Source: Clostridia bacterium
GTDB lineage: Bacteria; Bacillota; Clostridia; Christensenellales; Aristaeellaceae
DNA length: 47,201 nt
NCBI GenBank assembly: GCA_017532155.1
Contig: JAFXJP010000022.1
Coordinates: 1 to 47,201, forward strand
Reading direction: 5' to 3'
The position numbers and the translations under genes were made by a program. Each line of letters starts with the position of its first letter. Position 1 is the stretch's first letter. Positions 1 to 47,201 of the stretch are shown one piece after another. The notes under the pieces are model-generated. The model saw only the letters and a program-made list of their open reading frames with translations. It searched no databases and was not told where the DNA came from.

Positions 1-127
1 GTAATTCAAACGCTTTCCCCCACTGTGTAATTTTCGTTTATCGCCATAATTCTATCACAAGTCATGATGGAATGTGAAGGATAAACCCTTCCTTTACATC
101 ATATTTCCTGCCAGGAAGCCTTTTTTC
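1..127. other. Window edge, no gene seen
   Basis: This AT-richer stretch lies downstream of the reverse-strand DUF2812 gene. I see no convincing coding region or classical terminator in it. A gene of the next transcription unit may start to the left, outside the window. Confidence 0.4.
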
Positions 128-1477
128 TTATGGTTTGATTTTTTCGCCGATCAATTTCATCTGCGCGCCTGTCAGCTCTGTTCCCGCGCGCAGAAGAACA
201 ATGCGGTCTTCGTAGCACACGATATACGCGCCGTTCACAACGGGCTGCTCACCCCAATACTGGCAATACACCGACTGCGCGGCAAAATCCTGCGCATCGA
301 TGAGCCGATAGCTTTCCATATGCGCGCGGTCTATCTGGTCCGAGCGCTCCTGCCGATCCGTCAGCAGTTGATTCAGGCAGATATCATACGCCCAGTCAAA
401 TTTTGTATCGTAAATCACATACACCACGCCCGGGCTTTCGCAGCTGATGGGCACGGGCGAAACATAATAGGTACTGCGCTTTAAAAGCGGCGAGTGCGCC
501 GCGTTCAGGTCGATATCGTACTCCGTCGGCTCCACATCAAAATAATCCGAGGGCAGCAGCGGCGCTTCCACCTGCGTATTTTCCGGTTTCCTGTCCGGAA
601 ATATGCTGCTCAAGCCAAGGAACGGCAATATGCCAATCATCACCATGGACAAAATCACCGCCGCCATGATCGTCAGCGTTTTGTTGACTTCGCCAGATAC
701 CTTCTTTTTCTTCAGATAGGCCGTTACGCCCTGCACCAGCGCAAAAATCAGCAATACATATAAAATAGCAAAGACCATCAGGCCCGTTGCGCTGCTTTCC
801 AGCGTGGTCAGCATAAAAATCAGCAGCGCAATGGCAAAGAAAAGCATCGTCCACTGAAATCTTTGATGTCCGCGCGTTTTGATAAAGCTGCCGTCTCTCT
901 CCGCCGATTTGATCGCTCTGCGGCGCCATAGGAAGTATCCGCCGATTTCAACGCTCGTAATCAAAAGCAGAATCAGCGCCATCAGCCCGCGAAACTGCGT
1001 GGCAGTTTCCGTCAGCACGCGGATGGGGCTTTTGATCCAGTCGGAGATAAACATCGCCATCTGCATTACGCCGACAAACATGAGCAAAAACATGCTGGGC
1101 AGATAGCTTTTTTTCATTGCGCGGTGGATGTTTTCTATCTCCATCAGCGCGTCTGTTTCAATCGGCACGGGATTTTCGCCCGCATGATAAAAAATCTGCA
1201 TTTCTCCGTTGTAGGCCGCCTGCTGCCAGCCGGCATGCATGCAAAATGCTTCAAGCTGCCTTTGCGCCTCGGTGGGCTCGGGATCATATGTCGATGCTGC
1301 CGGCAGATACGTTACAGCAAAGTGCAGCCGCTGCGGCTCAATCCGTTCAAAGTACCAGACCGGGCCTTTGATTTTGCACAGCCGCCAGCCCTTTAACGCC
1401 TGCTTTTCCAGATAACGCTCAATTCCCGTGCGATCATAGAAGGAAAACTGCAAAAATCTGCGCTTTATATTTTTCAT
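128..1477 (-). CDS. DUF2812 domain-containing membrane protein
   Basis: This 449-residue protein opens with an approximately 100-residue soluble part (FYDRTGIERYLEKQALKGWRL and following) typical of DUF2812. That domain is regularly found next to PadR regulators. Several hydrophobic segments follow between roughly residues 125 and 295, so it is a membrane protein. The C-terminal third is hydrophilic and probably extracytoplasmic. The start codon overlaps the stop of the upstream padR gene by four bases (ATGA type), with GGAGG inside the end of padR, so the two are co-translated. The biochemical role of the family is unknown. Pairing with PadR suggests a response to envelope or drug stress, which is inference. 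Confidence 0.85.
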   Translation of the reverse strand: MKNIKRRFLQFSFYDRTGIERYLEKQALKGWRLCKIKGPVWYFERIEPQRLHFAVTYLPAASTYDPEPTEAQRQLEAFCMHAGWQQAAYNGEMQIFYHAGENPVPIETDALMEIENIHRAMKKSYLPSMFLLMFVGVMQMAMFISDWIKSPIRVLTETATQFRGLMALILLLITSVEIGGYFLWRRRAIKSAERDGSFIKTRGHQRFQWTMLFFAIALLIFMLTTLESSATGLMVFAILYVLLIFALVQGVTAYLKKKKVSGEVNKTLTIMAAVILSMVMIGILPFLGLSSIFPDRKPENTQVEAPLLPSDYFDVEPTEYDIDLNAAHSPLLKRSTYYVSPVPISCESPGVVYVIYDTKFDWAYDICLNQLLTDRQERSDQIDRAHMESYRLIDAQDFAAQSVYCQYWGEQPVVNGAYIVCYEDRIVLLRAGTELTGAQMKLIGEKIKP

Positions 1478-1797
1478 TCCGCTTCCTCCTTTGCAAAAAC
1501 TGCGCGATAATCCTGCGCCTGGGCGCAGATGCGCTCATATTCCTTTTGCAGTAAGTACTCCCCATGCCGCGTCAGCCGATAGGTACGCTTGCGGCCGTAT
1601 GCGCCCGTTTCGCGGATAAACTCCATCTGCAAAAACTGCTCCAGCAGGTTATACAGCGTGCCGCTGCCCACATGCACGCGGCCCTGTGTCATAGCGGGCA
1701 CACGGTCGAGGATGTCCATGCCGCACATATCCTCCTTCAGGCACAACAGCACATAAAACATCTGCTCCGTCAGCGTTTGAAACTTAGGTCTGGGCAT
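1474..1797 (-). CDS. PadR family transcriptional regulator
   Basis: This 107-residue winged-helix protein has the PadR N-terminal fold: helix-turn-helix around LTEQMFYVLLCLKEDMCGMD, the wing region GSGTLYNLLEQF, then RKRTYRLTRHGEYLL. It is the short PadR-s2 type, with a brief C-terminal dimerisation helix. ATG at 1797 is preceded by AAAGGA at 9 nt spacing. It is first in an operon with the DUF2812 gene. Two near-identical palindromes overlap its own promoter, so it very probably represses itself and its partner until a ligand binds. The ligand cannot be read from the sequence. Confidence 0.93.
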   Translation of the reverse strand: MPRPKFQTLTEQMFYVLLCLKEDMCGMDILDRVPAMTQGRVHVGSGTLYNLLEQFLQMEFIRETGAYGRKRTYRLTRHGEYLLQKEYERICAQAQDYRAVFAKEEAE

Positions 1798-1811
1798 TGC
1801 ACCGCATCCTT

Positions 1812-1867
1812 TCTCGATATTCGAGATATCCTGATTCCATCATAAACTCGAATATCGAGAATGTCAA
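1812..1867 (-). promoter_or_regulatory. padR promoter with two palindromic operators
   Basis: On the reverse strand there is TTGACA (1867-1862), a 17-nt spacer and TATGAT (1844-1839). One palindrome, CTCGAATATCGAGA (1847-1860), fills the spacer. Its reverse-complement twin, TCTCGATATTCGAGA (1812-1826), sits just downstream of the start point. Repressor bound at both sites would block RNA polymerase, consistent with PadR autoregulation. Confidence 0.85.
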
Positions 1868-1884
1868 CGATTACTTTTCTGTAG

Positions 1885-1913
1885 TTGCTTTTCCCGGGCT
1901 TTTCCAGTATAAT
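1885..1913 (+). promoter_or_regulatory. Promoter of ACT/PFL operon
   Basis: TTGCTT (1885-1890), 17-nt spacer, TATAAT (1908-1913). The transcript would start about 25 nt before the AAGGAGGA ribosome-binding site of the ACT gene. It diverges from the padR promoter. Confidence 0.75.
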
Positions 1914-1946
1914 CTTTTCAGAATATACAAAGGAGGATTTTCCCTC

Positions 1947-2228
1947 ATGCATGAAGTGAAAAAAGCCGTCGTTACGGTGCTGGGCACTGACAGCAAGGGC
2001 ATCATCGCCCGCGTCAGCGCCATTCTTTTTGAAAATGACGCCAATATCCTGGATATTTCCCAGACCGTTCTTTCGGATTATTTCAATATGGTACTGGTCG
2101 CCGATATTTCCTCCGCTGCCTGCTCCTTTGAAAAGCTCAGCGGCGAATTGACCGCCCTGGGTGAAAAGATGGGCCTGCAGATCCGCATTCAGCGCAGCGA
2201 GATCTTTGAAGCCATGCATCAGGTGTAA
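1947..2228 (+). CDS. ACT domain-containing protein (UPF0237 type)
   Basis: This 93-residue protein is a single ACT domain ([20 protein letters not shown], then [22 protein letters not shown]), a fold that usually binds amino acids and controls partner enzymes. A longer reading from 1797 is rejected because ATG at 1947 has AAGGAGGA at ideal spacing and follows the promoter. The stop lies 11 nt before the next gene, and the ACT plus PFL-family pair is a conserved two-gene unit in Firmicutes. It probably regulates or complexes with its neighbour. The ligand is unknown. Confidence 0.92.
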
Positions 2229-2239
2229 GGAGGCTCATC

Positions 2240-3592
2240 ATGGTCACAACCTCTGAGATTCTCTCCACACTGAAAATGATCGACCGCGAAAAGCTGGACG
2301 TGCGCACGATCACCATGGGCATTTCGCTTTTTGGCTGCGTGTCGGATGACGAAAACCGCCTGTGCGAAAAAGTATATGATCATATCACCCGCACCGCCAA
2401 GGATCTGGTGCGCGTGGGGGAAGACATCGAGCGCGAGTTTGGCGTGCCGATTGTCAACAAGCGCATTTCCATCACTCCCGCCGCACTGATCTCCGGCGGC
2501 ATCAAAAACCCCGTTAAACTGGCCCGCGCGCTGGACCGCGCCGCCAAGGAAACGGGCGTCAATTTCATCGGCGGCTATTCCGCACTGGTGCAAAAGGGCA
2601 TGACGGCAGCCGACCGCAGACTCATGGGCTCTATCCCGGAGGCGCTGGCCGAAACCAACTTCCTGTGCTCTTCCGTTAATGTCGGCTCCACCCGCGCCGG
2701 CATCGATATGGACGCAGTGCGCCTGATGGGCGGCATCATCAAGGAAGCAGCTCTGCGCACAGCGCGTCAGGATGGCCTGGGCTGTGCCAAGCTCGTGGTC
2801 TTCTGCAACGCAGTGGAGGATAATCCCTTCATGGCGGGCGCTTTCCACGGCCCCGGCGAGGGCGACTGCGCGGTGAGCGTGGGCGTTTCCGGCCCGGGCG
2901 TAGTCAAATCCGCGCTGGAGAACGTACGCGGCGAATCCTTCGACGAAGTTGCCGAAACCATCAAGCGCACGGCTTTCCGCATCACGCGCATCGGTCAGCT
3001 GGTAGCGCGCGAGGCTTCCAAGCGTCTTGACGTGCCCTTCGGCATCGTCGATCTCTCGCTTGCTCCCACCCCCTCCGTGGGCGACTCGGTGGCAGCGATC
3101 CTGGAAGAAATGGGTCTGGAATGCTGCGGCACGCACGGTACCACGGCAGCGCTGGCGCTGCTCAACGACGCTGTCAAGAAGGGCGGCGTGATGGCCTCCT
3201 CGCACGTGGGCGGCCTGTCCGGCGCCTTCATCCCGGTAAGCGAAGACGTAGGCATGATCGAAGCCGCCGAACGCGGCGCGCTGACGCTGGATAAGCTGGA
3301 AGCCATGACCTGCGTTTGCTCCGTCGGCCTTGACATGATCGCCGTGCCCGGCGACACCTCTGCCGAAACGCTGTCGGCAATCATCGCCGACGAAGCCGCC
3401 ATCGGTATGGTTAATAACAAAACCACGGCAGTCCGCATCATTCCCGTTCCCGGCAAAAAAGTCGGCGATACGGTGGAATTTGGCGGCCTTCTCGGCCACG
3501 CGCCCATCATGCCGGTGCACCCCTTCGGCTCCGAACTGTTCATCAAGCGCGGCGGCAGAATTCCCGCGCCGCTGCATAGTTTGAAGAATTAA
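2240..3592 (+). CDS. PFL family protein (UPF0210/DUF711)
   Basis: This 450-residue protein has the expected family length. Recognisable blocks are [14 protein letters not shown] near the start, [14 protein letters not shown], the central [12 protein letters not shown] stretch, and [20 protein letters not shown] near the C-terminus. Structures of the family resemble the alpha/beta barrel of pyruvate formate-lyase, but no reaction is established. The start has AAGGAGG six bases upstream. It is translated from one message with the ACT-domain protein, whose role may be to sense a metabolite for this protein. A strong hairpin follows 14 nt after the stop. Confidence 0.93.
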
Positions 3593-3606
3593 CGCAGGGA
3601 GACGTT

Positions 3607-3640
3607 AGGGAGGCAGCTTTTTCGGAAAAAGCTCCTCCCT
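3607..3640 (+). terminator. Hairpin terminator after PFL-family gene
   Basis: AGGGAGG and AGCTTTTT pair with GAAAAAGCT and CCTCCCT around a CG loop, followed by AAAACCC rather than a T tract. Termination is likely completed by the second hairpin at 3694-3753, which ends in six T. Confidence 0.6.
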
Positions 3641-3693
3641 AAAACCCTCCCGAAAACCAGTCTTTTAGTTGACTTGTTTAGGCAGGCTATACG

Positions 3694-3753
3694 AAAAAAG
3701 GATCTGAAACCGAAGGTTCGAGCAAGCTCGCCCCTCGATTTCAGATCTTTTTT
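3694..3753 (+). terminator. CGAGCAAGCTCG-tipped terminator hairpin E1
   Basis: Six A, then GGATCTGAAACCGA, pair with TCGATTTCAGATC and six T, so either strand ends in a T tract. The tip carries the conserved palindrome CGAGCAAGCTCG seen in the other family members at 20895, 28877, 31996 and 32315. Confidence 0.75.
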
Positions 3754-3862
3754 CTTGCCCGTTTCACGGGCGCGATGGCTTCGCCATCGGCCTGCCGCAG
3801 TGTTGTATGGCTGCGCCCGCGGGGGATGCGCCGTTTCGCTAAAGCGAAACGAGCGGATGTAC

Positions 3863-3891
3863 TAGACAAGAAGTGTCGCAAATTGTATAAT
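3863..3891 (+). promoter_or_regulatory. Promoter of SGNH hydrolase gene
   Basis: TAGACA (3863-3868), 17-nt spacer, TATAAT (3886-3891), 30 nt before the start codon. Confidence 0.7.
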
Positions 3892-3921
3892 AGTAATATC
3901 GTTAAACAAGGGGGGCTTTGC

Positions 3922-4767
3922 ATGAAAAAAATTCTGACTTTCCTACTGCTGATCTGTTTTGTTTTCCCTGTTGCGCAAGCAGATGAAAAGATTTACCTGG
4001 CGCTGGGCGACAGCATCACCACGGGCTATGGGCTGGCAGCTTCTGAAAAAGGCTTTGCCAAGCTGATTGCCGAAAAGAACGGCTACAAGCTGGTCAATCG
4101 TGCGGTGAACGGCGCGACGACCGCCGATGTTCTGGCTCTATTGGAACAGCAGAGCGTCCTCAATACCGTTGCCAAGGCCGATCTGATCACCCTCACCTGC
4201 GGCGGCAACGATCTGATGGGCCTGCTCTTTATGCAGTCCGCAGCCGTTTACAATACGTTATTCCCCGAGCAAATCAGCACCGGCGATGCGTACGCCATCC
4301 TGACCAACCCCAGTGATCCGCGTCAGGGCGCGCTGATGTACGCCATGCAAAATATGCTCATGGGCACGGAAACCTCTCCCGGCCTGGTAGACAGCCCTGT
4401 GATGACTGCCGCGCTGATCGTATACGGCAATCAGCTCAATGACGTAATCGCTAAAATCCGCGCCGTTAATCCCGATGCTGCGATCATCGTATCCACGCAG
4501 TACAATCCCTTCCAATTCTTTACAGGCGACTACCTCCCCTTCGGGCAGATCGTCGGCAGAGCCGTGGAAAAGCTTTCCGGCGTGATCACTGCCAACGCCG
4601 AAACCGCCGGCTATCTGGTAGCCGACGCTTATAGCGCCTTTGCCGCAGGCACCGAGAATCTCTGCTGCGCTGCAATGCAGCCCTTCAATCCCGATCCGCA
4701 TCCCAATGCCGCAGGCCATCAGGTGCTGGCAGAGTGCTTCCAGCAGGTCATAAACAATATGCAGTAA
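3922..4767 (+). CDS. Secreted SGNH/GDSL-type esterase or lipase
   Basis: This 281-residue exported hydrolase starts with a signal peptide (MKKILTFLLLICFVFPVAQA). Block I is LALGDSITTGYG with the nucleophile serine, a conserved Asn lies in NGATTADV, block III is GGNDLMG, and block V is DPHPNAAGH with the catalytic Asp and His. These are the four SGNH signatures, so it should cleave an ester (lipid, acetylated glycan or similar) outside the membrane. ATG at 3922 was chosen over an upstream frame opening because it follows AAGGGGGG and begins the signal peptide. It appears monocistronic, with a promoter in front and a terminator behind. Confidence 0.92.
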   Translation: MKKILTFLLLICFVFPVAQADEKIYLALGDSITTGYGLAASEKGFAKLIAEKNGYKLVNRAVNGATTADVLALLEQQSVLNTVAKADLITLTCGGNDLMGLLFMQSAAVYNTLFPEQISTGDAYAILTNPSDPRQGALMYAMQNMLMGTETSPGLVDSPVMTAALIVYGNQLNDVIAKIRAVNPDAAIIVSTQYNPFQFFTGDYLPFGQIVGRAVEKLSGVITANAETAGYLVADAYSAFAAGTENLCCAAMQPFNPDPHPNAAGHQVLAECFQQVINNMQ

Positions 4768-4777
4768 TCATCATCCG

Positions 4778-4808
4778 GCGCAGAGAAAAAAGTCTCTGCG
4801 CTGTTTTT
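4778..4808 (+). terminator. Rho-independent terminator
   Basis: GCGCAGAGA pairs with TCTCTGCGC around a 6-nt loop, followed by TGTTTTT. It closes the SGNH hydrolase unit. Confidence 0.85.
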
Positions 4809-4823
4809 GTGAAGTATATCCGG

Positions 4824-4853
4824 TAGACAAACGCCGCGCATTTCCTGTATAAT
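4824..4853 (+). promoter_or_regulatory. Promoter of hydrolase-thioredoxin-aroD operon
   Basis: TAGACA (4824-4829), 18-nt spacer, TATAAT (4848-4853), 35 nt before the start codon. The -35 box is identical to that of the preceding gene. Confidence 0.7.
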
Positions 4854-4888
4854 GACGATATCACCATATTAAAAAAGGAGCTGTTCTT

Positions 4889-5542
4889 ATGCTTTTACGT
4901 GAAATTCTGCCCTTGCCGAACGGCATCATGATGAATTATCAGATCACTCTGCCCTCAGATTATCAGGAGGGCGAACAGCTGCCGCTAATCGTTTTCCTGC
5001 ACGGCGCCGGCGAGCGCGGCGACAATTTTGACCGTCTGTGCAATACCGCCGTGCCCAAGCTCTTTGCCAAGGATCCCGATTACAAGGGCCTGCGCGTGAT
5101 TACGCTGTGCCCGCAGTGCCCGCTGGAGCATTCCTGGATGCCCTTCATTCTGCTCGTGACCGATCTGATCCGCGCCACCATCAAGCGCTTTCACGTGGAT
5201 GAAGACCGCGTCAGCCTCACAGGCCTGAGCATGGGCGGCTTTGGCTCGTGGGAACTCAGCTGCCATGCGCCGCAGCTTTTCAGCGCCATCGCGCCGCTGT
5301 GCGGCGGCGGCCTTTCCTGGCGCTGCGAGCGCATTAAGCATCTGCCCATCCGCGTGTATCACGGCGACGCCGATGAAGCCGTGCCGCTTGAGTACTCGCT
5401 GCTGATGACCAATCGCCTCAAGGAGCTGGGCGCGAATGTCGAAATGAACATCCTGCCCGGCGTTCCGCACAACTGCTGGAACTATGCCTATGAACAGACC
5501 GATCTGCTGCCCTGGCTGGCCGCGCAGAAACGCCATAAATAA
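4889..5542 (+). CDS. Alpha/beta-hydrolase (phospholipase/carboxylesterase type)
   Basis: This 217-residue enzyme has no signal peptide and is probably cytoplasmic. The oxyanion segment is FLHGAGERGD (about residues 36-45), the nucleophile is Ser114 in GLSMGG, the acid is Asp162 in HGDADEAVP, and the base is His194 in GVPHNCW. This is a complete triad of the esterase/PHB-depolymerase-like group. The substrate is unknown. ATG at 4889 follows AAGGAG. The next gene begins 9 nt after the stop, so it is the first cistron of an operon with a secreted thioredoxin-fold protein and aroD. Confidence 0.9.
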   Translation: MLLREILPLPNGIMMNYQITLPSDYQEGEQLPLIVFLHGAGERGDNFDRLCNTAVPKLFAKDPDYKGLRVITLCPQCPLEHSWMPFILLVTDLIRATIKRFHVDEDRVSLTGLSMGGFGSWELSCHAPQLFSAIAPLCGGGLSWRCERIKHLPIRVYHGDADEAVPLEYSLLMTNRLKELGANVEMNILPGVPHNCWNYAYEQTDLLPWLAAQKRHK

Positions 5543-5551
5543 GGAGATGCA

Positions 5552-7258
5552 ATGAAAAGAACGATTATTTGTCTGCTTCTCGCCCTCTCTCTTTTGCTTT
5601 GTCTGCCCGCGCAAGCGCAAAGCATCTATCAGCTGGGCGATACCATTGAAGATTTTTCTATCACCACGCCGCAGGGCGAGGTGGTCACCCTCTCCGGCCT
5701 GCTGGAAAGCCACAAGGCCGTGCTGATCAATTTCTGGTTCATCAATTGCTCCTGGTGCGATTATGAATTCCCCTTCCTGCAGCAGGCTTATGAAAAGCTG
5801 GGCGATGACGTTGCCGTGCTGGCGCTCACGCCCTACGACAGCGACGACGCCATCAAAACCTATCAGCAGGAAAAGGCCCTCACCTTTACGATGGCGCAGG
5901 ATACAATCGGCCTGAGCTCTCTGTTTGGCTGTCAGGGCTTCCCCACCACCGTGATGATCGACCGCTACGGCGTGTACTGCTTCAGCGAAAGCGGCGCGAT
6001 GCCTTCCGCCAGTGCTTTCCTGCGCCTGATGCAGCCCTTTGCCGCAGAGGATTATCCCACCTCTCTGGTTGGCTTTGAAATCCCCGCCGCGCAGCCTTCT
6101 GCCGCCATGCCCGCTTCTGCCGATATGGCAGACGCCATCAGCGATCAGGCAGGCTTTACCTTCAGCGCCATTCCGGGCACCTGGCCCTGGCTGCTGAGCG
6201 AGGAAGGCCATGCCTATTCCTCCAATGCGGGTGAAGACAGCACCACCGCCGCACTGCAGGCTGATTTTACCGTCAATGCCGGCGACGTGCTTGCCTTTGA
6301 TTATCGCATCAGCAACTATGAAAATGACGATTATCTGGCGCTGTATATCGACGATATGCCCGTCAAGGTGTTCTCCGGCGAAAAAGGCTGGCAAACCTAC
6401 GCTGTCCCCTTTGAAACAGCAGGAGAGCACACAGCCGTCTTTGCCTACATGAAAAACAGCATGTTCTCTGACGGCGAAGATCTGGCCTGCATCGATCGTG
6501 TGCGTATTCTCTCCGGCGATGAAGCTGCATCTGCGCTCTCTGCCATCTCCCTTTGGCCGCAGGTGCTTGAGGGCACGGATGTTGCCTATGACGTGCTCAA
6601 TGACGGCGCGCGCAAGGTGCTGATTGAAGACGTCACCGGCACGCTGGACGCCTATTATCCCGGCGCGCAGTTTTTCCTTGTCCCGGGTGAAGAAATGTCG
6701 CTGCGCGTGCGCATCGGCAAGCTGATCGATCCCGAAGCTGCTATTCTCTATTCCTTCACCGACGGCGCGCATCAGACGCTGCATACCCTCAGCACAGATG
6801 ATGAGGGCTTCCTCGTTACGCTGCCTACCGACAGCATGGCAACCACCGGCTTCCCCTGGAACGGTCTGCTGCTCTACCCCTACTTCAATGATTTTGAAAC
6901 GATGCTGCCGCTGTTCTACTTTGCCACGGAAGAGGATCTGGATTATTTCTGCCAAAACAGCATCGCTGAAAATGTAACCGCCACCTGGCGCTATGCAGCG
7001 GATAAGGCCGTCTACACCCTGCGCTTTGCCGATCAGCAGGGCGCGCCGGTTGCAGGCGTTATCGCCAATATCTGCGATGAGACCACCTGCTCACCCATGG
7101 TATCGGACGAAAACGGCGTCATTTCCTTTGAAAACGTCCCCTACCCCTACGATATCCATGTTATCCGCGTGCCGGAAGGCTATACCTTCGATACAGCACA
7201 GGGCTTTACTGCACCGGAAAACGGTGGCGAAATGCAGTTTACCGTGACGAAAAACTGA
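5552..7258 (+). CDS. Secreted thioredoxin-fold protein with C-terminal beta-sandwich domains
   Basis: The protein has 568 residues. A signal peptide (MKRTIICLLLALSLLLCLP...) precedes a TlpA/redoxin-like domain (about 28-165) with its redox motif at Cys66-Ser-Trp-Cys69, where the usual WCxxC tryptophan is Asn. Next come an adhesin-like jelly-roll region (about 195-325, with LAFDYRISNYENDDYLALYID), an uncharacterised middle part, and a C-terminal segment (about 480-568) resembling Cna-B/SpaA repeats (GAPVAGVIANICDETTCSPMV). It is probably a surface or extracellular disulfide oxidoreductase carried on binding modules. No lipobox or sorting signal is visible, so its attachment is unclear. Domain names beyond the redoxin part are tentative. 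Confidence 0.8.
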   Translation: MKRTIICLLLALSLLLCLPAQAQSIYQLGDTIEDFSITTPQGEVVTLSGLLESHKAVLINFWFINCSWCDYEFPFLQQAYEKLGDDVAVLALTPYDSDDAIKTYQQEKALTFTMAQDTIGLSSLFGCQGFPTTVMIDRYGVYCFSESGAMPSASAFLRLMQPFAAEDYPTSLVGFEIPAAQPSAAMPASADMADAISDQAGFTFSAIPGTWPWLLSEEGHAYSSNAGEDSTTAALQADFTVNAGDVLAFDYRISNYENDDYLALYIDDMPVKVFSGEKGWQTYAVPFETAGEHTAVFAYMKNSMFSDGEDLACIDRVRILSGDEAASALSAISLWPQVLEGTDVAYDVLNDGARKVLIEDVTGTLDAYYPGAQFFLVPGEEMSLRVRIGKLIDPEAAILYSFTDGAHQTLHTLSTDDEGFLVTLPTDSMATTGFPWNGLLLYPYFNDFETMLPLFYFATEEDLDYFCQNSIAENVTATWRYAADKAVYTLRFADQQGAPVAGVIANICDETTCSPMVSDENGVISFENVPYPYDIHVIRVPEGYTFDTAQGFTAPENGGEMQFTVTKN

Positions 7259-7271
7259 TAAAGGAGGCCGC

Positions 7272-8021
7272 ATGGCAGCCACTCTTTCTGTCCGTCATCT
7301 GACGCTGGGTGAAGGACGGCCGAAAATCATCGTCCCCATCGTGGCAAAAACGGAAAGCGATATCCTCTTGTCTGCACAAAAGGCCGCCGCTCATCCGCTG
7401 GTGGATCTCGTCGAATGGCGCGCAGATCATTATATCGCTGCGCCGGACACCGATGCCATTTGCGAAATGCTCCGCAAGCTGCGCGATATTCTCAAGGAAA
7501 AGCCCTTGCTTTTCACCTTCCGCACCAGGCGCGAAGGCGGCGAGCAGGCAATGGATGACACAGCATATCTTGCGCTGTGCGAGGCTGCTGCGCAATGCGG
7601 CGCGGCCGATCTGATCGACGTGGAAATGTTCTCTCGGCAGGCAGAAGCATGCGTCGCGCGCGTGCATGCGCATCGAGTGTCCGTGGTCGGCTCCTGGCAC
7701 GACTTTGCGCAAACGCCAGGCGAAAGGGATCTGATCGCTCGTTTCCAGAACATGCAGGATATGGGCGCAGACGTGCTGAAAATCGCCGTCATGCCAAAGT
7801 GCCTGGAGGATGTAACGCATCTGATCAGCGCAGCCAAAAAGGTGCATGCATCCGCCGCTCGCCCTTTGTGCGCCATTTCCATGGGCGACACAGGCTGCAT
7901 CACGCGCACGCACTGCGCGCATTTTGGCGGCTGCATGACATTTGGCGCGCTGGATGCAGCCTCCGCGCCGGGGCAAATCAGCGTAAAAGCGCTCCATGAA
8001 GCGCTGCAAAGCGGCTGCTAA
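7272..8021 (+). CDS. aroD: 3-dehydroquinate dehydratase, type I
   Basis: This 249-residue enzyme catalyses the third step of the shikimate pathway, converting 3-dehydroquinate to 3-dehydroshikimate through a lysine Schiff base. Landmarks are EWRAD (48-52), the general base His143 in SWHDF, Lys170 in ADVLKIAV, Arg212, and SAPGQ with Gln235. All lie at the positions expected from characterised type I enzymes. The usual SR before the active-site arginine is TR here. AAGGAGG precedes the ATG, and the gene begins 13 nt after the thioredoxin-fold gene. No other aromatic biosynthesis genes are in the window. Confidence 0.95.
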   Translation: MAATLSVRHLTLGEGRPKIIVPIVAKTESDILLSAQKAAAHPLVDLVEWRADHYIAAPDTDAICEMLRKLRDILKEKPLLFTFRTRREGGEQAMDDTAYLALCEAAAQCGAADLIDVEMFSRQAEACVARVHAHRVSVVGSWHDFAQTPGERDLIARFQNMQDMGADVLKIAVMPKCLEDVTHLISAAKKVHASAARPLCAISMGDTGCITRTHCAHFGGCMTFGALDAASAPGQISVKALHEALQSGC

Positions 8022-8030
8022 ATATTTCCC

Positions 8031-8059
8031 TTGTAATTTTCACTGCAATCTGATATAAT
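8031..8059 (+). promoter_or_regulatory. Promoter of SRP RNA
   Basis: TTGTAA (8031-8036), 17-nt spacer, TATAAT (8054-8059), placing the start point close to the RNA 5' end near 8066. Confidence 0.7.
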
Positions 8060-8065
8060 AAAAAG

Positions 8066-8181
8066 GCTGAGAAATCGGGTCCCGTGCGATGACGCGGTGT
8101 GAACCTTGTCAGGGCCGGAAGGCAGCAGCAATAAGCATTTGCTGTCATGTGCCGCGGGTCAACCCGGTTTCTCAGTTTTTT
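8066..8181 (+). ncRNA. ffs: Signal recognition particle RNA, small bacterial type
   Basis: The closing stem is CTGAGAAATCGGGT (8067-8080) with ACCCGGTTTCTCAG (8162-8175), followed directly by a T tract. The domain IV core is present: GTCAGGGCCGGAAGGCAGCAGC (8109-8130) and ATAAGC opposite it, with the GGAA tetraloop that binds Ffh. At about 115 nt it lacks the Alu domain of the long Bacillus-type RNA. It acts with Ffh in co-translational membrane targeting. Confidence 0.96.
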
Positions 8182-8193
8182 GTTTGCAAAAAA

Positions 8194-8222
8194 GAACCTG
8201 CCGTTTGGCAGGTTCTCTTTTT
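8194..8222. terminator. Bidirectional terminator
   Basis: GAACCTGCC pairs with GGCAGGTTC around GTTT, with A-rich flank on the left and TCTTTTTT on the right. It terminates the reverse-strand sugar transporter operon and backs up the SRP RNA terminator. Confidence 0.85.
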
Positions 8223-9289
8223 TACTTTTCTTTGCGCTGCAGCAGCACCGCCGCCACAACGATTGCACCCTTAAACGCTTCACGCAGGAAGGGATCCACG
8301 CCCATGAGCGTAAGCAGATTATTCATCACCGCCAGCGTCAGCGTGCCCAGCAGCGTACCGATGATCGAGCCGCTGCCGCCGCTCATCGCCGTGCCGCCGA
8401 TGATGACCGAGGCAATCGCATCCATCTCATAGCCCGAGCCCGCGCTTGCATAATCCATCGAGCCGATGCGCGCCACCTGCACCATGGCAGCAAAGGCGAC
8501 AATCACGCCGGTGAGCGCGTATACGCGGCGCTTGACGCGGTCAACATTGATGCCAGACAAGCGCGCCGTGCGCTCATTGGAGCCAACCGCGTACACATGG
8601 CGGCCAAAGACCGTATGCTTTGCCACGATGTAGAGAATCACCGCCAGCACCAGCCAATAGATAATGGGCAATATCATATTGCCGCCAAGCTGGAACTTGG
8701 AAATGTTTTTGAAGGCCGTGGGCAGCGCCGCGCCTTTGCGCGTCTGCATGAAATACTGCGTGACCGAACGGAAGATCATCATCGTGCCCAGCGTCACGAT
8801 AAAGGGCGGCACCTTGCCTTTGGCAATCACAATGCCGTTGAGCTGGCCAAGCAGGAAGCCCAGCAGCAAGCCCAGCGCCACGCCGATCACAACCGCAGGA
8901 ACACCCGTGATCCCCAGCTGGGTCAGAATGCCCGCCTCTTTTGTATTGATGATCACCATGACTGCCGCGCCGACTGCCACCAGCGTGGAGCCGACCGACA
9001 GATCGATGCCGCCGGAAATGATGACGAAGGTCATCGCCAGCGCAATCATGCCCACATAGCTGTTATTGAGCAGGATATTGCGCCAGTTGGTGGTCCATTT
9101 CTGCCACCAGGCAGAAACAGAATCAAACGCCTTCAGTTTTACATCAAAAGCAAATTCCGGCGCAAAAGCGAGCGTAAAGTCAAAAGTCATGACCATCGTC
9201 TGCACAATCACCAGCAAAAGCAGCGCTGTTGCCACGCTCAGAAGCGGCTGCGTGCGCCACCATTTTTTCATCTTTCTGATCAGCTTCAT
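8222..9289 (-). CDS. Sugar ABC transporter permease (RbsC/BPD_transp_2 family)
   Basis: This 355-residue polytopic membrane protein has the family signature SGGIDLSVGS and the cytoplasmic motif region NERTARLSGINVDRVKRRVY, which contacts the ATPase. It forms the translocation channel of a ribose/galactose/autoinducer-type importer. ATG at 9289 was chosen over a longer upstream reading because it overlaps the ATPase stop by four bases (ATGA) and has GGAGGTAAAGGC in front. Compared with RbsC it has about 50 extra residues between its first and second membrane segments, a variation seen in some members. The hexose or pentose transported cannot be told from sequence. Confidence 0.92.
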   Translation of the reverse strand: MKLIRKMKKWWRTQPLLSVATALLLLVIVQTMVMTFDFTLAFAPEFAFDVKLKAFDSVSAWWQKWTTNWRNILLNNSYVGMIALAMTFVIISGGIDLSVGSTLVAVGAAVMVIINTKEAGILTQLGITGVPAVVIGVALGLLLGFLLGQLNGIVIAKGKVPPFIVTLGTMMIFRSVTQYFMQTRKGAALPTAFKNISKFQLGGNMILPIIYWLVLAVILYIVAKHTVFGRHVYAVGSNERTARLSGINVDRVKRRVYALTGVIVAFAAMVQVARIGSMDYASAGSGYEMDAIASVIIGGTAMSGGSGSIIGTLLGTLTLAVMNNLLTLMGVDPFLREAFKGAIVVAAVLLQRKEK

Positions 9290-10770
9290 GCCTTTACCTC
9301 CCCGCCGCCCGTTGCCAGCAGCATGATGTTGTATTCGTTCATTTCCTCGCGCCCAAGCTCGCGCATGCTGCGCCCGTGATACATCACCTGCACACGATCG
9401 CACAGGCGGATGATCTCCTGCGCCTCGCTGGAGAGGATCACAATGCCCACGCCTTCGCGTGCCAGACTGACGATGATATCATAGATATCCTCCTTCGCGC
9501 CTACGTCCACGCCCTGGGTGGGATTATCAAAGATCAACACCTTGGGGCTGGCTGCCAGCCACTTGGAAAGCACCACCTTCTGCTGATTGCCGCCGGAAAG
9601 GCTGGTGATGAGGTTCTCCTCGCGCTCCATCTTGATACGCAGCTTTTCGCGCAGCGTGCCAAAGGCCGCACGCTGCTTTTTGCCTGATATCAGCAGTTTT
9701 TTATATTTGTCCAGCGTCACGAGCGTACCGTTATTGAGGATGCTCATGTCCTTGATGATGCCGTTTTCCTTGCGGTTGCGCGGCACATAGCCAATGCCAA
9801 GCGCGCGCGCCTGCCGGGGCGAATGAACCTGCACCGTTTTACCGTCCATCCACAATTGACCGCCCGACAGTTTCTCCACGCCAAACACTGCGCTGAACAG
9901 CTCGCTGCGGCCGTCGCCGAGCAGGCCCGTAAAGCCCAGGATCTCGCCGGCGTGCAGCGTGAAGGTGACATTTTCAAATCCCCTGCCGCTGAGGTTCTCG
10001 CCGCGCAGCAGCTCCTTGCCGCCCTGCATGCCGCTGTGCAGCTTTTCGGTGCGCACGCTGTGGCCTACCATGTGATAGGCCAGTTCATCCGCCGTTGCGC
10101 CCGCCACCGGCGCAGTATGCACCATGTGGCCATCGCGCAGCACGGTATAGGCGTCGCACACCGACAAAATTTCTCCCAGCTTATGTGAAATAAAAATGAT
10201 GCTGACGCCCTGGCTTTTGAGCGTGCGCATAAGCTTGAACACCACGCCGATTTCCACATCGGTAAGCGAAGTAGTCGGCTCATCCATGATGATCAGCCTG
10301 GCGTTCATCATCAGCGCGCGGGCAATCTCAACGATCTGCTTATAGCTGGCGTCCAGCTCCTTGACAAGCGTCCCGGGGTCCAATTGAATGCCCATGCGCT
10401 TGAGGATTTCACTTGAGCGCCTGCTCATTTCCTTTTTATCCACCAGGCCTGCGCGCGTTTTCAGCTCGCGGCCGATGAAGATATTCTCATACACCGTCAG
10501 ATCGTTGATCAGATTCAGCTCCTGATGGATAAAGGCGATGCCTGCATCCATCGCATCGCGCGGACGCAAAAAACGCACGTCCTTCCCCTTCAGCGTAATG
10601 GTACCGCTGTCGCAGGGCAGAACGCCGCCCAGGATATTCATCAGCGTGGATTTTCCCGCGCCGTTTTCGCCGATCAGCGCATGGATTTCGCCTTCCTTCA
10701 CGCAAAAATCCACGTCCATCAGCACTCTGTTTTCATTGAAGGCTTTGTTGATGCCCAGCATCTTCAGCAT
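9286..10770 (-). CDS. Sugar ABC transporter ATP-binding protein (RbsA/MglA type)
   Basis: This 494-residue protein has two fused ABC domains. The first has Walker A GENGAGKST (34-42), Walker B LIIMDEPTTSL and a SYKQIVEIARAL signature region. The second has the degenerate Walker A GLLGDGRSE usual in this family, plus LSGGNQQKVVLSKWL and LIFDNPTQGVDVG. It powers the importer formed with the downstream permease (ATGA overlap). A start at 10770 follows GGAGGG at about 10 nt. It is separated from the upstream binding-protein gene by an intercistronic hairpin. Confidence 0.95.
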   Translation of the reverse strand: MLKMLGINKAFNENRVLMDVDFCVKEGEIHALIGENGAGKSTLMNILGGVLPCDSGTITLKGKDVRFLRPRDAMDAGIAFIHQELNLINDLTVYENIFIGRELKTRAGLVDKKEMSRRSSEILKRMGIQLDPGTLVKELDASYKQIVEIARALMMNARLIIMDEPTTSLTDVEIGVVFKLMRTLKSQGVSIIFISHKLGEILSVCDAYTVLRDGHMVHTAPVAGATADELAYHMVGHSVRTEKLHSGMQGGKELLRGENLSGRGFENVTFTLHAGEILGFTGLLGDGRSELFSAVFGVEKLSGGQLWMDGKTVQVHSPRQARALGIGYVPRNRKENGIIKDMSILNNGTLVTLDKYKKLLISGKKQRAAFGTLREKLRIKMEREENLITSLSGGNQQKVVLSKWLAASPKVLIFDNPTQGVDVGAKEDIYDIIVSLAREGVGIVILSSEAQEIIRLCDRVQVMYHGRSMRELGREEMNEYNIMLLATGGGEVKA

Positions 10771-10798
10771 GCGCGCAAGCCCTCCTTAACATAATAAG

Positions 10799-10827
10799 AA
10801 GGCCGTGACGACTTTCGCCACGGCCTT
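10799..10827 (-). terminator. Intercistronic hairpin between binding protein and ATPase genes
   Basis: AAGGCCGTG pairs with CACGGCCTT around an 11-nt loop without a strong T tract. Such hairpins usually stabilise the upstream message or attenuate, so that binding protein is made in excess of the membrane subunits. Confidence 0.6.
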
Positions 10828-10837
10828 ATAAGCAGAA

Positions 10838-11773
10838 TTAGTCGTAGTAAGGGGTGTTTTCGTCCAGGTATTCATTGACGTTGTTGCGGTCAACAATCGC
10901 GGTGGGGATGGTCAGCACGGGCTCAACCGTCTTGCCGTCCAGCAGATCCACAGCAGCGTTCACAGCGTCCATCACCATCATGGGGCTGTACAGCGCGGTG
11001 CAGAGCCAGATGTCCTGATTATCAGCGATGTTGTGGAAATACGCCTGCGCGCCGCCGCCGCCGGTCATAGCCTTGATGTCGGTGCGGTTGGCGTCCACGA
11101 TGGCCTGCAGAGCGCCCAGAGACGTGGAGTCATCCTGGGAGAACACGGCATCGATATGATCCTCGGCGATGAGGATATCGGCCATGGAAGCCAGAGCCTT
11201 TTCGGCGTTATACACCGCAGAATGCTCCTTCAGCGTCATCTCGGGAGCGATCTTGGCAATGGTGTCATGGAAGCCCTGCATGCGCAGCTCGTTGACAGAG
11301 CCGGCGTCAGGGTTGGCCAGCGTCACAACGATGCCGGTGGTGCCAATCTGCTCAACAATCGCCTGAGCGCACAGCACGCCCATGTCGTAGTTGTTACCGG
11401 TGACCTTGTACAGGCCGTCAACGGCGATGTCAATATCGAAGTTCACAACCGGAATACCCTTCTTGACAACCTCGCCAATCGGATCTTCCAGGCCGGGCCA
11501 CTGCGCGCAGACAACCAGCGCTTCCGCGCCCCAGGTCATCTGATCGTCAATGTTGGTGGTCATCTCTTCAATGTTGCTGGCGGTGGTGATATTGTACTCC
11601 ACACCCAGCTCCTTGCAGCGCTGCTCGGCATAATAAGCCACCGCGCCCACCCAGCCGTGGGTGTTGGCAGAGCAGAGAATACCGATCTTATGCTTGGGCT
11701 GCTCGGCAGAAACGAACGTGCACACGCTCAGCAGCATGACAATAGTCATCGCCAGGGCAATCAGCTTCTTCAT
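10838..11773 (-). CDS. Sugar ABC transporter substrate-binding protein (Peripla_BP_4)
   Basis: This 311-residue protein starts with a signal peptide (MKKLIALAMTIVMLLSVCTFVSA). No good lipobox is present, because the residue before Cys is Val. The periplasmic-binding fold follows: KIGILCSANTHGWVGAVAYY, a hinge PVVNFDIDI, DAVFSQDDSTSLGALQAI and TGGGGAQAYF. It binds the sugar for the RbsA/RbsC-type proteins encoded downstream. ATG at 11773 follows AAGGAGGATTTGAACCT and begins the signal peptide; a longer reading from 11851 runs into the promoter. As first cistron with a hairpin behind it, it is probably the most abundant product of the operon. Confidence 0.93.
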   Translation of the reverse strand: MKKLIALAMTIVMLLSVCTFVSAEQPKHKIGILCSANTHGWVGAVAYYAEQRCKELGVEYNITTASNIEEMTTNIDDQMTWGAEALVVCAQWPGLEDPIGEVVKKGIPVVNFDIDIAVDGLYKVTGNNYDMGVLCAQAIVEQIGTTGIVVTLANPDAGSVNELRMQGFHDTIAKIAPEMTLKEHSAVYNAEKALASMADILIAEDHIDAVFSQDDSTSLGALQAIVDANRTDIKAMTGGGGAQAYFHNIADNQDIWLCTALYSPMMVMDAVNAAVDLLDGKTVEPVLTIPTAIVDRNNVNEYLDENTPYYD

Positions 11774-11822
11774 AGGTTCAAATCCTCCTTGGCGTTTTCC
11801 AAACGCCTGTTTCATTGTCCCT

Positions 11823-11851
11823 ATTATAACAAAGCCACTTGGCTTTTTCAA
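11823..11851 (-). promoter_or_regulatory. Promoter of sugar ABC importer operon
   Basis: On the reverse strand there is TTGAAA (11851-11846), a 17-nt spacer and TATAAT (11828-11823). The spacer contains the dyad AAAGCCacttGGCTTT (11831-11846), a candidate operator for an unknown repressor. Confidence 0.75.
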
Positions 11852-11891
11852 TGATAGAAGTTGCTAAACAAGTGATATATCCTGCTAAATC

Positions 11892-11924
11892 AAAAAAACC
11901 CTGCATGCTTTTACACATGCAGGG
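11892..11924 (-). terminator. Rho-independent terminator
   Basis: On the reverse strand CCCTGCATG and CATGCAGGG pair around an 8-nt loop, followed by TTTTTTT. It ends the Tat-exported FMN-binding gene. Confidence 0.85.
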
Positions 11925-11946
11925 CAGAAATGCGGTAGGTTTACAA

Positions 11947-12891
11947 TTACTTGCCAACCTTGCTCAGAGCGTCGTTCACAGCCGCGATCAGAGCGTTAGA
12001 AGAAACGGTGGCGCCGGTGTGGGTATCCACAGCGGTGGTGTTGCCAGCGATCATCTTGGGGATCATGTTTTCGAAGGCCTTGTCGCCCAGGCCGGCGGTC
12101 TCGGAGTGCTCCAGCACTTCGATGTTGGCGATCTTGTCGCCATCCATGGTGACCTTAACCTTGACCTTGCCGCCGAAGCCATCGGCTTCGCCCAGGTACT
12201 CGTTGGCAGCCAGTTCGGGAGCGGGCTCTTCCGCCACGGGAGCGGGAGCTTCGAAGCCATAGTAAACGTTCAGCAGTTCAACAACCTTGCCGGCCACGTC
12301 CGCAGACAGGCACTTGCAGCGATAGATGCGCTCGGGATCGCCGAAGGCATAGCCGCTCAGCGCCATCCAGTTGTTGACAGAGTCACGGCACAGCTCGCTG
12401 CCGGCCACGGAATGCCACTTGTGCTCGGGATCTCCTTCGGGAACGTAGATCGGGAACGCGGTGGATTCATAGTAGGAATACAGCTCGTTGCGCAGGGTGC
12501 CCACGTCAGCGCGGGGAACCAGCAGGCCCAGAGCGAAGAACGCGCCGCCCAGCGCGCCGCACAGGTTCTGACGGCCGAAACCGCCAGCGCCGATGGCGAA
12601 CATGTTGCCGTTGATCTGGTTGTAGGGATAGCCATACTCTTCAGCCAGCGCTTCGATGATAGCAGAAGCAACGGAAGAGCAGCAGCCGCCGTACAGACCG
12701 AAGTTGGTGAAAGCGCGATCCTGAACGGCCTTCTTGTCCAGCTTGTGGTAGGTCCAGGGCCAGGCGGGAGCGCCGATTTCGGGAGCGGCAGTCTCGGCCA
12801 TGGCGGCGGGGATCATGCTCACAGCGGCAACGCCCAGCAGGCCCTTACCAGAAGTGCGCAGGAAATCGCGGCGAGAGAGTTCCTTGTTCAT
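11947..12891 (-). CDS. Tat-exported C_GCAxxG_C_C / FMN-binding domain fusion
   Basis: This 314-residue protein begins with a twin-arginine signal (SRRDFLRTSGKGLLGVAAVSM). Residues about 45-205 match the C_GCAxxG_C_C putative redox family: GGCCSSVASAI, NLCGALGGAFFALGL, SELCRDSVNNW and YRCKCLSADVAG supply spaced cysteines. After an Ala/Pro/Glu linker, residues about 230-314 form an FMN-binding domain (PF04205 type) ending in THTGATVSSNAL, where the second Thr is the expected covalent FMN site. It is thus likely a folded, cofactor-loaded extracytoplasmic electron-transfer protein. The electron partner is not encoded here. It is monocistronic, with its own promoter and terminator. Confidence 0.87.
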   Translation of the reverse strand: MNKELSRRDFLRTSGKGLLGVAAVSMIPAAMAETAAPEIGAPAWPWTYHKLDKKAVQDRAFTNFGLYGGCCSSVASAIIEALAEEYGYPYNQINGNMFAIGAGGFGRQNLCGALGGAFFALGLLVPRADVGTLRNELYSYYESTAFPIYVPEGDPEHKWHSVAGSELCRDSVNNWMALSGYAFGDPERIYRCKCLSADVAGKVVELLNVYYGFEAPAPVAEEPAPELAANEYLGEADGFGGKVKVKVTMDGDKIANIEVLEHSETAGLGDKAFENMIPKMIAGNTTAVDTHTGATVSSNALIAAVNDALSKVGK

Positions 12892-12954
12892 TGGATTTGT
12901 ACCTCCATTTTTTTAATCATACTGTAACGCGTCCCAGACATAGACGCTATTATC

Positions 12955-12983
12955 ATTATAGCGATTTAATCGCTTACTGTCAA
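12955..12983 (-). promoter_or_regulatory. Promoter of Tat-exported redox protein with spacer palindrome
   Basis: On the reverse strand there is perfect TTGACA (12983-12978), a 17-nt spacer and perfect TATAAT (12960-12955). The spacer contains the 13-nt palindrome GCGATTTAATCGC (12961-12973). A related dyad, GCGAATTATCGC, lies upstream at 13014-13025. This arrangement suggests repression or redox/metal control by an unidentified regulator. Confidence 0.8.
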
Positions 12984-13110
12984 TCGATTCCAGAAAAACG
13001 ATTTAAATAAACAGCGAATTATCGCGCATTTGTTTATCTTAATTTGACATTCAGGCGCTATAGTATGATTGCAGTTTTATAAAAATTCTGACAGTAACGG
13101 AGAAAACAAC

Positions 13111-13986
13111 ATGAAATCCATTGGCATCATCACCGACAGCACCTCAAGCATTACCCCCGCCGCGGCGGAAGCGCTTGGCATTCAGGTTTTGCCCATGCCT
13201 TTTTATATTGACAGCGTCTGCCACTACGAAAATGCAGGCCTCTCCCGCAGTGATTTTTTTGCCTGTCAGGCGGCTGGTAAAGACATTCACACCTCGCAGC
13301 CCTCTCCCGAAGAAGTCACCTGGCAGTGGGATCATGCGCTGAAGGAATACAAGCATATCCTGTATTTCCCCATCAGCAGCGGCCTGAGCGGCTCGTATGC
13401 CACCGCCTGCGTGCTTGCGCAGGAGCATCCCTATACCGGACGCGTGTTTGTGGTGGACGCCGGAAGGGTTTCCACGCTTCTGCACCAGTCCATCCTCGAT
13501 GCGCTGCAGCTGATTGACGAGGGCTACAAGGCCGAGGAAATCAAGGATATTATCGAAAAAAGCCGCGCGGATTTCTCCATCTATATCGCCGTAGAGCAGC
13601 TGGATTCCCTGCGCCGCGGCGGCCGTATTTCCTCTACGGCGGCTGCGCTGGGCTCGCTTCTTGGCATCAAGCCCGTGCTCTCCCTCACGGTAGGCAAGCT
13701 TGATCTGCACCAGAAGGTTCGCGGCAGCAAAAACGCCCGCAAGGCCATGATCGCCGCCATTGAAAAGGATCTGGAAACCCGCTTTGCCGCCGCCCGCGAA
13801 AAGGGAGAAGTGACCGTCATGATCGCCGGCAGCGCCGATGAGCAAACCACGGAAAGCTGGATTGCCCAGATAAAGGAAGCCTTCCCCGGCATGCCTGTGC
13901 TCTATGATGATCTGCCGCTTAATATCTGCGCGCACATCGGCCAGGGCGGCCTGGGCATCGGCCTGTCGGCAAAGCCGACTCGGTGA
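13111..13986 (+). CDS. DegV family fatty-acid-binding protein
   Basis: The 291-residue product has the DegV fold. The N-terminal motif is IGIITDSTSSITPAAAEALG, followed by the lipid-contact loops TSQPSPEEV and FPISSGLSGSYATA, LDSLRRGGRISSTAAALGSLLGIKPVL in the centre, and HIGQGGLGIGL at the end. Family members bind a long-chain fatty acid; in Firmicutes, FakB paralogues hand it to the kinase FakA. No FakA-like (DAK) gene is in the window. ATG at 13111 was chosen over 13069 because it starts the family motif and follows ACGGAG. A terminator follows. Confidence 0.93.
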   Translation: MKSIGIITDSTSSITPAAAEALGIQVLPMPFYIDSVCHYENAGLSRSDFFACQAAGKDIHTSQPSPEEVTWQWDHALKEYKHILYFPISSGLSGSYATACVLAQEHPYTGRVFVVDAGRVSTLLHQSILDALQLIDEGYKAEEIKDIIEKSRADFSIYIAVEQLDSLRRGGRISSTAAALGSLLGIKPVLSLTVGKLDLHQKVRGSKNARKAMIAAIEKDLETRFAAAREKGEVTVMIAGSADEQTTESWIAQIKEAFPGMPVLYDDLPLNICAHIGQGGLGIGLSAKPTR

Positions 13987-14095
13987 AAAATCAGCGAAAG
14001 CTGTTTTTCCCCACGCATGTCGCTGCTGCGGATGATAAAAGAAGGCGCTGCGCTCCTCTTTACTCCCTGCTGATTCACCGCGACCATTTTTACAC

Positions 14096-14130
14096 AAGCC
14101 ATTCTCCCTTCCCCGGGAGAACGGCTTTTT
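14096..14130 (+). terminator. Rho-independent terminator
   Basis: AAGCCATTCTCCC pairs (one mismatch) with GGGAGAACGGCTT around a 6-nt loop, followed by TTT. It ends the degV unit. The rest of the 272-nt gap before the next gene holds only that gene's promoter. Confidence 0.8.
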
Positions 14131-14197
14131 GTATTTTGCCGAAATGTAAATTTTCCTGTCAAAAACAAGCTCATTTGCTCGAAAATGCGGCGTATTA

Positions 14198-14226
14198 TTG
14201 TATTCTTTCCGCTTTTATGCTATACT
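14198..14226 (+). promoter_or_regulatory. Promoter of nucleoside phosphorylase gene
   Basis: TTGTAT (14198-14203), 17-nt spacer, TATACT (14221-14226), 33 nt before the start codon. Confidence 0.65.
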
Positions 14227-14258
14227 TCATGGTGGAATGTTATCGGAAGGAGAAGCCT

Positions 14259-15581
14259 ATGGATTTTCCTGCTATTATTTCAGATAAAAAATACGGCCGC
14301 GCGCTGACAGACGAGCAGATTGCCGCCTTTGCCAAGGGCGCTGCGGACGGCAGCGTGCCCGATTATCAGTTGGCAGCGCTGCTGATGGCCATCCGTTTAA
14401 ACGGCATGGACGCCCGCGAAACAGCCTCGCTGACGCTGGCGATGGCGCAATCCGGCGAAATGCTCAAGCCCAATGTGGGCGGTATTGCGGTGGATAAGCA
14501 CTCTACCGGCGGCGTGGGCGATACCACCTCGCTGGTGCTGGTGCCTCTTTGTGCAGCCTGCGGTGCAAAAATCGCCAAGATGAGCGGTCGCGGCCTGGGC
14601 CATACCGGCGGCACGGTGGATAAAATGGAATCCATCGGCATGCGCACCACGCTGACAGAGGCAGAATTTCTCTCTCAGGTGCAGCGCATTGGCTGCGCCA
14701 TCGTCGGCCAGAGCGCCGAGCTTGCCCCCGCCGACAAAACGCTCTATGCGCTGCGCGACGCAACCGCTACGGTTGACAGCCTGCCGCTGATCGCCTCGAG
14801 CATCATGTCTAAAAAGCTCGCCGCCGGCACGGACGGCATTGTGCTGGATGTGAAGGTCGGCTCCGGCGCGATCATGCCTACTTACGAAGGCAGCCTTAAG
14901 CTTGCCAGAGCGATGGTGGATATCGGCCACCGCGCCGGCCGCAATGTCACTGCGCTGCTCACCGGCATGAATGAGCCCCTGGGCTCGCATGTAGGCAATC
15001 GCCTAGAAGTAAAGGAAGCCATCGAAATTCTGCGCGGCGAATGCGCCGGCCCGCTGCTGACGGTATCGCTCAAGCTCGGCTCCTATCTCCTGGTGGCCGG
15101 CGAGGTGGCAAAAACGCCGGAGGAAGGCGAAAAGCTGCTGACAAAAGCGCTGCAAAGCGGCGCAGGCCTTGCAAAGCTGCGTGAGCTGATCCTCGCCCAG
15201 GGCGGCGACGACAGCGTATGCGACCATCCCGAAGTGCTGGCAGACGCGCCCATCATCACCTCCCTGTGCCTGCCGCAAAGCGGCTATATCAAGGCCATGG
15301 ATACCACGCTCCTTGGCTATGCCTCGCAGGCGCTGGGCGCCGGCCGCAGGCAGAAAACCGACGAAATTGACCCGCGCGTGGGCTTTATCATGCATAAACG
15401 CATCGGCGATTCCATCGCAGCCGACGAAGCGCTGTGCACGCTTTATGCCAAAGATGAAAAAACGCTCGCCGAAGCCAGCGATATGATCCGGCGTGCCGTT
15501 ATGGTTTCTCCCCAGCCCTGCGATAAGGAGCGGCTGCTGTATGCCGCCGTAACGCATGCAGGCGTGACGGACTTTGAATGA
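14259..15581 (+). CDS. Pyrimidine-nucleoside (thymidine) phosphorylase
   Basis: The 440-residue enzyme cleaves thymidine and/or uridine with phosphate to base and (deoxy)ribose-1-phosphate for salvage. Signatures are KHSTGGVGDTTSL with the phosphate-binding residues, KMSGRGLGHTGGTVDKMES (the family PROSITE region), and DVKVGSGAIM with the catalytic-site lysine. Length matches Bacillus Pdp and E. coli DeoA; which nucleosides are preferred cannot be said, so no symbol is assigned. ATG at 14259 follows GGAAGGAG and starts the conserved N-terminus. The stop overlaps a possible upstream start of the next reading frame, so the downstream secreted protein may be co-transcribed. Confidence 0.94.
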   Translation: MDFPAIISDKKYGRALTDEQIAAFAKGAADGSVPDYQLAALLMAIRLNGMDARETASLTLAMAQSGEMLKPNVGGIAVDKHSTGGVGDTTSLVLVPLCAACGAKIAKMSGRGLGHTGGTVDKMESIGMRTTLTEAEFLSQVQRIGCAIVGQSAELAPADKTLYALRDATATVDSLPLIASSIMSKKLAAGTDGIVLDVKVGSGAIMPTYEGSLKLARAMVDIGHRAGRNVTALLTGMNEPLGSHVGNRLEVKEAIEILRGECAGPLLTVSLKLGSYLLVAGEVAKTPEEGEKLLTKALQSGAGLAKLRELILAQGGDDSVCDHPEVLADAPIITSLCLPQSGYIKAMDTTLLGYASQALGAGRRQKTDEIDPRVGFIMHKRIGDSIAADEALCTLYAKDEKTLAEASDMIRRAVMVSPQPCDKERLLYAAVTHAGVTDFE

Positions 15582-15607
15582 GCCCGATGAAAGGTAAAGG
15601 TATTTAT

Positions 15608-16741
15608 ATGAAAAAGCTGCTTTCTTTGCTTCTGTGTCTGCTGCTCGTGTGCCCCGCACTGAGCGTTTCTGCCGAAAGCGCTGTGCTGACGGTGGATGAA
15701 ATGCTGTCCTTCTGCGACGCCATTCTTCAGGATGCGCTGGCGCAGCCGCCCGTCTCGGCGGAAGCGGCGGAGGACAGCGGCTATGTCTATCACTTTGAAG
15801 AATATGCGCTCTATTCTCCCGCTGCGCAATTGTCTGCCGATATGGCGGTCACCGGCGTTGATCTGACCAACCCCGACGCGCTGCTTTCCGACATGCGCGG
15901 CATCGCCCCCGGCCATACGCTGGATGCGCTGCTTGAGGCTTATCCGCTGGATAACGATAGCCTGCAGGGCACCTATGACGAGGCCACCCTCTATATCCGC
16001 GGTCTTCTGCCTGGCACTGTCAATACCGGCCGCGTCATCCGCGACGGCTCGCATGTGCTGGTGCTGGAGCACACCATCTACACCGCCGACGCCGAAAACG
16101 TAGAAAAATGCTGCGTGGTGTACACCCTGGAAAACAACTTCGTCATCGCTGCGCAGGTTATGCTGGATGTGCAGGAAATGACGCTCAATGAGGCGCAGTC
16201 TGAATTGGACGCGCTCTCTGCCCTGCAGGAAAAGAGCGAATATCGCGTCTATTCCGCCGAAGCTCCCGAAGCCCTCACCCGCGAGGATCTTTCCTTTGGC
16301 GGGCTGGATTTCCTCACCGTCACGCCCGAGGATGCGCTCAGCACGCTCGGCAGCGCCGTGAGCGATACCTGGGCGCAGGACGGCGACGGCTTTATGCGCT
16401 CCATGCAGTGGGATGCGCTGCAGCTTGTTTTCGGCTATGACAGCCAGAAACAGCAAAGCCAGCTGATCCTCCTGCAGGTGTACGGCAACGGCATGGAAGG
16501 CCCGCGCAACCTGCACCTGGGCGACAGCCCCGACAGCGCCATGGCCCGCTTTGAGCGCACTTTTGATGAAGGCGCGCTGCTGTACGGCGATGGCGAAAAC
16601 GCCCCCTACGGCCGCTATGTCGTGCGCGATGACGGCAGCATTTACCTGCTCTATGCCGCGCAGGTGGAAGAAGAAACCGTGCTGCTGGCCCTCACCTTTG
16701 TGGATGACAAGCTGGTCGATATGACCTGCACCTACCTGTAA
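15608..16741 (+). CDS. Secreted protein of unknown function
   Basis: The 377-residue product has a signal peptide (MKKLLSLLLCLLLVCPALSVSA) and no recognisable catalytic motif. Two segments look alike, VDLTNPDALLSDMRGIAPGHTLDALLEAYP near residue 80 and LHLGDSPDSAMARFERTF near residue 310. They resemble the low-complexity alpha/beta modules of secreted clostridial proteins that track a G-x-s-x-e-v-l/a motif. ATG at 15608 is preferred over 15578 because it opens the signal peptide. It is followed after 25 nt by the TPR protein gene and probably forms one operon with it and the acyltransferase gene. Confidence 0.75.
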   Translation: MKKLLSLLLCLLLVCPALSVSAESAVLTVDEMLSFCDAILQDALAQPPVSAEAAEDSGYVYHFEEYALYSPAAQLSADMAVTGVDLTNPDALLSDMRGIAPGHTLDALLEAYPLDNDSLQGTYDEATLYIRGLLPGTVNTGRVIRDGSHVLVLEHTIYTADAENVEKCCVVYTLENNFVIAAQVMLDVQEMTLNEAQSELDALSALQEKSEYRVYSAEAPEALTREDLSFGGLDFLTVTPEDALSTLGSAVSDTWAQDGDGFMRSMQWDALQLVFGYDSQKQQSQLILLQVYGNGMEGPRNLHLGDSPDSAMARFERTFDEGALLYGDGENAPYGRYVVRDDGSIYLLYAAQVEEETVLLALTFVDDKLVDMTCTYL

Positions 16742-16766
16742 TTAATCCTTTGGGAGGATTTTCTGC

Positions 16767-19658
16767 ATGAAAATCGACCTGACCTGCCCAGTTGAATTAT
16801 GGCATCACGCCCTGCCCACGCCCGAAGACCCCGTCTGCCGACTGCAGCTGTTCAATCTGACCGAACAGACCGTTGTCAGCATTCAGGCGGTCTTTTCGTG
16901 CTACGATCGCAGCGGCGCGCTGATGTCGCGTCAGGTTGAGCGCGTGCAGGGCCTTCTGGGCGAACCCCGCAGCGCCTTTGAAATGACAACGGAGCTCGAA
17001 GACGGGCTGAGCGTGGATGGGCTTGATTTTTCGATCGAAAAAGTCTGGTTTTCCGACGGCACCGTCTGGCGCCATGTGATGGGCCATGGCAGCGAATACA
17101 CCCCCAATGCCCTCCCCTCCGGCCGCAGGCTGGATGTGCTGCTCTATCTGGCCGGCGCCGACGCCATGGGATTTCCCAGCGATCAGGGCGCGGTATGGGT
17201 GTGCGTGTGCGGCCGTCCCAACAGTCCGGGAGAAGACAGCTGCCGCCGCTGCGGACGGCAAAAGCGCGATGTATTTACCAGCTTCAATGAAGCCTCGGTA
17301 GAAACCATCATTTTCAATCACGAAAGCGCCATGGAAGAAAAGGCCCGCCGCGAGCGTGCCGAAAAGCAGCGCATCGCTGAAGCACAGGCTGCGCTCCTGC
17401 AAAAAAAGAAAAAGCGCCGCCGCGCCATCACTGTATCCGTCACGTTGACAGTGCTTTTGCTCCTCAGCGCCTGGGGCATTTATTTCCACGGCATCCCCTA
17501 TTACCGCTATTACACCGCCAGAGAGCAGATGGAAAACGGCGTGTATGTCAGCGCCCGCAGCGAATTTGTAAAGCTGGCAGCGCTGCGCGGCAAGTATTCT
17601 CTGCCCATCAAGGTGGACGCGCTGAACCTCGATATCGATCTGCTGGACAGCGTGTTCTATCACAAGAGCGCCACCCTCATCAAGGAATGCGACTACCGGC
17701 AGGCCAAATCCTCCATGCAGACAGGCACCATCACCTCGCTTAAGACCGCGCAGGACGCCTTTGATGCACTGGGAGAATATCAGGACAGCGCCGATCTTGC
17801 CAAGGCTGCGCGGTATCAGCGCGCCGAGCATCTGGCCGCTACCGGCCAGTACGAAAGCGCTGTGGCCGTATACGATGAAATTCTCACCTATGAAAGCAGC
17901 GCCGATCGCCGCAGTGCCGCTGTGTACAATTGGGCCGGTCAGCTGATGAGTCAGAAGGACTACACCGCCGCCCGGGAAAAATATCTGTCGCTGGGCAATT
18001 ATCAGGACGCAGCCACACAGGCCAACGACTGCCTGTATCAGCCTGCGCTCTCCGCCATCGACAGCGGCGATTATCTCTCTGCCATCTCTCTGCTTTCGCA
18101 GCTGGACGCTGCTTATCAGAACACCGCCCTGCGCCTGCAGGAAGCCTATTACGGCGCCGCCGGCCAGTATTTTGATCAGCAGGATTATGACACCGCGGCA
18201 GATTATTATCTGCTGGCCGGCGATTATCTGGACGCCTATTCGCAGGCCACCGCCTGCCTGTATGAGCCTGCCTACGCGCTGATGCAGGATGGCGATTACG
18301 CCGCCGCCAAGGAAAGCTTTGATAAGATCCTCACCTACCGCGATTCGCAGCAGCTCTCTTACGAATGCTCCTATATGCTGGCGCTGGCCGAGTATGAGCT
18401 GGGCAATTACGCCCAGGCCTGCCTGCTAGTAGAGGATGCGCTGGAGTACGCCCCGGCCGCCGAATTGATGCAGGAATGCACCTATCTGCCCGCCGTCGCC
18501 CTGCAGCAGGAAGACGATCTGACCAACGCCCTGATGCTGTTTGAGAGCATCCCCGGCTACCGCGATGCGGATGATCGCGCGCAGCTGATCCGCTATGATC
18601 TGGCGCTCATCATGATGGAGAACAAAAACTACGCCGCCGCCATCACCGCCTTTGAGGCGCTGGGCGCGTATGAAAACAGCGCCGCCGAGCTGCAAAAGGC
18701 GCAATATGCCTATGCGCTGCAGCTGATTGACAACGCGCAGTATGAGGACGCTTCCGCGCGTCTTACAGCGCTCTCCCCCTATGAGGAAAGCGATTTCTAC
18801 TACAAAAAAGCGCAGTTCCTGCTGGGCCAGCAGTATGATGCGCTGGGCGATCTGTCCTCCGCTGCCGCCTGCTATTATAACGCCGGCGATTACGAAGGCG
18901 CCGCCGCTCAGTATGGCAAATGCATGTATACCCTGGCGGAGGCCGCGCTTGCCAAGGAAGACTTTGACGCCGCCGCCGGCTATCTGAGCATGATTCCCGA
19001 TTATGCCGACGCCGAAGTGCTGCGTCAGCAGAGCGTGTATCGCTCCGCCGCCCTGCGCCGTGATGCGGGGGATCTGAGCGGCGCTGCCGCGCAGTTTGCC
19101 TCCATCCCCGATTATGAGGACGCCGCCGCCCAGGCCGAGGCCTGCTACGACGCCTATTATGCCGAAGCCTACACCGCCGCGCAGCAGGCCATTGCCGACA
19201 AGCGCTACGGCGATGCGGTTGCCGCGCTTGAAAATGTCTCGCGCGAGAACATGTCTGCCAAGTATGCCGACGTGGCGGAGATGTACGACGCCGCCAATTA
19301 CGAATACGCCAACGAATTGTACGCTGACAAAAAGCCCTACGAAGCACTGCGGTATTACAACAATATCCTGCATTATAAGGATGTGCAAAGCGATAAGCTG
19401 GACCGCGTATGCTACCGCATTCTGGGCCTGTGGGTGAGCACCACGGGCGTTGTAATGGAATTCAGGGAGGACGGCACCTGCGTGATCGACGGGCAGGAAT
19501 GGTACTTCTACGCCCGCAATTTCTCGCTGGAAACCGGCGAGCAGCCCGATGACCTGACCGGCCGCTGGACCATCCACTCCTGCAACGGCAAAACCATGTC
19601 CCTTGAAAACACCCGCACACACAAGCAATATAAGCTGACCAAGCAGGTAGAAGAATGA
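16767..19658 (+). CDS. Zinc-ribbon, single-span membrane protein with tandem TPR-like repeats
   Basis: The protein has 963 residues. N-terminal beta-rich cytoplasmic part (1-140); zinc ribbon CVCGRPN...CRRCG (about 150-170); charged coiled segment with EEKARRERAEKQRIAEAQA (about 190-215); KKKKRRR and a membrane span (about 222-243); then an extracellular array of about 20 degenerate TPR-like repeats with the theme Y-x-x-A-x-x-x-Y/F...Y-x-D-A/S (residues about 250-900). A small terminal domain begins at LGLWVSTTGVVMEF and resembles lipocalin-like beta folds. The array probably forms a long superhelical scaffold at the cell surface. Its stop overlaps the acyltransferase start (ATGA), implying joint function, perhaps in envelope glycan modification (inference). 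Confidence 0.82.
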   Translation: MKIDLTCPVELWHHALPTPEDPVCRLQLFNLTEQTVVSIQAVFSCYDRSGALMSRQVERVQGLLGEPRSAFEMTTELEDGLSVDGLDFSIEKVWFSDGTVWRHVMGHGSEYTPNALPSGRRLDVLLYLAGADAMGFPSDQGAVWVCVCGRPNSPGEDSCRRCGRQKRDVFTSFNEASVETIIFNHESAMEEKARRERAEKQRIAEAQAALLQKKKKRRRAITVSVTLTVLLLLSAWGIYFHGIPYYRYYTAREQMENGVYVSARSEFVKLAALRGKYSLPIKVDALNLDIDLLDSVFYHKSATLIKECDYRQAKSSMQTGTITSLKTAQDAFDALGEYQDSADLAKAARYQRAEHLAATGQYESAVAVYDEILTYESSADRRSAAVYNWAGQLMSQKDYTAAREKYLSLGNYQDAATQANDCLYQPALSAIDSGDYLSAISLLSQLDAAYQNTALRLQEAYYGAAGQYFDQQDYDTAADYYLLAGDYLDAYSQATACLYEPAYALMQDGDYAAAKESFDKILTYRDSQQLSYECSYMLALAEYELGNYAQACLLVEDALEYAPAAELMQECTYLPAVALQQEDDLTNALMLFESIPGYRDADDRAQLIRYDLALIMMENKNYAAAITAFEALGAYENSAAELQKAQYAYALQLIDNAQYEDASARLTALSPYEESDFYYKKAQFLLGQQYDALGDLSSAAACYYNAGDYEGAAAQYGKCMYTLAEAALAKEDFDAAAGYLSMIPDYADAEVLRQQSVYRSAALRRDAGDLSGAAAQFASIPDYEDAAAQAEACYDAYYAEAYTAAQQAIADKRYGDAVAALENVSRENMSAKYADVAEMYDAANYEYANELYADKKPYEALRYYNNILHYKDVQSDKLDRVCYRILGLWVSTTGVVMEFREDGTCVIDGQEWYFYARNFSLETGEQPDDLTGRWTIHSCNGKTMSLENTRTHKQYKLTKQVEE

Positions 19659-20875
19659 CACAGCTTAAACAACGTTACATCCATTATACCGAAACCGAAC
19701 GCGATGGGCGCCTTCCCGTGCTGGATGGCGCCCGCACGCTCTTTGTGCTGATTGTCGGCGCATACCACATCTGGCAGCAAAGCTGGCTCACGCCGGGCAT
19801 CCCCTGGTTTGGCGAATACATCAGCCTGGATTTTCTGATGCGTTCGGGCTATATCTGGGTCGATGCGCTGCTGCTGTTATCAGGCTTTTTGCTGTATCTG
19901 CCCTATGCCGAGGCGCAGGAGGATGGCAAGGCGCTGCCGCGCATTCTGCCGTTTTATCGCAACCGCCTGCTGCGCATCGCGCCGTCCTATTACCTCAATG
20001 TGCTGATCATGCTCTTTTTTGTAGCGCTGCCGCGCGGGCTGTATAATACTGCTGCCGGCATGCTGAACACCCCGCGTTTAACCAAGGATTTGCTTGCGCA
20101 CGCCACCTTCACGCACAATCTGTTCCAGTTCAGCTATACCGGCTCGCCGCTTAACGGTACGCTGTGGACGCTGGGCGTGGAAATGCAGTTTTATCTTTTG
20201 TTCCCGCTCCTTGCGCGCTGCTTTGGCAAAAAGCCGGGGCTGACGTATCTTGGCATGGCCGGTCTTGCCTTTGGCTATCGCAATTATGTGAGCACGCTGC
20301 CGGACACCACGCTGTATTTCAATCAGCTGCCCGCGCATCTGGATGTATACGCCAACGGCATGGTAGCGGCCTGCGTTTACGCAGCGCTCAAGCGCCGCAT
20401 GAAGCAGGATAAGTGGACAGAAATTCTCTTCACGGCGCTGTTTTTTGCAGCAGCCGCTGCCATTATTACACTGCTCAGAGCACAGGCCGGCACCAACGGT
20501 TATGAAAATATCCGCATGGGACAGATGTCGCGCCGCTTCCCCTTGTCCGTGCTGGTATCGCTGCTGATGCTTTCGCTCCTCTACGGCGCGCGTCCGCTGC
20601 GGCTGCTCTTTGGCAACCGCGTCACGCGCATATTTGCCGAGATCTCCTTCCAGTTTTACATGTGGCACCAGGTATTCGCTGTGCAGCTGAAAAACTGGAA
20701 CATCCCCGTTTCCGTCTATGAATCGCCCTGGATGGAATCCGACCGCCCCTGGCAATACGTATACACTTTCTTATGCTTCGCCGGCGCGATTGCCATTTCC
20801 GCACTGGTGACATATGTATTCGAACGCCCGATTGCAAGATTTGGCCGACGGAAGGATAAAAAGAAAAAACGATAA
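19655..20875 (+). CDS. Membrane acyltransferase (acyltransferase 3 / OafA family)
   Basis: This 406-residue polytopic protein has about ten hydrophobic segments. Family landmarks are VLDGARTLFVLIVGAYHIWQ with the conserved His, GYIWVDALLLLSGFLL, FYRNRLLRIAPSYY with the Arg-rich motif, and NGTLWTLGVEMQFYLLFPLL with the conserved Glu. It should move acyl groups, often acetyl, onto extracellular carbohydrates. It is translationally coupled to the TPR protein gene by a 4-nt overlap. Terminator hairpin E6 separates it from the convergent binding-protein gene. Confidence 0.9.
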   Translation: MTQLKQRYIHYTETERDGRLPVLDGARTLFVLIVGAYHIWQQSWLTPGIPWFGEYISLDFLMRSGYIWVDALLLLSGFLLYLPYAEAQEDGKALPRILPFYRNRLLRIAPSYYLNVLIMLFFVALPRGLYNTAAGMLNTPRLTKDLLAHATFTHNLFQFSYTGSPLNGTLWTLGVEMQFYLLFPLLARCFGKKPGLTYLGMAGLAFGYRNYVSTLPDTTLYFNQLPAHLDVYANGMVAACVYAALKRRMKQDKWTEILFTALFFAAAAAIITLLRAQAGTNGYENIRMGQMSRRFPLSVLVSLLMLSLLYGARPLRLLFGNRVTRIFAEISFQFYMWHQVFAVQLKNWNIPVSVYESPWMESDRPWQYVYTFLCFAGAIAISALVTYVFERPIARFGRRKDKKKKR

Positions 20876-20894
20876 AGAACCGCAGCCGTTAATT

Positions 20895-20956
20895 GAAAAA
20901 GGTGAGAAAGTCATCGGCGAGCTTGCTCGCATCCATGATCTTTCTCACCATTTTTC
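20895..20956. terminator. GCGAGC-tipped bidirectional terminator hairpin E6
   Basis: GAAAAAGGTGAGAAAG pairs with CTTTCTCACCATTTTTC (one bulge). The tip is GGCGAGCTTGCTCGC, the family palindrome in reverse orientation, and the flanks TTAATT and AGTTT match copy E4 at 28877. It lies between convergent genes and has A/T tracts on both sides, so it can stop transcription from either direction. Confidence 0.8.
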
Positions 20957-20982
20957 AGTTTACACAACGGTTTTCCCGTCAA

Positions 20983-22569
20983 TCACCGCTGAAACGCCTC
21001 GATCCCGCGCAGCACCTCCGGCTCACGCACATCGCGCGCATCCGTAAACATCTTGCGGGTGAGGATCGATCCGTTGCGGTAATACAGGCACACAAACGGG
21101 CAATCCTCCCAGAAAAGCTGCTGAATTTCCTGCAGCGTCTGGCTGTAAGCGTTAAAATCCAGGCTCTTGCGCAGCTTTTTAAACAGCTCATCCATCTTCG
21201 AGGAGTTGTAGCGCATGTAGTTGGCCGTATTGCCGGAAATCAGCATAAAGCCGGGATCGGGCGCCGTATCCATATTAAAGGCTGCGATTGCCAGATCGAA
21301 ATTACCAGCCTTGAGGCGTGCCTTGGCGTCTGCAAAGGTCAGCGTTTCCACGTTGCACTCTACGCCAACCTCCAGCAGTCGCTCAGCGATACGATCGGCA
21401 ATCTCCACGCGCACAGAGTTTTCCTGCTCCTCGTACACATAAAAACGCAAATGCAGATTGCGCTTTTTGCCGTCAATCACCTTTTCGCGTACCAGATCCT
21501 CGTCGTCGCCGTCAACCCAGCCGCTTGCATCCAATAGCTCGATCGCCTTTTGCTTGTTATACTCCTGCAGATGATCCGCGCCGCTGAGATACGTCCATGT
21601 GCCGGGAATGAGCGGCGTATCGGTGCGCGTGACCATATCGTAATAGACATTCTCCACCAGGTCATCCATATTGATCATATACCGGATGGCCTGCCGCACG
21701 CGCACATCCTCCAGTTCTACCGAGCGATTATTCATCATCAGCGTTTCCAGCTGCGTGGTGCGGTAGCCAACATTATAGCTCGTCACACCGCTGCGATACT
21801 GCGCCGCCGTGATCGCGCGCGTCAAAACCGCATCCACACGGCTGTATTCATAGCTGGAAATCAGCTCACGGTTGGTGGAATGGAAGGTCACCATGATCTG
21901 CCGGATGTCCGGCTGACTTTTCCACCAGCCGGTATACGCGCTCAAAAGCATGTAATCGCGCGGCACAAAGATATCCAGGTAATACGCGCCCGTGCCTACG
22001 GGATTGTCCGCCTGCACCTCGCTGGCCTTGAGGATGGGGAAGTTCATCGCATACAGGAAGGAATACGCCGGACGATTAACGGTCTTAATAACCACCGTCA
22101 GGTTATCGCTGGCCTGTATGGAATCGATAAAATACTTGAGCGTGGAATAACGGCCCTTTCCTTCCTCCGCCAGACGCAGGATTTCCTCCGCCGTGGCAAC
22201 TACGTCATGCGCCGTGAGCGGCGTGCCGTCATGGAAGGTAATGCCCTCGCGCAGATAAAAATACCAGGTCTTACCGTTTTCCGACACCTGATAGCGCTCT
22301 GCCAGCGCAGGCTGCGGCTTGTAGTCATCATCGATATACATCAGCCCTTCATAGAGCAGATCCGTCAGCGACATAAATTCACGCTCGACCGGCTCCAGCG
22401 GGTTCACGCGCTCGCTGCCCACCGAGATAACGCCCAGATGCAGCGCATCTTCCTGCAGATAGGAAGCCATTGCCGGAGATGCCAGCGACAGCATCATCAC
22501 CACCGCCAGCAAAAGCGCACATTTACACCTGATCCTGATAGTAATGCTGGAAGTAGATCGCATAGGCAT
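20983..22569 (-). CDS. ABC transporter substrate-binding protein, family 5 (peptide type)
   Basis: The 528-residue protein has an N-terminal hydrophobic export signal (ALLLAVVMMLSLASPAMA) and the SBP_bac_5 fold. Recognisable parts are the segments PLEPVEREFMSLTDLLYEGL, LREGITFHDGTPLTAHDVVAT, VRQAIRYMINMDDLVE and DCPFVCLYYRNG. It should bind oligopeptides or related ligands, but no permease or ATPase genes accompany it. The start at 22569 overlaps the end of the transglycosylase gene by 47 nt. It has AGGAAAGG six bases upstream, so it is probably translationally coupled. It is last of the polA-coaE-slt operon. Confidence 0.88.
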   Translation of the reverse strand: MPMRSTSSITIRIRCKCALLLAVVMMLSLASPAMASYLQEDALHLGVISVGSERVNPLEPVEREFMSLTDLLYEGLMYIDDDYKPQPALAERYQVSENGKTWYFYLREGITFHDGTPLTAHDVVATAEEILRLAEEGKGRYSTLKYFIDSIQASDNLTVVIKTVNRPAYSFLYAMNFPILKASEVQADNPVGTGAYYLDIFVPRDYMLLSAYTGWWKSQPDIRQIMVTFHSTNRELISSYEYSRVDAVLTRAITAAQYRSGVTSYNVGYRTTQLETLMMNNRSVELEDVRVRQAIRYMINMDDLVENVYYDMVTRTDTPLIPGTWTYLSGADHLQEYNKQKAIELLDASGWVDGDDEDLVREKVIDGKKRNLHLRFYVYEEQENSVRVEIADRIAERLLEVGVECNVETLTFADAKARLKAGNFDLAIAAFNMDTAPDPGFMLISGNTANYMRYNSSKMDELFKKLRKSLDFNAYSQTLQEIQQLFWEDCPFVCLYYRNGSILTRKMFTDARDVREPEVLRGIEAFQR

Positions 22570-23272
22570 TCATCACCTTTCCTGCGTAATAGCGCGTGTC
22601 CTCCATGGGGATATCCTCCACCTTCAGGTTCACGCCATCGTCGGCATATTTCATGGCCCAGAGCTTTACATTGTTGGGGCCGGCATGATAAGCGCAGGCA
22701 ATCTTGATGGGATCGCCGTTAAAAATCCTGCTCAGATAACCGATATACCAGCAGCCGTAGCGGATGTTGGTTTCAGCGTCATACATATCGCTCCACGTGG
22801 CGCCGTCATTCAGCTTACGGTTGACAAACTCATAGGTGTCTTCCATCACCTGCATCAGGCCGCGCGCGCCCACGCTGCTCTCCGCGGAGGGATCATAACT
22901 GCTCTCGCGCAGAATGATCGCCGCAATAAAGGCCGGATGCACGTCATTTTCCGCCGCGTATCTTTCAATATAATCGCGGTAGCCGACCGTGTGACGCTCA
23001 ACCAGCATCTGATAATCCTGCGCCGCACGCTCGCGATCTTCCGTCAATCGCTTCATATTGCCGTTGGCAATGCCCAGCATGACGCCCGCAAGCACCAGCA
23101 CCAGGCACAAAACAATCACCGTGCGCACGGGAAACTGGCCGGATGCGCGCTTTTTTCTGCGTCTGTCAGCAGGCTTATTGGGCTGTATCGTTTTTTCCTT
23201 CTGCACCGGCTGCTGATGCCGCGTGCTGCGACGGTTGCGCTGCGGCGCAGAAGGCAGTTTTACTTCAGACAA
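22523..23272 (-). CDS. Lytic murein transglycosylase (SLT domain), membrane-anchored
   Basis: The protein has 249 residues. A basic, disordered N-terminus (1-48) precedes a membrane span (about 50-68), a short stalk, and the SLT domain (about 100-249). The catalytic Glu is at 123 in ILRESSYDP, followed by the family motifs GARGLMQV, NIRYGCWYIGYL and ACAYHAGPNNVKLW. It cleaves peptidoglycan glycan strands by forming 1,6-anhydro ends on the outer membrane face. The start overlaps the coaE stop by 8 nt. The same order coaE-slt occurs in many clostridia. Confidence 0.93.
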   Translation of the reverse strand: MSEVKLPSAPQRNRRSTRHQQPVQKEKTIQPNKPADRRRKKRASGQFPVRTVIVLCLVLVLAGVMLGIANGNMKRLTEDRERAAQDYQMLVERHTVGYRDYIERYAAENDVHPAFIAAIILRESSYDPSAESSVGARGLMQVMEDTYEFVNRKLNDGATWSDMYDAETNIRYGCWYIGYLSRIFNGDPIKIACAYHAGPNNVKLWAMKYADDGVNLKVEDIPMEDTRYYAGKVMNAYAIYFQHYYQDQV

Positions 23273-23876
23273 GTTGTAATCTCCTTTGCAAATCCCGCAT
23301 CAGCCCGCGCACGCGGCGGCGGGTGGCGCGAAAGCTTCCCGAGGTATCAATGAGGTGCTGCGCGCGCGCTTTTTTTTCGGCGACGGGCATCTGGCTGGCC
23401 ATGCGAGAGAGCGCCTGCTCGCGGGACATATGATCCCGCTTCATTACGCGGCGCACCTGCTCTTTCTCCGGCACATGCACGCACCACACCTCGTCGCACT
23501 GCGCGTCCATGCCCGTTTCATACAAAAGCGGCACATCCCAAAACACAATATCGGCTTTTGCTTCATCTGTCAACCGCTGCATTTTTCCAATCACCAGGGG
23601 ATGAATAATTTCTTCCAGTTCCTTGCGCCTGGCAGCGTCGGAAAATACCACGTCGCCCAGGCGGCGGCGGTTGAGAATGTCCCCGTCAAATACCTGATCG
23701 CCAAACACTTCCCGCACCCTGGGCAGCGCCTCGCCGCCCGGAGCCGTCACACTGCGGGAGATGGCGTCGGCGTCCAGCACCGTTACGCCCCTTTCGCGCA
23801 GGGCGTTGGCAACGCTTGTTTTGCCGCTGGCGATACCGCCGGTGAGGCCTACCACATACGGCTTATTTTGTTTCAT
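23265..23876 (-). CDS. coaE: Dephospho-CoA kinase
   Basis: The 203-residue kinase performs the last step of coenzyme A synthesis, phosphorylating the 3'-hydroxyl of dephospho-CoA. It shows the P-loop GLTGGIASGKTSV (10-22), the substrate motif LDADAISRSVT, FWDVPLLYETG, and the lid RVMKRDHMSREQALSRMASQ. It overlaps the end of polA by 14 nt, the common polA-coaE arrangement in Firmicutes. Confidence 0.96.
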   Translation of the reverse strand: MKQNKPYVVGLTGGIASGKTSVANALRERGVTVLDADAISRSVTAPGGEALPRVREVFGDQVFDGDILNRRRLGDVVFSDAARRKELEEIIHPLVIGKMQRLTDEAKADIVFWDVPLLYETGMDAQCDEVWCVHVPEKEQVRRVMKRDHMSREQALSRMASQMPVAEKKARAQHLIDTSGSFRATRRRVRGLMRDLQRRLQLV

Positions 23877-26391
23877 ACCAGCTGCTCCCCACCTTGACTT
23901 CGGCTACCAGCGGAACACGCAGCGTGACCACGCTTTCCATGCAATCCTTCAGCAGCTTTGCCACGGTCTCGGCCTCATTTTCAGGCGCTTCGATGATCAG
24001 CTCGTCGTGCACCTGCAAAATGAGCTTGGCCTTGAAGCCGCCCTTTTGCAGCGCTTCATGCACGCGGACCATCGCCAATTTAATAATATCCGCCGCCGGT
24101 CCCTGCACAGGCGTATTCATGGCGGCGCGCTCACCGAAATTGCGGATATTGGCATTGCTGGCCTTCAGCTCAGGCAGCTTTCTTACGCGGCCAAATACCG
24201 TGCGCGCCTCGCCCGTATCATAGCCCTCGGCCACAGCGCGGCTCATAAAGCCCTTCACGCCGGGATAGGTGGCAAAATACTTCTCAATAAACTCCGCCGC
24301 CTCTTTGCGGCTCATGCCGGTGTTGCGCGCCAGGCCAAAATCGCTGATGCCGTACACCAGGCCAAAGTTGACCGCCTTGGCATTGGCACGCATGGCGGGC
24401 GTGACATCTTCCATCGCAACGCCTGCCACCTCCGCCGCCGTGCGGGCGTGGATGTCCTGTCCCCTGCGGAAGGCGTCTACCATCGCTTCATCGCCCGAGA
24501 AGTGTGCCAGGATGCGCAATTCAATCTGCGAATAGTCGGCGTCTACCAGCACACACCCGGGCGAGGCCACAAAGGCGCGGCGGATTTCTCTGCCCATCTG
24601 CGTGCGCACAGGAATATTCTGCAAATTGGGCTCGGCGCTGGAAATGCGGCCCGTAGCCGTGCCCGTCTGATCAAAGAAGGTGTGAATGCGTCCATCCGAC
24701 TCCGTCTTGCGGATCAGCGCGTCAATGTAGGTGCCGTTCAGCTTGGCCACCTGGCGGTATTCCAGAATGCAGTCAATCGCCGGGTGCTTATCGCGCAGCT
24801 TTTCCAGCGTTTCGGCGTCCGTCGAATAGCCCTTGCTGGTCTTGCGGCCGGCAGGCAAAGCGAGCTTTTCAAACAACACTTCGCCCAGCTGCTTGGGGCT
24901 GTTGATATTAAATTCGCCCACATTGCACGCCGCATAGATCTGCTCGCGCAGTTCGTTTTCGCGCTTTGTCAGCGTATCGCCGATCTCGCGCAGCACCTGG
25001 ACGTCCACCGGGAAGCCCGTCTTTTCCATATCAAAGAGCACGCGCAAAAGCGGCAGCTCGATGGTGTTGTACAGCTCCGTCACCTTCGCCGCCTCCATCT
25101 CGGCGCGCTGCTTTTCATAAAGCGCCAGCACGCCCGAAGCGTCCGCATCGGCAAAGGAGGACAGGTGATAGCTCTTTTCCTGGGGATTGAGCACATAGGC
25201 TGCCAGCATGGTATCAAAGACAATCTCCGGCAGCTGATGCCCTTGCTCGCGCAGCGCATGCAAAAGACGCTTGCCGTCATGGGTGATCACCTTGCCCTGC
25301 CAGATCTCCCGGCACGCGGCGATCGGATCACCCTCATTCATGCCCGGCAGATCAAACAGCGCCACCTGGCCGCCCAGCTGCGCCTTGAGACGCTCGCAGC
25401 CGCTGGCAACGGAGAGCGTATCCTCGCTCATGTAGGCGGCAATTTCTTCTTTATTAAGAGCGGCGACATTTTCCTCCGTCAGCTCCTGCCATTCCTTAAA
25501 TGTGCGCGTTTTTTCTTCCGTAACAGTCTGTTCTGTCTTTTCGCCGCCCAGACGCTGCGCCAGCGAAACCAGGCCGTATTTATACAAAACGCTCACGCCC
25601 TTTTCAGGGTGATTGGCGTCGCAATCGTCATAATGCACTTCAATGGGCGCATCGCGGCGGATGGTAGCCAGCCACTTGGAAAACCGCGCGCTGTCGGCAT
25701 TTGAGCGCACCTTTTCGCCCAGCTTGCCCTTGATTTCGTCGCCATGCGCCAGTACATTTTCCAGCGTTTCATACTGCGCAAGCAATTTCACCGCCGTCTT
25801 TTCGCCCACGCCTGGAATGCCGGGAATGTTGTCGGAGCTGTCGCCCATCAGGCCCTTGAGATCGGTAATTTGCTCTGGCGTTACGCCCCACAGCTCCTTT
25901 ACGCGATCGGGCGTGCATTCTTCAATATCCGAAATACCCTTGCGGGTAAGGAGCAGCGTAACGTCATCGCTCACCAGCTGCAGCGCGTCGCGGTCGCCTG
26001 TCAAAAGCAGGGCGGACAAATCGCGCTGAATGCACTGCTGCGACAGCGTACCCAGAATATCATCCGCCTCGTAGCCCGTCAGACTCAATACGCCAAAGCC
26101 CATGGCGGACAATACTTCCTTGATGATATCAAACTGCCCGCGCAGCTCATCGGGCGTGCGGGCGCGTCCGGCCTTGTACTCCGCATACTCCGTATGGCGG
26201 AAGGTGGGCGCATGCTCGTCAAAAGCCACCGCGCAGTAGCGCGGCGCACGCTCGCGGATGCAGCGCAAAAGCATATTCAAAAAGCCGTGCACGGCATTGG
26301 TGTACACGCCATTGTAATCCATCAGCGGCAGCGCATGAAACGCCCTGTGCATCAGGCTGTTGCCATCCACGATCAAAAAAGTGTCTCGCAT
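23863..26391 (-). CDS. polA: DNA polymerase I
   Basis: The 842-residue enzyme serves repair and Okazaki-fragment processing. The N-terminal 5' nuclease (1-290) has FLIVDGNSLMHRAFHA, GYEADDILGTL, LLTGDRDALQLV and the helix-hairpin-helix GIPGVGEKTAVKLL. The middle 3'-5' exonuclease-like domain lacks the catalytic DxE motif (AAYMSEDTLSVASG where it is expected), as in many Gram-positive Pol I proteins, so proofreading is probably absent. Polymerase motif A is DYSQIELR (about 617), motif B spans RANAKAVNFGLVYG, and motif C is QVHDELIIE (about 792). It is first gene of a four-gene operon. Confidence 0.97.
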   Translation of the reverse strand: MRDTFLIVDGNSLMHRAFHALPLMDYNGVYTNAVHGFLNMLLRCIRERAPRYCAVAFDEHAPTFRHTEYAEYKAGRARTPDELRGQFDIIKEVLSAMGFGVLSLTGYEADDILGTLSQQCIQRDLSALLLTGDRDALQLVSDDVTLLLTRKGISDIEECTPDRVKELWGVTPEQITDLKGLMGDSSDNIPGIPGVGEKTAVKLLAQYETLENVLAHGDEIKGKLGEKVRSNADSARFSKWLATIRRDAPIEVHYDDCDANHPEKGVSVLYKYGLVSLAQRLGGEKTEQTVTEEKTRTFKEWQELTEENVAALNKEEIAAYMSEDTLSVASGCERLKAQLGGQVALFDLPGMNEGDPIAACREIWQGKVITHDGKRLLHALREQGHQLPEIVFDTMLAAYVLNPQEKSYHLSSFADADASGVLALYEKQRAEMEAAKVTELYNTIELPLLRVLFDMEKTGFPVDVQVLREIGDTLTKRENELREQIYAACNVGEFNINSPKQLGEVLFEKLALPAGRKTSKGYSTDAETLEKLRDKHPAIDCILEYRQVAKLNGTYIDALIRKTESDGRIHTFFDQTGTATGRISSAEPNLQNIPVRTQMGREIRRAFVASPGCVLVDADYSQIELRILAHFSGDEAMVDAFRRGQDIHARTAAEVAGVAMEDVTPAMRANAKAVNFGLVYGISDFGLARNTGMSRKEAAEFIEKYFATYPGVKGFMSRAVAEGYDTGEARTVFGRVRKLPELKASNANIRNFGERAAMNTPVQGPAADIIKLAMVRVHEALQKGGFKAKLILQVHDELIIEAPENEAETVAKLLKDCMESVVTLRVPLVAEVKVGSSWYETK

Positions 26392-26413
26392 GCAAAATCC
26401 CTCCTAATATATT

Positions 26414-26442
26414 ATTGTATCACAAAATAAGCGAATATACAA
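26414..26442 (-). promoter_or_regulatory. Promoter of polA operon
   Basis: On the reverse strand there is TTGTAT (26442-26437), a 17-nt spacer and TACAAT (26419-26414), followed by AGGAGGG before the polA start. Confidence 0.7.
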
Positions 26443-26484
26443 AGAGAACATCGCGCATACTACGCACGGAGGATGTAAATTTTT

Positions 26485-26991
26485 ATGCGGCCATGGATGG
26501 AAAAATGGGGCAGCGTGCTGCTGATCTTCTTTTGCGCGCTGGTCATTCTTTTTGCAGCGCTGTACACCCGCCAGGATGACATCCGGCGCATCGCCGCGCA
26601 AAATGCCGCCGCCACCCAGGATGAATCCCTTCCTGCGCTGCCAGCCTATTGCCCGCCTGTTTCAAGCGCAGTCACGCAGCTCTACGCCGGTCCCCGCCAA
26701 ACAGAAAACGGCGTGTGGCAGATAGATCCCTGCGTATATTACGCTGTCAGCAAAAACCAAAGCGTGTCCGCCTGCTGCACCGGCGTTATCCTGCATGCGG
26801 ACGAGCAAAAAATCGTCATTCAATCAAGCGATCATCAGCTTTTTTCCCTGCACGGCGTTTTTTCCCTGCTGACCCGCGCAGGCGATACGGTAACCGCCGG
26901 AGCGCCGCTTGCCACAATCGCCGAGCGCGGCGAAATGCGGCTGTCGCTCTCCGTCGACGGGCATTATCTTGATCCCTTATCATGTTTTTAG
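26485..26991 (+). CDS. Membrane-anchored degenerate M23/biotinyl-like domain protein
   Basis: The 168-residue protein has one N-terminal membrane span (about 9-29) and an extracytoplasmic beta domain. The segment TGVILHADEQKIVIQSS...LHGVFSLLTRAGDTVTAGAPLATIAERGEMRLSLSV follows the fold pattern of LytM/M23 peptidases. It lacks the zinc-binding His/Asp and the HxH motif, so it is probably a non-catalytic regulator or scaffold like other degenerate M23 proteins. GGAGG lies 11 nt before the ATG. It ends 9 nt before glmS, suggesting co-expression of an envelope protein with amino-sugar supply. The family call is tentative. Confidence 0.65.
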   Translation: MRPWMEKWGSVLLIFFCALVILFAALYTRQDDIRRIAAQNAAATQDESLPALPAYCPPVSSAVTQLYAGPRQTENGVWQIDPCVYYAVSKNQSVSACCTGVILHADEQKIVIQSSDHQLFSLHGVFSLLTRAGDTVTAGAPLATIAERGEMRLSLSVDGHYLDPLSCF

Positions 26992-27000
26992 GAGGCTTGT

Positions 27001-28776
27001 ATGTGCGGCATCATGGGCTATATCGGCACGCAAAGCGCGCAGGAAATTCTCTTAAACGGGCTGGAGCATCTCAGCTACCGCGGCTATGACAGCGCCGGCG
27101 TTGCCGTACAAAAAGAAAACCGGCTGCAGATTGTCAAAACGCGCGGGCGCATTGATCTGCTGCGCCAAAAATGCCAGGATACGCCGCTTGACGGAACGCT
27201 TGGCATCGGGCACACCCGCTGGGCAACGCACGGCCCGGCCAACGATCTCAATGCCCACCCGCACACAGATGCACGCGGCCGCATCGCCATTGTGCACAAC
27301 GGCGTGATCGAAAACCATGCGCAGCTAAGGCAGATGCTGACAGCACGCGGGTTTGTATTCCGCTCTGATACCGATACAGAATGCGCTGCGCATTTGCTTC
27401 GATTGTTGTATGACGGTGATATGCTGCGCACGCTTTTGCTGGCCGCGCGCTACCTCACCGGCAGTTATGCCATCGCCGCCCTCTGCGCGGATGATCCCTC
27501 GGCGCTGTACTGCATCCGTTCAGGCAGCCCGCTCATTCTGGGCACGCGCGAGGGCGAGAGCTACCTCTCCTCTGACATTCCGGCGCTGCTGCCCTACACG
27601 CGCGAGCTGACCGTGCCCGAGGACGGCGAGGCAGCCGTGCTGCGCCGCAGCGGCATATATCTTTTCTCTGCCAAAGGACAGCGGCGGCGTGCGCAGACCT
27701 TTCATGTATCGTGGGATATGCAAAGCGCCGAAAAGGGCGTTTATCCGCACTTTATGCTCAAGGAAATTCACGAACAGCCGCAGGCATTGCACTCGCCGCC
27801 TATCATCCGGAAGTTGCCCGCCCGTGCGCCATCACAGGCTGTGCTGCTGGGCTGCGGAACGGCCTATCACGCGTGCCTGCTGGGCGCGTATTATATGGAG
27901 CGGCTGGCGGGCATTCCGGCTTTTCCGGAGATTGCCAGCGAATACCGCAGCCGCATTGCTTTTCCCTACCGCGACTGCGCGTGCATTGCTGTCAGCCAGA
28001 GCGGTGAAACAGCCGATACCATTTCAGCAGCGCGCATGGCCAAGGCGCGCGGAGCAGTGCTGGTCACGCTGACCAACACACTGGGCTCGACGCTGGAGCG
28101 GATGTCCCCTGCTGCGCTGCTCACGCCCGCCGGACCGGAATTATCCGTTGCCAGCACCAAAGCCTACACTGCGCAGGCGCTGGCGCTGTTGCAGCTTGCG
28201 CTGCGCTGGGGGCGCATGCGCGGCACGCTGCAGGAGGCGCTCTCCGAGCAGCAGCTTTTACATTTGCCGCACTGGGCGCAGGAAATGCTCAGCAGCAGTT
28301 CAGCCATTCAGGCCTACATTGAGCCGCGCGCAGATCAGCCGCTTTTCTTTTTCATCGGTCGCGGCGCAGACGCCGTCACAGCGCGGGAGGCGGCGCTCAA
28401 GTTCAAGGAAATCACCTACACCCCGGCCGAGAGCTATCCGGCGGGCGAGCTCAAGCACGGTGCGATCGCGCTGATTCACGAGGGAATGCCCGTCATTGCC
28501 ATATGCACGCAGCCGGAATGGCTGCACAAGACGCTGGTCAATCTCTCTGAATGCCGTGCGCGCGGCGCCGAGTGCGTTTGCTTTTGTTTGCCGCACATGG
28601 AAAAGGACGCCCGGGAAGCAGCGGACCATGTCTTTGTTCTGCCCGACATGCCGCCGCTTTTGGCACCCATTATATCCGTGATTCCATTGCAGCTGCTAGC
28701 CTATTACGCGGCCTGCAAAAAGGGGCTGGATGTGGACAAGCCGCGCAATCTGGCGAAGTCTGTGACGGTGGAGTGA
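27001..28776 (+). CDS. glmS: Glutamine--fructose-6-phosphate aminotransferase
   Basis: The 591-residue enzyme makes glucosamine-6-phosphate, the first committed step to UDP-GlcNAc and peptidoglycan. The glutaminase domain begins with the nucleophile Cys2 in MCGIMGYIG, followed by RGYDSAG, HTRWATHG and HNGVIEN. Two SIS domains carry GCGTAYHA, SQSGETADT and SVASTKAYTAQ. The C-terminus DKPRNLAKSVTVE is the family consensus. AGGAGG precedes the ATG. There is no glmS ribozyme in the short 9-nt spacer in front. Transcription ends in the adjacent repeat region. Confidence 0.97.
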   Translation: MCGIMGYIGTQSAQEILLNGLEHLSYRGYDSAGVAVQKENRLQIVKTRGRIDLLRQKCQDTPLDGTLGIGHTRWATHGPANDLNAHPHTDARGRIAIVHNGVIENHAQLRQMLTARGFVFRSDTDTECAAHLLRLLYDGDMLRTLLLAARYLTGSYAIAALCADDPSALYCIRSGSPLILGTREGESYLSSDIPALLPYTRELTVPEDGEAAVLRRSGIYLFSAKGQRRRAQTFHVSWDMQSAEKGVYPHFMLKEIHEQPQALHSPPIIRKLPARAPSQAVLLGCGTAYHACLLGAYYMERLAGIPAFPEIASEYRSRIAFPYRDCACIAVSQSGETADTISAARMAKARGAVLVTLTNTLGSTLERMSPAALLTPAGPELSVASTKAYTAQALALLQLALRWGRMRGTLQEALSEQQLLHLPHWAQEMLSSSSAIQAYIEPRADQPLFFFIGRGADAVTAREAALKFKEITYTPAESYPAGELKHGAIALIHEGMPVIAICTQPEWLHKTLVNLSECRARGAECVCFCLPHMEKDAREAADHVFVLPDMPPLLAPIISVIPLQLLAYYAACKKGLDVDKPRNLAKSVTVE

Positions 28777-28793
28777 GAGGGATGAAGGGGAAC

Positions 28794-28822
28794 GTTACTT
28801 TCTTGGAGCCCAAGAAAGTAAC
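28794..28822. repeat. Perfect 13-bp hairpin, GTTACTTTCTTGG
   Basis: GTTACTTTCTTGG and CCAAGAAAGTAAC pair completely around the 3-nt loop AGC. The twin at 32432-32460 has a T-A pair where this one has G-C and keeps the same loop. Confidence 0.8.
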
Positions 28823-28876
28823 AAAGAAGGCAGTCGGTTATGTTTGTTGGCGGCATTGTTGCCGCGGCAGTTAATT

Positions 28877-28940
28877 GAAACAGGGGACAACGCTGACGGA
28901 TGCGAGCAAGCTCGCCCCGATCATCGTGATCCCCTGTTTC
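28877..28940. terminator. Terminator-like hairpin E4 (glmS side)
   Basis: GAAACAGGGGA pairs perfectly with TCCCCTGTTTC, with the tip GCGAGCAAGCTCGC. It is identical in sequence to E5 at 32315-32378 on the other strand. It could end glmS transcription. Confidence 0.6.
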
Positions 28941-29085
28941 AGTTTGCTTCGCAAACCCGCAGGGCGATGCCCTGCGGACTGCCGCTGTGTACATTTGTGC
29001 GTTTGGCTGTCGCCGTTTTTTCTGCGGAAAAACGAGCGGGTTTCGCGCTGCGGCGCGGGAGGAGGGAACGCCAGCTGCGGCTGGC

Positions 29086-29211
29086 TACACCTCATCACCG
29101 CCTCCGGCGGAGCTTCCCCTCAAGGGGAAGCCTTTTGGTGGATTGCAGCCAAGCAAGAGCCTTCCCCTTGAGGGGAAGGTGTCACGGCATTGCCGTGACG
29201 GATGAGGTGTA
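29086..29211. mobile_element. MITE-like 126-bp nested element with 11-bp terminal inverted repeats
   Basis: TACACCTCATC (29086-29096) and GATGAGGTGTA (29201-29211) are perfect inverted termini. Inside are two more dyads, CTTCCCCTcaAGGGGAAG and CTTCCCCTtgAGGGGAAG, and GTCACGGCattGCCGTGAC. Repeat copy R3 has the sequence TACACCTCATC once at the same place and then continues with CGCTCG, so this block is an insertion in R2. It encodes nothing credible and would need a transposase supplied elsewhere. Confidence 0.6.
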
Positions 29212-29339
29212 GCGCGTCGCAACGCGCGTTCCCCATCCGCTCGTTTTGCCTTAGCGTTACGGCGCTCCCCCGCGGGCGCTACCTCACAACACTGCGGCAG
29301 GCTGGACGACGCAGTCGTCCGCATCCGCGAAGCGGATAG

Positions 29340-29400
29340 AAAAAAGGGTCTGGAAGATGGAGGGCAAGCTTGCTTGCAATCCAGATTCCAACCCCTTTTT
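29340..29400. terminator. Terminator hairpin E3 (htpG side)
   Basis: A-rich left flank, GGGTCTGGAA arm, tip GGCAAGCTTGCTTGC, then TTCCAACCCC and five T. It is the divergent member of the CGAGCAAGCTCG-tipped family and lies where reverse-strand htpG transcription would end. Confidence 0.6.
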
Positions 29401-29453
29401 CATATAGCCTGCCGAAACAAGTCAACCAAAAAACTGGCTTTCGGGATGGGTTT

Positions 29454-29488
29454 GGGAAGGGGCTTTGGCCTTCCAAAGCCGCCTTCCC
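29454..29488. terminator. GGGAAGG hairpin behind htpG
   Basis: GGGAAGG and GGCTTTGG pair with CCAAAGCC and CCTTCCC around CCTT, with one unpaired G. It corresponds in position and layout to 3607-3640 and 31908-31942, but with different arm sequence. Confidence 0.65.
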
Positions 29489-29504
29489 AACGCTCCCCTC
29501 ACTG

Positions 29505-31355
29505 TCACGCCTTCTCCGCCAACCGCTTGGCAATCTCGTAGCTCTGGCGAATGAACGCCGTCAGCTCTTCGTTTTCCAGCGGGCGCGCGCTCATGCGGGC
29601 AATATCGTAATACTGCTTGGCAAGGAGCTTTTGCAGATCCTGATCCTGCATGCCGCACAGCGTTTTCACCGCAGCGCAGGCGGAGTTCACCACGATTTCC
29701 GGCCGTTCGGGCAGCTTGAAGTCCTGTCCGTAGAGCGCAGCCATCTCGCGATAGCGGCGCAGCTGCTCGTTTTCAAGCAGCATCAGCGGCAGCTCTTTAT
29801 CAGAAAGCGCGCTTACCTTGACAGTTGCGTCTTCATTGTCCAGCGCCTCGCGGAAAAGCTTTTCCAGTGCAGGCTGATCCAGTGCTTCGCCGTCTGCCGC
29901 CTGATCAATCAGGCCCTCCACGTCCGCATCCACGCGCGCGAAGATCACGCCCTCCGGCTGGCCCTTTTGCTCGAGCATCTGCATAAAGCTCACGTCGATG
30001 ACGGAATCGAGCACCGCCACGTCGATTTCCTTGGCCGTATAGAGATTGACCGAGGCCGCCTGACGCGCCGCATCGGTGGTGTAGTAAATCTTCTTTTCCA
30101 CCTTGCCCTCGTTGCGCGCACGGTATTCCTCGGGCGTCAGATATTCGCCCACCGTGGTCTTGAGCAGCAAGCTGCCCTTCACTGCATCGTAGAATTTGGG
30201 ATCGCGCAGGCAGCCATACTTGACAAAGGGATGAATGTCATCCCAGTAGGTCTGGTAGGTTTCGCGCTCCGTATTCATCAGGCCGTTCAGCTTATCGGCC
30301 ACCTTCTTGGTGATGTGCGCAGACAGCTTCTTCACATAGCCGTCATTCTGCAGGAAGGAGCGGCTGACGTTCAGCGGCAGATCGGGGCAATCCAGCACGC
30401 CGCGCAGCAGCAGCAAAAATTCGGGGATGATTTCCTTGATGTTGTCCGCCACGAACACCTGGCGGTTGAACAATTTAATCTGTCCCTCCTGGCCGCCGAA
30501 GTCCTTGCGGATGCGCGGGAAATAGAGAATACCCTTGAGGTTGAAGGGGTAATCCACGTTCAGGTGAATCCAGAACAGCGGATCCTCATAGGTATTGAAC
30601 AGCTTGTAATAGTTCTGCTTATACTCTTCCTCGGTGCACTCGCGGGGATTTTTCAGCCACAGCGGATGCGTATCGTTGATGGGCTGGGGCGCAGTTTCCT
30701 CCGCTGCGTCTTCCTTCTTTTCTTCGGCCTTCACGCGCTCGTCGTCCAGATCCTTCAGATAGATCGGCACCGCCATGTAGCCGCAGTAGCGATCCAGCAC
30801 CTCATGCACGCGATTGGCCTCGAGGAATTCCTTTTCTTCCTCGGCGATGTAAAGCGTGATGGTCGTGCCGCGCTCGGTGCGGCTGCCCGCACTCATTTCG
30901 TAGGCCATGCCGTCCTCGCTCTCCCAGCGCACGGGAGACGCGCCCTCCTGCCAGGAAAGCGTTTCAATGACAACCTTAGAGGAAGGCATAAAGGCAGAAT
31001 AGAAGCCCAGACCAAAGTGGCCGATGATGCCGCCCTCGGCCTCGCCCTGATATTTCTTGAGAAATTCCTCGGCCGAGGAGAAGGCAACCTGGTTGATATA
31101 CTTTTCCACTTCTTCCGCCGTCATGCCGATGCCGTTGTCAATAAAAGAGAGCGTGCCCGCGCTCTTATCCACTTCGATCACAACGCGCAGGCTTTCGTCA
31201 TCGCCCTTGAGCATGCGGTACTTGGTCACAGCGTCGCAGCCGTTGGCCGCCAGCTCACGGATGAAAATATCCTTATCGGAATACAGCCAGCGCTTGATCA
31301 CCGGCATAATGTTTTGCGCATGAATGGAAATATTGCCTTTTTTCATTTCAGACAT
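29505..31355 (-). CDS. htpG: Molecular chaperone HtpG (bacterial Hsp90)
   Basis: The 616-residue ATP-dependent chaperone has the normal length. The GHKL ATPase domain shows IRELAANGCDAVTKYRML, FIDNGIGMTAEEV, GHFGLGFYSAFM and RGTTITLYIAEEE. The middle domain has PREC, LYFPRIRKDF and GVLDCPDLPLNVSRSFLQ with the catalytic-loop Arg. A C-terminal dimerisation region follows. The ATG follows AGGAGG. It is monocistronic, with a TATAAT box at 31403-31398 on its strand; no CIRCE-like dyad is visible. It is convergent with glmS and divergent from mazF. Confidence 0.96.
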   Translation of the reverse strand: MSEMKKGNISIHAQNIMPVIKRWLYSDKDIFIRELAANGCDAVTKYRMLKGDDESLRVVIEVDKSAGTLSFIDNGIGMTAEEVEKYINQVAFSSAEEFLKKYQGEAEGGIIGHFGLGFYSAFMPSSKVVIETLSWQEGASPVRWESEDGMAYEMSAGSRTERGTTITLYIAEEEKEFLEANRVHEVLDRYCGYMAVPIYLKDLDDERVKAEEKKEDAAEETAPQPINDTHPLWLKNPRECTEEEYKQNYYKLFNTYEDPLFWIHLNVDYPFNLKGILYFPRIRKDFGGQEGQIKLFNRQVFVADNIKEIIPEFLLLLRGVLDCPDLPLNVSRSFLQNDGYVKKLSAHITKKVADKLNGLMNTERETYQTYWDDIHPFVKYGCLRDPKFYDAVKGSLLLKTTVGEYLTPEEYRARNEGKVEKKIYYTTDAARQAASVNLYTAKEIDVAVLDSVIDVSFMQMLEQKGQPEGVIFARVDADVEGLIDQAADGEALDQPALEKLFREALDNEDATVKVSALSDKELPLMLLENEQLRRYREMAALYGQDFKLPERPEIVVNSACAAVKTLCGMQDQDLQKLLAKQYYDIARMSARPLENEELTAFIRQSYEIAKRLAEKA

Positions 31356-31540
31356 GTCGTTTACCTCCTGGAATCATAGGCCCTTCAGCCAGTGTTTATT
31401 ATACCACAATTTGTAAAGGGAATATAAACTTTTTGCGCACTTTCCGCCAATCGCAGCATAGCATGAAAGCGTGGAGGGATTTTCTCCTCCGCGGCAGTCG
31501 GCGGCAGACATTCCGCGCTGCCGCCAGCGGGATGTGAGAA

Positions 31541-31891
31541 ATGATGAAACGCGGCGATGTTTACCGCGCCAATCTCGATCCCGTGCAGGGCTCAGAGCAG
31601 GGCGGCGTGCGGCCTGTAGTCATTGTGCAAAATGACCTGGGCAATCTTTCCAGCCCTACTGTGATTGTGGCTCCGCTCACTTCGCAGCCAAAAAAGCGCT
31701 CGCAAAAGACGCATGTGGAGGTGTTGCCGCCCGAAGGTGGGCTGCGATACCCCTCGCAGATTTTATGCGAGCAATTGCGCACGCTCGAAAAGACCCGTCT
31801 GAGCCGGTATTTGGGGACGCTTACGTCCGACACGCTCAGGCGGGTGGATGCGGCGCTTGCGGCTGCGCTGGGCACGGGAAAGGGGTTTTGA
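31541..31891 (+). CDS. MazF/PemK family endoribonuclease toxin, no partner visible
   Basis: The 116-residue protein shows the conserved core RGDVYRANLDPVQGSEQGGVRPVVIVQND with the RNA-contact Arg, VIVAPLTSQ, and the SQILCEQLRTLEKTRL strand. This is a full-length MazF-type mRNA interferase. Translation may begin at 31541 or at the adjacent ATG at 31544; no strong ribosome-binding site precedes either. The 185-nt gap to divergent htpG contains no MazE-like antitoxin, only a 24-codon frame (31463-31537) that looks non-coding. The toxin is therefore orphan, has an unlinked antitoxin, or is kept at low expression. Confidence 0.88.
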   Translation: MMKRGDVYRANLDPVQGSEQGGVRPVVIVQNDLGNLSSPTVIVAPLTSQPKKRSQKTHVEVLPPEGGLRYPSQILCEQLRTLEKTRLSRYLGTLTSDTLRRVDAALAAALGTGKGF

Positions 31892-31995
31892 TATAGAAGG
31901 GGACGTTAGGGAGGCGGCTTTTGAAGGCAAAATCCCCTCCCTAAAACCCACCCGAAAACCAGTCTTTTGGTTGACTTGTTTGGGCAGGCTATACG

Positions 31996-32057
31996 AAAAA
32001 GGAGCGTGAAATCACGGCTGCGAGCAAGCTCGCCCCGGTGATTTACACGCTCTTTTT
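31996..32057. terminator. CGAGCAAGCTCG-tipped terminator hairpin E2 (after mazF)
   Basis: AAAAAGGAGCGTGAAATCAC pairs with GTGATTTACACGCTC and TTTTT (one bulge) with tip GCGAGCAAGCTCGC. Arms differ wholly from E1 but occupy the same site in the module. Confidence 0.75.
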
Positions 32058-32314
32058 CTTGCCCGTTTCACGGGCGCGATGGCTACGCCATCGGCCTGCC
32101 CACTACTTATGTGGTTGCGCCTGCGGGGAGTGTCGTTTCGCTTCGGCGAAACGAGCGGATGAGGTGTAACCAGCCGCAGCTGGCGTTCCCTCCTCCCGCG
32201 CCGCAGCGCGAAACCCGCTCGTTTTTTCCGCAGAAAAAACGGCGACAGCCAAACGCACAAATGTACACAGCGGCAGTCCGAACGGCAAAGCCGTTCGGGT
32301 TTGCGAAGCAAACT

Positions 32315-32378
32315 GAAACAGGGGATCACGATGATCGGGGCGAGCTTGCTCGCATCCGTCAGCGTTGTCCCCTGTTTC
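32315..32378. terminator. Hairpin E5
   Basis: This is the reverse-complement twin of E4: GAAACAGGGGA pairs with TCCCCTGTTTC, tip GCGAGCTTGCTCGC. Sequence between the arms is identical in the two copies. Confidence 0.6.
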
Positions 32379-32431
32379 AATCAACTGCCGCGACTAACCA
32401 GCATCCAGCAATCGCCACGACTGGTTTCTTT

Positions 32432-32460
32432 GTTACTTTCTTTGGCTCAAAGAAAGTAAC
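32432..32460. repeat. Perfect 13-bp hairpin, GTTACTTTCTTTG
   Basis: GTTACTTTCTTTG pairs with CAAAGAAAGTAAC around GCT. It is the inverted twin of 28794-28822, with one compensated base-pair change. Confidence 0.8.
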
Positions 32461-32480
32461 GTCCCCCCTCCTCCGCCGCC

Positions 32481-32509
32481 TTGACTTCCCCCTTCACTTG
32501 CGCTAAAAT
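32481..32509 (+). promoter_or_regulatory. Promoter of MalFG-type importer operon
   Basis: TTGACT (32481-32486), 17-nt spacer, TAAAAT (32504-32509), 39 nt before the first start codon and directly after the repeat. Confidence 0.7.
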
Positions 32510-32548
32510 TTAACTGGATGAATATGCCCGCAAAGGGGGAATCGTACC

Positions 32549-33442
32549 ATGATGGAAAAAAACAATCTCAAGGGCTGGCTGTACCTGTTGCCCGCCATCC
32601 TGTTTCTGGGATTTTTCCTGGTGTATCCGCTGATCGACGTATTTATTTATTCGTTTGAGGAGGGCTATAATTCGGCCTCGCAAACGTACTTTGGCACGGG
32701 TCTGTACAATTATTCCTATGTGCTGCACGATCCGTATTTTTTGCAGGCGGTGAAGAACACCTTCATTCTGGTAATTATCACCGTGCCGCTGTCGACAGGG
32801 CTTGCGCTTCTGATTTCGCTGGGACTGAACGCCATCAAGCCCCTGCGCAATGTTTTCCAGACGGTGTATTTCCTGCCCTATGTCACCAACACCCTGGCGG
32901 TAGGCCTTGTTTTCATGATTCTGTTTAAGAAAACGCCCTACTCTGACGGCCTTGTTAATCTGCTGCTCCAGTGGTTCGGCGGCGAGAGCATCGACTTTAT
33001 CGACGGTCCCTACTGGGCAAAGATGTTCGTGCTGTGCTTCTACACCGTGTGGGTGGTGCTGCCGTTTAAGATTCTCATTCTCACCAGCGCGCTGGCGTCG
33101 GTGGGCGAGCAGTACTATCAGGCCGCGCGCGTGGACGGCACGCGTAAAAACCGCATGTTCCTGCGCATCACGCTGCCGATGATCTCCCCCTCGCTGTTCT
33201 ATCTGATCATCACCGGCTTTATCGGCGCGTTCAAGGCCTACAGCGATTCCGTAGCGCTGTTTGGCACGGATCTGAACGCAGCGGAAATGAACACCATCGT
33301 CGGCTATGTATATGACATGCTCTACGGCAACAGCGGCGGCTATCCCAGCTATGCCTCGGCAGCAGCCATCCTGCTGTTTGCGATCGTTCTGACCATCACG
33401 TGCATCAATTTGCTTATCAGCAAAAAGCACGTGCATTATTAA
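32549..33442 (+). CDS. Carbohydrate ABC transporter permease (MalF/UgpA type)
   Basis: The 297-residue protein has about six membrane spans, the first within LKGWLYLLPAILFLGFFLVYP. The cytoplasmic EAA loop reads YYQAARVDGTRKNRMFLRITLPMISP and docks the ATPase. Together with the next permease it forms the channel of a CUT1-type sugar importer. AAAGGGGG precedes the ATG at 32549. The ATPase (MsmX/UgpC-like) is not encoded here and is presumably shared from elsewhere, as is common in Firmicutes. Confidence 0.93.
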   Translation: MMEKNNLKGWLYLLPAILFLGFFLVYPLIDVFIYSFEEGYNSASQTYFGTGLYNYSYVLHDPYFLQAVKNTFILVIITVPLSTGLALLISLGLNAIKPLRNVFQTVYFLPYVTNTLAVGLVFMILFKKTPYSDGLVNLLLQWFGGESIDFIDGPYWAKMFVLCFYTVWVVLPFKILILTSALASVGEQYYQAARVDGTRKNRMFLRITLPMISPSLFYLIITGFIGAFKAYSDSVALFGTDLNAAEMNTIVGYVYDMLYGNSGGYPSYASAAAILLFAIVLTITCINLLISKKHVHY

Positions 33443-33454
33443 GGAGGCGGCAGC

Positions 33455-34330
33455 ATGGCAAAGCAAATTGACTTTGAAAAAATCGAGCGCCGCGCACGCA
33501 TCCGCCACCGCGTATCGCAGGGCGTGATCTACGCGCTGCTGGTCTTCTGGGCGCTGATGGTGCTCTTCCCCTTCTACTGGATGCTGCTCACGAGCGTGAA
33601 AAGCTACAGCACCTATAACGCTGAATATGTGCCCAAGCTCTATACCCTCGCGCCCACGCTGGAAAACTACAAATACGCTTTCACCACCGTGGCGCTGGGC
33701 AAGTATTTTGCCAATACGCTGATCTACACCGTCGTCACTACCTTTGTGATGGTCATCGTCACGGTGCTGGCCGCCTTTGCCTTTGCGCGCCTTGAGTTCA
33801 AAGGCAAGAACCTCGTGTTTGTACTCTTCCTCGCGCTGATGATGATCCCCAACGAGCTGGTAATCATCACCAACTATGTGACCATCACCAACCTGAATCT
33901 GCGCAATACCTTTACCGGCCTGATCCTGCCCTCGATCACCTCGGTATTCTACATTTATCTGCTGAAGGAAAACTTTGCGCAGGTGCCGGACGAATTGTAC
34001 TACGCGGCCAAGGTGGATAACACCAGCGACATGAAATATCTGTTCAAGGTGCTCATTCCCGTATGCCGCCATACGATCATCACCATTGTCATCCTCAAGA
34101 TCATCGAATGCTGGAACTCCTACGTCTGGCCGCGCCTGATTACGGATGATGAAAGCTACTTCCTTGTCTCCAACGGCATCCAGACCATCCGCGAAAGCGG
34201 CTTTGGCCGTGAGAATGTGCCGGCCATGATGGCGGCGGTTGTGTCCATCTCCGTGCCGCTGATTGTGCTATTCCTGATCTTCCACAAAAAAATCATGGCG
34301 GGCGTCGCCAGAGGAGGTACCAAGGGATGA
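33455..34330 (+). CDS. Carbohydrate ABC transporter permease (MalG/UgpE type)
   Basis: The 291-residue protein has six membrane spans and the EAA loop YYAAKVDNTSDMKYLFKVLIPVCR; the usual DGA is DNT here. It pairs with the preceding permease, whose stop is 12 nt upstream, and its own stop overlaps the start of the binding lipoprotein by four bases. The gene order permease-permease-binding protein is unusual, because the binding protein normally comes first. Confidence 0.93.
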   Translation: MAKQIDFEKIERRARIRHRVSQGVIYALLVFWALMVLFPFYWMLLTSVKSYSTYNAEYVPKLYTLAPTLENYKYAFTTVALGKYFANTLIYTVVTTFVMVIVTVLAAFAFARLEFKGKNLVFVLFLALMMIPNELVIITNYVTITNLNLRNTFTGLILPSITSVFYIYLLKENFAQVPDELYYAAKVDNTSDMKYLFKVLIPVCRHTIITIVILKIIECWNSYVWPRLITDDESYFLVSNGIQTIRESGFGRENVPAMMAAVVSISVPLIVLFLIFHKKIMAGVARGGTKG

Positions 34331-35925
34331 GAAAAATCAAGCTGATTGCCCTGATGCTGTGCCTTGTCACCTGCGCGCTGCTGCTCTCGGGCTGCCACGG
34401 CGCCAAGGAATCGACTGCCTTTGCCATTCCGGATACCTTTGACGCCTCGCGCGAATACAATATCGTTTTCTGGCAGAAGAACGAAAGCAATATCACGCAG
34501 GTGGAGGTATATAAAAAGGCTGCGGCTGACTTCCAGCAGTATTATCCCAACATCCATGTGACCATCCGCCCCTTTACCAATTACGCGGATATTTACAAGG
34601 ATATCATCACCAACATTGCTACCGGCACCACGCCCAACGTGTGCATCACCTATCCTGACCACATCGCCACCTATCTGACCAGCGACAACTGCATTGTGCC
34701 GCTGGACGAGCTGCTCACGCACGAAAAATACGGCCTTGGCGGCAGTGAGGTGCGCTTTGACGCGCCCACCAAGGATGAGATCGTGCCGCAGTTCCTGGCA
34801 GAAGGCCTGGTCGGCGGCATTCAGTACGCCCTTCCCTACATGCGCTCCACCGAAGCCTGCTATGTGAACAAAACCTTTGTGGAAAAGCTGGACTACACGC
34901 TTCCCGAAACGCTGACGTGGGATTTTGTATGGGAGGTTTCCGAAGCCGCCATGGCCAAGGATGAGGACGGCAATTTCCTCCTCAACGGCCAGAAGGTGAT
35001 GATCCCCTTCATTTATAAGTCCACCGACAACATGATGATCCAGATGATCCGCCAGCTGGATTCCGGCTATTCGACGGACAAGGGCGACATCCTGCTCTTT
35101 AACGACACCACCAAATCGCTGCTGATGGAGATTGCCAGGCACGCCAAATCCCGCGCTTTCTCCACCTTCAAGATTTCCAGTTATCCGGCCAACTTCCTCA
35201 ACGCCGGCCAGTGCATCTTTGCGGTGGACTCCACCGCCGGCGCCACCTGGATGGGTTCCAAGGCCCCGCTGATCGACATTGCTGAGGAAGCGCTGGTGGA
35301 CTTTGAAACGGTCGTCATGGCCGTGCCGCAGTTTGATCCTGCGCATCCGCAGATGATCTCCCAGGGCCCCTCCATGTGCATCTTCAACAAGGAGGATCCG
35401 CAGGAGGTGCTGGCCTCGTGGCTGTTCATGCAGTACCTGCTCACCGATGAAGTGCAGCTTGCTTACTCCACCACAGAAGGTTACATCCCGGTTACATCCA
35501 AGGCGCAGAATACCGCTGCATACCAGGATTATCTCTCCCGCGCGGGCGAAGACAACCAGTATTACTACGATGTAAAGATCAACGCCGCCAAGCTGTTGAT
35601 CGAAAATACGCAGAATACCTTCGTCACCCCCGTCTTTAACGGCTCGGCCTCGCTGCGCGACGCTGCCGGCAGCCTGATTGAAGAAGTAACCAAGGGCACC
35701 ATCCGCAAAAAGGAAATCAACGACGAGTTCATCGAAAAGCTGTATTCGAACGCAACGTCGCTCTACCGCCTGGATCAGATCAGCGTTACCTCCACCGGCA
35801 AGGCGGATCTGGGCCCGCTGCCCGCTACAGCCGTCACCCTCTTAACCGCGCTTGCCGCCACCTGGCTGATGATCATCCTGTACGTTTCCGTCAGCGCTGT
35901 TAAAAAAGCGAAAAAAAGTAAATAA
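34327..35925 (+). CDS. Extracellular solute-binding lipoprotein with C-terminal membrane anchor
   Basis: This 532-residue family 1 binding protein starts with a lipoprotein signal; the lipobox LSGC places the lipid on Cys23. The binding fold includes YNIVFWQKNESNITQVEVYKKAA, VCITYPDHIATYL, ALPYMRSTEACYVNKTF and AGQCIFAVDST. After a short linker, residues about 497-525 form a clear membrane span (LPATAVTLLTALAATWLMIILYV) ending in KKAKKSK. The protein should therefore be held to the membrane at both ends, which is not typical of binding proteins. It delivers an unidentified sugar to the two upstream-encoded permeases. Confidence 0.88.
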   Translation: MRKIKLIALMLCLVTCALLLSGCHGAKESTAFAIPDTFDASREYNIVFWQKNESNITQVEVYKKAAADFQQYYPNIHVTIRPFTNYADIYKDIITNIATGTTPNVCITYPDHIATYLTSDNCIVPLDELLTHEKYGLGGSEVRFDAPTKDEIVPQFLAEGLVGGIQYALPYMRSTEACYVNKTFVEKLDYTLPETLTWDFVWEVSEAAMAKDEDGNFLLNGQKVMIPFIYKSTDNMMIQMIRQLDSGYSTDKGDILLFNDTTKSLLMEIARHAKSRAFSTFKISSYPANFLNAGQCIFAVDSTAGATWMGSKAPLIDIAEEALVDFETVVMAVPQFDPAHPQMISQGPSMCIFNKEDPQEVLASWLFMQYLLTDEVQLAYSTTEGYIPVTSKAQNTAAYQDYLSRAGEDNQYYYDVKINAAKLLIENTQNTFVTPVFNGSASLRDAAGSLIEEVTKGTIRKKEINDEFIEKLYSNATSLYRLDQISVTSTGKADLGPLPATAVTLLTALAATWLMIILYVSVSAVKKAKKSK

Positions 35926-35937
35926 TCCATAAGTGCA

Positions 35938-35966
35938 TTGATTTCTTTCGCTTTTGTATGTATAAT
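35938..35966 (+). promoter_or_regulatory. Promoter of small secreted protein gene
   Basis: TTGATT (35938-35943), 17-nt spacer, TATAAT (35961-35966), 42 nt before the start codon. Confidence 0.75.
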
Positions 35967-36008
35967 AAAGAACGTACCCTGAAACTCAATTTTAGGAGGA
36001 AAACAAAC

Positions 36009-36698
36009 ATGAAAAAGTTCCTGGCTGCTCTGCTTCTCCTGTGCATGGCCTTCTCCTGCGCCATGGCCGAAACCACCGCTCCCGAAGCCAAGGGCGAAGG
36101 CGTTATGACCTATGCCGAATACGCCGCTGCCGAACTGCAGGCCGAAGTTGTTATCGAAGCCTACGTTCAGGCCACCCAGTCCTGGTGGGACAACAAGATC
36201 ACCGTTTACGCTCAGGATATGGAAGGCGGCTACTTCCTGTATGAAATGACCTGCTCCGAAGAAGACGCTGCCAAGCTCGTTCCCGGCACCAAGATCAAGG
36301 TTACCGGCTACAAGACCGAGTGGGCTGGCGAAGTGGAAGTCGATTCCGGCTCCACCTTCGAAATCCTGGAAGGCAACTACATTGCCGAAGCCAAGGATCT
36401 GACCGCTTACCTGGGCACCGAAGAGCTGATCAATTTCCAGAACCAGAAGGCTCTCTTCACCGGCCTGACCGTGGAAAAGATCGAGTACAAGAACGGCGAG
36501 CCCGGCGATGACATCTACCTGACCTTCGGCCTGAACGGCGCTTCCTATGACTTCTGTGTAGAGCGCTACCTGACCGATCCCGAAACCGAAGTTTACAAGA
36601 CTGTTGCCACCCTGAACGTGGGCGACGTTGTGAACGTAGAAGGCTTTGTTTACTGGTACAACGGCATCAACACCCATATCACCAACATCACCAAGTAA
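36009..36698 (+). CDS. Small secreted OB-fold-like protein, probably highly expressed
   Basis: The 229-residue product has a signal peptide (MKKFLAALLLLCMAFSCAMA). After it come two similar beta-rich halves: EVVIEAYVQATQSWWDNKITVYAQDMEGGYFLY...PGTKIKVTGYKTEW, then FTGLTVEKIEYKNG...LNVGDVVNVEGFVYWYNG. The G-x-x-v-x-V-x-G-y pattern is that of OB-fold (YdeI/BOF-like or tNA-OB) domains. Function is unknown. Codon choice is far narrower than in its neighbours (AAG, GAA, GGC, ATC and CTG dominate), a sign of very high expression. ATG at 36009 follows AGGAGG. It has its own promoter and terminator. Confidence 0.82.
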   Translation: MKKFLAALLLLCMAFSCAMAETTAPEAKGEGVMTYAEYAAAELQAEVVIEAYVQATQSWWDNKITVYAQDMEGGYFLYEMTCSEEDAAKLVPGTKIKVTGYKTEWAGEVEVDSGSTFEILEGNYIAEAKDLTAYLGTEELINFQNQKALFTGLTVEKIEYKNGEPGDDIYLTFGLNGASYDFCVERYLTDPETEVYKTVATLNVGDVVNVEGFVYWYNGINTHITNITK

Positions 36699-36708
36699 TC
36701 AAACACAT

Positions 36709-36740
36709 AAAGACCGCTGGTTTCCCAGCGGTCTTTTTAT
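36709..36740 (+). terminator. Rho-independent terminator
   Basis: AAAGACCGCTGG pairs with CCAGCGGTCTTT around TTTC, followed by TTATTTT. Confidence 0.9.
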
Positions 36741-36785
36741 TTTGCATTCTACTTTTGATGGGTGTGAGAACAAAAGTTGCAATGA

Positions 36786-36791
36786 TATAAT
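36786..36791 (+). promoter_or_regulatory. -10 box of XRE regulator gene
   Basis: TATAAT lies 21 nt before the start codon, with no good -35 box at 16-18 nt. The imperfect dyad TGCAATGATATAATCATGCA (36777-36796) surrounds it, which may be an autoregulatory site. Confidence 0.5.
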
Positions 36792-36812
36792 CATGCAGAA
36801 AGGAGGGATTAA

Positions 36813-37286
36813 ATGAACCAGATTAAAATCGGAAAATTCATTGCAGAGCGCCGCAAAAGCAAAAACCTGACGCAAAATCAGCTGGCCGAAATGCTGAATA
36901 CCACCAACAAATCCATATCAAAATGGGAAAACGGCATTTGTCTGCCAGACGCCTCCCTGTATGAGCCGCTGTGCAATATCCTGGAAATCACCATCAACGA
37001 GTTGTTCGCGGGGCAGAAAATTGCTAAAGCAGATTATCAGAAAATCGCTGACGCCAATCTGCTGCAAATGCTCAAATACAGGCTGTATCAATCAGGCGAT
37101 AAAAACATAACCTTTTCAGAATTTGACCATGCGTTAAGCAGAATGGCAGAGGTTACAACCCTGCTGCAGCAGTTTGGTACGAAAGACGAAGCGGTTGATT
37201 ATTTGGCAAAAGAAACGCAGCTGCCCATAGAAGAATGTGCCGCGGCCTATGTTTTTTACATGAACATGTTTAGAACGGATGCATGA
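36813..37286 (+). CDS. XRE family transcriptional regulator
   Basis: The 157-residue protein has an N-terminal helix-turn-helix (KIGKFIAERRKSKNLTQNQLAEMLNTTNKSISKWENG..PDASLYEPLCNILEI, residues 5-62) of the Cro/C1 type. The C-terminal 90 residues are helical and unassigned. AAAGGAGGG precedes the ATG. It is a single-gene unit with lower GC and less biased codons than its surroundings, which may point to recent acquisition. Its targets are unknown. Confidence 0.9.
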   Translation: MNQIKIGKFIAERRKSKNLTQNQLAEMLNTTNKSISKWENGICLPDASLYEPLCNILEITINELFAGQKIAKADYQKIADANLLQMLKYRLYQSGDKNITFSEFDHALSRMAEVTTLLQQFGTKDEAVDYLAKETQLPIEECAAAYVFYMNMFRTDA

Positions 37287-37307
37287 ACTCTTATGCCTGT
37301 TTATCCG

Positions 37308-37336
37308 AGCCAGCTGGCACCCAGCCTGGCTTTTTT
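37308..37336 (+). terminator. Rho-independent terminator of XRE gene
   Basis: AGCCAG pairs with CTGGCT, with further pairing possible in the loop, followed by TTTTT. Confidence 0.7.
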
Positions 37337-37349
37337 CTTTGCGCAGGGA

Positions 37350-37378
37350 TTGACATCATCTGCCGGGTATGGTATATT
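37350..37378 (+). promoter_or_regulatory. Promoter of DUF3793 gene
   Basis: TTGACA (37350-37355), 17-nt spacer, TATATT (37373-37378). The first iron-box-like palindrome begins 8 nt downstream of the -10 box. Confidence 0.8.
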
Positions 37379-37385
37379 ATATCCG

Positions 37386-37405
37386 TAGTTAGTCATCTCT
37401 AACTA
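37386..37405 (+). promoter_or_regulatory. DtxR/IdeR-like operator 1
   Basis: TAGTTAG, 6 nt, CTAACTA is a perfect 7-bp dyad covering the expected transcription start. The TTAG/CTAA half-sites resemble DtxR-family metal-regulator boxes. Confidence 0.6.
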
Positions 37406-37452
37406 ATTTCCTTCGAATCCATCCCCCTCGCAGTCTTTATTTTTTATCGATC

Positions 37453-37471
37453 AGTTAGACTTATCTAACCT
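37453..37471 (+). promoter_or_regulatory. DtxR/IdeR-like operator 2
   Basis: AGTTAGA, 4 nt, TCTAACCT is a second dyad with TTAG/CTAA half-sites, located 19 nt before the start codon in the leader. Two such sites in one leader support metal-dependent control. Confidence 0.55.
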
Positions 37472-37489
37472 AAAAAAGGAAACGCCATC

Positions 37490-38038
37490 ATGTCTGAAGA
37501 AGCCATCATCCGCCATTGCGCGCCGACGCTGGCCTCCATCAAAACAGCCAATATGTTTACCTGTCCCTTTTCATCGCGGCAGGAAATGCTCTGCAGCCTC
37601 CGCGCGTTCAACCGCCGGCTGATCAGAAAAGGGCTGCGCATTCTGCCGCTGCGCTACAAGGACGGGCTGGGGCTGATCTATGTGTACCGCCCCGAAAAGC
37701 TTGCACGCGACCTGAAAAGCGACGTGGCTGGACGCATTCTCAAAAAGTACGGCTACAATGGCTGCCGTGACGCCGCCTGCCTGCGCCGTCTGATGGAAAG
37801 GCTGCACAATCAGGAGGAGTTTCCGCACGAAATCGGGTTATTTCTGGGCTATCCGCCCGAGGATGTGGACAGCTTTATCCACAAGCGCTGCCCGCACAAA
37901 TGCGTTGGCTGCTGGAAGGTTTACCACAACGAAGAAGCTGCCCGCGTACTCTTTGCCCGCTACAAAAAATGCTTCGCGCTGTATGACAAGCTCTGGCGTG
38001 AAGGACGCAGCATTGAACGGCTTACGGTCGCCGTTTAA
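37490..38038 (+). CDS. DUF3793 family protein
   Basis: The 182-residue protein has no signal peptide or membrane span. Family landmarks are HCAPTLASIKTANMF near the start, FPHEIGLFLGYPPEDVDSFI (about 113-132) and the Cys-containing CPHKCVGCWKVYHNEEAA. Elsewhere in Clostridia the family is usually beside feoB or flavodoxin genes, so a link to iron metabolism is likely. The paired TTAG/CTAA dyads upstream agree with this. Neither feo nor flavodoxin genes are present here. AAAGGA lies before the ATG. Confidence 0.9.
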   Translation: MSEEAIIRHCAPTLASIKTANMFTCPFSSRQEMLCSLRAFNRRLIRKGLRILPLRYKDGLGLIYVYRPEKLARDLKSDVAGRILKKYGYNGCRDAACLRRLMERLHNQEEFPHEIGLFLGYPPEDVDSFIHKRCPHKCVGCWKVYHNEEAARVLFARYKKCFALYDKLWREGRSIERLTVAV

Positions 38039-38064
38039 GATATGATACCCGCCTCCAAAAAGCA

Positions 38065-38102
38065 GGGCCTGCGATACACCTCCAGTCGCAGGCCCCGTTT
38101 TT
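38065..38102. terminator. Bidirectional terminator
   Basis: GGGCCTGCGA pairs with TCGCAGGCCC around an 11-nt loop, followed by CGTTTTTTA. It lies between convergent DUF3793 and GNAT genes. Confidence 0.85.
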
Positions 38103-38104
38103 TA

Positions 38105-38611
38105 TTACAAGCGATAGATAAATTTGCAGATTTCACGCTTGGCGCCCTGATAATCGCCCGCGCCTTCAAAAATCTTTTCAAAGCCGCAGCGCTCCATCAC
38201 CTTAACGGACGCCAGATTATCCTTCAGGCACACGCCCAGCATTTCGGTCAGCTGCAGATTCTTCATGATCGCCGGCAGGAAGGCCTGCACGGCCTCGGTG
38301 GCGTAGCCGTGCCTGGTATACTTTTCGCCGATGTGATAACCGATTTCCCACACGCCGTTCTCCATCGGCACGGCCTGCACATAGCCGATATTGGTTTGAT
38401 CCTTCAGCAAAATAGCATAAACCAGCGGGCCGTCGCCGCTTTCATAGCAAGAAATCAGAAATTCAACCGTTTCCCTTGCAATTTCCACCGTTTCAAACAC
38501 TTCATCGGGCACAAAGCGGCGGTTGTCCGCATCCAGCGAGTTTTCGTGCACGCTCTGCGCCATCTCTTCCGTCAGGCGCGTGATCAGCAGTCGCTCCGTC
38601 TCAATATGCAT
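38105..38611 (-). CDS. GNAT family N-acetyltransferase (RimJ/RimL type)
   Basis: The 168-residue protein has the Acetyltransf_3 layout: IETERLLITRLTEEM, then the acetyl-CoA-binding loop HIGEKYTRHGYATEAVQAFL and the C-terminal VKVMERCGFEKIFEG. It should acetylate an amine of a protein terminus or small molecule. ATG at 38611 is preferred over 38617, because GAAGG lies six bases before the former and abuts the latter. Confidence 0.92.
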   Translation of the reverse strand: MHIETERLLITRLTEEMAQSVHENSLDADNRRFVPDEVFETVEIARETVEFLISCYESGDGPLVYAILLKDQTNIGYVQAVPMENGVWEIGYHIGEKYTRHGYATEAVQAFLPAIMKNLQLTEMLGVCLKDNLASVKVMERCGFEKIFEGAGDYQGAKREICKFIYRL

Positions 38612-38629
38612 AATCATCCTTCTTTCATT

Positions 38630-38656
38630 AAAAAAGGAAGCAGCCTGGCTGCTTCC
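38630..38656 (-). terminator. Rho-independent terminator of lipoprotein gene
   Basis: On the reverse strand GGAAGCAGCC pairs with GGCTGCTTCC around one base (in practice a slightly larger loop), then TTTTTTA. Confidence 0.85.
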
Positions 38657-38671
38657 TGATTTGCTGTTTGA

Positions 38672-39478
38672 TTAATCGATGCGGGCCAGCGTATCGCGGA
38701 TCTGGTCGTACACCTTCATGTAGCTGGTGTTGAACCAGCCGGGGCAGGACACATGCAGCACCAGCAGCTCATTTTCGCCGATGATGGCCATATGCACGCG
38801 GCCACGCACGATGGTGCCGTCAATCTTTTCTGCGCGATAGTTGTTGTAGTAGCCCTTTTCGCCCATCAGCGTCTTGCTGGCGGCGGTGTAGCTTTCCCAG
38901 CCCTCATACTTGGTTTTTTCGGTCAGCAGATAATTTTTCAGATCCGTCTTCACATCGTCCAGATCATAGTTCTTGTTGATCGGCATGATCTGCAGCGTGA
39001 TGGTGGCAGCGTAGTTATCCTTCACCGCAGAAGCAGGCTCGGTCAGCACATACACATCGCTCTGGCTGTCATCCACCGTATAGCCAACGGCAGAGGAGAA
39101 CTTGAGGCCCAGCTTGGCGGCAGTGTATTCGCCATAGGTAAAGGTCAGATCAGGACGCGGCGTAGCCGTGGGCATATCGATGGGATTCACCGGAATGGGC
39201 GTAGAGCCGGCATACACAGCATTGCCCGCTTCATCATACTTGGTGTCCACAAAATAATAGCCGTCATCCTCTTCGCTGGCGGGATCATATCCCTCCGGCA
39301 GGCCCATATCGTTATTGGCGGCAGACTGATTATTGGCCTGCTGATCCATGGGCGATACCTGGCCGCCCTGATTGGCCTGTGCATGATTCTCGCCGGTATT
39401 GTCATTCTTGGCGCCGCAGGCGCACAGCACGAAGACCACCAGCATCAACAAAGCGATCAGTACAAGCTTTTTCTTCAT
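38672..39478 (-). CDS. Lipoprotein of unknown function
   Basis: The 268-residue lipoprotein has a signal MKKKLVLIALLMLVVFVLCAC with the lipidated Cys21. A Gln/Asn-rich disordered stretch (about 25-60) follows, then a PTATPRP linker. The C-terminal domain (about 120-268) begins at TFTYGEYTAAKLGLKFSSAVGYTV, a pattern of small extracellular alpha/beta domains related to surface lipoproteins that monitor the envelope. No enzyme motif is visible. ATG at 39478 follows GGAGGG and begins the lipoprotein signal. Confidence 0.85.
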   Translation of the reverse strand: MKKKLVLIALLMLVVFVLCACGAKNDNTGENHAQANQGGQVSPMDQQANNQSAANNDMGLPEGYDPASEEDDGYYFVDTKYDEAGNAVYAGSTPIPVNPIDMPTATPRPDLTFTYGEYTAAKLGLKFSSAVGYTVDDSQSDVYVLTEPASAVKDNYAATITLQIMPINKNYDLDDVKTDLKNYLLTEKTKYEGWESYTAASKTLMGEKGYYNNYRAEKIDGTIVRGRVHMAIIGENELLVLHVSCPGWFNTSYMKVYDQIRDTLARID

Positions 39479-39577
39479 AGCAATAAATCCCTCCATACAG
39501 GAATGGTAGCACATCAAAAGCTGCGTCTGCAACTTTACATAATTGTAACGAATTTATAACGATTCGTCAAGTAATAT

Positions 39578-41416
39578 TTACAATTCCTGGCCATTTTCTG
39601 CCATTTCGGGATGCAAATGCACATAAACCGCCCGGGCTGAGGCCTGTGTCATGCCCTTGACGGCGAGAATTTCTTCTTCCGCCGCCTCGCGCATGGCTTT
39701 GATGGAACCAAAATGCGAAAGCAGCGCGCGCCGTCTGGCAGGGCCTATGCCCTCAATATCCTCCAAAGATGAATGCACGCTGGCCTTTCCGCGCAGATTT
39801 CTGTGGTGCGTGATGGCAAAACGGTGCGCTTCATCGCGGATCCGCTGCACCAGATGCAGCGCAGGCGTGTGGTGATCAAGCACTACGGGCGTATCGCAAT
39901 CGGGCAGCCAGATTTCCTCCAGCCGCTCTGCCAGGCCGAACATCGGCACCTCTATGCCCTCTTTCAGCATGGCTTCCCGCGCAAAAGCCAATTGCTGCGG
40001 GCCGCCGTCAATCAGCACAAGATCGGGCATAACCCATCTTTCCTTCTCATCCTCCGCCTTGGTGCGGCGAAAACGCCTGCCCAACACCTCGTTCATGGAG
40101 GCAAAGTCATTAGCGCCCACCACGGTTTTGATCCGGTAATGCCTGTATTCTTTTTTCGCCGGCATGCCGTCAATAAATACCACCATCGAGGCCACGGACA
40201 ACGTGCCCTGCGTGTTGGAAATATCAAAGCCCTCAATGCGCCGGGGATAGCCCTGCATGCCGATCGCCTCCGCCAGATCGCGGCACGCGCCGATTGTACG
40301 GTCCCACTGCACCTGCTGACGCGCGTTGCGCTTTTCCAGCGCATCCCGCGCATTCTTTTCGGCCATGAGCACCAGCGCTTTCTTTTCGCCGCGCTGCGGA
40401 ATAATCAGATCCACCGCGCCGCCACGCTTCTCGCGCAAAAGCGCTTCCATCGTTTCGGCTTCTTCAATCGGCTGGGTGAGGATCTCCCGCGCCGGCAGAC
40501 GATCGGCATAATAGCGCAGCACAAACTCTGTCAGCACTTCTTCTTTGGGTTCATTGCCCTCGCCGGGCAGCGCAAAGCTGTCGCCGCCGATCATGCGGCC
40601 GCCGCGGATAAAGAGCACCTGTACCATCGCATCCAGACCGTCCTGCGCAATGGCCAATACATCCTGCTGCGCATCCTTGGTCTGGATGGCGCGCTGCCGC
40701 TCCATCAGGCCCTGAATATCGCGCAAAGCGTCGCGCTTTTGCGCCGCGCGCTCAAAATCAAGATTGCGCGAAGCCTCCAGCATATCTTTTTCCAATTGAT
40801 CGGTAATAGCCTTCGAGTTGCCGTTCAAAAAGGCGATCACGCCGTCAATCATCTTCTGATATTCATCCACCGTGCATTTGCCCGCACAGGGCGCAAGACA
40901 CCGGCCGATCTCATAATTGACGCACGGGCGCGCCGGCTTGCTCAGCGGCAGATTTTTGCTGCAGGTACGGATGGGAAAAGCCTTTCTGAGCACCTCCAGC
41001 GCGTCGCGCACGGCGGTCGCGCCGATATACGGGCCAAAATACTGCGCGCCGTCCTTTTGCATGCGGCGGGCAATGGTCACGCGCGGGAAGGGCTCGCGCT
41101 TGTCAATGCGCACGTACGGGTAGTGCTTGTCATCTTTTAACAGGATATTATAGTGCGGCATATGACGCTTGATCAGATTGCATTCCAGCGTCAATGCCTC
41201 CAGATTTGTATTGCAAAGCAGAATATCAAAATCATCAATCAGCCGCACCATCGCCGCCACCTTGGGCGTATGATCGCGCGTCTGAAAATAGCTGCGCACG
41301 CGGTTTTTCAGATTGACCGCCTTGCCCACATAAATGATCTCCCCCTGATGCTTCATCAGATAGCAGCCGGGCGAATCGGGTAGCATACTAATTTTTGTTT
41401 TCAGTGTTTCGTTCAT
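39578..41416 (-). CDS. uvrC: Excinuclease ABC subunit C
   Basis: The 612-residue nuclease makes both incisions in nucleotide excision repair with UvrAB. The GIY-YIG domain is PGCYLMKHQGEIIYVGKAVNLKNRVRSYF (residues 16-44), followed by the zinc-like CxxC region RPCVNYEIGRCLAPC and a UVR motif (DQLEKDMLEASRNLDFERAAQKRDALR). The RNase H-like endonuclease domain has EGFDISNTQG and VLIDGGPQQ, and the C-terminal HhH2 has EGIGPARRRALLSHFGS. The start follows GGAGG, and TATACT at 41441-41436 is a likely -10 box. Confidence 0.97.
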   Translation of the reverse strand: MNETLKTKISMLPDSPGCYLMKHQGEIIYVGKAVNLKNRVRSYFQTRDHTPKVAAMVRLIDDFDILLCNTNLEALTLECNLIKRHMPHYNILLKDDKHYPYVRIDKREPFPRVTIARRMQKDGAQYFGPYIGATAVRDALEVLRKAFPIRTCSKNLPLSKPARPCVNYEIGRCLAPCAGKCTVDEYQKMIDGVIAFLNGNSKAITDQLEKDMLEASRNLDFERAAQKRDALRDIQGLMERQRAIQTKDAQQDVLAIAQDGLDAMVQVLFIRGGRMIGGDSFALPGEGNEPKEEVLTEFVLRYYADRLPAREILTQPIEEAETMEALLREKRGGAVDLIIPQRGEKKALVLMAEKNARDALEKRNARQQVQWDRTIGACRDLAEAIGMQGYPRRIEGFDISNTQGTLSVASMVVFIDGMPAKKEYRHYRIKTVVGANDFASMNEVLGRRFRRTKAEDEKERWVMPDLVLIDGGPQQLAFAREAMLKEGIEVPMFGLAERLEEIWLPDCDTPVVLDHHTPALHLVQRIRDEAHRFAITHHRNLRGKASVHSSLEDIEGIGPARRRALLSHFGSIKAMREAAEEEILAVKGMTQASARAVYVHLHPEMAENGQEL

Positions 41417-41501
41417 TCTGATATCCTCCGCTATCAGTATACCACACTCTGCGCCAATTGCCTACTGAATATAAACCCAGTGTGAACTTTTCCCACCTTC
41501 C

Positions 41502-41531
41502 TTGACAGGCGATTTCACCATCGGATAAAAT
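41502..41531 (+). promoter_or_regulatory. Promoter of ftsH
   Basis: TTGACA (41502-41507), 18-nt spacer, TAAAAT (41526-41531), followed by GAAAGGAG before the start codon. Confidence 0.75.
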
Positions 41532-41583
41532 ATATATGACCGTTCTCAATAACGTGTCAGTTTTCCCGAAAGGAGTGCAATCT

Positions 41584-43497
41584 ATGGAAGAAAAAAACAC
41601 AAATCAGAATAAAGCGCCCAAGATGAAAAAGCCGCCGATTTTCTGGATCACGGTCGTTATTCTGGGCGTCATGCTTTTATCCACGCTCTTTTCCGCCAGC
41701 CGTCTTTTCGGCTCTCAGACTGAGATGGTCGAATACTCCGCCTTCATCAACATGGTCAATTCCGGCCAGGTGGATAAGGTGCAGATCGGCCTTGACAGCA
41801 TCGCCTTTACGCTGAAGGCGGATGAATCGATGCCTAAATGGTATCTGGGGCTGACGCAGACCAAGGTATATCAGTGTGTGGCGGTGGAGGATCCCTATCT
41901 GGTTGATCGTCTGCTGGAGGCCCAGGTGACCTTCGCCGGCGAGGATTTGTCCTCTTCCTCCGCATTCAGCATGATCCTCAGCCTCGTGCTGCCCATTGCG
42001 CTCTACGGCGTAATCATCTTCTTTGTCTTCCGCATGATCAAAAAAAGCAGCGGCGGCATGGGCGCGATGAGCTTTGGCAAGAGCAGCGCCAAGATGTACA
42101 CCGTCTCTGACGAAAGCAAAAAGTTTACCGATGTCGCCGGACAGGACGAAGCCAAGGAAGCGCTGATCGAACTGGTGGATTTCCTCCATCAGCCCGATAA
42201 ATACCGCGCTATCGGCGCAAAGCTGCCCAAGGGCGCGCTGCTGGTGGGCCCTCCCGGCACGGGTAAAACGCTGCTGGCGCAGGCCGTGGCAGGCGAAGCG
42301 AAGGTGCCGTTCTTCTTTGTCAGCGGCTCGGCCTTTGTAGAGATGTTTGTCGGCACAGGCGCTGCGCGTGTGCGCGATCTCTTTAAGCAGGCCAATGAAA
42401 AGGCGCCGTGCATCATTTTTATTGATGAAATCGACGCCATCGGCAAAAAACGCGACGCAATGGGCCTGTCCTCCAACGACGAACGCGAGCAGGCGCTCAA
42501 TCAGCTGTTGGCGGAAATGGACGGCTTTGACGCCTCCAAGGGCATCGTCGTGCTGGGCGCCACCAACCGCCCGGAGATTCTCGACGCCGCCCTCCTGCGC
42601 CCCGGTCGCTTCGACCGCCGCATCACCGTGGATCTGCCCGATCTTCGCGGTCGCGAGGCCGTTCTGCGCGTGCATGCGCGCGGCATCACAATGGATCACA
42701 ATATTGATTTTGCCGCCATCGCCCGCCAGACAGTGGGTGCATCGGGCGCAGATCTGGCCAATATTGTCAATGAAGCCGCGCTGCGCACCGTGCGCCTGGG
42801 CCGCACTTCCGTGACGCAATCCGATCTGGAAGCCTCAGTAGAAACCGTTATCGCAGGCACCGAGCGCAAGAGCTTTGTGATTCCCGAAGCCGAAAAACGC
42901 ATTGTCGCCTATCACGAAATCGGCCACGCGCTGGTAGCGGCACACCAGAAAAACGCCGTGCCCGTGCAAAAGATCACCATCATCCCGCGTACCTCCGGCG
43001 CGCTGGGCTACACCATGCAGGTGGATGAAGAGGAGCACGTGCTCATGAACCGCGAGGACATCATCAGCAAGCTCGCCGTGCTCACCGCCGGCCGCGCTGC
43101 CGAAGAATATGCCTGCAATACCTGCACCACCGGCGCTGCCAACGACATCGAACAGGCCACCAAGCTGGCCCGCGCAATGGTTACGCGCTACGGCATGAGC
43201 GAGAAATTTGGCATGGTGGCGCTGGAAACCAGCAGCAATGTGTACCTGGGCGGCGATTCGCAGCTGATGTGCTCGGCGGATACGGCTGCCAAGGTGGATG
43301 AAGAGGTCATGCGCCTGATCCGCGAGGCCTATGACGCGGCGCTTGGCATTCTCAAACAAAACACCCGCAAGCTGCACGATCTGGCGGAGTATCTGCTGGA
43401 GAAGGAGAACATTTCCGGCGAAGAATTCAAGGAAATTCTGCATGCGGATGAGCAGCCGATCGTGCTGCTGGAAGATGACGAAAGAAAATCGGTATAA
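41584..43497 (+). CDS. ftsH: ATP-dependent zinc metalloprotease FtsH
   Basis: The 637-residue hexameric membrane protease degrades misfolded and regulatory membrane proteins. Two membrane spans (about 18-38 and 128-152) enclose the extracytoplasmic domain. The AAA domain has Walker A GPPGTGKT (about 222), [11 protein letters not shown] and the second region of homology RPGRFDRRI. The zinc site HEIGH (about 444) replaces the commoner HEAGH, keeping both His and the Glu. The C-terminus is short and acidic. ATG at 41584 follows AAAGGAG; an upstream frame opening at 41536 overlaps the promoter region and is rejected. Confidence 0.97.
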
Positions 43498-43509
43498 GGA
43501 TACGATTGG

Positions 43510-43538
43510 GAGGCGGCTTTTATGGTAAAAGCCGCCTC
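43510..43538 (+). terminator. Terminator hairpin after ftsH
   Basis: GAGGCGGCTTTTA pairs with TAAAAGCCGCCTC around 3 nt, followed by a pyrimidine-rich TCTTCTGTCTCT. The start GGGAGGCGGCTTTT is the same as in repeat copy R3 (31909-31922), so this hairpin belongs to the same family. Confidence 0.75.
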
Positions 43539-43578
43539 TCTTCTGTCTCTCCTCCCCGCAATTTTACAATTCCCGTCA

Positions 43579-43607
43579 TTGACAAACCCTGCCCTTTGCC
43601 GTATGCT
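43579..43607 (+). promoter_or_regulatory. Promoter of L,D-transpeptidase/CapA gene
   Basis: TTGACA (43579-43584), 17-nt spacer, TATGCT (43602-43607). The ribosome-binding site AAAGGA lies at 43625-43630, before ATG 43638. Confidence 0.75.
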
Positions 43608-43637
43608 TCCAATATACCATCTGCAAAGGAAAAGCCT

Positions 43638-43658
43638 ATGAAACGCCTGATTTTTTTT
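43638..43658 (+). other. T8 homopolymer frameshift site in signal peptide
   Basis: ATG 43638 has the ribosome-binding site AAAGGA and begins MKRLIFF, then runs out of frame. With seven T instead of eight, the frame continues into the large secreted protein. It may be a sequencing or assembly error, a phase-variable tract, or a slippage site. Confidence 0.75.
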
Positions 43659-46392
43659 GTTATTTATGCTCCTGCCGCTGTGCGCCTTTGCTCAGAGCGA
43701 GGATTTTTCGCTGACCGCGCCTGAAACGCTGCGCCCGTATGTAAGCAAGGATTTTGCTGTCCATGCGCCTGCCGAGGGCTTGTTTACGCTGCAAATCAGC
43801 GATGGTATTTTTTCCTACACTATTTTTGAACAGCAGATTCCCGCCGGTGAAACGCGCCTGACCTGGAATGGCCTGCACTTTGGCGGCGAGGCCGTTTGCC
43901 GCGGCGCTTATACGCTGACCGCCACGCTGCAGACCAGCAGCGCTGCTATGACCGCCAGCAGCGCCATCCGCATCCTGCCGCCCGCTGCCGCACTGCAGTA
44001 CTGCATTCCCTCTTCTTTTACGGTATATGCCGGGCACGACGGTTTTCTTGTCAATTATCTCATCACCGCCGAAGGGCTGATGCATGCGCAGCTTTACCGC
44101 GCTGACGACCTGCAAAATGCCATCAAAACCTGGGGCATTGAGCAAAGCGACATGCTGCCGCACGTGTTCAAATGGAACGGGCAGATCAATAACCGCAATG
44201 TCGCAGAGGGCGACTATGTGCTCACCTTCAAGGTTAAAAACAGCGAGCAGGAAGCCTTCCGCTTTCCCATCCGGGTGTCGCATGATGCGCCGCCTGCTGC
44301 CGCTCTGGCTGTCAGCGATCCCGCCCTTTTTCTTCCGGAAGATATCTCCGATCCCGCCGCCGTCTGGCAGGCGATGATGGCCCCCATTGCCGTTGTGGAT
44401 ATCGGCGACGTCGCGCATCAAAACGTCTATGCCGAGCCGAATGAAAAATCCTCCGTCGTCGGCATGGTGCACGGCCAGACGCAGGGGCTCAAGGTTCTTG
44501 CGCTGAATGTCAGCGGCTTTGCGCGCATCGGTGCCTGGCGCGAAGCGGACGGTCAGTATATCGAAGGCTATATCCCGCAGAAAAAGCTCAAAACCATCAT
44601 CCCCGACAGCCGCTACGGCGTGCTGATTGACAAGCGTGATCAAACGCTGACCGTCTATGAAGGCGGCCTGCCCATCGGCACCGTATCCGTATCAACCGGC
44701 CTGATGACGCAGGATAACCTCTGGTGCGAAACGCGCGCCGGCGCATTCCTCACCCAGGACCGCATCATCAATTTTGCCAGCGAAGGCTACAGCTATAATT
44801 ACGCCATCCGCATTGACGGCGGCAATCTGATTCATTCCATGGGCTATAAGCGCTACGACGGCCAGAAGTGGGATTATTCCGAGCACCTTGCGCAAATCGG
44901 TCAGAAAGCTTCGCACGGCTGCGTGCGTACGGATACCCGCGCCACCGAAAGCGGCGTCAATATCTATTGGCTGTGGACGCATCTGCCCATTCACACCAAA
45001 GTGCTGGTCATCGACGATCTTCAGGCCCGGGAAGCCCGGCTGCTGGAGATTCTGGGCACCCCCACGCCCGAGCCGACCGCAACGCCCACGCCTCCCCCCA
45101 CGCAGGTTCCCACGCCCTCGCCAACGCCCACCGTAACGCCTGCGCCCGCCTACGAAGGACTGCTCTCCTATCGATCCAGCGGATTGCACGTGGTGCAATT
45201 GCAGGAAAAGCTCAAAGCGCTCAATTACTATACGGGCGAGATTGACGGCGTATTTGGCGATGCCACCCATAAAGCCGTCGTAGCCTTCCAGAAACGAAAT
45301 CAGCTGCAGGCTGACGGCGTGGTGGGGCAAATGACCTTTGCCGCCCTTTTTGGCGACGCTGCCCTGGCTGATGAAACGCCCGTGCCAACCGCCGCAGCCG
45401 AGCCCACCGCCACGCCGACAGCAACCCTCGTGCCCACCGCTACGCCCGTGCCGCCCGATGACGTAACGCTTACCCTCACCTTCGGCGGCGATACGCTGCT
45501 GGGCAGCGAAGACGCCATCCGCAAGCGCGAAACCTCCTTTGACAGCGTGATTGACGCGCAGGGCTATGACTATCCCCTGGCCAACCTGCTGCCGGTCTTT
45601 TCATCGGATGATCTGACCACACTGAACCTCGAATGCATTTTCAAAAATGATTCCAAGGACAAAACCGCCGGCCGCATGTTCAATTTCCGCGGCCCGACAG
45701 ATCATGTAAATATTCTCTCTGCCGCCTCAGTCGAGCACGTAAACCTGGCAAACAACCACTTTGTAGATTACGGCTATGCCGGCCGCCGCATAACGCGCCA
45801 AACGCTGGAGGACGCAGGCATTGCCTACAGCGGCTACGGATCCACCTGGATTTTTGAAAAAGACGGCGTCAGGATTGGTTTTTCCGGCATCCGTGAAACC
45901 ATCTGGCATCAGGATCGATCCGTGCCCGCTGAGGAAATCAAGGCCCTTCGCGAGGCAGGCTGCGACTATATCATTTATTCCTGCCATTTTGGTCAGGAAT
46001 ACGCGCCCAATCGCAATAAGGATCAGGAGCTGATCGCTCACATGATCATCGACGCGGGCGCAGACTGCGTGATCGGCCATCATCCGCATGTAGTGCAGGG
46101 CATTGAAATTTACAACGGCAAGCCGATTTTCTACAGCCTAGGCAATCTCTGCTTTGGTGGAAACCTCACCCCCAAGGACTACGACGGCCTGGTTGTACAG
46201 CTGCAGTTGAGCTTCCATAAAACCGAAATCATGGATGTATCTGCCTCGCTGATCCCTATCATGACCAGCGGGGTGCAGGACGGCACAACCAACTTCCAGC
46301 CCGTGATTGCCACAGGCGAAGATAAGGCGCGTATCCTTGAAAGAATACAATCTGACAGTCAGATTACCATCAGCGATCACATTGACTTTTAA
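43657..46392 (+). CDS. Secreted L,D-transpeptidase / peptidoglycan-binding / CapA fusion with 5' frameshift
   Basis: The open frame gives 911 residues. Two FlgD-Ig-like domains (about 20-215) precede an SH3-like domain (about 255-315) and a YkuD L,D-transpeptidase (about 320-455) with catalytic Cys422 in SHGCVR. After a Thr/Pro linker come PG_binding_1 (about 502-565), a second Thr/Pro linker, and a CapA/PGA_cap metallophosphatase-like domain (about 605-880) with FGGDTLLG, NNHFVDYG and GHHPHV. It probably crosslinks or remodels peptidoglycan outside the cell. The promoter and ribosome-binding site point to ATG 43638, but that frame stops after 28 codons. Removing one T from the T8 tract (43651-43658) joins it to this frame and creates the signal peptide MKRLIFLLFMLLPLCAFAQ. 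Confidence 0.85.
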   Translation: MLFMLLPLCAFAQSEDFSLTAPETLRPYVSKDFAVHAPAEGLFTLQISDGIFSYTIFEQQIPAGETRLTWNGLHFGGEAVCRGAYTLTATLQTSSAAMTASSAIRILPPAAALQYCIPSSFTVYAGHDGFLVNYLITAEGLMHAQLYRADDLQNAIKTWGIEQSDMLPHVFKWNGQINNRNVAEGDYVLTFKVKNSEQEAFRFPIRVSHDAPPAAALAVSDPALFLPEDISDPAAVWQAMMAPIAVVDIGDVAHQNVYAEPNEKSSVVGMVHGQTQGLKVLALNVSGFARIGAWREADGQYIEGYIPQKKLKTIIPDSRYGVLIDKRDQTLTVYEGGLPIGTVSVSTGLMTQDNLWCETRAGAFLTQDRIINFASEGYSYNYAIRIDGGNLIHSMGYKRYDGQKWDYSEHLAQIGQKASHGCVRTDTRATESGVNIYWLWTHLPIHTKVLVIDDLQAREARLLEILGTPTPEPTATPTPPPTQVPTPSPTPTVTPAPAYEGLLSYRSSGLHVVQLQEKLKALNYYTGEIDGVFGDATHKAVVAFQKRNQLQADGVVGQMTFAALFGDAALADETPVPTAAAEPTATPTATLVPTATPVPPDDVTLTLTFGGDTLLGSEDAIRKRETSFDSVIDAQGYDYPLANLLPVFSSDDLTTLNLECIFKNDSKDKTAGRMFNFRGPTDHVNILSAASVEHVNLANNHFVDYGYAGRRITRQTLEDAGIAYSGYGSTWIFEKDGVRIGFSGIRETIWHQDRSVPAEEIKALREAGCDYIIYSCHFGQEYAPNRNKDQELIAHMIIDAGADCVIGHHPHVVQGIEIYNGKPIFYSLGNLCFGGNLTPKDYDGLVVQLQLSFHKTEIMDVSASLIPIMTSGVQDGTTNFQPVIATGEDKARILERIQSDSQITISDHIDF

Positions 46393-46396
46393 ATCC

Positions 46397-46437
46397 ATGA
46401 AAGCAGTTCCGCCCAAGAACTGCTTTCATCTTTTTTT
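46397..46437 (+). terminator. Rho-independent terminator
   Basis: ATGAAAGCAGTTC pairs with GAACTGCTTTCAT around a 7-nt loop, followed by CTTTTTTT. It ends the transpeptidase/CapA gene. Confidence 0.92.
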
Positions 46438-46458
46438 CAAAAAAATTCAAAAAAGGTG

Positions 46459-46487
46459 TTGACAAAAGGCTTTAATGGTGATATCAT
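46459..46487 (+). promoter_or_regulatory. Promoter of tRNA cluster
   Basis: TTGACA (46459-46464), 17-nt spacer, TATCAT (46482-46487), about 50 nt before the first tRNA. Confidence 0.75.
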
Positions 46488-46540
46488 CTATCACTGTCTG
46501 CAGGGATTAATTCCCCCCGACACTCCCCCGACAGCGGCAT

Positions 46541-46617
<77 letters not shown>

Positions 46618-46625
46618 ACCCTTAT

Positions 46626-46702
46626 GGTGGGTATAGTTCAGTGGTTAGAGCGCCAGATTGTGGCTCTGGATATCGTGGGTTCGACTCCCACTACCCACCC
46701 CA
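46626..46702 (+). tRNA. tRNA-His (anticodon GTG)
   Basis: The acceptor GTGGGTA pairs with TACCCAC, with the His-specific extra G at -1 (46626) opposite discriminator C. The anticodon loop is TTGTGGC, and CCA is encoded. Confidence 0.97.
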
Positions 46703-46736
46703 TTTTCTCCCTTTCAATTGGCGGGACTCCTATTGT

Positions 46737-46811
46737 AGGGGTGTAGCCAAGCGGTAAGGCAAGGGACTTTGACTCCCTGATTCGTAGGTTCGAACCCTGC
46801 CACCCCTGCCA
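46737..46811 (+). tRNA. tRNA-Gln (anticodon TTG)
   Basis: The acceptor AGGGGTG pairs with CACCCCT, the anticodon loop is CTTTGAC, and CCA is encoded. The A1-T72 acceptor pair is typical of tRNA-Gln. Confidence 0.96.
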
Positions 46812-46814
46812 AAT

Positions 46815-46890
46815 GACCCATTAGCTCAGGTGGTAGAGCACTTGACTTTTAATCAAGGTGTCCGGAGTTCGAGTCTCCGATGGGTCACCA
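46815..46890 (+). tRNA. tRNA-Lys (anticodon TTT)
   Basis: The acceptor GACCCAT pairs with ATGGGTC, the anticodon loop is CTTTTAA, the discriminator is A, and CCA is encoded. It begins three bases after the preceding tRNA. Confidence 0.97.
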
Positions 46891-46914
46891 CCCCTCGGGG
46901 CTGATAAAAGTCAA

Positions 46915-46998
46915 GCGGGCGTGGCGGAATGGCAGACGCGCCAGACTTAGGATCTGGTGCCGAGAGGCGTAAGAGTTCAAGTCTCTTCGTCCGCACCA
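46915..46998 (+). tRNA. tRNA-Leu (anticodon TAG)
   Basis: The acceptor GCGGGCG pairs with CGTCCGC (one G-T). The anticodon stem CCAGA/TCTGG encloses CTTAGGA. A long variable arm (TGCCGAGAGGCGT) marks it as class II. CCA is encoded. Confidence 0.96.
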
Positions 46999-47025
46999 GT
47001 ACATCCCCTTCAATCCCCTTTTTCT

Positions 47026-47101
47026 GCGGTAGTAGCTCAGTTGGTAGAGCGCCACCTTGCCAAGGTGGAGGTCGCGAGTCCGAGCCTCGTCTACCGCTCC
47101 A
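47026..47101 (+). tRNA. tRNA-Gly (anticodon GCC)
   Basis: The acceptor GCGGTAG pairs with CTACCGC, the anticodon loop is TTGCCAA, and CCA is encoded. It reads GGC/GGT. Confidence 0.97.
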
Positions 47102-47104
47102 ATT

Positions 47105-47178
47105 GCGGGTGTAGCTCAATGGCAGAGCTCCAGCCTTCCAAGCTGGCTACGTGGGTTCGATTCCCATCACCCGCTCCA
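47105..47178 (+). tRNA. tRNA-Gly (anticodon TCC)
   Basis: The acceptor GCGGGTG pairs with CACCCGC, the anticodon loop is CTTCCAA, and CCA is encoded. It reads GGA/GGG and is the second Gly isoacceptor, starting four bases after the first. The window ends 23 nt later. Confidence 0.97.
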
Positions 47179-47201
47179 GCAAATGGAGCGGAGCTTGCCA
47201 A

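Follow-up and report, generated by a model that had tools for sequence, protein, structure and literature searches.

This locus raises the question of what keeps long arrays of hairpins behind the genes of a Clostridia bacterium, and what such arrays might do. In the window (the whole stretch of DNA analysed, 47,201 nt), a preliminary description made from the letters only had reported arrays at four intergenic places, always after genes, with stems rewritten on both arms. We found the arrays as described at all four places, each of them behind a gene. The stem under the tip CGAGCAAGCTCG does occur with the arms GATCTGAAA, GAGCGTGAAATCAC and GGTGAGAAAG, and GATGGC/GCCATC is exchanged for GACGAC/GTCGTC, and CAGGGC/GCCCTG for AACGGC/GCCGTT. 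According to the ORF list, two sites lie between convergent genes (28794-29492 and 20895), as had been stated, and the other two (3601 and 31902) between genes of the same direction; every gene flanking the four places has a Pfam match. On balance, we think it probable that these arrays belong to one family of non-coding, MITE-like and REP/BIME-like mobile elements, with a long hairpin flanked by A and T tracts as a predicted terminator. Dispersion, predicted fold, covariation, place at stop codons, presence and absence, hairpin exchange and terminal repeats were computed, and termination and a mobilizing enzyme are what we infer.

The unit of the family is a module of about 260 nt, which exists in two related but different types, A and B; a profile of A detects B modules, and a profile of B detects A modules. 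A module consists, in order, of a hairpin (hp1), a linker, a cloverleaf and an inner hairpin. The cloverleaf is a predicted fold, in which an outer stem (GGCAG, by eye) encloses three hairpins: hp2, with a stem of about 25 bp, a little-varying tip AGCAAGCT and an A tract opposite a T tract at its base (foot by eye GAAAAA(G)), and the two short hairpins hp3 and hp4. Usually, an A and a B module are placed face to face in a composite some 500-700 bp long; single modules, single cloverleafs and solo hairpins occur as other forms. A motif rule called seven hybrids of hp1 and cloverleaf: one is an error of the rule by eye (L001), four in the source genome look real by eye (L025, L027, L033, L037), and the other two calls are in a relative, G007.

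The window contains most of these forms. A solo module A occupies 3601-3859 on the plus strand (cloverleaf core 3681-3796), and starts 9 nt 3' of the stop codon of gene 2240-3592. A solo hp2 hairpin, with tip GCGAGCAAGCTCG on the minus strand, is found at 20895-20956, in the gap between two convergent genes whose ends are at 20875 and 20983. The first composite, which is inverted, joins a plus-strand module B at 28794-29063 (hp1 28794-28822 and cloverleaf 28866-28983, followed by the inner hairpin) to a minus-strand module A at 29231-29492 (cloverleaf 29296-29413), which starts 13 nt from the stop of the minus-strand gene 29505-31355. In the second composite, a plus-strand module A at 31902-32161 (cloverleaf 31983-32100) starts about 10 nt 3' of the stop of gene 31541-31891, and faces a minus-strand module B at 32194-32462 (cloverleaf 32272-32389). 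The preliminary description had overlooked that there are two related types of module among these copies, arranged face to face. It had also overlooked a palindromic sequence enclosed by the pair at 28794-29492 (TACACCTCATC...GATGAGGTGTA, at about 29097-29230), and a solo relative of hp1 of module A at 43502-43535 on the plus strand, which starts 5 nt past the end of gene 41536-43497. A relative of the palindromic sequence adjoins a module in G007 (locus L072).

A search of the source genome (G000, 82.5% complete) with the first module gave 46 matches, and one with the second gave 51; both counts include opposite-strand echoes, and only 40 candidates were scored in each case. In 45 sequences, comprising 44 loci fetched from this genome and the window, we counted 91 modules (49 A and 42 B), and the copy number of the repeat reaches about a hundred in some Clostridia. 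The folds of the stretches tested were more stable than all of their shuffles (z -7.5 to -14.3), and these folds, together with the genome-wide matches to both modules, exclude chance. Further copies were then sought, as had been proposed, with a covariance model, which recovered the fold in ten genomes. Within the genus, this model (R1) finds the fold, with differing stem sequences, in 7 of the 11 genomes, the match counts for the genomes including echoes; across the family it matched 7 of 120 genomes and 2 of 50 sampled genera, a second genus included, and across the order 3 of 396 genomes under stricter filters. R1 makes the family searchable where nucleotide search fails. One of the carrier Clostridia is known from buffalo gut. 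We found no earlier description of the repeat family in the open-access literature searched.

The modules are directed away from the preceding gene. Among 113 of 114 modules (one, too near a contig end, was omitted), 96 start between -20 and +40 nt relative to the stop of a sense ORF at least 100 aa long, compared with 7.2% of random positions, and with 23 of 114 for antisense. The median distance of the start behind the stop, taken by hand, is 8 for A and 20 for B. A stop is present at both ends in 24 of the 40 facing pairs whose two ends are intact, and at one end in the other 16; no pair lacks one altogether. The genes around modules were called with a crude codon score, which is wrong in places (32510-34072 was called where an ABC permease occupies 32549-33442). 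In G047, from the second genus, the cloverleaf lies 141-213 nt beyond a sense stop in 17 of 20 cases; G000, G007 and G047 are more regular in the distance to a sense stop than five other genomes of the genus.

The same gene ends were compared by eye in relatives. The orthologue of 29505-31355 is followed by an ordinary hairpin with a T run in G002, G004, G005 and G006, and by an element-like hairpin array in G008; in G007, G009 and G010 its 3' end has neither. Behind the orthologue of 31541-31891 there are ordinary hairpins in G007 and G008, and a hairpin followed by an element in G004, and the site 20875/20983 is occupied in G007 by an ordinary bidirectional terminator-like hairpin. Applied to 20 orthologous stretches with E values up to 1, R1 matched only L137 (E 0.0014) and L129 (E 0.28), the latter probably by chance.

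The pairing of the stems was assessed in two alignments. Among 129 modules, 4 had no tip found, and 103 of the 125 located cores were given ends; 84 of the 97 distinct cores were aligned with MAFFT (A1), and the 13 others, whose automatic ends were off, were omitted. In A1, 94.5% of cells are paired, against 34.5-50.5% when partners were slid by 1-3 columns, and in 28 of the 34 pairs both partners have changed. This holds for 9 of the 10 pairs of hp3 and hp4, and for 3 of the 5 pairs of the outer stem, which is mostly constant within G000 and G007; the T run pairs with the A run at the base of hp2 in nearly all rows. In the second alignment (A2, 75 matches from eight other genomes), all 34 pairs changed on both sides, the outer stem included, although A2 was aligned to the model, and is therefore biased towards it, and includes echoes: 14 of its 75 rows score below 31 bits, of which 12 overlap a stronger match on the opposite strand and are echoes, and 2 look like true second modules. 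Loops and A/T tracts are nearly constant across copies, and the six helices are retained in fixed order across two genera. The covariation from which selection on structure had been concluded is thus pervasive over many copies and species, but it does not by itself prove such selection, since template switching during replication can rewrite both arms of a hairpin together (passages of PMC8794818).

For the proposal of bidirectional termination, support is likewise partial. The place of the modules behind genes, and the ordinary terminator-like hairpins seen by eye at the same ends in some relatives, fit it, but a simple terminator scan misses hp2: in 19000-33000 it listed none of the long hairpins, apparently because their T tract lies inside the stem, and its 22 sites, against 17.2 in shuffles, are at chance level. 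The two B copies of the window read CTGTTTC, with three T only. The 25-bp stem, hp3, hp4 and the outer stem exceed what termination needs. In the reading that we favor, hp2 would be a mostly bidirectional intrinsic terminator, and an element might be tolerated, or kept, behind a gene by taking over the job of the resident terminator; pairing would be retained because termination or protection of the RNA 3' end, mobility, or both require the folded strand.

Species differ in the presence of elements and in hairpin type, and breakpoints of rearrangements between G000 and G007 coincide with elements. Terminal inverted repeats are clear in two relatives, G004 and G008, where the elements contain no gene. 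The repeat AACAGAAATTKGVCRRGG, with one mismatch allowed, has 163 matches in G004, 112 in G008, 13 in G002 and 9 in G003, and none in G006, and the reversed pattern used as control gave none. In the stretches fetched, these ends bound elements of 174 to 632 bp, in several size classes with differing interiors. Modules of G000 share only a short end, purine-rich and then ACGT, ACGA or ACGG. By eye, we did not find a clear direct repeat as target-site duplication at the listed flanks of complete elements, nor a transposase-bearing span, as expected of an autonomous parent, among the ends listed and the stretches fetched; one longer stretch between ends appeared by eye to contain an ordinary metabolic gene. 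In IMG/VR, two contigs carry the terminal repeats, and the one that has both ends contains a two-cloverleaf element of roughly 560 bp; the end pattern of the G000 type is absent from IMG/VR. Copies may arise by transposition of a non-autonomous element through a putative enzyme, and may then be reshuffled by recombination between copies. Of the ten element-bearing genomes, seven gave no match to the Y1 transposase of REP systems (RAYT, PF01797), among them G000 (82.5% complete, as noted) and G007; G008 has a strong match (E 5e-42), and G085 and G129 have weak ones just over the cut-off. REPs driven by a RAYT were rejected for G000 and G007 on this ground.

That no named family has this architecture stands to the extent that nothing in Rfam reaches its threshold at the four places; the kind of repeat, however, is close to REP/BIME and MITE repeats. 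As with REPs, BIMEs and REPINs (described in parts of PMC3733652 and PMC3116915), copies are many and intergenic, downstream of genes, between convergent or same-direction genes, and form inverted pairs, whose two units are sometimes unlike; for REPINs, compensatory changes are reported there too. The modules are likewise extragenic inverted pairs behind genes. They differ in that a module has about 260 nt and a cloverleaf core, against one hairpin of 20-40 bp as REPs are described in such sources, and in that stem sequences are largely exchanged between species. Also, GTAG- and CGTC-tagged REPs are described with an unpaired tag at the foot of the palindrome, and none was noticed by eye at the module base; searches of G000 and G007 yielded no RAYT, and the modules are in a clostridial lineage, and the main text of PMC3733652 has no mention of Firmicutes or Clostrid. 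With MITEs the elements share a non-coding content, a length of a few hundred bp and a high copy number, as well as the terminal inverted repeats and size classes of G004 and G008. They differ from MITEs in that no target-site duplication and no parent transposon were found at the listed ends and in the fetched stretches, and in that the interior fold is conserved across genera, the interior sequence not. The double-hairpin elements of mitochondria are a further parallel. The bcr1 repeats resemble the modules in being dispersed intergenic repeats of 100-200 bp with conserved secondary structure; we know of no paired-module composite among them, and their lineage differs. A listing in PMC2267715 includes bcr1-type repeats of the Bacillus cereus group as a structured family.

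Clostridiales-1 RNA (RF01699), known from Clostridiales and the human gut (PMC2864571), also has several hairpins inside an outer stem, and its long hairpin, tipped by GCUUGC, corresponds to hp2 read on the minus strand. Its Rfam model matched below threshold (26.8 bits, cut-off 48), with the remainder of the model aligning poorly. It gave no match in 16 further loci at E up to 1 and none over the cut-off in 17 genomes, where its three sub-threshold hits are all in G047, at loci matched by R1. Like intrinsic, including bidirectional, terminators, modules have A/T tracts at the stem base, lie behind stops and change stems with pairing kept; they differ in being a multi-hairpin repeat family with a very long stem. 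For compensatory evolution of terminators in Bacillus cereus, PMC5381666 gives, in one passage, G-U as the commonest intermediate, which is not clearly visible in modules. A set of 250 palindromic candidate RNAs from human microbiomes is reported in PMC8040213.

Other explanations have to be weighed against a mobile family with predicted terminators. The structure may be kept for mobility rather than for the host, the folded single strand being the substrate of a putative shape-reading transposase or recombinase and termination a by-product. Both strands fold about equally well, and a composite folded as single-stranded DNA reached z -14.3; hp3 and hp4, needless for termination, covary; the outer stem, mostly constant in G000 and G007, is rewritten elsewhere; terminal inverted repeats bound size classes with different interiors; and a folded single-stranded intermediate is suggested for REPINs in a section of PMC3116915. 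We nevertheless regard this as unlikely, if a serious possibility, because no candidate enzyme was found, PF01797 not being found in most element-bearing genomes searched, and because the place at stop codons and the ordinary terminators at the same sites in relatives suggest host use. A fuller version, in which a putative enzyme would recognize the shape of the single-strand cloverleaf, elements would dock behind stops as movable terminators, and hairpin cassettes would be swapped, seems to us rather improbable. A REP-like role in RNA is quite unlikely: modules would be structures in transcribed 3' UTRs, either blocking exonucleases or giving rise to stable small RNAs from the 3' end, with termination elsewhere. 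Their orientation away from the preceding gene and their strong RNA folds agree with it, as do REPs downstream of coding regions, plausibly transcribed according to a passage of PMC3733652. Yet, in unique stems, G-U pairs do not exceed A-C mismatches in hp2 (25 vs 27; 50 vs 36 in another version of the count, for unique hp2 of two genomes) or hp4 (4 vs 7), only in hp3 (9 vs 1), and the measure, meant to tell selection on RNA from selection on DNA, was set aside because it did not discriminate in ordinary T-run hairpins outside elements (22 vs 17); that some relatives have ordinary terminator-like hairpins where modules stand here also speaks against an RNA role.

Paired changes could also be purely mutational, with template switching rewriting hairpin arms and producing covariation without selection for structure. 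Besides the mechanism cited above from PMC8794818, whole hp2 hairpins differ between orthologous copies, and close hp3 pairs show 20 double against 19 one-sided changes. One-sided changes dominate, however, in close pairs of hp2 (16 vs 0 Watson-Crick double, n=36) and of hp4 (27 vs 6, n=84), all these pairs being not independent of each other, and template switching alone leaves unexplained the ordered six helices over two genera and the near-constant loops and A/T tracts; we hold it to be very improbable. The mechanism is reportedly also the subject of a second publication. That the copies are unrelated ordinary terminators, similar by chance, has practically no standing left: hairpins with A/T tracts between convergent genes, and simple hairpins at the same places in some relatives, would fit, but similarity extends over whole modules, a single cloverleaf model recovers the fold in ten genomes, and the idea is refuted by the genome-wide matches, the spread of R1 and the covariation in A1.

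Repeat families are usually recognized by sequence; here an architecture of 119 positions outlasts most stem letters across two genera. The family thus offers a natural way of testing whether selection or template-switch repair maintains structure. The mobile family with predicted terminators suggests that mobile elements can supply terminators, which would link genome rearrangement, the evolution of gene ends and mobile DNA in these Clostridia.

The copies named in the preliminary description (3601-3859, 20895-20956, 28794-29494 and 31902-32460) all proved real on inspection of the sequence. They are built from a module of about 260 nt of two types, A and B. The window contains two composites of facing modules (28794-29492 and 31902-32462), a single module A (3601-3859) and two isolated hairpins (20895-20956 and 43502-43535). 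From the gene side outward, a module consists of a purine-rich end, a first hairpin (hp1), a linker, a cloverleaf and an inner hairpin (CCGTTT..AAACGAGCGG). hp1 reads GTTAGGGAGGCGGCTTT..AAAGCCCCTCCCTAA, with variants, in type A and TACTTTCTT..AAGAAAGTA in type B. The cloverleaf has an outer stem (GGCAGGC/GCCTGCC or GGCAGT/ACTGCC) and three hairpins, hp2, hp3 and hp4. hp2 has about 25 pairs, the foot GAAAAAG/CTTTTTC in the majority of copies and the tip GCGAG(CAAG)CTCGC, whose stem is also variable (GCAAG/CTTGC, GAAAG/CTTTC, GTGAG/CTCAC, ACGAG/CTCGT, GCGGG/CCCGC). The isolated hairpin at 20895-20956 is a lone hp2, and that at 43502-43535 resembles hp1. Predicted single-strand folds were far better than those of shuffled sequences (z of -7.5 for module A as RNA and -8.3 for its complement, -8.7 for module B as RNA, and -14.3 for a whole composite as DNA). 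Between the facing modules, window 29097-29230 holds a different palindrome (TACACCTCATC ... GATGAGGTGTA, with inner GGGGAAG hairpins), a relative of which adjoins a module in the congeneric genome G007 (locus L072).

As nucleotide queries, 3601-3859 and 28790-29060 gave 46 and 51 matches in the window's own draft genome, G000 (2.02 Mb, 62 contigs, 82.5% complete; the window is contig C1, 1-47201), with 40 candidates scored in each case and opposite-strand echoes included. Iterated profile searches over the window and 44 stretches fetched around nucleotide matches identified 91 modules, 49 closer to type A (reference 31902-32161) and 42 closer to type B (reference 28794-29063). Since each profile finds the other type, A and B represent two branches of a single module. 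The majority of modules occur in facing pairs, A> <B or B> <A, with few A> <A or B> <B. Several G000 contigs terminate at or near a copy (loci L001, L002, L009, L022, L038, L040 and L041); the repeat thus probably breaks assemblies and makes the copy numbers underestimates.

The modules lie behind genes. In G000 and G007, 113 modules have an intact 5' end, and 96 of them begin within -20 to +40 nt of a stop codon that closes a sense ORF of 100 aa or more; the same holds for 7.2% of positions drawn at random and, in the antisense direction, for 23 of 114 starts. Among 40 facing pairs, 24 had stops at both ends, 16 at one and none at neither. In G047, from a second genus of the family, a sense stop precedes 17 of 20 cloverleafs by 141-213 nt. 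Across eight other genomes, 35 of the 59 cloverleafs tested lie 60-200 nt behind a sense stop versus 15 antisense, so several genomes are less tidy in placement. The gene directly upstream of the 31902-32462 composite (31541-31891) has a Pfam PemK/MazF-type toxin domain. The window also has a small SRP RNA match (8073-8172) and, at its end, seven clustered tRNA matches (46541-47175).

The claim that stems change while pairing is kept was borne out in a MAFFT alignment of 84 cloverleaf cores from two genomes, with structure from RNAalifold: 94.5% of cells were paired, against 34.5-50.5% when partners were slid, both sides had changed in 28 of 34 pairs, and the covariation score was 0.529 versus 0.206 in shuffles. 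Three of the five outer-stem pairs were invariant. The copies are not independent, as hp2 falls into about 41 clusters (loose rule, 103 cores), many common to several copies. Eight other genomes supplied 75 matches, in which each of the 34 pairs had changed on both sides; this result weighs less, because these matches were aligned to the model and 12 of them are opposite-strand echoes. Even so, G002, G003, G004, G006, G008, G047, G085 and G129 have the same fold on very different stems, which cannot be a single inherited change. Pairing may be kept by a function in RNA or in folded DNA, or may instead be produced by template switching (PMC8794818).

A covariance model of the cloverleaf (R1, E up to 0.01) matched 7 of the 11 genomes in the genus (echoes included: G000 149, G007 81, G003 73, G008 26, G004 26, G006 18, G002 16). 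At E up to 1e-4, matches came from 7 of 120 family genomes and 2 of 50 genera; G047, G085 and G129 represent the second genus, and facing cloverleaf pairs recur in G047. Of 396 genomes sampled from the order, only G000, G047 and G085 matched at E up to 1e-5, under stricter filters that lose weak matches. Two IMG/VR contigs labelled viral, possibly bacterial, carry element ends (L189 and L190); in L190 the element is complete, measures about 560 bp and contains two cloverleafs.

Elements in G004 and G008 are bounded by inverted AACAGAAATTKGVCRRGG, which occurs, with one mismatch allowed, 163 times in G004, 112 in G008, 13 in G002, 9 in G003 and 0 in G006; the reversed pattern gave zero occurrences. 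Where both ends are present, the stretch measures 174 to 632 bp, mostly near 210-220 or 390-440 bp. One cloverleaf was found in the elements of about 420 bp that were folded, and two in those of 545-632 bp; the short elements read have a different palindrome inside. At G008 loci L181, L185 and L134, the same terminal repeats bound elements of about 217-221 bp with interior palindrome TCATCCTGAGCGGAGCG..., as if different cargoes shared ends. No coding partner was found within the both-ended stretches read. In G000, all that the ends have in common is a purine-rich stretch and, after it, ACGT, ACGA or ACGG.

Consistent with the earlier statement that no named family is known to have this architecture, no Rfam family reached its threshold at the window copies. 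Clostridiales-1 RNA (RF01699), which PMC2864571 lists under "Clostridiales, human gut" and rates as a probable RNA that is probably not cis-regulatory, scored a sub-threshold 26.8 of 48 bits on the minus strand of module A, the likeness residing chiefly in hp2 and its GCUUGC tip. It matched none of 16 further loci (E up to 1) and exceeded its cut-off in none of 17 genomes. Its three weak matches, all in G047, fall on cloverleafs also matched by R1 (C117:6207-6291, C29:6453-6541 and C168:2951-3039). A remote relation is possible, and Clostridiales-1 may also be a repeat family of this kind. In kind, the nearest systems are MITEs and the REP/BIME repeats (PMC3733652). We class the family as a variant of this REP/BIME-MITE kind; we keep it outside REPs because the RAYT association was tested and the Y1 transposase (PF01797) was not found in G000 or G007.

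Several G007 elements share gene neighbours with G000 counterparts, and at such common places hairpins are swapped while linkers are kept. L042 and L060 share the subtype of their left hp2 and differ in hp2, hp3 and hp4 of the right module; the L017 site has a B module in G000 and an A module in G007. At least four modules are A/B hybrids (motif rule, checked by eye). Among G007 loci, picked for having an element, three had flanks matching two different G000 elements: L064 (L006 and L007), L062 near 4235-4735 (L030 and L031) and L060 near 13528-13936 (L043 and L036). The flanks of the 28794 composite are separated in G007, left on contig C11 and right on C12, and those of the 31902 composite lie far apart on C12, one inverted. 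Such split flanks fit recombination between copies.

Termination, which the preliminary description suggested to be bidirectional, fits the place of the modules and the ordinary hairpins that relatives have, as read by eye, at three of the sites. Eight relatives were compared at the 3' end of the gene orthologous to 29505-31355: G002, G004, G005 and G006 have an ordinary hairpin and T run, G008 has an element-like array (absent from the R1 matches), and G007, G009 and G010 have neither. Downstream of the 31541-31891 orthologue are ordinary hairpins in G007 and G008 and, in G004, an ordinary hairpin with an element after it (R1 E 0.0014). At the 20875/20983 site, the lone hp2 of G000 corresponds in G007 to an ordinary hairpin set between A and T runs. 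Against a terminator role, a simple terminator scan of 19000-33000 lists no hp2, and the hp2 foot of the window B copies has three T.

We favour as most likely a non-autonomous mobile element located behind stop codons, where it would supply a terminator. The analysis shows the predicted fold, the place and the other hairpins at three sites; termination and transposition are inferred. The terminator would be hp2, A/T-flanked and usable from both sides, and once it is supplied the resident terminator would be free to be lost.
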